Source: Arbacia lixula (lineage: Eukaryota > Echinodermata > Echinoidea > Arbacioida > Arbaciidae). Taken from it: a stretch of 64,000 bases of DNA. The notes beneath the pieces were generated by a model. The model was not told where the DNA came from, ran no database searches, and worked only from the letters and a program-made list of their open reading frames with translations. Each line of letters begins with the position of its first letter. The stretch's first letter is position 1. Where the stretch lies: the NCBI GenBank assembly GCA_963669155.1, contig OZ022579.1, forward strand, positions 15,088,040 through 15,152,039, in the 5' to 3' direction. The translations under genes were made by a program, and so were the position numbers. Positions 1 to 64,000 of the stretch are shown here, one piece after another.

Positions 1-479
1 ATCGTGTCACAAGCCCCTGATATAAACAGAACAGCAACCATAATATCCAAGTTTACCGTATGGTACACTATATAACTTACAAATAACAGTAGGAATGATG
101 GGATATATTACAGTTTTGTCCGTATCTGGTAAATGTTTCTTACAAAAAAGGCTTTCGAGCATATGATGCTGACTTTTGGTAATGCTGAGGAGTATAACAA
201 GATAGACAGATTAATAATAATTACTGACACATGCATCTACAAGTGATTAGAAAGACTCATATAACATTGAAACCTCTGAAAGCTCTCTTTTGAAAACATA
301 ACTGTGGAAGATTGAAAGATACATGATTGTGAAAACACAGAGAATTGATATAACATCACCATGTGGCTCTGAAAACTTAAATGAACTTACAACTTTGATT
401 ACTTAGAAATTTAAGATAAAGTTCTTACATAGTCCCAGCTATGTTTTCGTACAGTTAAACACTAATAATGTTAATACAA

Positions 480-1130
480 AACAAATATAAAAAGATCTCT
501 TTGTTTGTCTTCTTCCCTTTGGGTTCAGCAGAGTACTTTTGAAATATTGTTCCTTCATTGTATCAGCTATGTATCCATACTGTTCAATGTACGGTAATTA
601 AAACAAACATACAAAGACTTCTTATTTCATCTTCCTTCCTCAGTTTTTACAACAGTACATTTGGGATATTTTTTTGCATAGTCAATGATCAGTGCTGGAC
701 TCGTTTTCTCATAGTTTCACCTGTTTACTTCCAGTACTATTCATACTTATAAAAACACAAATAAAAAGACTTCGTATATTTATTGTCTTCCCTCTAAATA
801 CATTAGGAATATTGTTGTTTCATAGGCCTACACCAGTTTCAGCAATTTTCTCAGCAATTTTCCTTTACAGTTCCAATGATAATAATGTGAATAAAGAGCC
901 AAAACACAGACTTCTTATTTCATCTACTTCCATTGTTTTCAGCTATTTGCATATTGAACATTGTTTTATATTCACTGAGCTATGTATGTTTGGAATATGA
1001 TAGCCATTGTGCAGTGCTTGACTCATTCCTTCATAGCCCCAGCTACAGTATAATAATGATAAGAAAAATGTAGATTCATTCAATCTTTTTCCACTTGTTT
1101 TCAGCTAAGAAGACAATAAAGTACAAAATA
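480..1130. repeat. Degenerate tandem repeat, period about 150 bp, downstream of the gene
   Basis: Blocks starting near 485, 601, 752, 898 and 1050 share an AAAACA..AAAGACTTCTTATTT-like segment followed by a CTTCC-rich segment. A second shared segment (CAGTGCTGGACTCGTTTTCT near 690, CAGTGCTTGACTCATTCCTT near 1010) is spaced by about two units. The copies are strongly diverged. Short open frames here on the plus strand reflect low stop density and not a gene. Positions 1-480 hold AT-rich DNA in which I see nothing else. Confidence 0.5.
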
Positions 1131-1199
1131 TTATTAATCATTGTTAATATTTTCCACTATTATCTCCACTTTTAACATATTATTATCAATCCTTATGTA

Positions 1200-1418
1200 T
1201 ATTTGTGTTTGTGTTGTTGTTTTTATTCTCCTGTTTTTATTGTGTATGTTACATGTTTAAAGGGTTAATCGACCCTAACAAGTGCTCGCCCCTTTTCGGT
1301 TAGCCCTTGCATTTTATTGTCATCATTGATTGTATGTATGTTTTCTATGCGAAATAAACTTGAATTGAATTGGATTGAAAAAAGTTCATATTGAAAATCG
1401 TTCTTTCCTAGCCACCGT
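1200..1418 (-). other. Likely 3' UTR of the EGF/CUB gene with candidate poly(A) signals
   Basis: On the minus strand AATAAA occurs at plus 1313-1318, 1236-1241 and 1222-1227, downstream of the stop codon. Which one is used cannot be told. The stretch 1255-1380 also looks like the 3' tail of a plus-strand retroelement, so part of this UTR may be repeat-derived. Confidence 0.35.
1255..1385 (+). mobile_element. Probable 3' end of a retroelement with TTGAA-type tail
   Basis: The sequence TATGCGAAATAAACTTGAAT followed by TTGAAT/TGGATTGAAAA repeats looks like the 3' terminus of a non-LTR element with a short-repeat tail. It may be the 3' tail of an insertion oriented on the plus strand. Only the tail is recognisable and no coding remains. 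The family assignment rests on appearance alone. Confidence 0.35.
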
Positions 1419-1624
1419 TCAGTGGTCAAACTTGATGTCTAATCCCAGCTGTGCTTCTTTGCTGTTGGTAGGGTGCTTGTAGCTCCAGCACAGCACGCCC
1501 AGGAAGAGGAAGATTAGGAAGACGAGGGTGACGATGACTCCGATCCACCAGGGTTCGATGACCAGGCCCCCTTCAGGCGACTCCTGGTTGCCCTCATCAG
1601 GCAGACCTGGGCTGGACGATGGGG
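1419..1624 (-). CDS. E77: terminal exon, stalk + transmembrane helix + cytoplasmic tail
   Basis: 206 bases including the stop TGA at 1419-1421. It encodes 67 residues after the split codon. First comes a Pro/Ser/acidic stalk of 26 residues ([11 protein letters not shown], then [15 protein letters not shown]). Next is one hydrophobic helix of 20 residues, [20 protein letters not shown]. Last is a 21-residue tail beginning SYKHPTNSK and ending DIKFDH. The acceptor AG lies at plus 1625-1626 after a pyrimidine stretch. This makes the protein a type I, single-pass membrane protein with almost no intracellular part. I see no kinase, PDZ-ligand or ankyrin-type motif that I would trust in the tail. 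The exon closes the phase-1 frame of all upstream exons, which supports the whole gene model. Confidence 0.88.
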
Positions 1625-4600
1625 CTGGGGAGAAAAAGAAGAACCATGAAATTAAAAAAAAAGTTAATTACTCGTGTGAATTAAAAAAGGAAAGGGCTGA
1701 TATGAGGATGGTCAGATGGATGTGCAGGGTATCATTTTGTGAGAGAAAAATAAACAAAGACCTCCTCCAGTCCACGGGCCTGGTAAGGATAGGACAGGTG
1801 ATGAGAAAGAGCAGGTTGAGATGGTATGGTCATGTGGCTAGGAGAGAAGAGACACTGGCTCTAGAGAATACTAAATTTTACAGTTGTTGGGAGGAATCCA
1901 TTTGGGAGACCTCGCAAGACATGGGAGGAAACAATCAAAGAAGACAGAAAGGTGTTGACATTACACACATTGACCAAAATGACAGGACAGAGGAAAGTAT
2001 GGAGGAGAGCCATCAAGGAAATACCATCTGGGGGGTGTTTCACCAAGCTGTATTAAGCTATGCACAACTTTACGCACGACTGGTACGACCTATTCTTGTG
2101 CTAAATGCTACACCGCAATTTGTTCCTGTTTTAATATAGCAGGAGTTAATTTCCAACAATCCTAATCAAATTAACAAAGCATAAACCTTGTATTCAGACA
2201 CTTGTGAACAACAAGAATTTAAATTGACAAAGATCAGGTTTTAACTTTAGCTGATAGGAGTCAAAATCATTAACAATCTTATTAAACACAAGAAGAGGTC
2301 ACCATACGTTCATAAAGACGTTCACAGCTTACAAACAGCTTGGTGAAACACTCCCAGAGGAGTTATCATTGGTTTATGAAGCTGGTCTACTTACGGAGCT
2401 CACAGTGTGCTCCTCCAAAGCCGCCGCGACAGAAGCAGAGATACCTGCCTACATCGTCCAGGCAGATGGCGTCATTCAGGCACGGACTGCTCACACACTC
2501 ATCGATATCTAGCACAGGGGAGGGCGGAAGCAAGAATTGAAATGGTGTATTACTGATAACTCCCTCAGTCCCATATGTAATTAATTGTGTTGCAATTGAC
2601 ATAGGACAATCACTGGTTAGTACTGAGAGCATTAAGTTGCACATCAGAATGATTTAACAATTAACCTTATACTGAACAAATCAAACTATATGCCCATGCA
2701 TTCAAATGATTACTCAAAATCAGGCAGAATTAAGCAAAACATTCATTCTTAATCCAAGAAAACTTTGTAATATCACATTACAAATTTATTGTTACTGTCA
2801 TATTGTGAGCCATGCAAACTTTGAAAAGATGTCAAACATTTCTTCATCCTCACTTTGCAATTGAGATGAAAGAGGTATGTTTAACCATATTGTACTAAAT
2901 TCAAATTTTCATTTCATGGTCGCCAACGTCACAAGATATGGCACTTGAGAGAGAGAGATTAAATTCTGGGTGCACTGCAATGTTGTTTTTCAACATTCTA
3001 CAACAAATGAGTTAAAATGCAATACACTAAACGGGTAAAAGATAAAATGATGTTTCTGGTCAGACAAGTTAAAACGAATTACAAATGTAGTAATACTGAC
3101 ACTCGAAAAAATATGGTGTTTTTTTCACCTTCATTTTCAGAAACAGACAACATTTAAACAGCTTTTAAGTTACCCTTTTAACAAGCTTTAACAGTGGAAA
3201 TAGTGTGCTTTTCTAAACAAAAGGAACCAAAGTATAAGGTTTTATTTGTTAATAGATGATAAAGAGATAGGAGAGATAAATAAGAGTACTCAAGCAGTGT
3301 CATCTCCACCATTATGCAAGGCACTGGTTCTAAACAACATCACTCATCTGAAATTGTCTATTGGGCTTGTGCCTGGCTCTCTCACTGAGAGACCCCGCTA
3401 TGATAACCACTGCCTGTTCTACCCACATGGTTCACAACCAGCTGTCCTGACAACATAAAGTCACATTTTGATACTTGAGAAAAAGTCTGTGAGCGCTTAC
3501 CAACGGAGCAGTCGAGCTCAGTATATCCTGCAGCACATACACACAGATACCCATTGAGCTGGTCCACACACAGTCCTCCATTCTGGCAGGGGTCGCTGAG
3601 GCACTCGTCGATATCTGTGTAAAAGGATATATGGGATTTTTTTAGTTTTTTTATCTGCTTTGGGGACTTTTCCTTTTTTTCCTTAATTTTCATGAAAAAA
3701 CCCCACATAATTTCAAAGATATCATGCATATTCCCAGAAACAAATCAGTTAGTGAGAGATACAACAGGATTGTTTGATTATTACAACTGAATATGAGAAT
3801 GATCTATACTTATTCCGTTTTATGTCCTTAGATTAATTTATTTTGTACTTTATTCGGCTGAAAATGCCAAATGAAATAAAGAAAATGCTAAACACCACAA
3901 GTAACAATGAGTAGCTTGAATCAAATACTGTTAAATTCCTTTTACGAATTTCTGCCCTGATTTTTCTTCCCTTTCCACCAGTTTACTATCATAAACATTA
4001 TGAGCTACAAGGTGATTCATTGTTACAAATTAAAGTCATGATCATGCTCATAACTTTTGAATTTACCACTGCTATGGCAACCATCATCATATCATCCTCA
4101 ACCCTATGATACATTTTCCACTCTCCTCCTCCTTATTGCCCTAGCTTACTTTCTTGACAGTCGACTCCTGTGTATCCCGGATCACAGTTACATACGTAGG
4201 CTCCTTCCTCTAGCTCCACACACACACCATTCACTCCACAGGGGGTCTCCAGGCAGCCAGTACCAATCACTGCAACGATAGCAAATAGCAAGATTGACAT
4301 AAAAGGTGCACCTGCATCAGTTAACTTATTCAGGACAAAGGCCTTTTTAAAGCAAAACTGCTCATTATTTGGCTTTCAAATTGGCAACAGTATTTTTTGT
4401 AATGAAATTCTTATAAAGAAACATAATGAAAATTCCATGTTAAAGTAATCAGATGTCAAAATTATTCAAGAACAAAAATAATTTCAATTCAAAGAGAACA
4501 AGAGGGATTTCAACCTTTTCAGCAAGTTGCCAATTTGAAGATTTAGTGCCCATTTTGCCCTGTATTTTGCTTTGAAAAATCATTACGAAGGTAATGTATA

Positions 4601-7600
4601 TCACTAAATGCCAAAAAATCAATAAATCTTGTGAAGCTAAAGCATTGAACTACTGTTTGCACACATCATTGGAGTAAAAAAAAAATGCTGAGTTCGGTAT
4701 GTTTCTGGGGATCGGGTATATCCGTAGTGAATGGGGTGACTACCTAGTGCTTACCTATATCACATCTTGCCCCAATAAAGCCAGGATCACAGTGACATGT
4801 GAAGCCGTTGTCATGGTTCTCGCACTGACCGGCCACACAAGGACTGTCCATGCACTCATTCACATCTGCCCAAAAGCACAAAAAAAGAATGCAAAAATTA
4901 TAATATTGATCTCTACAGTGTCTTGTGCTACACTGAGTCATTAGTGATTTTTTTTTATTTTACAACTTGCAAATATTCTCAATTACAAATGATCCTGAGG
5001 TTTGGAATTGTAATCAACATTTCAAAAATGTCATTAATCACATTAATCCAATACGTCATGCATGAGTGTGCAAATTTTAAAGGAAAAAATGTCACTTCTC
5101 AAAAGTCACAAGGGTAACTTTGGGATTCGGTTGTATGAATTTCTTATGAATTCCATCTCTGGTGCATAATTTATGTCCTTTCAATGTTTATCATCCATCT
5201 CTCGATGCACTAGCACCTATCCCAACACTTAACCCATTGTTCTGGTTGAGTGTGCACCGTTTAACAAATATTCATCCCTCTTGCGTTTGAAACTTTTAAA
5301 AACCCTTTATTTTGGTGAAAAAATAAAACTGGATATTTTGATTAAGATGTAATATAACCTGTTATGTAAACATACATGTAAGAAGTCATTTTCGAGTCAT
5401 GGTTGAGTGAAAACACTTTAAAAATCACAAAAGTAATGCCAAAATGTATTGTTAAAACGGCATGAACAATTACCCTTGTGACTTTTGAAAAGTACCATGT
5501 TTGCCTTTAAAATTTGTCCACTCATGCATGACTTATTGAATTAATGTGATTTTCACACAGAAGTTAGTTAATAAGTCAAGGAACAATCCTGCCAAATTAT
5601 TTTTGCCCAAAACCTCTTCGATAAAAAGTTATGCTATTTTGTTCAGGGGGGGGGGGGGGGGGGACTTACTTTTTTTGTTGTGTTTATATTACCAAATTTT
5701 ACCTGAATCATGATTTTTTTCCCTAAAACATGTATATAAATAATTGAGAAATGCTTGTCTTAACATGTATGTACATGTAAATTGTTTCATTGAATATATT
5801 GATATGTTAATGTTGTTCTTATATGTCAATTGTATTTTGTTTAATCAAGGGAATTCATCTTAGACACGCCTCCTACTTCCTCTGATCGCTCCAATACCAT
5901 TACATGATAATAGAATGATAGATTATAAATTTCATCTTGCAAGATTTGTGGAGATGAAATTGAATCTTGAATCTTAGATCTTGGATTTAATTTTTGAAAA
6001 TTCAGATCAATTCTCATAAAAGGTGAATATTTGGCAGGAACTTGTGGAATGCTATCACATGAACTGAATCATACACGCCTTCTCAAAATTAAAAAGAAAC
6101 GAAAGTCAGAAGGTAACTACATACCTTGAGTGCATGTTTCTCCCATCCATTCATCCACACACTGGCAGGTTGTGTTACCATCAGGTAGGAGAGCACACGC
6201 CCCTCCATTCTGGCAGGGGTTGGTCTCACAAAGCACTGCAGTTCAGTAAACATTGATAGAGAAATACAAGACAGAACTGAGATCAAGTGAACAAATCAAA
6301 TTCAATATATGAACTGCCTTATCAATTGTTTCTGGCAAATCTGATGGGGGTGCTTTCACACAGCAGTGCACTTCATTATACATTGATAGATAAATGCAGG
6401 AGAGATATGAAATTAACTTAACTTTAACATATGAACTTCTTAAATATCTATTTCTAGCAAATCATATTGCTTGACTTGTTATATATATTGTACTATATTG
6501 TTCACCTGCATAAACCGACAGATGCAGGAATTACTTTACATTTCTCACCTCGAATTTCACAAAGTACTCCTGAGAAGGCATCAGGGCAACTGCAGTAGAA
6601 CTGGTTCTGTCCGTTGATGCAGATGCCGCTGTTCAGGCAAGGCTGGGAAGCACATTCATTGAGGTCTGAGTGTGAAGAAGGAAATAGGAGAAGTCTGGGA
6701 GTAGAATCTGACATTTGAAATATGTCCTATCAACATTTGCTCCTTATGTGATGTTTGTTACAATTACATGTATGAGACAAAAACACATAACATTAAATGA
6801 AAAAGAATTTTGTCTGGCAAAGAACTAGTTGACGAAAGTCTGTTATGACCACAGGAAAACAAGATGCTCCCATTTGTTCAACATTAGAGGATTTTTATTT
6901 GTCACCATTTGCGGATTCAAATTTGTAGGTAAAGAGTTGCTCTCATGCCCTGGAAACAATAAAAACAAGTTGTGGACTTTATGCAACAAAGGGAATAAAA
7001 TACATACTTTCATGAAATCACATTGAATTGCTGGTTGCATAGTGTCTGGGAGCTGGGTATACACAGTTCCCGTATTACATGGGTTGAAATCAGTAAAGAA
7101 GAATTCGAATGTCATCATGATGACTCTTACCTGACTGACACAGCTGTCCAGTGAAGCCAGCCAGACAGCTACAGACCACTGAGGTGGGCGTGGCCTGCTG
7201 ACAGGTGCCTCCATTGAAACAGGTGTCTTGGAGACAGGTCTCGGACAGCACTGACCAATCAATGACAAAAATGGGATGAAGATAAGATGAAGATAATATA
7301 TAACGCATCATATATATTGATATTCAGGAAAAAAATCACAAAATACACATCATTATGCTACAATTATTTTGAAGTAAAGGGTGTGAGACAAAGGAGTTAA
7401 AATCCAAACATGTATCTTACTCTTTGAATGTTCAACAAATTGTTCTTGACCATCTCTTTGCTCAATAATTGAACATTTTTAGCAAATACATGATAATTGA
7501 GACACATTTTCTATTTGTTCATGAAGTCACGTGTTCAGTTAAATATTTTTATACAGTCGATTATGATTAGGCTTTCATAAAAAGGAGAGCTAGCACAAAA

Positions 7601-10600
7601 AGAAAGACAGAATCTGAAAAACATTCAATTCACTTCTCATTTTCTCAATGAAAAACAAAATGCGAAAAAGTTTAAGTGTCAGAGTACTTTTATAAGTGTC
7701 GAGTAATGGACTACAGGTGGTACATTATATACTTGTGGCATACCTGTTTCACACCGGTCTCCTATGTAGCCTGTTGGACAGAGACAGGTGATGCTTCCAT
7801 CAGTCAGCTGGTTACATGTTGCTCCATTCAAGCAAGGGCTGGGGTTACACGACACTACGAGACGGGTCAGAAAATACATGGTGTGAAGTAACCTAATACA
7901 GGATCACAAGTACTAACATCATTCATGATAAGATTATATCAATATATTACTATATTACAGGTATACTTTAAGGTCATTTATCATCAGTGTAATGCGAGAA
8001 GACTGTGATTGAATCAAACCTGCAAAATATGACACTGCCGTGATCTTTGCTGGTCACTAAGATTTAATAGCTGCAATGAAACACTCGCAAGTGCTCTGAT
8101 ACATAAAGGTTACAATACATGCATAATAACAGCAACAACAAAACACTTCTCAAATGTAATGACTCTGCGATGAAAGCGACAAAGGCAGAAGCACGCTTGG
8201 AAGATTGGTGCCTCTGGTGACCACAACAAAACAAATAAAGCAATGGACATTCTTTATTTCTATTCAAATGTTTTTCTTATGTAGATAATGATCTCCAAGT
8301 GTGAAATAGTATGAGCATAATGACATATATTCTGTTTGATAATGATGAATGCCGAGTATGGGTTGGGACTTACCTTCCATTTCACAGTGAAGTCCAGCCC
8401 AACCAAAGTTGCAGACACAGACGTAGCTCTCGATGGTGTCTGCACACGTCCCTCCATTGAAGCAGGGGTTGCTGGAGCAGGGAGGTGTCACTGGAAGGGG
8501 TATAAATAAAAACAAAATATAACACAGATTTTGACCATACAGGCAGGGTAGCTCAGGAGTCATATGTAATAACAAAGTAACCTTATGTTACACTTTCCTT
8601 ATAAACTATCAGAGTTCATACACAGATAACTTCATTCAAACTTCATCACACAAAGCAGTTTGGAGTACTTCCTTGCACATACAAAATGCTGGAGTAATAC
8701 ATGCACTTTTATATGATCACTGTTTATTTCATTGTAATTGAGAAAACACTTTATTTGATGCAATTAAAAATGCACTTTAAGTAATAAATTTATTACACTT
8801 ATGAATGTATACTGTGATAGCAAGTAAGTTAGTAAATTGAAAATAGTGATTAAGGGAAGTAAAGCAAATGAGACTTAAAATTAGAGTTTGGATGTCATAA
8901 GGTTGTGTGCACCCATTACAGTTTACCTGGTATGTTGTTATCTTTGACTTCAAGAGAGAATCCAGGATATGTTTTGCTCTCATCAGTGGTAAATAACACC
9001 CACAGCGTGTTGCCTGAAGAGACAAAGTTGCTGGGCTGGGTTGCTCCTGAGTGATAGATGACTCGGGAGCCTATGTCTGTGGGATCTATCCCATTTCCAA
9101 TCTTAAGGGAACACACAAATGAACAGATTGGATTAAACCTGAATTCCTTGAAATAAAATGTTTTTTTTCTAACATATAATTTTGTACAAAGAAAGTCAAG
9201 ATTATATCTAAAAATCAATGGCTAGGATAATTGATTTATCATGCAGGCCTCTGTAAATCAGTGAAAGGTTTACATATTGAAAGTGGACACTGCTCTTGCT
9301 GCATGGTCCTCATCTGTGAAAATCGTTCCTCATTGCAGCTTAAAATGACTTAGTGTACAGCGTAGACCTATGACTGGTTGGACCCTGTTGCCAAGTATTT
9401 CTGGGTAGCTTCTCTCTCTCTCATCACTTATTCACACAACCACGGGCCCGTAACATAAAGGTTTGCGATCAATCGCAAAATGGCAATGACCAATCCATTT
9501 CATTGTTGCATGCACTTTTTGTTCAAATGACTAACCAGTAACCAATCATAGTTTGTCTTTCAAATTTGCAATTGATCGCAAACCTTTATGTTACGGGGCC
9601 CAGATGTTGCCTTCTCTCATTCAACAGTTCAAGATCTCTCCTATCAAATACACATTGACCTGATCACCTCACATCCCTTTTCAGTTCCACTTTATCTCAC
9701 TCTCCTTATTATAAATGACACATGCATATAAAGACCACTAAGAACAACACTTGGTCTTTATTAACAGCTTTTCTTAATTTACAGGTTACTCAGGTTACAA
9801 ACTGCAATGACAGGCGTTTTTCAGGGGAACAAAAAATGTTGTCTTCATAGACAGTTAGTCTTTCTATAAATGTGGTCGCTAAAGCTGGTTTCACTGTAGT
9901 ACCTACCTGCAGGTAGTCATAGTTGGCTTCAGTGGTGAAGTTCTCAAAGACCACCCTGAACCTCCTACCAGCAGGTAGGTCAAACAACCAGAGACAGTCC
10001 AGGTCATCTGGGTAGTTGTTTGGGTAGTTTGGTGATGTCACTTGGAGGAGGCCATCATTAGGAAGAGGAAAGTCAGCTCCACATCCAACAGCTACAGGCA
10101 ATAGTATATAAACATGGACTGCTCTTAGGGGAACATGCGTGAGACTATTGGCAGATGTGCAAATCTTTTCCAGAACAAGTACTATTGACACCAATCTTCA
10201 TGACATATTGCTTATTTCATCTTAGTTTAGCTTTTTGGAGCTGCAAGAGGAAAATCTCACCAAGTATCAAGTACCAATATTTGTGCAAATATAAGTACTA
10301 TTGCACATGATTCAAACGAATTGGCTAGGATGGTTAAATCTATGTCACGACTGTCGACCAATCGAAAAGCATGATTATTAATATGAGGTATACCTGATAA
10401 GTATGAATACATTCATTGCATTGGTATTCATTGTATGAGTCACAAATAAAACTGGACACATGCTAATAGTGGCTAGAAGTAAAAAACACAAAAAAAACAA
10501 AGGAAGATAAGTGATAAAGTGATCCAATCCACATTTTTTTACCCCACTTTGACCAGACTCACCATCAATCAGACATGCAAAAAACACATGATGCATCTGA

Positions 10601-13600
10601 ATAGGTGTTTATGTAGCTAATTTGGGGTAAAGAAACGTTACGGATATTCATTGCTACTAATATCGTATCATGTGCAGGTGATATTTTACGGACCCATTTG
10701 ACAGTTGTCTCCTACAAAGTTGAGAGAGCAGATGCAGAGGTAGCCGTTGACTGACAGCTGGCTGCATGTCCCTCCATTCAGACAGGGGTTGCTGGCACAC
10801 TCATCAATATCTGCATTAAATGTATACATAAATAGATGAACAAATACATATGTGAATAGTTGGAATATACATGTATCATTCTGAAGAGTGATAAAGGATA
10901 CAACAATTACAATGAGATGTTGTTTTCAGTGTTCCTGTATTGATCAATATCAGAGTCAAACAAAAATAGAAATTGATAGATTAACAAGAAACTAAAATGT
11001 GTAGTGTGAGTAAGCATGCATCACTCTCAAGAGAATGTGCTCCTGCTAAAGGATACACTAGTTTTGTCAGTCAATGATTTTTTTTCTAAATAATTGTTAT
11101 GTCTAATATTACAGAGAAATCTGCTTTACTGTCCACCTGTATAGAAAGACCACTTGCCAATAGACATCCTTTTTCTTTTCCTTGGAACATTTTTATTGAA
11201 ACATCTATCAAAGTAATCGCTACAAAGGACCACATTTCTCATCTCCCCTTGACCTGTCTTTCTACACAAGTTTGGCCATTTTTGCACTTGTGGATTGACA
11301 TGTGTCAATCACATTATCAGTCAATAAATAAGAAACTTCTAGAATGACATTAGAATAAGGAGCAATGCTGGAATGGGGTAACCCACCTGTCTCACAGAGG
11401 GTGCCTGTGGACCCTGGCTGACACTGACATGAGAACGTCCCTCCATCCCTGTTAATGCACTGCCCGTTGTTTTGACATGGGACATTAGCGCAAAGGTTCA
11501 CTCCTTCAGGATTAAAAAAAAAAAAATATGTGATTATAAGAACTCATCAGAGAAAAGCATAACTACATGAGTTTATTGCATATCATTCCATATCTAATCT
11601 GCACTTGAATGATAGTTTTGTGTGTGGGGGGATTGAGATATTAACAGGATCTGATTCTTCTTTACATTATACACCCATTCAATGTCATATTCCTTAGACA
11701 GTATCTCCCACAAACAAGGGGACAGTGGTGGAATAGAGGGGAACAGTTATACATACATAAATACAAAGTGAACTTTCTAATGCATCTCTGTGAATGGTAC
11801 TGGAACCAGCAAAGTTTCTTTCAGAGTCAGACACTATATCAACATCACAATACCTCTAACTAAGTTCATGATGTTTTCGCAAGTGAAGGAGTGAGATTAG
11901 TTGCATAAAATGTAATTGTCAATGTATGTGAGTATCATTCTGGTGACCAAAGTCTCTATGTTCTATGAGGTTTTGAAGTTTGAATTATATTGAATTGAAT
12001 TAAATATCAAACTGAGGGGTATTATTAGATATAATATCACAGCTTCAAGGTCAGATTGTGTTCAATGTATAATGATGACATGTATAAATAGGTTGACACA
12101 CAATGAATTGGGTCTCGCAACCATAACATTATGGTCAACACTTCCCTCAACTCTTTTTCTTTTCTACACCTTCACATATTTGTCCCTGCAACAGGCAAAA
12201 ATCTAATGGAGCACAGTTGTTGGATGGTACTGAAGGGGTTGAGACTTACTGATGCCACAGTTGACTCCTGTCCAGTCTACAGTGCACTGACACATGAAGC
12301 TGGAACAGCGGTTCTCACACGTCCCTCCGTTCAGGCAGGGAAAACTGAAGCATGCATCAACATCTACCACACAAACAGGGTGAAAGAGATGAAAATAACA
12401 AGACAACAGCATTACAATGATAATAAGAACAAGAATGACTATTCTAAAATGATAATGAAAATAATAATTATTATCATCAATAAAACTGAGGCAAACATCC
12501 ACATCTATCACATAAACAGTTTGAAAGTGAAAACAAAACAACAAGAATAACCAACTAACAAAATTTTGAATACAAAGTTGATAATTCTTGAATGATAATC
12601 AAACATCATGACAATGATAATAGCAGTACTCTGATCATTCTAATATGAACGTTTTTGCTTGAAATAAATATACCTGCAGCTAGTGATTTACTTTCAAGCT
12701 AAAATGCACTTTGAAAGGTGCATTTACAAATTGAACAAGGTTTGGGGTTATCGTTTGTAATGTTTGAAATACATGCAGAAAATGTGCACACATAATGCAA
12801 ATGGTCAATTTGAATATCAATGGGGACTGCTGGGTTGAATTGACAAGCTTTGGGGTTACTGTTGGGAACAAAAGATAAAGTAGTCATACACACCTAGCTC
12901 ACAGAGGAGTCCCTGATGGCACTCATCACATAGGCACCTGTACAGCCCAGGTCCTGCCACCCCCTCACAGCTGCCTGCGTTCTGACATGGCGACGGGTTA
13001 CAGACATCTAGAAATGGGAAGATAAAATAATGCTTAATCAGGATGAATGACTAACAGGGAAAATATTACAACGCCTTATCATATACATTTGTTACACACA
13101 TAAACCAATAAATTTCACATACAGGGGTGTACACATATTTTCAAGGATGACAACATTACAGACTTTTTCGCAAGTCGTTCTTTTGACGAGTGTCAACCTA
13201 GCAACTTCCATGTAACTGCTAATCCTTATATTCATAAACATAAACATTGGTCACGCACAAACAAGTATGAGAGTAGATTTAAAAGTTACAGGCTGGAAAA
13301 CACTTACCTCTTTCACAGTTAGCACCACTGAAGCCAGTAGCACACTGACAGGTGTATGACGAGCACTCATTGCTGCACGATCCTCCATTCAGGCAGGGGT
13401 TGGATGCACAGGTGTCTACAGCTAGATAGTACGATACGAAAATTAACAGAAATATGTATGTATGAGTGTGAGACAAACCAGTGATAACACTGAGGTTTAT
13501 CACAAAACAAAACAAACTATGGTCACGTTTATTAATTGCGAACAATTGTGTTTAAAAATGCTCATAGCAGGCTTTCAAAGAATTGATAAATGCACCCATA

Positions 13601-16600
13601 GTCAGTGGCACTAATGGTATACCTATGGAGAAGTCTGGGCCAGTCCAGCAGTCAGGGAAGAGACACCCTTGGGAACCCTTGGGAAGAGGTCGGGCAGCTG
13701 TTCACACAAATACCCCCATTCTGACAGACATCCAGACTTATACAGACAAAAAAAGTTTCTAAATGTGTTTTTAATATGTTTTAATATGTTTAATATTTTT
13801 AATATGTCTCTCTGAGATGGAACGTTTATCATTGCTCAGATTCTAGCTTATATGCGTTTGCACAGAGGCTAATCACAAAACAAAATGCGATATTGTGTAT
13901 CAATTGCCAACATTAGTCTGAATCACGTTTGCAAACGCTGATTATTGGCTAGAAAAAAAGTTGTCAATGGCACTAACCTGTGGAGCAGTCTGGGTCAGTC
14001 CAGCAGTCAGGGCAGAGGCAAGACACTTGGGGAGAAGTGGGGCAGCTATTCACACATGTACCCCCATTCTGACAAGCATTCAGACTCACAGAACAAGTAT
14101 CCAACACTGGATAGTAGATAAAAGCAAGGAATCATGTCTAAACATTTCAAAACTATTCCAACATTATTTTCTACTTACATCCCTCACTACAATGCTATAG
14201 TTTCTGAACTAGATCTGAAAATAATGATTATGCTCAAAACAGTCAAATACATTCCCCTAGTATTGGTGTACCAATGTTTCGTCAAATCAGTGAATTTGGG
14301 GGTATGCCTTTCTGAGACAAGTTTTGATCTACTCAAAATGCCCAAAGATAAGGATAAACCTTCCTTTTGTACATATGCGATTTAACTTGCCTATGTATGA
14401 AAATAATGACAGTGCTTAGAATATATATAGTCAAATCTGATCCGCTATTATTGGTGTACCAATACTTTTCAAATTAGCGATTTTGGGAGTATGCCTTAAT
14501 GAAAAAAGTTTTGATCTCCCAAGATGTCTATAGTTAAGGATAAACCTTTTTTGTTTACTTATACAATTTAATGTGTCTATGTATTATGCTTCTAAGGATC
14601 ATATCAATGGTAATCAAATATATTACACAGAATTATACTTGATTTTATGGTTTGTTTGTTGTATCTGAAAAATACATATCACATGATTAATTTTGTTTCA
14701 CATACTCAATTCACAGTTGTCTCGTGTCCAGCACTCAGGGCAGTCACATGTGTAGCTTGTGCAGTCTGACACTGACTGAACACACGTTCCCCCATTCAGA
14801 CACAATGTGCCGCTGTTGCAAATTGCAGTGTCTGTAAAGGAGAAAAACAAATTAAAAATTCAAACATATGCAGGTTTCCACTGAAAACTGTCAATCAGTA
14901 CAGAATGTGTTGACAATCATTTAATACGGTTTATTTCTTTAAATTGAAGGTGTATATAGAGAGGTATTTTTGACAAGAATGTGGTGATATTTTTCAAATT
15001 GAAAGCAGAGTAAACATTATAACATCATGTATTCATATGAATAATCTCACCAATAATTTCAAACAACTGTTTTGAAGAGGTGAATTGAATTATATGTATA
15101 CGTTTTTGTGACAAGCAATTAAGCAAAAGGTATATATGTTAATGTTGTAAATTTTAAGCAGAATGAACATCATTCCAACATAACATTTTTGTCAGTAACT
15201 CCATGTTATCACTAATAATGCACACAAATCCCATAGAGTAGCATTTAATCTGACACAGGAGGGGTTAAAGGATTATAATCTCACCAGTGTCACAAAGAGC
15301 TCCTGCCCAGCAGCCGTCACATTCACATGTGAAGGCGGTGCAGTCTGTCAGCGACGGAACACAGGTGGCGCCATTTTGACAGGGATCCGTCAGGCACATA
15401 GAATTATCTAGAAAAGAACAATCAGAACAAACTCGAGAAAAATAGGGATTGAATTCTACAAACAATATAAAATGAAGAGATTACCTTTCGTGAAAAAGGC
15501 ACATTGAATTATCAAGAAAAAAACAATCGTAGAACAAACTCAAGAAATATATGAATTGACTTCTACAAATACAGGATGAATAGATTACATTATCTCTTAC
15601 TAGGTGATAAACAATCATGGCAATGACAATCCTTGTTATATTCTCCAACGTCAAGTGTTTCCATCAATCATATCAGGAAGGTGTTAGAACTGGAGTCGGA
15701 ACGAAGAGTAATTTATTCATACACCAGTCGCGATCATTGATACCACAATAGAATATTTTACGCGTTTGGTTCTTTGATCCAGTGATGACCGCCGCCAAAT
15801 ATGCAAGACAAATTTTGGATGCATTTAGAGGAATATACAATCTGCATGCGCAGAAGATTTCAGAACCACTTCATGTACTGAAGTACATGTGCAGTAGTAG
15901 TACATCTTATAATGATACGAATCTGTGAATTTCAGATTATATTGTTGCGTCGTTTTTGTGATAAATCAAGAATACGGTAGAAAACATGTCAGAAAAATGC
16001 CTCAATATCGCACATTGGGCAATCATATTTCCTTACAAATATCTTGTAAATCGTTTATTGAGTGTTTCACCTTCCATGGAAACAACATTGATTTCGTGTC
16101 CGGAGATGTCCGAAAACGTTACGGACCAAATTCTTTCTACAATTTTATCAAAATTTCCCTTCGCTCACCCCCAAACTAATTCCCAGTGTGTGTAATAAGA
16201 TCAGCTATGAACTCCCAGCGAAGGCTGAACGGTTGACATATTTCTCAAAACAGATTTTCTTTTGTTATTCAGAGGAAGGCACTGCCTCATTAGAAATACA
16301 GCGTATTGTTTAAAACACCTGAATGTCTTGAATTTTTATGAGGCGGTGGTCATCATAGATCAAAGGAAGTCTATCCGAGCGCAGTCCATCCATGATAGGT
16401 CCATGATCATATTCAGACAAGTAATATTCATTTATATTTTCAATATATCACAGAATAGTGTCATTGCAGAAGGTGCTCCATGCCTACATACAAGAATATT
16501 TGAGAGAGTGTTATGATCTTAACTGCTCTTTAAATCTTAGTGTGCTATCATTCATTTGTATGTTGTTCTGTTGATAGGATCATGTGAATTGTAGACTTTC

Positions 16601-19600
16601 ACAATAAAGGTGTAAAAGCACAGACTAGCATCCACAACTATGTCCATATGTATTGTAAAATATTAGTGGACTGAAACTTAACTAATAAGGAGTAAACTTA
16701 TACTCTTGCAATTGGCTAAATTGGCTTACTTTGTCATCATTCGACTGAAGTGAACCCACAAACATAACAAACATCAGAGTTTAAAGTACATACATGTCTG
16801 GCAGAAGTCCCCTGTGTAACAGGCAGGGCAGAGGCAGAGGGTCTGGGAGCAATCGTCAAGGACTGTGGTGCAGGAACCCCCATTCTCACAGGGGCTGGAT
16901 GTACACGCACTGGTGGCTGGCAAACATGGAAGGAACAGCAGGGAGCAAAGTCAACAGCCATTCTTAACACTCTCAGTATCACATGTGCATGAAATGTGTA
17001 CTGAATCAATAGAGCTTTCTTGGCTTGGCTTAGATTTCAGTGTACAGGGTAGAAATGCTAATGATTACAGACCATACTCATGGCAGAATGGCAAATATAT
17101 TAGGGAGCTTTAGATTTCTCATCCATAACATAGAGTTGGGAAAAAATCAGCTTGACTGCGCATGCATGAGGTAGGCAATTTTATGTCTTCACGAAATTAG
17201 CAGCGCGGCAAGTTTGACTGGGTAAAATTCTGACATCACATACGATTGCTCTGTCGAGTTGTGTCACAACATAAGAAAAATCTAAAGCAAGATTATTCAT
17301 GATGGGGAATAAGGAGAAAAATGCAGCATGAGGGGAGAAAAGATTCCGTGCCATGGGCTGTGAAATCTACAGTTCCCTATTTTTAAGAAAATAATTCCAA
17401 AATAAAATACACTTAAGCCCCATAGAGTCCCAAAGTGTGACATCATTTGAGCATTATTGTCAAGACAACTGGTTCTAAACAATGCGGGTAGAGCAAGCAG
17501 GGGTGAGCACAACAGGGACTCTAATTCTCCCTATCGCATATAGCTCTCCGAATCTGAACGTGTGTGGCGCTCTAATTTTTTTCCCTTTAATTCTTGGGAT
17601 ATGAACTTCCGGTCCACGAACATTCGGCAATCCCGTACAATATAAGGGACCACGGTATCCAACTAATTTTATGAATATTAACCCTAAACCTAACCCTGAC
17701 CTTAACACTAACCCTAAACCTTATTCTAAACCTAACCCTGACCCTAACCACAACCCTACACAAAATTTTCACTGCTTAATTCATAAAAAAAGTGATTTCT
17801 TGGTCACTTTCTGCCGACAACCAGCTCTTACCGGAAGTATACGTCCCAAGAGCAATCGATCAGATATCGGTATCGTGAGGTGATATCGCTTGATATCGGC
17901 TATATGCGATAGGGAGAATTGGGAATGTCTGACACCAGCCCAATAGACAATATTGGACTGCTAAACCTCTCACTGGAGCGAGTTTGTTTAGAGCCAATTG
18001 TCTTGACAATATGCTCATATGACGACACCACTTCGGAACTCTATAGAGCACCGTATAGTCCGGTAATGAACGAGTTGAAGGCCTCAACCCTGATACTGAC
18101 CTATGTCACAGTTGAAGCCGGCCCAGCAGCCCAGGCAGGTACAGGAGAAAGATTGGCAGTCTGTGAGAGAGGTGGAGCACACACCTCCATTCAGGCAGGG
18201 GTTGCCAGAGCATGCATCCACAGCTGTAGGAAGAGAAGGGAATCAACATACAGATATCAACATATTCAAGGGAATTGATGGGAATTACATTTTCAAGAGT
18301 TCAAAATTTCCAAGAATGGTGCACCGCTTACCATAAAGGGAAAATCTGAGCACATCAGAAGAAAAACATCCAAAGAATGTGATCTTACATCCCCTATCAG
18401 TTAATATCTGATTTTAGATATCAGATGACCTTGATTAAGCTTACTTCCATGTAGACTTAAATTCAACATTAACTGACAAAAAAAAAATCAGATAGACAAA
18501 CAATTCTCAGTTGTATTTTTTTGAGGTTTTGCTTCTACTTGTGTGGGAATAAGACATCATTCTAATAATCTTTATCATCACATCACTGCATTGAAATCAT
18601 TTGAAATTCTTAAGCATATGTTTAACTTAAGCAGTGAAGAGGAAAAAGTACATGAATTAATTCTGACTGGTTGTTTAGATATATTTCTGAAAGTGACTAG
18701 CAGGGGAAATATGCTTATTATGCAACCACTATGCATGACAAGCTGTGGACAAATCATGACCTGTATCTGCAAAGGACCTATGTCATGAGATATTCCACTT
18801 GTCAATTCAATAAAGCTTCTTTAAACCTGAGTTAATAGTGGCAGTCAAGGATGACCTGCATAATCATTCACCCTTTTACTCATTACACACAATTATAATG
18901 TTGGGCTTTGTGAATTCCGGGCTGATTAGGATGTTGAAATTTGCTATAGATCTGCAGTAACCAAAGAGGTTTGGAGGTGTCATGGTGTAGTGGTTGTGAT
19001 CTGTGACTGAAGATCTGAAGGTCCCAGGTTCAATCCCACCCATGGCATTCATGTTCTTCAGTAAGATACTTTATCCATATTGCTGCTCTTCACCCAGGAG
19101 TATACATGGGTACCGGGTAGAAGGTGGACAATTGTGTGAATTATCTTGACCCAGCACCAATATCGTCAGCGGGCAAAAATACTCCCCCGGGAAGTGGAGA
19201 TGGTGCACACATGTGTGTGTGCATGATATGGTCTTTTATCCAGCGACCAGGGCTCCAATTGTAACATTCCACTCAATTTAGTCTCTGGACTGGGATGAGA
19301 AAGATCCTCTACACCACTACACAAAATATCATTAAAAAGATACAGGCCTAGGAGATTGGGTACATACGGGTGGAGCAGGTGTCACCGGTCCAGCAGTCTG
19401 GGCAGGCACAGGTCCAGTTACTACAGGAGGTACCCTGTAGGTTACACACACCTCCATTCAGGCAGGGATTACTGTTGCAGGCACTGGTATCTGAATGGCC
19501 AGATAGAAGTTAAAATAATGTCATGTGATTTAGCACTCCCCTGGCCCTGAATCTCATCATCCACTTGAATAGGTAGTGTCCACAAGGAAGACCCAAAAGT

Positions 19601-22600
19601 GATATGACTTTTAGATCACCCTTACAATCTTATAAATATATACAATTCAAACTTTCATTTAAAAACACAACTCTTTGTTTACTAATATCAAAATCCTATC
19701 ACATACTTTCTTGATCCGCCTGTCTAAACAACGGTGAATAATTATAATTGATATATTCTGCATCTTCCATTTCTTTACATCAATTTGGTATTTCCATCCA
19801 AGTAATACTATTCCACATTTGACAAAATTATGACTATAAAATCAACATATTTAAATGTAAAGGGATGGATAAATGTAAATAAACAGATATATAAGAAAGG
19901 CCATTGAACATCCTACCTATTTGACAGACATCCCCTGAGGTGCACTGTGGACACACGCATGAGGCATCTGAACAGGAGTTGGGATCCTCAACACAGGTGC
20001 CTCCATTCAGACATGGGTTTGCTATGGCACAGGAACCAAGATCTAGAGGGGACAGAGAAGAATGATTAGAGGTAAGAGATAGCAGTCAAAAAAAAAATAT
20101 GAGGCAGGTATTCAATGGGGCGATGTTTTTTCTTGTGAAGGTTCCTATTAGTGGTGATGTCAAAATACAAGGAAGAAATTATCTCAAAATGACAAAATTA
20201 ATAAAGTTATCTACAGCCTATTAACAATCATTGCAACTTCCAATGAACTGCAATATGATTGAAAAAGGGAATGAGCTCTGAGCTTTGATTTGTCATTGCA
20301 TATCAACCAATTTTGTGCTATGCAAAATGTTAAAATGTTGATATTTCATGTTTTGATTGCATGATGTACATACCAGTCAGAAACAATGGTACCATACCAA
20401 ATCAATTCTAAAGGAAAATTCCAATGTACATTGGACTGAACCTTACCAATCTGACACTGATTGCCTTCCCAGCAGCCTGCACACAGACAGACATAGAGGG
20501 CGCAATTGTCCGTTGTCTGGCACACACCACCATTGATGCAGGGGCTGCTGGCACAGGCATCCATTCCTGCATGGTCGGAAAGTGCATCAAATTTAGTTTT
20601 AAAAAGAGTTAAAATGATAGATACAGTGCTTGTGTTTTTGATTCATTTATCACTGAACTATGTCACCAAATATGATCTTCAAATAATTTATTACTATCAA
20701 TATACTTGTATGCTTTTTGAAACCGCAAAAGCAAGAGTGAGGCTACTAATACTCATAATGAATAAAATGAACAACTAGGTTGCATGCGTTTTGCTTATTG
20801 TCCTAAATATTTGAATTGTATTCATGAGCAAGGTTGAATTAGTCTAGGAACAGATATTGTCAAACAACCAAGTCTTTCTGTATTCCAAAGAATTATGAGT
20901 AATGTTGGAGAGTTGGAGATTGAGTTTCACCTGAAGCACAATTAGGTCCACTCCAGCAGCCTGTGCACTGGCAGGTGAAGCCTACACAGTCCCCTACAGA
21001 TGGCTGACACACACCTCCATTCAGGCAGGGGTCAGTGTTGCAGGGGTTCACAGCTAGGTGAGTCAAAAATAGAAAATTGACTATTATCATGTTGCTTAAA
21101 TCAGTGTTTCGGACCAATGTGAAGTACAGTGCTTAGGCTGAGAAGGAACCTTATCCCATCAGTCAAACTCAATAGATGGAATGAATATTACCTATTAGTG
21201 GCTGAATTTGGGTAAGAATTCCACAAACCTAATCTTGTAATGTTTTCTAGTAGTTGCATGAGATAAAGCACATAGTGACGCAAAGTAGCCCTTCTCCTCT
21301 CATTAAGAAGCTGTAAACTACATTTAAATCTGAACACTTGTCAAAGTAAGATTTAGCACATAAACACCGAAAATGAAAGTTAATGACCAATGTTAATCTC
21401 TTCTTTAAGATGTGATTTTACCTAGAAATTTCTATTAATAGTTGTAACTCATCCAAAATATCAATGAATGCTGGAGGATAGCAAGGGATAAGGTCAGTCC
21501 CACAGGTTAAACATGACAGCTCTTTAAGATGTGAAAGTCACTCATCATTATTTTCCTTCTTCTGTAAGATGTATTTTTATCTTAAAATCAAAGCATCACA
21601 GTACAGTGGAGCCTGAGATGAAATGCACAGTGATTGCAATCAAATGCAACAAGCTGCATGCATAAATTGACTGCAGTCTGACTGCAATATATTGCCATCA
21701 GCTGTGACGTTGATCTCAGGCCCAACTGTAAATGTTTGATGAAAGACTGCAAGGCATACTCACGTGTTTCACATGACGGCCCTTCAAAGCATGCGGGACA
21801 GAAACATAAGTGGTCGGTGCAGGAGTTTGCCTGGGCAAAACACGTCGCTCCATTCAGGCAGGGATCTGGACTACACGGACTGACATCTGAAATCAAATAC
21901 GTTCACATGAGTTCCCTCGCACAATACAAAATTTACACAAAAAGTCAAAATGAACCTTTCCCTCCTCCTCATCATCCTCTGTTGTTGTAGCTGGTTGATT
22001 TTAGGCCTGTGCTTAATCACACCTGATTATGGACATGCTGCTTGGATCTATTGCTTCTATGATGCAATGAAAGAAACAGAGATGGTTTATGACCTCCCCC
22101 TCTTTCTCTTATTCGAGGAATAACTTCTGCCATGGTAATCATTCCTCACAATGCTGTTAAAATATGTATAAGTGAAAATTATTTTTTCAAGGGCATAAGC
22201 GCAGTATGAGGTTTGAAGCTATGATCTCCTGTATGCAATTAGAAGGGCCTAGCCACTACACCACACTGCTCCCATATTGTGTGCATTTCTCTCATGCTTA
22301 CTCTCTTAACACTGATTGCGAAAACTACACTACTACACCTTACCGACCCCCAAAATATCTACAACTACCCTGGTGTCAACATCCCCTAACACTGGTTACA
22401 ACTGCTACACCACTTCACACTACTGATCAAATAGTATCCAGATTACCCTGGTGGTTATCCCTTGACACTGGTTGCAAAAGCTACAACACTACACCTTACT
22501 TATCCAGCAATATCCACATTACTCTGGTGTTAAAGTTGCCGACATTGTTTACAAGGGCTATTCTACAACACTTATAAGTGCTTCAAAATGATTTATATTA

Positions 22601-25600
22601 CCGTAACGCTTACCTTCCTGACACTGGCTGCCGGTGAAGCACTCTGGACACTGGCAGAAGAAAGAATCACATGACTGGCCGCTCTGGAAGCAGCTGCCTC
22701 CGTTCTGACAGGGGTCCGAGTCGCACACGTTAATGGCTAGTCAGGAGAACCAAAATAAAAGAGGTGCATATGAATTATAATTTCATCAACTCATGATTCA
22801 TAATATCTATTAAATAATGTATTTCTGTTTTTAGACTGATAAACCACTTTATGTTCAGGATGTCCTTGATAGAACCTTGTATACACATGGCAGCAAACAA
22901 AATCATGTGTCTGGAATCTTTTGATTTTAGGAAAAATCTTCAACTAGGTTTGTAACAGAAATTTATATTAATTTGATTTCACTGGTAAATCTTGATTCAA
23001 ATTAACATATTTGCTTATCACACTTTCAAAGAAGCAAGTTAGTGGAAGTTTTGATAACCTGTACACACAATCAAGGATTGTAAACATATGTATTACACAG
23101 TGAGCAAAATGTACACCGATTCTATCATGTAACAAAAAAGGAAGTTAACATATGACATATGAATACAATGTATCCCCACCCCTATACAAAACTGCTCAAA
23201 AATCTTTCCTCAAACGGTGACAAGAGCACTGATGTAATCCATTTGACCAACTATACATTAAATAGTGTCCACTGATTTATTGCATATCAGCAGTATCATA
23301 AAGCCAATGCTTACAAGTCGCACATGTAGGCCCAGTATAACATGCTGGACAGAGGCAAACATACAGGTTACAGTCATCACTACTCCTGGCACACGTCCCT
23401 CCATTGAAGCAGGGGTCTGAGGTGCATGGATTCACAACTACGGAGAGAAAACAGAAGATGTCAATATGCTGTATTATGGCTGCTACAAAAATTGTGAGAA
23501 AAATTACTGCTTCTTCCAATGCCACCTGATTTCACTTTGACTTCAGATATAATGAATTATTTCCACTTTCAACTGAACTACTACTAGAAGTAATACTACT
23601 GCTACTACTTCTATTACTACTACTTCTAGTACTTTTACTATTACTACTACTCCTATGTCTACTACTGTGACATTATTAGTATTATCAATGCACTTTTACT
23701 CACATACATGCAATCATAACACGAAAAGTGCAATAATATCATACAGTTAAATTATAAATCTTAGAATGAAGTTCCCATGATTTAATGGAAGTAAAGTGAA
23801 ATCAAAGTGAAGTGAAAGTTGGACTGAGACAACTTACCAGTTAGGCAGCGAAGGCCAGTCAGACATAAGTCTGATGGACAGTCACAGAAATAGTATGGGC
23901 ACTGAGACGCCCCCTGGCTGGTGACCGTCCGGCAGGAACCACTGTTGAAGCAGGGGTTGCTCAGGCATGGGTCTGCCGCTGAGAGGGGGATGGGGGAGGA
24001 AAGAATATCCAATATATATGTGTGTCCAGATACGTATGGAGATGATAGTATCACAGAATTTTTTGTGAGATGTTCTTTTTCATGAATGATACCCTGACTA
24101 CTGCAATGCATATTGCCCAATCTAGTGCATGCCTTAGGCCATATTCCATTAACATATAAGAATTTTGTGTTAGACAGAAAATAAGACAATTTGCTTGACT
24201 TAAGCATGCTTATCTTGTTCATGGAATATGGGCCCTGCTGCTAAGTGCAGTAGTAAATGCATGTGATTAGACCTACATCCATTGATGTGTGTTTTTAAGC
24301 TATCTGGATTTACAGGTGAGCACAGCGAACACAATGTGAATATTTTTGCACCACAAATGCATTTGATATCATGTCACAATATTTTTATGTGTTGTTAAAT
24401 TCGCAACCCCATAGTGATTTGTGAAAGTCATAAAAAAAAACTTGCAAAAAATTACATCTCAGATAGCAGGCAAGAATCTCAACCCACTGACTTTTATAAC
24501 TATTTATTGTTGATATGAGCTTACCAGAGATTAGCTTGCCATAGGAGCCACAAAGCTGCTGAAGTGCTGGCATTAGGAGCATATGTTCAGATATCATCGT
24601 ATTACCAAAGTACTAGTGAATTAATTGGAGATTTCTATGTCTTAAAGCATTTTATTTCAAATAAAGTGTTGAAATGTTATGCAGATGTATTTGAATTTTG
24701 TTTGTGCACATCCAGATAAAGAATAAGACTTATTTCAATTTTGAGAATTATAAATATTCTGGGTCCTGCATACACCATTTTTAGCAAACAACGTTTACAC
24801 CTGATGATGATATTCAATGAACAGGGCATTGCATTTTGGAGTGACTTATCATAAGTATTGTAATAATTTTCAAATAAAGATCTCTTATTGAAGGATTACT
24901 TCTATGTCTAGTCATTGTTTACCTTCTGTACAGTCGGGTCCCATCCAGCAGTCCACACACCTGCATTCAGCGACGGGACAAACCTGGTTGGCCATGAAGA
25001 CTGGCTCACAGGCTGCGTTGGATGGACACTGGGTTGTCTCACAAATATCTTGGACTGAGATTTAAAAAAAAAAAAAGATATATTGAACTCATCATACTTA
25101 TATGATGTATCATATAAATATGTACAAATCAATGCCTGCCCATTGTTCTGGATTCACAACAGATTTGATTAACGTAACTAAAATCAAAAAGGGATGAAAT
25201 ACCACAAATCAAGACCTTATGATATACATTATGCTATTGCTATTTTCACGAGAAGAAAGTAATTGAAATAGTGCATTTAAGACACTAAGCCGTTCTTCAA
25301 TACCATTCACAAAATATTTTATTATCTATAGTTGTTTTTTATTTGCAATGTTTGGATTGTTCACGAATGCAATAGATGGGTATTTGCCTGGCACAGTAAG
25401 GGCTGAAGTATAATCTCATGATTCAAATCTTAAACCATGATTGAAATTGAAATGGCTTTTAGACAATACAATCATGATGGCATAAAAAAGAGGGCTAAAG
25501 AAATTTTTCTGAGAATACACATGTGTTGATGATCCATTTTCCCTCACATGTTTGGCAGTTTTGTCCTGAGAAGCAGCTGATGCACTGGCAGGTGTAGGTA

Positions 25601-28600
25601 GGGCACTGGGCCGGGTCAGGCTGCTGGGATGTGCACGTCCCTCCATTCTGGCAGGGGTTGGCCAGGCAGGGATCCACAGCTAAAACAATCACATGAATAT
25701 AGGAATATACATTCTCCATCACACTAAAAGAAAACAGCCATCTCACAATAAACTACCCAGTGATATCCATATTTTGTTTGCAGACGTGTCAACTTCCAAT
25801 ATCATACATTAGTACACTTGACCATAAGTGGAAGTGACAGCAAAGAACATCAAAATGTGGCCCATTCACCTAGAGGTTATCTTTCATGGGGTCATAAATT
25901 ACAATAATCAACATAAAACTAATACATATTGAGATAGAGAAAACATGATATACATTTAATCTTGAATATATGACCATCAAACATAAATCATAAAAGATAA
26001 ACAATCTTGAAAGTTGGAAAATATAATCATCCTTAAAATATACTCACAATGAATAATTCCACCTGGATTGATAGTACACTTAAACTTACAACTATGCCAT
26101 ACTTCCACCATGCTTAAATCATACTCCCATCTTTACACTGTATCCTGTCATTCCTGTGAATCATTTTCTAGCTGTCGTTTCTCATTAAATGAAGAATCAA
26201 TACTGAAATGTGGATATGTGTCTTCCATGGACCCATTCCCATCCAATCCCATGGAAAAACAAGAAGGATCTGTCTCATTCTACCTGTTGTGCAGTCCTGG
26301 CCAGACCAGCAGTCAGTACATGAGCAGAAGTAATCCTCACAGGAGTTGGTCAACTTGAAACAGGATCCTCCATTGGCACAAGGGGCATTCACACATGGGT
26401 CCACAACTATACAATATGACAGATGACATATTATAAGAAGGTAAATATCTTAGTCAAATCATATTTACATGCTGATGAGAGCATTCGTTGTAAATCTCTT
26501 TGCAATGTGTTTTTGTGAAAGATCATATTATTGCATGCTCATATTTCTTTGTTGATATTGATGATGGAATAACATGAACCATTTGAATGTGGAGACAGAA
26601 AAAGCTCTTGTATTGAATATAAACTGCCTTTCTTCTAATCCTTAATCTTAATAGCAAGAACAATTGTGCTATCAAAGGGATTGCGAATGAACAAGTTAAC
26701 ATGACATGACAACTTATGGCTGGTAATCATTATTTCAGCTTTGAAATATAGGGAGCTTATTAATAGATTGCAGTTCTAAGTCAATAATGAATAAAGATGG
26801 GAACATGACATGAGTTATAGAATAAATGGAACTGCAGATCAGATACAAAGTAAAAACAAAAAGCAGTAGTACACATCATAAACATTGAAACAGAGATTGA
26901 AACAGAGATTGAAACAGAAAGTAAAATAAAAAAATAGAATTTTTTACTGAAAGGGCTCTCTGGGGTAATCTCAATTTTGAAAATAAATGTTATGCATACA
27001 TCAAGTAGTAGTAAGGGAAGCATGCTCCATCATGTAAATGAATGAAACGGAAAGTATTTGTTTCACCTTGGGAGCATGTTGGTCCGGTGTAGCAACCATT
27101 ACAGTCACACTCATACTGTGTGCAAGATGTTGGTGATGTCCTGCATATAGCCCCATTCTGACAGGGGCTGGTAGCGCATGGGTTAACCACTGTAAAAAGA
27201 AGAGGAATGATATAATTGATCAACTAACCTGGATCATGTTGCATATAGGTTTCAAACTATTGTAACTTACCAATGATGGTAACTGCCATAGCAACTGCAG
27301 TAAAGCTGAAAGCCCATTGGCTGCTACCATGGTAGCTACCATTAATTGTAAGTCCTAACAAGACAGGACACATAAAACAATCACATATAAGAAAAGTAGA
27401 TTTTTGTTTGCCCGATAGCAATTACATGCTCTTAAACTGTTAAATTGCGTCTTGATTTACATAGGTGTTTTCCCTTCTGTTTTGAGTACTTTTGACATTG
27501 GGAATAAAAGGCTTGTAATCTTCAACAGCACAAAACACTTTGGCAGGAACAGCAATGCAGCATGAAATGGACATTACATGATAGGAAGGAGGCAATATTG
27601 ACCATTTGCTCTCCTATCTAATTTGTACAGCAGTGATGAAAAAAGTGGTGGCAGACGTAAAGTATAGCCACGTATCCTTGAGTACCGTGAGCCACAGGAT
27701 AATTTCTTATTGTCAAGGCAAATGTAACATATTTGCAATAAGTCAGTACTTAACAGTAGCTGCACAGTTAAATGTTTGTGAGTCTGATAAACCATGCTCT
27801 ATTAGATTTGTGTGTAATATTTGTGCCAAAATTATTAGTGGCACATAACGAATGAAACACACAGAACAAATTACAATGGTAGTTACAAGGACATTCACAA
27901 ACCTTCCAGACATTGTTGGCCTGTGAAGCACTCAGGACACTGGCAGAAATAAGTTACGCAGTCTGTGCCAGATCTCAGACAGGTTCCGCCATTGAAGCAG
28001 GGTGAGGGAGAACATGCATTGTTCTCTGGAAGAAAGAAAGCAATAACCGTTATTGCACAATGTCAGTATAATGTAGTATAATGTACAACATCACAAATCC
28101 ATTTCTTTTTTTACACTTGTTGCATAGACAGTACATTATGTATATAGATATGAGTAATAGATATATAAAGAAATATATCATATCATATGTGCACTCATTT
28201 ATAACTGATTTGTATTTATGTATCTTTCCATCAAGTTGCAATACAGTTACAAAATTACTACTCTTTTTGCACAATGCATTTCAAATGATATACCAAACTC
28301 AAAACCCTTACTTAACGATGCTTCTCATATTATAAAATGCAAGAGTTTGCAATTGTAAAATTTCATTGATGAGTAGAAAGAAATCACATCCAAGCAGGTT
28401 ATATGCAGAAAATGTATCAAAACCTTGACTCAAAATGGCTTCATCTCATGGCACTACAACCTCTAAGATTACTGTACCAAACGAGCAGGTAGGTCCAAAC
28501 CAGCAGCCGGTGCACTGACAGGTGTAGGACGAGCAGTCACTCCCAGAGGTCTGGCAGAGACCGTTATTCTCACAGGGTCCACTCTGGCATGGATCATTAT

Positions 28601-31600
28601 CTGATGCACACAGATCAAGACATACACATATAATTTTTAAGACCTAGGGAACAGAGGAAAATTATACCAATATTATGTTTTACCAAACGATAACCGCTAC
28701 AACATGTACATGTAGCTGTATTGGAGTAGGGTTCTTAGCACCAAATAAAGGGAGCTATAGAAATCACTGTGCAAATGTGAGGGAATAGGTTTATGTAATC
28801 AGTGCTATATCCAATGCAAGCTCAGGAAAGTCTGAGACCTAGACTAAACTACATGCAGGAGCAATGCACAAATTATTCTTCCATATTTGTGTTTACATGT
28901 TCAATTTCCTGCATTTTTTTTTTTTTTAAACCTTTATCACTTTCTCAATCCGAGGCATTAACCCCCAAGGCCAAGGCAGAGGATGACTTTATGGCATCAA
29001 GACATAAAACGGTGATGTCAACATATTTGTTAGATATAAATTATAAATACAATCCTAAAATTACATTTCTACTTGATTTGAATAAGGATCTCATGATAGG
29101 TATGAAGCTATGGAGAACTTATCAAGAACATGCATGTTTTAACTTGTTTGCATTCTAGGTGCCGAGTCCATTAAAGATATTGGCAATCATGGCTCTCCAT
29201 CTACTTCTAATCTCCTTATGTGTAATGTGCAGGTGATCAAAATTGACAACCAATACCAAAAATGTATTAAACAGGACAGCTTTAGGTCATATAACAAGAT
29301 TGCACGAAGTTATTTCAAAATTGCTTTCCACTCACAGATATCACACTCGGGTCCGGTCCAGCATCCTACACATGAACAGGTGTATGCAGTACATGACCCA
29401 GGGACCTGGCTGCAGGCACCTCCATTACCGCAAGGATTAGGTGAGCATGGCTCCAACACTGAATGCAGCAAGACAATGAGAGTTCATTAATTTATGTTCA
29501 TTAAGAATGGGTTGAGTTGCCCTAACAGCAAACACTGCTTTTTGAAAGGTTCCACACATTACATAGTCAAAATTGACAGATAAAGAAATTGTAATATACA
29601 ATGACATGGAGTAACAGCAAATTCACATATGGGCAGAAAATGGCAGAAAAAGGAATAATGGAGCAGATTTTGCGGAGGGGAACCTTTCGATGTAATTCAG
29701 AGTAATACAAGAAAGATTGTCAATGAGAGCTAATCATACCTAGAATGATTCCAATAATCATATATTTCTTTTTGATTTTCCTTCATTTTGTATAATGTTT
29801 TACATAATATACTTGACATAAAGGGTTTTCATTCCATCAAGCCACGGATTCTTCTGAATACATCTTTATCTGTATTTTATTCATTTTTTTGGCCCTTAAG
29901 TGTTCTTGATTATCTGTACTGATTCACACATGTATCGAATATTGTAGTCTCATTTGATGTATTGGAAATCAAGCAGAAAATGAATACATCAAATCAAATC
30001 AATCCAGCAAGCCAAGCCAAAAATACAACAAGACAACTACTCACAGTCTTCACAGAGTGATCCCGTGTAGCAGCCAGGACAGGAGCAGGAGTACTGGAAG
30101 CAGGATGTCTGAGATTGCACACACGCTCCTCCATTCAGGCACGGGTTAGTCCCACATGCACCTTGATCTACAGCAGAGCAAACAGAGTATTTGTGAAATT
30201 TAACCTGGGCCCCATTGCATAAAACTTACCATTAATGGTAGCTCTGCCATCAATGGTAACTACCATAGTAACATCACTTGAAAGCCAAATTCAAGGATTC
30301 TATAGAAGTTGCCATTGGGAGCCCTGGCCCTGGTTACTACAGGAACTGGAATACCTGGGGCCATATTCATGAAGCCTTACTAGCCTAGTTAGTTACTAAT
30401 ATGCGTGGAGCTGTATACACTTTAGTAACTAGGCTTAGTAAGGTTTCATGAATATGGCCCCTGGTTACTAAGTTTGCTACTTAGAAATGAGTACCTGGTA
30501 TACAGGTCCCCAGAAATGTTCCAACATTCAGCTGGTTGTGAGTACTTTGTTAAAATACCTGAATACTTCTGAAGTATGCAATCAGTACTAGTGTGGGTCT
30601 TAAAATCTTGTAGTATATATGTCAGGATATTTGAAGGTGAACCAAATATTTAGGTTTACAAGTGAAGTTTTCCCAAGGTGAAAGAAAGCTGCCTTTGGGA
30701 TAATATTCATATCTTACTCATACATTTATATCTTACTAATATATTATCTTAGTCATATACTCAAAAGTATACATATCCTATAGATTCACATGAAATGTAG
30801 AATGATTATTTTTTGTTGAGAATCTATCATTTCATAATGTAGTGATTTCAAAGAACTCTTTGTTTATCTGACATTCACAAAAACTGTTTAAAATAGATTA
30901 ATGTAACCAATTTACATATCATTTCGAATAGTATATAATTGCTAGTCATATTGGTTCATTATTTCACACTTCAGCAGACAGTAATGAAACTGCTCTGTTA
31001 AGTAATATCATAATCATTGCTATTTGATCTCATGTATTATACGTTATTGTATTAAATGTCCTCAGGTAACGATCATTCAAAGTTACAGATATTGAACATG
31101 CTTATGATGGTTGAGCAACACAACACAACTATGTAGTGAGAGAGAATATGTCTACTTGAGGAGGACAGGTTGGTGGGGAAAGGAGTACTTACATGTCTGG
31201 CACTGAGAGCCAATGAAGCAAGACGGGCACTGACAGGTGTAGCTGGAACACTGGTTGCTACACGTTCCTCCATTCAGGCAAGGGTTGGTGGAACATGCAT
31301 CAACAGCTGCACAAAACCAGTAACACAGGAATATCATTCAACTTTTTGTGTGCCAGAAAGATTGCCAGTCTATGGGAATTGTGTGCGTAACTTGTGAGAA
31401 AATGGACATTTGGCACACTCCAAGAGTTATGTGCTCATGATAAGTAGTGTACAGCATGATAATGGTGGTTATACACAAGGGAGAGGTCAGGGGTATTGAC
31501 TCTTTATGCACCGGCGATGCATTTTTGCACAAGTACCATTAAAGCACATTCTATAGAGGAACAGCTCCTCTGGCACATAAAGAATAAAAACATGGGCATC

Positions 31601-34600
31601 AAGTAAGAACACCTTTTCTTGTGTATATATTTCTTTGTCTGATATTGAACACAACAGAACACACAAAGTTTATTCATTACTCATATATGCAAATTGGTAT
31701 CTAGGCATAAAAAAATAAAACATTAACACACATCATGACATTATTTGGAGACGTTGTGGTCAAGTGGTTGCAAACTGTGACGGAAGATCTCGTGGTCTCA
31801 CGTTCAAGCCTATCCTCTGCGCTTGTGTCCTTCAGCAAGATACTTTATCCACATTGCTACTCTCCACCCAGGATTATAGATTGGTATCTGGCAGGAGGTG
31901 GAAGATTATGTGAATGATCTTGGTTCAGCCCTGATATTGTGCAGGGAACAGTGAAAACATAAATGACAAAATAGACAGCTTTGATGAAGTTACCTAGTTC
32001 ACAATTTTGCCCAGTGAAGCACTGGTCACAGACACATCGTATGTCTGGACAGTCTGAGACGCAGAATCCTCCATTCAGACAGGCATCGGGCTGGCCCAGG
32101 CAAAAGTTTGTGCCTGGAAGGGACAAATTAGACAAGAGTAGGGTGTTCACATTGATATGAGAAACAATAAGATATGTTTATGTTTCTAACTGGAAAGAAA
32201 GAGGATGAGGTTGCCATGTATGACATTGGTTTAAACATGAATGAATAATTATACAGAGGAATATTCAATTCAATTCTTTAATTTTTATTTTTTCCCTTTA
32301 ACAATGAATTCATGATGTACCAGAAAGCTAATGGCTTATAAAGACTTTTTATAAAATGCAATGCATAGTTAAATGTAGTTTATCATACAACTTAATGGAA
32401 GCAAGAATTAATAAGGTTCATATAAAATCTATATATCTAAGTCGAACCTAGAGAAACATGAACAAATTGCTAACAGCTAAGACGATCATCATCACTAATA
32501 GTGTTCTGTCCAAGGACATGTTTAGTGACCCTATTATCATCTCAGAGTGATGCCTCTCCAAGATTATATGCAATAGAGATAACATCATGATTAACAATAT
32601 GATCAAATACAATGGGATAAGAAAGAAAAAATAGTAAAATTTTCTTATATTCATGCAAATATTGCTTACCTTGCTCGCAGAACTGTCCAGTGTAGCAGAT
32701 AGGGCAGTCACAGTACATTGATCTACAGTCCGCTGCCATCATACAGGTACCTCCATTGAGACAGGGGTTCCCAAGGGCACAGGTGTCAACATCTTCATGA
32801 ACGAGAGACAGCGAGGAGTATGCCAGTCACAAAGGGAAAATAACGATGATTAGACACTCTATCATTTCAAGCATTCAATATAAGAGTAACAATGATCACA
32901 ACGATTGGCATATCGTAACACTTCACAGTTTGTAGTAACAATGTGTATCATTACTATGTATCATTCTCTAAAATCAACTGTGAACTGTTGATCAATGCTG
33001 GTACTACCACTACTACTACTACTGCTACTGTTACTTCTACTACTAGTACAAATGGGGTATACTAATGCTTTTAAGTATGTTTATGATCAGAACATTTCTT
33101 TCAAAATATGTACTTTGACTTGCATTTAAGGACCCTACGGACCTATACAAGGACTGTGCCAATCTTTCTATAAACCTTTCTACATTTTATCTCTTTTTGA
33201 TTGATGCCTCACTGAATTGTATTGTCCCAAATCACCAAATTTAGGTGTAAGCAAGTGTCTAACTCTCTATGCGCCATAAGGATGCATATCCATGCATATC
33301 CCACAGGGCAGCATTTGATTGGCACACAAAGTGTTCAGGAATGGGTACAAATGTGCTTTTGTATGCCACATGAGTGATACACGCAACTGACGTGCGGGCC
33401 AAACACTACATTGCGACTTTTTTCTGCAGCAGAGAGGGTTGAAAGTGACCCAAAAGTTCTATCTTGTTGACAAATCAAACTGTGTAAATCAGGACTCAAG
33501 GTAGGGAGGGTTAGGATCATGGTTAGGCTTTAGAATTGGGTTTAGGGTCAGGTTTATTTGTTTGTTTTTTTCTAAAATATAAGGAATGCAAAAGTACATT
33601 AACACGAATGATTGTTGGTTACCTGAGAGGCAATCCTGTCCAGTATGGCATGAGTCACACTGGCAGAAATGGCTGGTGCAGGATGTTGGGAAGCACTCCC
33701 CAAAAGCCCCACACGGATTGCTACAACATGGGTCCAGAACTAAGGGCAGCAAGAGGGAAAGACCAAAGCAATGCAATTCAATGGTTCATCCCATGTTACA
33801 AATTCAATTTCAATTGCAAATTTATTCGCCTTGAAAATCATCTTGGGTATGACATCCCAAATATGGTTACAATTGAAAAAAAAACAACACAAGTACACAT
33901 TTATCTATTTGTCCATTACTTATGCAAGTACTACAACAAATCAAAAAATGCAATAAAGGATTAAATATTGATCTGTCACAGATAATACCAAGTGTGTTGC
34001 ACTGTGTGCTTATATGGCCCTAATATTAAGTATGATAATGAGTTGACTATACAGAATATTATTTTCAAGCAGTCCTTACAACCTTTTTAACTCCATGCCC
34101 AGCATGTTTGCAAGCTGTATTTCAAATGCACATTTCTGGTAAATGAGGAAATAATCAAATGAAACTTAAAAAAGATTTAAAATCTGCTTGATGTGATATG
34201 AATTTTTTACAGAATGAACATAACTATATTTGACAGCTAAATTTCAAACAGCACAAAGAACATTCAAAATTGATACATAAAACATCAAACAAATCGTATC
34301 TCAGGAAAGTAATAGATGAACCACATTTAAAATGAAAGTGCCATCCTTGTTGCTTACCAGTCTCACATTGGTCTCCTGTGAAGCAACCCAAGCAGAAGCA
34401 TGAGAACTGAGTACAGTCTCCCACAGTCTGCTGGCAGGTAGCTCCATTCATGCAGGGACTGGAGTCGCATGGGTTAATGACTACAAAACAAATCATATGA
34501 TATAGATGCTTAACCCTTTCTGTGTTTCATTTACATATGAATGCACAATCGTCCATTGGTTACATTCACACATTTGCATTAAGACTGCATAGAGAATACA

Positions 34601-37600
34601 TGCACTTTAAATGATTTTCTGCACACAGCACTTTCACAGTTGAACACATACAGAGTTAACAAAGGCTAAATCAAAAGATATCTATATAAACTTGATTTGC
34701 ATGGATATTGAATGCTTCTAGGGATGATGTTGATTAAAAACTTAAAGAAAAAGGGCAAAAGCACATGGTAATGAAACTGGAAAGGTCAAAATCACTGACA
34801 CACGAACATAATATAAATATTATAGTCTATTAAAATCGATTCCCTGGGCTAATTCAAGTACATCACAGGTTAATTGAAATATGAAGAAGACTGTGAGCTA
34901 AGAACACAATATCATGACATTTTTCATGTATGTATCACACTAAAATATTTAAGTGCATGTACAATTTGTTCAAGCAACAGACGTTTTTTTTTACATTATA
35001 TTGTAAAGCAAAGATAAGTCCTAAAGTGTCTGATCTGTCAACGATTATACCATTGGCTCTTAGCTTTAACTTACATGTCTCGCAGTTGGTTCCAGTGAAG
35101 CAGGCATCACAGCGACAGATGAAGTCAGTGCATGAGTTTTCCAGATTGAAGCATATCCCATTGTTTAAACATGGATTGGGATCGCATTGGGTAATAACTG
35201 GAGAAGAACAAATCAAAATCATGGAATTCATTAAAGCTTGGGAGTTAGTTTAGGAGCACTATATGTCAGAATAGCGAAAGTAATGTTTTCTTGTGGTGTC
35301 ATAGCTTATCCAAATATAACAATCAATTAATGCATAAATAATGAAGTGGACAGTCTCCATACCAATAAAGCATGTGTTGATAGCAAAATCACTTAATTGG
35401 AAAAAGCTATGGACAAATAAAATGTTGGAGTTGATTTGTCATCATATCCATCTTTCAAATGTTTACCTGAATACTTCTCTGAATATTCCCATTCATTGTA
35501 AGTCAGAATTTATCCAAACAGGCCAATCAGATAGCCTTTTCTACCCAAGGACCATGGACTTACGAGTATTGCATGTCGCTCCTGTCACACAGTCAGGGCA
35601 CGCACAGCTGAATGCATTGCAGTCGGTTTGAGACTGGAGGCAAGAACCACCATTGCCACATTGGTTGATAGCACACGGGTTTGCCTCTGATGGTTGCAGG
35701 ATGAAGAAGAATGAAATCAGCAATCAGGATCAAGTTACGAATATCTAGGTGACATTTAATATCACTAATAGGATTATTTAAGACACACTGGTTCATGGAG
35801 AGAGGGGTGAGGCAATAGGAAAGGAGGGGCAGGAAGGGAGGGGCAGGAAACGAGGTGGGAGGGGGAGAGACAAAGAAGAAAAAGGGTGAAAATCCTCTTC
35901 ATCACATTTCATCTTCTCCTTCCCTTTCATTCCTCATCCCTTTCTCTCCCTCCCCATTCCCTCACACTCTCTGTTTTCAGTTCGCTCAGTTCTTAGTCCC
36001 TTACATCATCTTGCCTAGCATTTGCCTGTGATAATTGTCAACATAAAAAAGAAATATGTATTCAGGAACAAATAACAAACATAAATGTCTGATTGAAATC
36101 TAACTTCAGTTATGTGATTATCTAAATCACAAGGAGCCCTTCAGTTTTCTTCTCTAAGAAACACAGATGTATAAAACAAAGGGAAACGTAAAGAGAGAGT
36201 ACATACCTATCTCACAAGTTCCCCCACTGTGACAAGAGTCACACTCACAGACGAACTGCAGACACGAGATCTCTCGGCAAGTTCCAAATGCTCCGCAGGG
36301 GTTAGAGGCACATGGGTCTCGTCCTTAGGTTCATGATTGATCGATACAATTGCGATTTATTTTCATTTTACCAACAGTTGTTAGTAAATATAAGAGCACA
36401 TTCTGATAGTAAATAGGTGCAGAGTTGCTTCAACTACTTTCTGTGAGATATGATTGATATGAGGGAGTAATGTTCGAAACTGTAATCTTCCCACACTCAA
36501 CTAGTCAAATTATGATAGAGTGTACATTGTATTATGGTGTACAATTATTCAACTCTATGTAGCTCTTTACTTTCAGTAATCCCATTTTTACAGGCATGTA
36601 AAGAAATGCCATTGATGTGGTATTTCATATTTTTGAACACAAATCACTCTGCATCTACATAAAACGCAGAAAAGATAATTTCTGCACATTATAAAATAAG
36701 AGTATTTCAACTAGTTACAATCCAGAATGATCTGAGAAGGGAAGGAAAAGTGAGATGGTGACAAAAACCGTACATGTTTATCTACAGTCATAAAATTGAT
36801 ACATTGTATGAAGAATAAGATACTTCTACAATTGATCTTTTTTCCTAGCCGACCTGAAGAGCGATGAAAAGATTCTTCAAATTGACTGGATGGAAACTCT
36901 TGTTTTTATAGTTTTCATTTTGTATTCTCTTCTTTTTCTTTATCATCTTGCTTAAACAAAGTGACATGTTAGGTTGTATACAGTGAGACCTGTATAGAGA
37001 GACCACTCAAGGTTTTTGTAAGCATTGGTCTTTATTGACAGATTTTAATGAGGAACAATGTCAAGCAAAACTAAATGAATGGTCTTTACAGACAGGTGGC
37101 CTTCATATACAGGTGGTTGTTACTGCTAGTTATGCTGTATTTATACACTTTGACTTACTTTGTGAACATAGTGTCCCTTCATAGCAAGCAGGACACAGGC
37201 AGGTGAAATCAGTGCAGTCAGATCCAGCCACCACCTCACATGCTGCATTGTTTTCACACGGACTTGGTATGCACGGATCAGAGACTGGAAAGAAAAGGAT
37301 GTTATATTTTCTATTTTAACCCGTTGCTCACGGTTTTTGGGGGCTTCGTGAATCCTGATCCACATAGGATGTAAAAATTTGTCATAGAACTGCAGTAACC
37401 GAAGGAGTTGGGTTTAACTTCGTCCTCTAAGGAATTTGATGTCAATCTGGGGTTTGCAATCTATTGTCTCTATAGCAGAATATCACACTGCTTAGTAGCT
37501 GAGTGGAGGAAATATATGTGGGCTCTGTAAAGAATGGGCTAAACAAAAATGCAACATGGAAATGTGTGGTTTCCATTGAAGTTACTTTATTTCCAATCAA

Positions 37601-40600
37601 GTTCATCCTATTTCAAACAAATAAGGAGAGATAACATTCTCACTAAAAAAAAGGGGTCCAATAATGTGCATAACTGACGTAAGAAGGCTACACAAATACA
37701 CTTGACATTCTTAGCAGATCGATAATACAAAAAGGAATGAATATCCAAGTGTCTAAATTTGATACGATATTAATGCACATCTGCAAATAAGATATTGCTA
37801 AAATAGAAGTTAGAGTAATTGGTATAGTGATTGCGAACTATATTACAGTGGCCATTCTGAAGGACACATAGTCAAATTGAAATTGATCCCCCCCAAAATA
37901 TGTTCAGGTTCTTTTCCTATTGCAGATTGCTAAAATAGAGGTTAGAGTAATTGGTATAGTGATTGCAAACTATATTACAGTGGCCATGCTGAAGGACACA
38001 TAGTCAAATTGAAGTTGATCCACAAAAAAACATGTTCAGGTTCTTTTCCTATTGCAGATAGCGAGCTTTGCTTACATATATGACATCGATCTCCAGAGAA
38101 GCAGCTGGGGCACTGGCAGATGAAGGAGAGACAGTCTGCTGCGGACAGACAAGTGCCTCCATTTAAGCAGCTCTGGTCAGAACAACCACTCGTACCTGCA
38201 AGACAATCATCAATCAAATATCATTTATATATATTCTTTTCACAAGGTAGAGAGTATGTCAACTTATCATGATAATTCTCTGTTCTGAGTGTTTTGCCAA
38301 GGGCAAGGATCACATGTAATTGAATTTAAGTTTTATTGATTATTCAACCTGCTGTTTTAAACTACCGTTGTGATTTTCTTTCTTCACTTTAATTCTTACT
38401 TGTCCTTGTGGCGCATATATGGTTATATGTAGCAAGGGCATTCAGATATTGTTTTCAAGAATACCAGTATTCACAATCATCATAAGAAGGGAAAGGCATC
38501 TTGTTTGAGGGAGAATATTTAGATAATCCTACTAATCCTGCTTCTAGATTTAATCAAGATAAACAGTGCACAGATTTGTTTTGAACGGGACACACATCAC
38601 ATTATTTCAATCATCCGGAGCCCCCAATGTTATTTGTTGAGTGTTACTCACGTGTTTCACAGTTTGGGCCTGTCCAGCAAGATGCACAGGTGCAGGTGTA
38701 GGACGTGCACTGATTCTCGCACTGCCCTCCATTCTGGCAGGGATTTCCTGAGCAAGCATCAACAGCTACACACAAACAAAATGTATCTAAATGAATTTAT
38801 CTATTCAAATACATCTGTGCAAAATGGTTATGCATACTTATCATGGTGCATGTTTACATATTCCTTCTAATAGGAAAGAAACAAATTGTGAGAAATCCAC
38901 TTATAATGTAGCTGAAGGAAGGAGACTCACATTTTGGGGGATATGAGTGAAAAAAAATCATGGCCTGTTTAACCCTCTAATTATCAAGGCATGAATAGAC
39001 CAGAGAGTTAATGCAAGGCCGTAGAAGATGAAAAAGAATGGGGATCATGTGCATCAGAGCGAATTCAAATAAACATTTAGCATATTTTTCTTTGGACATT
39101 GTTTAAAATTTATTGTAATGGAAAAATAAAAGAAGCAAATTAGACCCATTATAGATGGAAAGAAGCATTGACATTGTTTGAAACTGGGGCTGAGTTTTGG
39201 TGACTGTCTATGACTACATAACATGGATTAAATGTAAGGGGTAGCAGTGGGAATGACTACGGGTCGTCATCATCAGGTATGGATTCTGTTATATTTACAA
39301 AATGTTATCATTTTGAGATGATGTCTTTCTGGTATCCTGAAATCATAAAGAACGGGAGCCATGGTCATGGCATGATGACACTCCACTGATAAATGGTCAC
39401 ATAGTCTTTACCACAACTACCCCATATTGTTGACCCTTTCAGTATGACTTACCGGGTAATTAAATTTATGATAACTCAATAGACATTTCACAAACTGGGC
39501 CATAATGCATGTAATTTACCATCAATGGTAACTACCATGGCAACAGGAGCAATAGTGAGAGCTCACTGGCTGTTGCATGGTAGATACAATTGATGTAAAG
39601 TTACAATAATTGAAAAGCTTTATGCAACATGGCGCTGGTACTGAGAGGGTTGAACCAATACTCACGTATGGTGCAGTCTTGACCAGTCCAGCACTGGTCA
39701 CAGGTACACGAGTACGAAGGGCAGTTGCTCTGACATAACGCTCCATTTTGACAGGGGTTAGATGTTCCAGCACACAGATCAATGGCTGAGCAAATGGAAA
39801 CATAGTCATCCACACCTTACAATATGCACCGTTTTAGATAAAAAAAACACATTTTAATCAATAATTACCAAAATTGATTTCAATCTGTAATTTTCAACTT
39901 GGTACAAAAATAGATAACCCCAAAACCTGTCAGTCAAGTTTAATCTTCTTGCTCAAGTACCAGATAGAAACATCTTTTGCAGGTCGTCTTTCTTTTGTAA
40001 AAAACACAGCAACAAGAAATACTACATTAGAACTTCCCTCTTAATAATAAAACTGGAAACTGACTTTAAGCAAAATTATAGCGATAAGTAGTTTTTGAAA
40101 AGGTTCTGGGTGGGTCGTCGGAAACCTACAGCCTAGAGATTAGAGAACGCTGTGCGCTATGGTCTGCATCTGTCCACTCTGTGGTGCATGCTTTCAATGG
40201 GACTTATTCCCGCTGTACTATTTGTATGCCACTGTTCCATGTTCGCACCTGTAATGCACATGCATCATATATTGCAACACATTCTGGCACAGAAAGAATT
40301 GAGGGCTCTCAATACACTTACTCAGTTCACAGTATTGGCCAGTGTGGCAGGTATCACAGTCACACACGATGCTCTGGCAGGTTGTGTCCTGGGCACAGGT
40401 GCCACCATTCTGACACGTGTTCTGGGTACTGCACAGGTCAAAAGCTGATAATAAAGAAATAAACATGTTTAGATTATAATCCTCAAAGACTGAATACAGT
40501 AACACTACGTGCTACTGCAAGAGAAAATTAATTGATTTTCATATAGTTTGCTCATTTGAGAGGTTGACATGGAATACGATTCCAGAACAACAAACATTCT

Positions 40601-43600
40601 CAAAGGAACAAATAGACAACATTTAATTTCTGTATAATAACTTTTGTATATTGAGTATATCACATGTTTCATTATAACTGTGTATATCTCGCCATGCATC
40701 TAGCAGGAATTAAGCTATCCTGGGCTTTGTATGTTTATATTCCTTCATTGTTTCTGAATGACTAATAGAGTGATCCTGAAAAACAGGATGATTGATCATG
40801 ATTAATGTATTAAAATAATCGATTTCCAAACATTTTGTTCATTCAGTTAGTTGGGTTTAATATGCACAGGCTGATCACAAGGTGGCATATACAATGGGTT
40901 AACTCACGTGTTTCACAGTTGGTTCCTGTCCAGCAAGATGACGCACACTGACAGACATAGCTGTCACATCCAAGCTGCAGGCATGTACCGCTATTGAGGC
41001 ATGGGCTGGGACTACAAGGCGTGGGAACTATACCAAAGAAAGGCAAAGGTTATTTTCAACAATTCCCACAGTGAAATGTACTATTGAGGACTGGGTTGGG
41101 ACTACAAGGCGTGGGAACTATACCAAAGAAAGGCAAAAGTTATCTTCAAAAACTCTCACAGTGAAATGTACCATTGAGGCATGGGTTGGGACTACAAGGC
41201 GTGAAAACTATACCAAAGAAAGGCAACGGTTATCTTCAACAATTCCCACAGGGAAATGTACTCAGAATCATTATAGACACTAAAAAGAATGTACTAACAA
41301 CTTTATCTCTTCATGGTGATTTCTGCTTCATGATTAACCCCTATATTCTTAGACCAGCGCTTGCAGCAGAAATCAAAATCATTTGGGGGTACCCAGCCAC
41401 TGTACATGTGTACAGTCTTGTGTCACACTCTTGATAAACAGAGGGTGAATATCGATCTAATTGCTTGCAAGCATTACCATTGTGAGTCCACTGGAAATTT
41501 TGCAATGTAGCTTAAAGGAGTTACCAGTGCATGCGATGTGTAATATAGTATAAGCATTTTCTTCAGAGACTGATTAACTATTTTTTAGTAAAAATTCTTC
41601 TCAAACAACATTTCTCCAAGAAAATTCCACAAATATATGACCTTGAACGATTGCTAAACAATTCAACTACTGATTGCACACATCAACCACATTTAAATTT
41701 TCTGTCAAAGTACGTAAAAAAAGCTGATATTGGTATGTTTCTGAGGACCTAATATACCCGGTTTCCATTTCTGTCTCGGACAATTGGGAACCGGGTGTAC
41801 CTGGTTTCTGTAGTAAATGGGTTAACTCATTATGTGCGAAATGTGCTTTTATTTTTTTACAACTGATAATACAAATCCTGTACAGCAACAGTTTATCTTT
41901 AACCTTCCATGTCACTTTAGAATACAATTGACCATGTAGAACATTAAATTTACAGCAAATCCTCAGGCCAATACAACAACATGATTGCCAAAAGTAAAAT
42001 GATTAGCACTGGGAATCTTTCATGCATGTATATCAAACTCTTCAAACTGCCTACGTGTAATACATTTTTTGGAATAATTTTTGTCCTTGTGCATATTGCA
42101 TAGAAATGAGTATATACCTAGTAATGCATTAATTATAGGTTCCAAAATCATTTAACCCTCCCAATACCACAGTTGCATGAAATATGTAGTAAGTGGTTTT
42201 CCTGATTTGGTGCTGAGAGGGTTAATTCTTACCGATGTCACAGTTTGTTCCCTGGTTGCAGCCAGTGCAGAGGCAGGAGTAGCCATTACAGTCCTGCGTG
42301 TCTCGGGAGCACACGCCCCCTGAACCACAGGGGCTGCTATCACAGGCATTGATTGCTACACACAATAATGATTTAGCAAATTGATGAGCATGTACACATA
42401 CCACAAAATTGTTTATGACATTCAAAGTTTTCATTCAATTCAAATCACATAAGTGTATTCATATAAGAACATATACATACCGAGTGGTAGACTAGTCCAG
42501 GGACTAATAAAGGCCTGCTTACAAAACTTATACAACACAAAATATGTAGGTGAAGACAAACAAATTGAATGAAACGCCACAGATTTTTTTTTTCTTCTTC
42601 GGCGTTTCATTCAATTTGTTTGTCTTCACCTAGAAATCAGCGCCATCACAACCTTTATTCTTCTTTATATATACATGTATATATATATATATCTGTATTA
42701 CCACACTAGCTTTAATGAAAAACGATATGGTTTAAAGCCTTATCAGATGCATTTTTGTTTGAGGTGACTATGGTCATGTTATTATGCACATATTTTATCA
42801 TTTGTATACAGGGCCCCAGGAGAATAGTACAAGTCTAGTAATGGGGCTACCATGTATAAAAAAAGTCGGAATAAATAAATAAACATGTATGATAATAACA
42901 CATATGTTCCTATAATGTTGAACGGAACACATGAATAATGCCCAAGTTTTTTGACAATATAAATACATAAACAATAAAAACAAAAACATAGAAATGTACA
43001 TCATTGTGATAAAATGAGTCACTCTGGCATCATATGCCCTATCTCAACCCCCATCTTAAAGAGAGAGATTATAATGTGATGTTGAGAAGGAAGGAGCTTG
43101 GTCGTACTTGTCTCACACTGCGAGCCCGTGAAGCAGCCCTGGCAAAAGCAGAAGTAGTCTAGGCAGGAGTCTCCAGACACAAAACACTGACCTCCATTCT
43201 GGCAGGGGAAGCTGCTGCACACACTGAAAGCTGCACCGGCAGAAGAGTCATAAAAAAATACAGGGAAAACTGTGTTTATAGACTGTTCAAGAAACACACA
43301 GAATGTGGTCCTAAAAGTAGACAATCAAAGATATTGTGAGAAAGGTAGGAGCTTGAAAGGACAAGCATTATGAGATTTAGCTCCAGTACTTATCGAAGAG
43401 ATCTAACAATGAATATTTCAGCTACCCCTTTCAGTGTCACAGTTCGGATTGTTATGAGTAAACTCATCAAGATTTTCAGAACTTTGATTAAAGAGCCAGA
43501 CCAACCTGTGATGACATCATAAGATAAACTAATCCATTGAGGAGAACAGTGCTTAGGTTTATACCAATGCAGATATTTTTTGAGGATGCAACGACATGTC

Positions 43601-46600
43601 TAGTACATTTTCATGTTTTTTTTTTTTTTTTTTTTTTTTTTTGGGGGGGGGGGGTGCGGGATCACTAAGCTATTATTCTCAATACAATTATTTTTAAATT
43701 ATAGTAGGAGTCGTAGGGGTGGTGGGAGTATTAGGATAATAGTGGGAGTTTTAGGTGTGGTAGAATGGTACAGTGGTAGGTTTTGCTGGTAGGAGTGGAA
43801 GGTCTTGTGGGTGTATTATGTGTCGTACAAGGTGGTAGGTGTGGTGGGAGTTGATATTTGTGTGGTAGGATATGTGGTAGGAGTGGTAAGTGTGATGGGT
43901 GTTATATGTGTGGTAAGATACGTCTTAGGAGTGGTACGAATGATAGGGATGGTGGTAGGCGTTGTGGGTGTGGTAGAATGGGAGGGCAAGTGAGTGCAAG
44001 TAAATAACATTATTCAGCCTTAGATGTATATATGTCTCATCTGAAAATATATTCTATTATATTCCACATACTAAGAATGTTGCTATATGATTGGTCAAGA
44101 GTTGATCACGTAATGAAGCGTAGTTTTTCCCATCTGATCACCTGAGAAGAAAAGTTCGTTACACTGTAGGTGATAGTACATTTTTGAGAAGAAAAGTTCG
44201 TTACACTCTAGGTGATAGTACTTTTTGGTTTCGCTGATCTTTTCACTTTTCACAGTCCTAACGCGTGATCAATATTTTGAGTACGCGCGAAATAAAAGTG
44301 CGTAGCTCGGACTATCGGCGCAGACGACACCGTGGTGCGCGTTAAAATTTTTGATTATAGCGCGCTGCGCCGCGGGCGTACGTACAAAGCAGTGCAAGCC
44401 TTCCATTTCCCCCACACAGTATTTCACCAAAGCAAGTGTGCAATTCTCTACCACCTCGTACCAAAATTGACCTAGAATTTCACTTTCCTGTGATTTATTA
44501 GAGTTATGAAGAGTATTCTCGGAGGATGTATGTTCTCACCGATACCGCACAGGTAAGAGAATTTCGATTACTTCTTGCTTTTCCGTCAAAATCTTACAAA
44601 TTAGCGTCACTATGTCATAGTGTTCGTTGGAATTTGTAGAGTCTATATAGCAACGTGTACAAAGTCAATTTGCTTCCGGGTTTCGGAGCGTCGCGTGAAT
44701 ATGTAGCCGCACCGACACGAACGCTTTTGTACGTTAAATTGTCATATATTTTATAGATTGTTGGTATCAGATGTGGAATATAAAGCAAATAATCAACTTT
44801 TGGTTTCAGGCAATGAGACGAACTATCACTTCCTCGGCGATCTGAATGTATACGCTATCTTTCCTCAGCTAAAAGCTTCGGAAAGATAGCTACATCCAGA
44901 TCGCCTCGGAAGTGATATTTCATCCCATTACCTTCACCGACGTTGATTATTTGCTTACTATCCTCGTGTTGGTGGATACCTGATGAGCATGTTTGTCCTG
45001 TGAAGCAGTCTGGACACACACAGCTGAACGCCACGCAAGATCCAGGCTCCTGCACACACGTCCCTCCATTGGAGCAGGGGTTGGTATCACATGGATCCGA
45101 TACTTAGATGAGTGCCAAAATGAAAAAATATAGACAAAATACAGGATTGATACCATGTGAAAGTGGTTGTACCATAAAACCTGCACATAAAGACTGCTCA
45201 AGGGAATCAAGAAATGTGGTTTGTATAATAACATGGTCTTTAAGTACAGTTTACTTAGATACATGTTTGAATTTAAAAAAAATTACTATCAGAACAAAAA
45301 TATTTTCTGTTTTAGTTAAAATACAGTATTTGAAACCGTCAATACAGTTATTTTCTAAAATTCTGGTGACTATTTAGCAACGTTAAGCATACATAGGTTT
45401 TACATTAAGTTGCATATAAGAGATGTCATAATTTCTTAATTTGTGAGATTATAGGATTGTTCTCAATTAGCATATTCTTATTCACTGAAAGAACTAAGAA
45501 CAGTGACAGAAAATTGTCGTTTATACACATTTTTCATTTTTCATAGTGTTTTATGATGGTCCTGAAAATCAAATTAGACATACTTCGGAAAACATAAAGA
45601 ACCTTCACATATTGTCTCCAATATCTATGACAATTATATTACATGTAGTAATTATGATAGCTGCACCTAAGTAAAATGACTTCTGAACAGCAAAAGAAAA
45701 TGATGTTGCCATAGAAATTACTTGATTTTCTTACATATTTGGCATTCGGTGCCTATGAAGCAGCCAGGACAGCTGCAGGTGTGCGCCGTACAGGAACCAG
45801 TGACTCTGTTGCAGGTTCCTCCATTCAGACAGGGAGATGGTGCACATGGGTCAATCACTAAAAGAGAGAGAGAGAAACAAGTCAATAGAAATGTATGTCT
45901 TACACGAGGGAAGTCACCCTGAATACCACAGCTAAACAGTGGAGTCAAAAGATTAAGCAATGAATTACAAGAGGAAAGTCACCCTGAATACCACAGCTAA
46001 ACAGTGGAGTCAAAGGGTTAAACAATGTCTTACAAGAGGAAAAGTCACCCTGAATACTACAGCTAAACAGTGGAGTCAAAGTGTTAAACAATGTCTTACA
46101 AGATTAAAGTCTCCTTGAATACCACAGCTAGACAATGTAGTCAAATGGTTAAACAATGTCTCATGAGAGGAGATTCACCCTGAATACCACAGCGAGTCAA
46201 AGGGCTAATTAATATCTTACCAAGAGAAAGGTCACCATGAATAACAGAACGTGAGAGTGTTATAAATTTGTGTTAGTTATACATGTAGCCATGCAGTCTA
46301 TGTGTTTGTGAAATTCCTCCTTGGTGAAATCAACATTGAGCATTGTACTGCCTAGAAGATTCTAGAATTTGGGAGAGCTGTTATTTACATAGAAAAATGT
46401 AACTATCCTAAGCTAATTAGCATAATAAAGGAGGCATTGACTGAGTGTGCTGGTGGAGTTCAGTGACCTTTTGGGCCAGTGAGAGTAGTGGATCCAGTAA
46501 AATCTAGAACATGCCATTATGTTTTGTCATGTTTGCAAGCATGGATAAAACTTTACAAGTGTACAGATTTATATACATCAGTCGTTTTAGACAAGAGTTC

Positions 46601-49600
46601 ATAGTTTCTGTCATCTTAGCTCCAGTCACCTACATTTTAGCGTTTATTGTGACCTTGGCTCGATACACACTTGTGGATTTATATGGGAATTTCTCTGTGT
46701 GGAAAGTTACCTGCCTGTTGGATAGTGCTTATGAGATCCTGCTTGAGAAAACCTTACACTCTATGGATTAATATTTGACCATAATCTGCGGCAAATGGGA
46801 CTAACATGTGAGAGGTGTGAAGTTACACTGAACATTGTTTTCATTTGGGATTTCTGCTACATCTTGCTGCTCTGCAAATGTGACATGATACAAGTCATAC
46901 CTGCTTTTCAGCCGTACAACATTGGATCAATATAGCATCATAATGCAGAAATACTGGATTGGATTAGCAACTGGACCATCAACTGGAGCCATGGATTCAT
47001 TCGACTACAGTATCTTCTAGCATTGTGAGCTAGCATCTACATGTACGTAGAGTAAGTAAGTGATGAAACATTTGTGAAAGTTTAATTGTATGTCTTGATC
47101 TTAAAGGGGAAATACCCCATATAATAACACATAAATTAGATATTGGTGTCATTTTGTATGATCATTTCGGTTGTGAATTGATTGTAACACAAGTTTGAAG
47201 CAAATATGGCTAACAGTTGTAAAGATATTGCCTAAACAGATTCGGGACGGACGGATGGACTGACGGACAACCCAAAAACACAGTGCCTCCGGCCACTATG
47301 TGGCAGAGGCATAAAAACCTTGAGATTTTGAATAATTACAAACTTGCTTACCTTGATCACAGAGGGATCCCTCAAAACACCCCTGACAGGTACAGGAGAA
47401 GTCTACGCAGGAACCTGGGGTCCTTGAACAGAAGGCTGAGTTCTGACAGGGGTTGGGTGAACACTGGTCAATGGCTGTAATCAAAGAAAATGAAATGACA
47501 CATACAAGATGACCGTAGTAGTTGTTTCACCTGCTGTCTTCAAAGTCTCCGACTCTGTTTCCTTTGTAGATAAGGACACAATTCTTGACTTGACAAATCG
47601 CCTGATCAAAGAACAGGCACTGCCCTTCAAGCATCGATGGACTATAGTACAGTAAGAAAGTACATGCTAGCTTTGGAATTTTCAATATGGCACAAAATGT
47701 TTAATTGAGCCTCACATGGGTGACTAGTTTTCATAATATCTATTCAACATAATGTCAGGCATAGAGTGGGAAAATAGAAACATATATATATATATTTTTA
47801 TAATTGACTAAACTTGGTCCTTTTGCTGGTTAAGTGTTTTTTCTGTAGGCATATCACATCTAATAATACATGTGACAGGTCCATGCTAATATCTTTTACA
47901 CACGTATTGAATGATTTTCACTTTTGTTTCCATTCATACTGCTTTTCTTTTAAATATTGAAATCACAACTCCCCTTGTGGTCGCTAGAATATATTCTGTG
48001 ATCATTAAAGCCTCGGGAACAAAACATAGATTTTAGAACCAATGATTGGCAAAATCAAATAATTATTTTACACCACTCACAAATAATCCATGTATCATTC
48101 ACTTACCCACTGAACAGGCAATTCCTTCAAAGCAGCCGTCACATTGGCATGAAAACAGACTGCACTCATTGGGGTCCTGTATACACGTCCCTCCATTGTT
48201 GCAGGGGTTTGCAAGGCAGGGGTCAATTACTGCATGGGGAAAAATGTTGCTTTATAAATACAAATCTAATACATTTTATTGTTACTAATGAGCAATCTAC
48301 TTATTTCTAGACAAAAAAACCCCCCACCTGTCTGGACGGATTACACTTACTTGCCGAATTCTTTTATTACACCTAGATCAACCACGACAGTGATTTTATA
48401 ACACAGTATTGTACACCACACATATTCACACTATCCTCGGTAGATTGTTTCATTGCAAAGATTCACAAGTACAATTCTATTAGAAATAGCAAAATGAAAC
48501 AATCGTGTGAAGAACTGGTTACAATAATCGAATGCAATCATTATACAAAACTAAAAGAATTGCTATCTAACCTTACGCCTTCAGACCTTGATATGAAGCT
48601 CTTCCAGGAAGATTCTGCACTGCTATTTTTATATGCTCACATTAAAAAAGGGAAACATAATTTACATTGATTATTCCACTTCACTGACACACTTACCCTT
48701 AACTAGAGCTATAAAGTCATCTACTCATTGCTGTTCTTAGTTTGACACCCATTGATTTATATCAGTTATCGATGCATGCAATCACTCAGTTTGCAGGCAC
48801 AAACCCTTGTCAGTCAGTCAATCAATCAGTGACTCTGAAAAGCAAAGGCTAGATTATATATTTTTTTCTCCATCCTTCCCAATAATTGTATATCAGCTCT
48901 AGTCTTAATGCCAGGTGCTTATTTTCATGGTGTCCCAATAGGGTCTCTTCCTGCAGACTATCACTTACTTATGTGGCAAACTGATCCAATAACGCAGGGA
49001 GGGCAGGTGCATATAGGTGAGAAGCAGTCTTCGGAGGACATGCATGTACCACCATTCATACATTGAACTTCACTGCATGGGTTCCTCACTGGATAGAGAG
49101 GAAATGAAACAAGCAGTACAATAAGAGAATATGGTTTTGATGGAGGAGGAGACGGGTTGTATCGAAAGAAAGGGAGAATGCACAAGAGGGAGATAGAATG
49201 CACAAGAAGAGTAGGACCGGAAAAAGGGAAAGCAGAACAGGAAAGGAGAGAGGGGATGAAAGAAGATGAGTTTAATGAAAATGAATAAAAGGGAAATATT
49301 ATGAGAGAAAGAGGACAGAAAAGGGGAAAGCAGGACATTAAAAGAAGAGAGGAAAGAAGAAAATTGATGAGCAGGACATAGATGACAAACAACAATATTT
49401 AAGCAAGTAACAGAGAAAACAATAGGATGGGTAAACTTGAAACAGCATAGCAGGAGAGAGAGAGCATCAGTTTGATATATGCATCCTTGAAACATCTTCA
49501 CGATGTACATACTTCAATGTCTTTAAAAACAATCTAGTTTTCCTACAATTTTTATGAGCATATTCTATGTGTAAAATCAAACATCACATCAAAACATGTC

Positions 49601-52600
49601 AATCATAAATTCCTGTAGAATTGAGACGAGTTATCAACTCTCATTTATCACTTTAAAAAATTACAAGAATTTATTTTAAAAAAATATGTAATTCAATAGC
49701 ATTGTTTGACAAGCATTTGGACTGAACATTGACCTGATATGAAACTTACAAATGTCACAGTTGGTGCCTGTGTAACAGGATGGACAGGAACAGGAGTAGC
49801 TGCTGCAGAAGTTGTTGCACGTCCCTCCATTCTGGCAGGGACTGCTGCTACATTGATCAACGACTGGATAACAAGAATTGACCAATGAAAGGAATATGTC
49901 AATATCACAATGGAAATATTAATCATATGAGAGTACACCTAGCTGATGAAAGGTTCTACAGATCATTTTTTGCCCATTTCCTTTTGAAGTGTGTCCTTAG
50001 AGAGACAAAATTCTTGAGATGAACACTTCAGAAGCATGTTAGAAACAATGCTCTATCTCTTTATAGCGACTACCCAGAATGTTTAAAGACAAATGTGCTG
50101 CAATATGTTCTATAAATTATAAACACGATAGCATGTGTCCAAAATGTTCATAATTTCTATCCAGTGTAGTAAAAAAATGTTGAAATGCATGACTACGTAC
50201 AAGCTCCAACTCCTTTCCCCCCTTTCATGTCATTGAATTATAACACACTACCATGCCTTAAAAATCCCATTGACTCACTCCACACCTCAATGTCAATGGT
50301 ACTGAGAGGGTCAAACGATGTCCAATATAAGGAAAGAGAGCTGTATTCACCTATCTCACACCTGTCCCCTGTCCAGCAGTTTGAGCACACACAGCTGTAT
50401 GACGGGCAGCCATTGAGGCAAAAGCCACCATTCTCACAAGGGCTGGATGCACAGAAGTCAATCCCTGTGAAAAAAAAAAAGAAGAAGCATGATACACAAC
50501 ATATAACAGTTTACATATTTGAGCTGTGCTGTAGTGCTAATGTACATTATAGGTTCATGTCCAATGATACCATATTGAAGTATTGATTACAGTAAAATAT
50601 GTTTTAATGTGCCAAGATGCATCAATGCACAGTTAATACGCATAAATCCCCAAAAGAAGCGTGTGGTCTGTCACACAAATGTTTAATCTACATTGATTGA
50701 GTGAAAGATAGAGATAGTGCTAGATTTACTGTTAAAAGTGCTTATATAGAAAAGCACTTCATATGAAGATTGAATCATTTCTTCTTGTGCATAATACGAT
50801 GACTAACAATACATCTAATTGAACATTATAGTAAAGTATTGTAAGTACAAATATAATTAAAGGTACAACCCACTGCAACAAGTTGTAGGTATATATCACA
50901 CTCTTTCCACAAATTATAAGAAGTTCCTCACCTTCTTTCTCTGTATCCTCCACCATCATTACCTCTTTTGTTTTCTTTCCTTCCTCTTCTGCTACATTCA
51001 TCTCTCTCATTCTCTCTCTCTTTCTTTCACTTGTCTCCTCCACTATTGTCATCTCTTGCTGTCTTGTTCTCTTTTATTGGATCAGCTTACCTGTTTCACA
51101 TAGCGGGCCAGTGTGACAGGGCCCACAGGCGCATTGTATTCCCCCACAGTCGGCATTTTGAACACAGGTAGCTCCATTTTGACAGGTGTTGGCAGTAGAA
51201 CACAGGTCCACGGCTGAAAAAAAGACATAAGGTCATACTTCAGATGTGTGTGGATACATGTTTGTTCTTATTCATAGCTCATATTCCATGGTATCTATTA
51301 TTATCGTATATTATATGGTATCCATTCTTAATTCATATGTATGATATCCATTCTAATTTCACATTATATGGTATATATTTTAAATTGATATTATACAGTA
51401 TTTATTCTAATCTTACATTATATGGTATTCATTTTAACCCATATTATTCTTTTGAAATTCTTACTTCAAACTAATCTTAACATGAACTTGACTATTTCCC
51501 TCTTTCAATCTTTCTCTCTTACGTGTCTGGCAGTCCTGGCCAATCCAGCAGCTGGGGCAGTCACAGGTGTAGAGGTTGCAGTTCCCTGGTACCGGCTGGC
51601 ACAAGCCCCCAGACTCACACGGGTTAGGGGAGCATGGGTCCAGCTCTGTAGGGGTAGATAGAAAGAATTACAGACCTGTCATGGCATGCATGTTTGTGAC
51701 AATGCTGTTTGTCATCATGACAATTTTCTTGCCTTACTGACATCACAGTGAGCATAATGGGCATATAGTTTTAATTTCACGATAGGCTTACATGAGTTAA
51801 TGGTCAGAAAGAAGGCATCTGATATCACAGTAATGAAAATTTTTAGTTTCAATATGTAATGGCTACAAAACACAAAACATCTGATCTGGGCCCCATTGCA
51901 TAAAACTTAAATTAATGGTAATTCTGATATCAATGGTAACTACTACTTGAAAGCCAATGAAATTCATGGTTTCCATGGAAATTGCCATTGATAGCAATGT
52001 TAAACCACCAATGGTAAGTTTTATGCAATGGGGCCCCATATATCATGACATGGGAAGAGATATAATCCTTTGCTAGAGTTACTGACCAACATCACAGATG
52101 TCTCCTGTGAAGCAGCTAGTGCACTGACAGAAGAAGTCCAGACAGTTAGAGGCAGATTGTAGACACACACCACCATTTAGACACGGTTGGGTGCTGCAGG
52201 CGCTCACCACTGAAATCAAACACAGAAAATTAACCTCACTAAATGACATTATAAACCATGCAGCTGTATCTTACATGAAAAGAATTTTCACTGAATACAC
52301 AAGTCATACCTAAACAGTATCAACGCAAAATAGGGAAAAGCAGTATTATTCACATATGGTTCCAGAGCTATCCACTCTAGGCATCACAATCTTATCAAGA
52401 TTAACCTGGATTTTAATTCCATTTATTTATGCTAGCATTGTTATGCATACATATTTGTATATTCATGAAATACTCTACCCTATACAAACAATGGATGCTA
52501 GGGATAGTACTCTGAATAATATTCAACTTAAATTTCCAATTAGGTCACCCTTTTGGTGATAATACATTTTCCTGAAAAATGCTCTACCATATACAAACAA

Positions 52601-55600
52601 TGCTAACATAGGCAATTCTTCTTTACCTGGGCTCCACCCACTTTTCAAATATTGTAGCAATTCAATTTTCTGTTTAATAGGTTAATGCTGTAGTTATCAT
52701 TACACATCTGCAAACACTATCCAGTTCAAATCTATCCATTTTGCAGCTGAGCAGGTTAGTTTTTTATTTTTCTTTCTGGGTAACCATAGCGACATTCAAC
52801 ATCAGCTGTGTTAATTTCCCATTTAGGTATAATAACCACATTCCTGTGAGCCAAAAGTAGGTTATGTTGCTGTTCAGAAGTATGTTAAATAGTTATGAGA
52901 ATATCTTAAAGCTCATTGTTATTGAATTGTTTTTATATCTCTTATCATAAAAGCAGTTAAGACTAACATAGAACATAACATTTACATATAAAAACTAGTT
53001 ACATCCAAGTGGTAAACAAAGAAACACTAAATATATTTCATGAAAATGAGGAATCAATGAAGAAGTCTTACTTTGGGTTCGCCCCAAACAGGACAAAAAC
53101 TAGCAGTTCTGTGTCATACGGCTTTGAATGATTTGATTTGGAGTTTAACTATCTCTGTCCCATATGCAATAATAATCCAGTTAATAGTTACATCATGGTC
53201 GGACACTCCACTGAATCAAGAATGACTAGGGATTTGATTGTGAAGCTGTGTAGGTGTGTTATTTTACAGCGTGCCCAAACCAACAACAGAAATAGGGGCA
53301 CATGGTGGAATGTTCTTTCATTACCTTCTCAGAGCTGAATCGCTGTTGTCATATGCATTATAATGGTTACAATGTGGTCCACTATCTATGGAATTTCCAT
53401 TTTACTCTGTGAGTGGTACAATTGGCCCGAGGTCATTCGTTCCAGTAATAGCTTGCTCATGCACACATTGCAACCATGAACTCGCTTATTGTGTTCCAAT
53501 TTGCATGGGATATCAGTGGTTTGTGCTGAGAGGGCTCACACAATTTATTGTATTAGTATGTAGAGACTCACTGGTTCCACAGTTGTCCCCCTCATAACAC
53601 TCAGTGCACTGACACTGCCTGGAGGTGCAGTCCAAGGGGACACAGGTTGCCCCATTCAGACAGGCCATCGTCTGACAGGGGTCCAGTACTATATAAAGAG
53701 GGAGATTGAATATAGGCAGTAAATTAGGCATCTTTTAAATGAGCTGTTTCCATAATACATTCACAACTCTCCCCCTAGTAATGGGTTATCACATTCATCT
53801 GTATTTAGTACTTCAATTTCAGTGGGTGGAACACACTTCAAATGTATTAGTTGTTGCTACTTGGACAAACATCAGACAATCAGATATCAGACATATATAT
53901 CTAAACTTCGCATACATAACAAAAATGGTCTATTCATATTGGGCGACATTATTTTTTCTTTAAATACCTTATAACTTTGCATGTATGATTCATGATATCA
54001 ATAGTACAATGCTCTTAGTAAAATTCAATAATGGAAGAATGACACACATTTAAAAGAAAGTGAAAAAAAGAAAAAACTCAGAATGGCCAAAAAGGAAAAA
54101 CAGTTACCAATACATAATAGATCATTTTAAAAAGTTCTCAATCTGTTGCAGACAGAGAGTAACATCCAGCAAGTTATTTTGATTGAGAGACAAACATGCA
54201 CTTACGTGTCTGACAGAAATCTCCAACATAGCAGCTAGTACACTGGCAGGTATACCTATCACAGAATCCACTGGTGGGTAGGCATGCTGCTCCATTTAAG
54301 CATTCATTGTTCAGGCATGGATCGATCACTGCAAGACAAGCGTTGCAATTTCTCATGATCATTTCCTTGAAACTTCACTCTGTATGTAAGGGAAATATGC
54401 CTCACATCCTACATATCCTATGGACTGGTACTAATCTAATTTAATCTAAAATCAAACTGATGAAATGAGAGAGAAATTTACTCTAATAAAATGGTTTTAG
54501 GATCTACACACTTCAGATAATTTCTCATTAACAGCGTTCGATACAAGAACAAATATACACTTTTCTGATAATTGGGAATGTCCCTCAGACCAGTTCATAT
54601 TTATGTACTAGAGCCCCTCAAAACAGTATATATTTGGTTATTATATCACTCATACCTAGCTCTCACAATGCATTTTGCGATGGCTGGACACAATACTATA
54701 TCACGGCCGAGATATATCCAAACCAGCTAGCTCATGGCTACGCGTGTCACGTGTGCGCTTCTGTCTCAGTGTCGCGTAATTAGCAACTGTTGGTAGGCAA
54801 CCATGTAAATACTGCACTGCCAATACATACCTACAGTACTATGCAAGACAGCTGGCTGCGTGCGCACATGTACGCACATACACTAGTACGTGATATCAAC
54901 AAAATTTGTGCGTTTGTAATATAAGGCCAGAAACATGATGAACATAATGAAACTGCGCTACCTTTTGCTTACCTAATTTTCAATAAAATATTTTTTTATT
55001 TTGTCATTGTTGATGAGTGCTATAAAACAACCAATGTGCTGCTATGAACTGGTCAATCTATTACCTTGATGGGGTCGAAATGACCATTACCCTCGGCTAT
55101 AAACCCTTGGGTAATGGTCATTTCGCCCCACGTCGTTGATAGATTTGCCAGGTCATAGCAGCACATAGGTTAGCTTTATACTATTGCATGATACTTACTC
55201 TGATCACAGAGGAGGCCAGAGAAGCAGCCTTGGCACTGACATGTGTAGTCTACGCACGACCCAGGCACAGCCTCACACACAGCTCCATTCTCACACTGGT
55301 GTGTCTCACAAGCATCAATGACTAAGAAAATAGTTTTTTTAATTATAGAAATTCAATCATTATGAATGTTATACATTAAGCATTTCAATAGAAGACAATC
55401 TAAAGAAAATATCATTCATTCAATACAGTAGTGATATATATAAGGATATCTGGGATGCAACACAAGGGATGACATGGTAGGATGGAGGGCTATAAAGCAG
55501 AAACCATAATACTGATTTGACAAATGGACACATACATGTATTATATGCATCATTGAAAAAGATTTAAGGAAATATATAGTGGATCCAAATAATGAAGGCC

Positions 55601-58600
55601 AGAGACGGTATTGAAATAGTTAACTTGATTCTAATACTATTGACATGCTAACATTGTCAAATATCTTGTACACTTTAGCTTCCAGCTGCAATACACGTTT
55701 TCATTAATAAACCATTAATAGAGAAAAACATGCACAGGGGCTCGGTTGACTTTTTCTCCTGGTAGTTCCCCTTCTTCCTACCTCTGGTAAGAAAGAACTA
55801 TCAGAGCCCTGGAAAATGTTGAAAGAGCCCCCAAAGCTCCCATAGACACAATGTAAAATTGTAGACAAATGGGCCAATGTGCTCAAAAAGTAGCCTTCCC
55901 CCCCCCCTCAATTTTTAATTAATTTTTTCCCTGATGATAAATTACATTATTTACATTAAAATAACGATTTGAATACATACACTGTTCACAGCTGGATCCC
56001 CTGAAGCAGCTGGTACAGGAACATTGGTGTTGGGTGCAGGAGCTGTCCAGAGCTGAGCAGACGCCCCCGTTCACACATGGTCGGCTGCTACACGGATCCA
56101 GCACTGACAACGCAAGTAGGTTATGAATAATGTTGAACACAACTGTGTCTGACTCCTCCACCATACAGCCCTTGAGCACATCATATATATGTGAAGTGTC
56201 ATATGAAAAATTGATAAATTGCATTTTCGATATTGTATCTGTTGAAGGGATAGTTCACCCTGAAATTAAGTTGGTTTCAATAAGGAGATGCATGAAAGAA
56301 ACATATTAGTAATGGTTTGATGAAAATCCTTCAAAGGATAAGAAAATTATGGTCTTTTAAAGTTTTGATTTTGTGATGTTACGTGCAAGGTGCTCTCCCA
56401 TATGCTGTGTACAATCTTTTTCGAAAATGTGCATTTTTTCAAAAGGATAAGCATTCTTTTATCTGCGCATTTGATACTTCAAATTGTGCATTTGATATGT
56501 TTTTTACGCACATATCTGTATGAAAGCAAATCATTCCATAGTAAAAAAACAGAAAAAGAGCAATTTATCAAACATATGGGAAAGCACCTTGCATCACAAA
56601 ATCAACATTTCAAAATATCATGACTTTCTTATCCTTTGACAGAGTTTTGTCAAACCTTCACTAATATGTTTCTTACATGTTTCTGCTTCAATTGAAACCA
56701 ACTCATCTTCAGGGTGAACTACCCTTTTAAAATCAGCCAAAGATGTGATGAGTACTTACATGTCTGACACAGGTTTCCTGTATAGCAGCCTGGGCAGTCA
56801 CAGGTGTAGTCAATGCAGGAGCCACTCGCTGGCTGACACGTCCCTCCATTCTGGCAAGGGTTGCCAGCACACTGGTCAATCCCTGGTGCAAAAATCATAC
56901 AAAGATTCTTGCTCTTTGATGGGTACCACCAGGCATAATAAAACCAATACTTAGCTGTTTTGGAGATATGATTCAACATGAATCATACTTTCATCGAGTC
57001 TGATATGTTTCTGTTATTTGTGAACAATGCAATTAATTACTACATATTATGGATTACAGATATCAATTGGCTCTGAATGCAACTTTTGTTTGCATGGCCA
57101 CTCAGTAATGCTTGTGTCATTTAATTCCTCTAAGCCCAAAGTAACCCAGATGGTGTCCAATGCTTGCAGTTATTATTAAGTCATTTTCAAAAACTCATCA
57201 TACTACACAAACACAGTGGCATGAAAGGATCTAAAGTAAAAATCAAACACTTGACAATTTAATAAGAGCCTGAAAATCAGAAAACAAAATTAAGAACAGT
57301 TTGGGAAAATCAGACATATAATAAGAAAATTGTGAATCTTGGAATATCATGATTGCTAATACTGATTCCTGATCACTAACCTTCATGGGCAACTGTATTG
57401 GTCCAAAATGCTGTATTGCATGGAATTCTCCTTATTGCATATATAGCTCTCCGAATCTGAATGCGTGTGGCGCTCTAATATTTTTACTTTTTATTCTTGG
57501 GATATGAGCTTCAGGTTCACAAACATTCTATAGCTATTGTCTTGCTTGTGTCTTTTCATTCTTTCAGTACTCCATCCCTAATTCATGTTGAGGTAGGCAA
57601 AAACATCACCCTGAGTGATTGGTGGTATTTTTTTCAAGTCTTTCGTCCATGTAACAACCCTTCAATTTTACTATTACGAGGTTTATGAGGGTCAAAATTA
57701 CAGATCCTGTGCATTATTGAATATGATTGAATATGGATTGAATATGTACCAAACTCTTACCGGAAGTATACGTCCCAAGAGCAATCGATCAGATATTGGT
57801 ATCGTGAGGTGATATCGCTTGATATCAGCTACCTCAGATTTAGAGAGGTCACTATTGATAGTTTTCAACACAAACAACTTCCTTATGATATGTCAGATTT
57901 TCCTAGAACCTTTGCAAATGTGTTTCTCTAATCTTTCTGCTTGTATACAAGTCAACTTGTGAGAGGGATTTAATTCCCCTTGAAAGAGGTTATACTTGTC
58001 TGGCAGCGATCTCCGATGAAGCATTGTGGGCAGTGACAGATGACGTCCACACAGCGAGTACCGACCGCCTCACACACCCCTCCATTTTCACAGGGATTAG
58101 GGGAGCACTGGTCAAGTCCTCGATAGCACACACACAAAAAAACAGAATTATGCATAATGAGGAACATGTCAAGATACTGACAGAAGTGAGATCTGCATGA
58201 CTGCATCATTCCTGATCACAGTAACTCTTAACCCGCCGTTGTCACAAATTTGCGACCAACTGTAATAGACAAAACTACAATGGAGAAAACCTCCAGCACA
58301 GAGGGGTTTTACCCCTGGCAAGTTAAGAGTTAGAGTAGTATATCACTGTTCAAATTTACTTCAAAGTTGCAGGTAGAAACTGAAATATCATTTTCCCCCT
58401 CATTTTCCATCTTAGAGAATAATGGATTTTTTTTTAATCAGCAATGTTATATTAATAGTTAATTTATGAACACTACTGAATAACCATTGACCACTGAGCA
58501 AACACCATTCAAACACCATTGAAATACCAATGACCATTGGACATACCATTGGTTACCAATGAAATACCATTGGCGATTTCTGTTAGGGTTTACATATTCA

Positions 58601-61600
58601 CATTGCAATATTATGCATCAGCAGATACATAATGGCAACTTCATATGAATTATGAATTGAACTTAAATGACATATGACAATTAAACTCTTTATGTGCCAT
58701 GAGCATATTTTTTTCCATTAATGCACCCAATTCCTTAGGAGAGCATGTTCTTTGACATAGGAAGAGTTAAACAGAAGATTAACCAATGTGAATGGAGACT
58801 TACTGGTTTGGCACTGGTCACCTGTATAGCACGGCTGGCATTGGCAGGAATAATCAGTGCAGGACCCAGCCAGGGGCCCACAGAAACCACCGTTCTGACA
58901 TGGGTTTGGGTTGCATTGATCCAGGACTAAAACAATGGTTCAAAGCTTACGATTAGTGCTAATTTTAAGACCAGTGTGTTTGATACTAGCTTACTGTAGC
59001 AATTTTGCTTGATATAGCACCTTTCTGCATTCCAATTATCACCAAGCACATATTGTGTTAATTCATGATATGGAGGGAGGCTTACACCAGTCTTCTGTAG
59101 AGTGTTTGTATTGACACTAAACTACGTTTTTTGCACACTTTACGATGGCATAACGCTTGGCCGATGTTGCATATTTAGAGCGGCTTAATCACTCTACACT
59201 AGGAGAAACACTGGTTATGAGGCGCTTCTAAAGGAGCTTATTTCCCAGTGTGAAAGGGGTATTAGACAAGGAGCAACCTTCAAGACACATACTGCTTCAT
59301 CCTTGTCATTACCATTAAAGACAGCCCGTCCCTTTTTCAGATCACCACAAAACCATCGAAACATTGGCAAAACAAATAGAGAAGTGTTAGCAAGCTGTAT
59401 ATTCATAATTTAAAACTGATACGTAGTGTACAATTCAAATAATGCACGTAAACAACGTCTGATTAATAGTCTTTACCTCAGGCTCTTAGCAGTTTGTGTT
59501 GAAATATCTGCTTTACTGATTAATCTGTTTATAAAATTATAAAACGCATTATGAAAAAATTGTCCTATAGAAGGAATCATCTCCAAAGTTTGGTAATTAC
59601 TCATAAAATTAGGTTTTCACACATGCATAATAATCACATAGATACTGTAACAAAGACTAATACTTTTTTTGTAGTACAAAAAAAGTCGGTTTGAAATTTA
59701 ACGGCTGAAATTTTTACATATACAGAAAGTTCAACATGCTATATTCTTAGAAATGGTCTTGCATCACACTTTCTTCAATTTACGATCGTGATAGACGATT
59801 TCAAATTTTAGGCTTGCAAAAGGGACGGACAATCTTTAACATGAAGATGCACAGAGAGTCAGTTGAAATTGTCTAATATTGGTACTTCTACGAGTGCCAC
59901 TCACAAGTTTCACAATTCTGTCCCAGATAGCAGTCACTGCAGCCACACTGGTACTGGTCACACTGGCCAGCCATGATGCTGCACGTCCCTCCAAACTGGC
60001 AGGGGAAGCTGCTGCAGGGGTTGAAGACTGAGAAGGCAAATATATATATCAGTTTGTAAAAACTATATTAGCTCTTCACGTATCTTGAATGTAATGTACG
60101 TGTAGACTTTTGGTCCTATTGAAATCTGAAATATGGGATCTATTTAGAATCTTACCCATCCGTTGGTGGTGGTACGTAATGCTCAGTTTCAACAGTATCT
60201 TTGTTATAATCTAAGGCCTATTTAAATTTCACTGGTACAAAAGAGCAAACATGGTTTGTGCCTAATAATAATAATGATAATAATAATAATAATAATAATA
60301 ATAATATTCAATTCTTAGAGACACATAATACTATTCAAATAGTCTCTATGCATGTGAAAGTAAAAATTGATTATGTGAGAATTTGAAAATAACTAATAAT
60401 CATCAAACAGATGTGTCTTTCGTGCTGATTTGAATTGATTAAAGTCTGTCAATGATCTCATGGCTTGGGGGAGGTTATTCCATAATTTGGGTGCTGTATT
60501 TGCAAAAGCTAGATCTATCACCGAATGTCTAAGATTTTACACGAATTTCAGAGAGAAGATTTTTTTGATTGAGAACGAAGATTACGACTAGGCTGGTATT
60601 GTTTGATGAGTTCAGTAAGATGGACCGAAGCATTACCACATAGGCATTTGAATACAAGAGTGAAGATTTTAAACTGAACACGAGCCCTTATTGGAAGCCA
60701 ATGGAGACTATGTAGGATCGGAGTTATGCGTTCAAATTTCCTTTTTCGCGTCACAAGCCTTGCCGCTGAATTCTGTACACGTTGGAGTTTTATTTAGTTG
60801 AGTCTCGGAGATTCATGGTTTGTGCCTATGTCTTCAGCATTAAAAAAATTGTTTATTTAAAACTTTGTGTAAATCAATAAAAAGATAATGTAATCCCTCT
60901 AGACTATACTGTGATTCTACATCCTCACATAGGATAACCAATACGATAACCTTAGTAACCAATACGCATGTGACCTGGGTTTTAGACTCACAGTTTTCAC
61001 AGAAGTTGCCCGAGTAGCACTCTGGGCACTGGCAGGTGTAGGCAACGCAGGAGCTTGAGTCTGGTGTACAGGTGGCTCCATTCTGGCACTGGTTGTTGGC
61101 ACATGCAACTTGCTCTGTTCAAACAGAACAAAAAGATGGAGATTACTACTTACTCTTTCAGGCATTCTTGTACCTGTAATGCGCACCAATCCTGTATGAT
61201 AGTATTGGGTCTGGCAAAGAAGAGTTAATCACTATCGATAAAATGATTACAAATAATGATTTCTACTTAGTAACATCTATAAAATATTATATTTCTGGTG
61301 GATAAGAGTCTATGTGATAGAAGAGATAATGGCCAATAGCACACAATTCATAGAAATGTTTAGCGTTGGTGTATACATCATATTTATCATGATGATATAG
61401 GCGTCTGTTTTCGCATTAATCATGCATGGTGAAACTCCTTGTTTCAACATTACTATCTTGATGGGGATTTGATTTAGAGCAATCAGCAATCAGCAATCTT
61501 TATGATTGAAAACAAAACAAACTCTTTTGAAAAAATCCAACAGCGGGTTTGTAATGACGAAAAGGCTTTCTTGCTAGTTTCCTATAAACATGCATTGCAT

Positions 61601-64000: not shown

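Follow-up and report, generated by a model that had tools for sequence, protein, structure and literature searches.

A giant gene of the sea urchin Arbacia lixula encodes 84 consecutive EGF-like domains, most of which carry two cysteines beyond the canonical six, and these additional cysteines very probably form disulfide bonds between neighbouring domains that staple the array into a calcium-independent rod within a giant, probably membrane-anchored protein. We designate as Cx the extra cysteine that usually lies five residues before the fourth canonical cysteine (C4), in the region where the main beta-hairpin turns, and as Cy the one that usually lies three residues past C5, a place normally held by the Gly of a Gly-aromatic packing motif. 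In the proposed arrangement, Cy of each domain (N) would bond to Cx of the next (N+1) at every junction of the run but one, E61-E62, at which neither cysteine is present. Cy alone would suffice in the first domain, and Cx alone in the last. Each staple is predicted to stand in for bound calcium, the usual source of rigidity at EGF-EGF junctions. The resulting calcium-independent and resistant rod would measure roughly 280 nm (84 domains of about 3.3 nm) and would sit between CUB/EGF modules and a membrane anchor at the C terminus, where it might serve as a cell-surface spacer or tether. Receptors and matrix proteins are commonly built from tandem EGF domains, for which calcium is the textbook stiffener. 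A stapled chain, if true, would be a second solution in which shape is kept without calcium, and would lend itself directly to the design of stiff protein rods.

The window analysed is a 64,000-nucleotide stretch of contig OZ022579.1. The mitochondrial code also points to an echinoderm. Sixty phase 1-1 exons with AG/GT splice sites, running along its minus strand from 64000 to 13978, each encode one EGF-like domain (Table 1); a spurious low-scoring exon at 28733-28644 was dropped from the list. Splicing of the window's 74 EGF exons yields 2977 codons without a stop. A first-pass annotation had taken the array to be the 60 domains at 13978..64000. These exons are all present, but the array extends beyond the window: with flanking DNA included, the run comprises U1-U21 and E1-E63, and the gene holds 96 EGF exons, a count above the 47 EGF repeats that one source gives for fibrillin (PMC10336842). 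Both Cx and Cy are found in 80 domains of the gene, and the 4 others that carry one of the two are at the run ends. The last exon encodes a transmembrane-like hydrophobic segment, a short tail and the stop codon, and an AATAAA lies at 1313-1318. The protein is probably a type I membrane protein with a C-terminal anchor; no signal peptide was located. The first half of a CUB domain matches PF00431 with E=9.7e-10, and the second half does so with E=5.1e-4 and 20.8 bits, below the 21.4-bit cut-off. A scan of the window for Rfam families and tRNAs gave no matches.

Table 1. Encoded features of the window, from its low-numbered end.
Feature	Coordinates	Strand	Accession or completion
Last exon: hydrophobic transmembrane-like segment, short tail, stop codon	1419..1624	-	
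E74, 6-Cys EGF	2395..2508	-	
E73, 6-Cys EGF	3501..3614	-	
E72, 6-Cys EGF	4150..4269	-	
E71, 6-Cys EGF	4755..4865	-	
E70, 6-Cys EGF	6125..6235	-	
E69, 6-Cys EGF	6549..6665	-	
E68, 6-Cys EGF	7131..7250	-	
E67, 6-Cys EGF	7744..7854	-	
E66, 6-Cys EGF	8374..8490	-	
CUB domain second half, matched stretch	8952..9050	-	PF00431
CUB domain first half, matched stretch	9889..10044	-	PF00431
E65, 6-Cys EGF	10694..10810	-	
E64, 6-Cys EGF; first domain past run without Cx or Cy	11387..11503	-	
E63, 7-Cys EGF, Cx only, C-terminal cap	12250..12363	-	
E62, 7-Cys EGF, Cy only	12894..13007	-	
E61, 7-Cys EGF, Cx only	13308..13421	-	
E60, 8-Cys EGF, Cx-C4 spacing 7	13978..14106	-	
E59, 8-Cys EGF	14706..14831	-	
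E58, 8-Cys EGF	15285..15407	-	
E57, 8-Cys EGF	16794..16916	-	
E56, 8-Cys EGF	18101..18223	-	
E55, 8-Cys EGF	19368..19490	-	
E54, 8-Cys EGF	19917..20042	-	
E53, 8-Cys EGF	20447..20566	-	
E52, 8-Cys EGF	20931..21053	-	
E51, 8-Cys EGF	21764..21886	-	
E50, 8-Cys EGF	22614..22736	-	
E49, 8-Cys EGF	23315..23437	-	
E48, 8-Cys EGF, C5-Cy spacing 4	23838..23978	-	
E47, 8-Cys EGF	24923..25054	-	
E46, 8-Cys EGF	25548..25679	-	
E45, 8-Cys EGF	26284..26406	-	
E44, 8-Cys EGF	27067..27189	-	
E43, 8-Cys EGF	27903..28025	-	
E42, 8-Cys EGF	28478..28600	-	
E41, 8-Cys EGF	29336..29458	-	
E40, 8-Cys EGF	30045..30167	-	
E39, 8-Cys EGF, C3-C4 loop short	31193..31306	-	
E38, 8-Cys EGF	31994..32113	-	
E37, 8-Cys EGF	32670..32792	-	
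E36, 9 Cys, additional C at C1+1	33623..33739	-	
E35, 8-Cys EGF	34358..34480	-	
E34, 8-Cys EGF	35075..35197	-	
E33, 8-Cys EGF	35564..35686	-	
E32, 8-Cys EGF	36207..36323	-	
E31, 8-Cys EGF	37159..37284	-	
E30, 8-Cys EGF	38076..38195	-	
E29, 8-Cys EGF	38652..38765	-	
E28, 8-Cys EGF	39666..39785	-	
E27, 8-Cys EGF	40322..40444	-	
E26, 8-Cys EGF, C5-Cy spacing 3	40908..41027	-	
E25, 8-Cys EGF	42233..42355	-	
E24, 8-Cys EGF	43108..43230	-	
E23, 8-Cys EGF	44980..45102	-	
E22, 8-Cys EGF	45735..45857	-	
E21, 8-Cys EGF	47352..47474	-	
E20, 8-Cys EGF	48107..48229	-	
E19, 8-Cys EGF	48969..49088	-	
E18, 8-Cys EGF	49750..49863	-	
E17, 8-Cys EGF	50351..50464	-	
E16, 8-Cys EGF	51091..51213	-	
E15, 8-Cys EGF	51523..51645	-	
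E14, 8-Cys EGF	52087..52209	-	
E13, 8-Cys EGF	53572..53688	-	
E12, 8-Cys EGF	54206..54328	-	
E11, 8-Cys EGF	55199..55321	-	
E10, 8-Cys EGF	55981..56103	-	
E9, 8-Cys EGF	56760..56882	-	
E8, 8-Cys EGF	57996..58118	-	
E7, 8-Cys EGF	58804..58926	-	
E6, 8-Cys EGF	59905..60027	-	
E5, 8-Cys EGF	60992..61114	-	
E4, 8-Cys EGF	61684..61806	-	
E3, 8-Cys EGF; single domain folded by AlphaFold2	62595..62717	-	
E2, 8-Cys EGF	63268..63384	-	
E1, 8-Cys EGF, cut at window end	63908..64000	-	complete in flank C4:15151947-15152075

The eight-cysteine class described in the first-pass annotation is real and consistent. Cx and Cy occur in 59 of the 59 domains that are complete in the window (E2-E60), as do the six canonical cysteine positions, and E1, once completed from flanking DNA, likewise has all eight. 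The motif C-x-x-C-[FYWH]-x-G had been assigned to every domain, but it holds literally in 52 of 60; the other eight (E19, E25, E26, E33, E48, E54, E59 and E60) deviate by having another residue and/or a different C5-Cy spacing. Minus-strand matches to this motif number 54, including two outside the 60 domains (at 6967 and 12930), and the three plus frames contain none. Nor is the cysteine number strictly fixed at eight: both extras are present throughout, but E36 has a ninth cysteine, which is unexplained. Among the 80 eight-cysteine domains of the gene, Cx and C4 are separated by 4 residues in 79, C5 and Cy by 2 residues in 78, and Cy and C6 by 5 residues in all 80. The annotation knew of no named family with this pattern, and a Pfam profile search (12 families matched overall) returned generic matches only, with PF00008 matched by 54 of 60 domains at a listing threshold of E<=1, under which HMMER filters still lose most matches above about E 0.1. 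Searches of the open-licence PubMed Central literature listed no paper on the Cx/Cy pattern. The three seven-cysteine domains just below 13978 (13421-12250), which had been omitted from the earlier description, are the most informative.

The run begins with a Cy-only domain and ends with Cx-only, Cy-only and Cx-only domains. Pairing Cy(N) with Cx(N+1) accounts for all of these cysteines, giving 82 pairs and no orphans, whereas pairing within domains gives 80 pairs and 4 orphans. Every other register at shifts from -4 to +4 leaves 4 to 10 orphans, and on these counts the intradomain register, the reverse register and other shifts of up to 4 domains were rejected. The linker from C6 to C1 is 6 residues long in 82 of 82 putatively stapled junctions, but in only 6 of the gene's 11 EGF-EGF junctions that lack the cysteine pair (Fisher p 9e-6, from a test in which domains are not independent and junctions interrupted by a CUB domain are excluded).

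Eight further EGF clusters in the same genome were fetched through a search with the eight-cysteine consensus before their cysteine order was read. They were not picked strictly by rank: matches on C18 and C8 outrank the L042 cluster, and the C8 cluster was read in part. Cx and Cy are present in four clusters (L039-L042); the remaining four (L043-L046) are six-cysteine genes and were used as controls. More such arrays may exist among the many matches of lower rank. In all four paralogues the run begins with a Cy-only domain and finishes with a Cx-only domain, and neighbour pairing yields 19 pairs without orphans, compared with 8 orphans for intradomain pairing and 15 for the reverse register. 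Across the five genes, 101 pairs (82 + 19) are thus formed with no cysteine left over. The start of L039 is independent of splice prediction because its first three domains lie in one exon, with an ORF from L039:1335. In the four paralogues, the 0.9-1.4 kb of upstream DNA that was fetched revealed no exon preceding the Cy-only domain, and no match lies just upstream of these domains among the consensus-search matches listed. The last stapled junction of the paralogues has a linker of 7 residues, not 6. L040 has two odd cysteines that are unexplained, at C1+2, and at C3+2 in the domain following its run. L041 and L042 share 70% identity in their first domains. By sequence comparison the five arrays probably share an ancestor, and therefore their caps should not be read as five independent events. 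Twelve other loci of the genome served as controls, and the 66 EGF domains parsed from them include none with Cx and none with Cy; domains whose C3-C4 loop holds more than one cysteine were passed over by the parser, and some canonical control domains show a seventh cysteine that is C6 of the preceding domain, which leaves the Cx/Cy counts unaffected.

It is likely that an echinoderm EGF-array lineage has swapped calcium for a disulfide at nearly every junction, with Cy-only start domains and Cx-only end domains, in rods reaching 84 domains and about 280 nm, such that the cap rule lets a stapled stretch be read from sequence. This rule would constitute a clean evolutionary experiment that makes disulfide pairing predictable.

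The positions of the two cysteines are consistent with such bonds. A profile alignment places Cx opposite the Ile of 'DQIGEF' in Notch1 EGF12 and Cy opposite the Gly of 'PGY', residues on the two sides of the Notch EGF-EGF packing interface. There, the aromatic residue four after C5 of domain N is described as packing on two hairpin residues of domain N+1, a Gly and an Ile or similar residue (PMC4826273, PMC3415683). An aromatic residue (F/Y/W) is present at C5+4 in 68 of the 80 eight-cysteine domains. When E3 alone was modelled with AlphaFold2, the ordinary EGF fold expected of a PF00008 member was obtained (mean pLDDT 91.4), with Cx on the loop that joins the two hairpin strands; this model matches Notch1 EGF12 at 1.0 A rmsd over 36 residues, a top hit tied with other EGFs. 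The calcium ligands have been lost: the full calcium-binding EGF (cbEGF) consensus, taken as [DNE]-x-[DN]-[DNEQ]-C1 plus D/N/Q at C3+2, is found in 0 of 80 eight-cysteine domains versus 5 of the gene's 11 six-cysteine domains. Judged by this consensus, the eight-cysteine domains are not cbEGF domains.

Notch and fibrillin cbEGF arrays resemble the run in their EGF fold, neighbour packing interface and C5+4 aromatic, and aligned Notch1 pairs share the 6-residue linker, but here extra cysteines sit exactly at the interface and the calcium consensus is absent. Fibropellin is a sea urchin CUB/EGF protein that likewise combines CUB with many EGF domains, but these are canonical six-cysteine EGFs, and its C terminus is avidin-like where a hydrophobic last exon is found here. 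Laminin-type (LE) EGF domains also have eight cysteines, in a different spacing, and were rejected as a match; Laminin_EGF is not among the 12 families for the 60 domains at E<=1. In I-EGF domains the cysteines pair 1-5, 2-4, 3-6 and 7-8, with a characteristic placement of the extra pair. Membership in this class was also rejected, as the extra cysteines here lie between C3 and C4 and between C5 and C6; the I-EGF model is absent from the 12 families matched, in a searched library that may lack such a model. Integrin beta I-EGF domains resemble ours in having a fourth disulfide, which in the account consulted lies inside the domain in modules other than the beta3 EGF1-EGF2 pair, where a single inter-domain bond (C473-C503) joins the last cysteine of EGF1 to the first of EGF2 (PMC12383024); the bond proposed here would instead be Cy-Cx and recur at 82 junctions. 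Octovafibrin, an octopus egg-tether protein, is described as a long, load-bearing array of 29 EGFs without PROSITE calcium sites, but as a secreted fibre with six cysteines per domain and C-type lectins at its ends (PMC10336842).

The first-pass annotation had instead proposed a fourth disulfide between Cx and Cy of the same domain, tying the hairpin to the C-terminal loop. This pairing now seems improbable. It would fit the joint presence of both cysteines in 80 of 84 run domains and the unusual C3-Cx and C5-Cy spacings of E48, but long C3-Cx loops are also seen in the neighbouring E46 and E47. The orphans it leaves, 4 here and 8 in the four paralogues, are at or near run ends and are each ordered to suit neighbour pairing, and the fixed linker is left unaccounted for. 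Moreover, three Notch EGFs span 100 A (PMC3415683), and by reasoning from this length Cx and Cy of one domain would be separated by roughly the length of a domain, each at its own end of the canonical fold that the E3 model retains. We consider it slightly less probable still that Cx and Cy link side-by-side molecules, acting in a matrix or adhesive as dynamic disulfide stickers. Surface cysteines of the scallop Sbp9 EGF domains are reported to form intermolecular disulfides (PMC13348336), and Cx and Cy totals are equal (82 each), but the end caps would demand a stagger of exactly one domain, the fixed linkers within a chain are not predicted, and the two positions are those of a cis packing interface. 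Very improbable is the proposal that the cysteines are unpaired or metal-binding and conserved through copying of one unit: duplication has enlarged the array (similarity peaks at 10-11 domains), but its domains are old (mean identity 0.417; 1 of 3160 pairs >0.7) and still keep both cysteines, and L041 and L042, with a dN/dS of 0.18 over six domains, have kept 46 of 46 cysteine positions.

The EGF-like domains of the window (C4:15088040-15152039 of a 607 Mb genome) are encoded by minus-strand exons E1 to E74, numbered downwards from position 64000. In COX1 on contig C590, AAA codons stand at sites where animals have Asn and ATA codons at conserved Ile sites; this fits mitochondrial code 9, so the source is most likely an echinoderm. 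The array extends upstream into flanking DNA, which supplies the missing part of E1 and 21 more EGF exons, U1 to U21. Upstream of U1 lies one six-cysteine EGF, here called 'pre', and between the two is a CUB-like stretch with a weak Pfam match (E=0.018, below the Pfam cut-off). Neither a signal peptide nor a first exon was located in the flanking DNA examined. When spliced, the window's 74 EGF exons yield 2977 codons and the 96 of the whole gene yield 3885, with zero stops in each case. No EGF exon was found inside the single 28 kb intron that interrupts the run; by exon coordinates, its remaining introns are each shorter than 2 kb. The 3ʹ end of the gene appears to lie inside the window, where AATAAA is present downstream of the last exon. 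Given this motif, the hydrophobic last exon and its stop codon, the encoded protein is probably membrane-anchored.

Locations of the gene's features and of neighbouring elements (window positions unless prefixed C4)
Feature	Position	Strand	Description
28 kb intron	C4:15163152-15191148		between U10 and U11
60 EGF exons (E1-E60)	64000 to 13978	-	one EGF-like domain each, phase 1-1, AG/GT splice sites; count leaves out a single spurious low-scoring row
TAACCC array	17679-17758		short tandem, telomere-like repeat within an intron
E61-E63 (n=3)	13421-12250	-	7-cysteine EGF exons
E64-E74 (n=11)	below E61-E63	-	6-cysteine EGF exons
CUB domain	between E65 and E66	-	PF00431, E=9.7e-10 for first half; second half E=5.1e-4, slightly under cut-off
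Last exon	1624-1419	-	hydrophobic membrane-spanning-like segment, short tail, stop
Open frame	1483-2139	+	218 codons, overlaps last exon

Eighty domains (U2-U21 and E1-E60) carry two extra cysteines, one between the canonical C3 and C4 (Cx) and another after C5 (Cy). Only Cy is present in U1 and E62, only Cx in E61 and E63, and neither in 'pre' or E64-E74. Among the eight-cysteine domains, spacing is 4 residues for Cx-C4 (79/80), 2 for C5-Cy (78/80), 5 for Cy-C6 (80/80) and 5 for C2-C3 (79/80), and C3-Cx varies from 3 to 10. Neither cysteine occurs in any of the 66 EGF domains that were parsed at twelve further loci in this genome. With a mean pairwise identity of 0.417, and only 1 of 3160 pairs above 0.7, the 80 domains are evidently old copies. 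Similarity rises to a peak between domains 10-11 positions apart (U13-U20 with E3-E10, E15-E20 with E26-E31), which suggests that block duplications account for part of the array's growth.

The distribution of these cysteines argues for a disulfide 'staple' between neighbours, in which Cy of one domain would bond Cx of the next along the run. With chains interrupted at CUB domains, this register yields 82 pairs and no orphans in the giant gene, against 4 to 10 orphans for the remaining shifts between -4 and +4. The run begins with a Cy-only domain and finishes with a Cx-only domain, as a chain of such bonds requires, and at the E61-E62 junction both cysteines are absent together. A ninth cysteine in E36, at C1+1, has no partner in this scheme. 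Given four single-cysteine domains, the chance of such a fit is about one in sixteen, and therefore an independent test was sought in other clusters.

A genome search with the eight-cysteine consensus, in which the best 150 candidates were scored, provided pieces of eight clusters: four taken first (one on C17 and three places on C6) and four later. Each of the first four (L039-L042) contains a Cy-only domain, then three or four with both cysteines, and then a Cx-only domain; in the three whose stretch extends that far, the next domain has neither. In none of the four did the 0.9-1.4 kb examined upstream show an exon before the Cy-only domain. Because the first three domains of L039 share one exon, their order is independent of splice prediction. 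Neighbour pairing gives 19 pairs and no orphans in these paralogues; the reverse register, with 15 orphans, was rejected. The first-pass annotation had proposed a Cx-Cy bond within each domain, and the odd spacing of both extra cysteines in E48, taken alone, suits that arrangement. However, it would strand one cysteine in each of U1, E61, E62 and E63 and eight more in the paralogues, and we consider it very improbable.

Between L041 and L042, dN/dS is 0.18 over six domains and 46/46 cysteine positions are kept. The five arrays probably share descent rather than representing five independent origins, and the predicted end caps are retained through their divergence. One both-cysteine domain of L040 has a ninth cysteine. 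Two stray cysteines of L040 fall outside the scheme, at C1+2 in its third domain (2568-2693) and C3+2 in its sixth (4529-4657); these may bond to one another, or their partners may lie outside view. The later four clusters hold six-cysteine domains only. Two of these, L043 and L046, both on contig C8, consist of very similar units. In L043 the units follow one another at intervals of about 0.4-0.7 kb, and in L046 two units together form a repeat of about 1.5 kb.

Neighbour stapling is also consistent with known EGF structure. When the profile is aligned to Notch1, Cx lines up with the Ile of 'DQIGEF' in EGF12, and Cy with the Gly of 'PGY'. In Notch and LTBP/fibrillin, an aromatic residue at C5+4 of the N-terminal domain is reported to contact the domain that follows, packing on a Gly and a hydrophobic residue (Ile in EGF12) of its main hairpin (PMC4826273, PMC3415683, PMC3906135). 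Cx and Cy are thus predicted to occupy opposite faces of the EGF-EGF interface, with Cy adjoining the packing aromatic, which is F, Y or W in 68/80 eight-cysteine domains. A predicted structure of E3 adopts an ordinary EGF fold (pLDDT 91.4), matches Notch1 EGF12 at 1.0 Å rmsd over 36 residues (tied with other EGFs) and places Cx in the loop joining the strands of the hairpin. Since a stretch of three Notch EGFs measures about 100 Å (PMC3415683), the hairpin turn and C5-C6 loop, and hence the two cysteine sites of one domain, should be roughly a domain length apart.

The C6-to-C1 linker is exactly six residues in all 82 putatively stapled junctions of the giant gene, as in the aligned Notch1 pairs, versus 6 of its 11 unstapled EGF-EGF junctions (Fisher p 9e-6, a guide only, since the domains share ancestry). 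Each of the four paralogues has a seven-residue linker at its last stapled junction; the unstapled junction that follows, visible in three of them, has ten. The calcium-binding consensus is complete in 0/80 eight-cysteine versus 5/11 six-cysteine domains of the same gene; the proposed staple thus appears to occur where calcium ligands are lost.

The product is most likely a rod anchored in the membrane. Its 84 EGF domains, at 3.3 nm each, would extend over about 280 nm and would hold the EGF/CUB modules of the N terminus at a long distance from the cell. The protein may serve as a spacer, a tether or a rod of the surface coat. Judged from sequence, the class is an EGF domain variant distinct from cbEGF, laminin-type and I-EGF. 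Pfam matches only generic EGF, and searches of open-licence papers turned up nothing that shows this pattern across an array. Integrin beta3 also has an inter-domain disulfide, but a single one, between EGF1 and EGF2 and at other positions (PMC12383024), and octovafibrin, the nearest mechanical analogue, has six cysteines per domain (PMC10336842).

The plus-strand frame that overlaps the last exon has no Pfam match at E<=1. Part of it is reminiscent of how a LINE reverse transcriptase ends.
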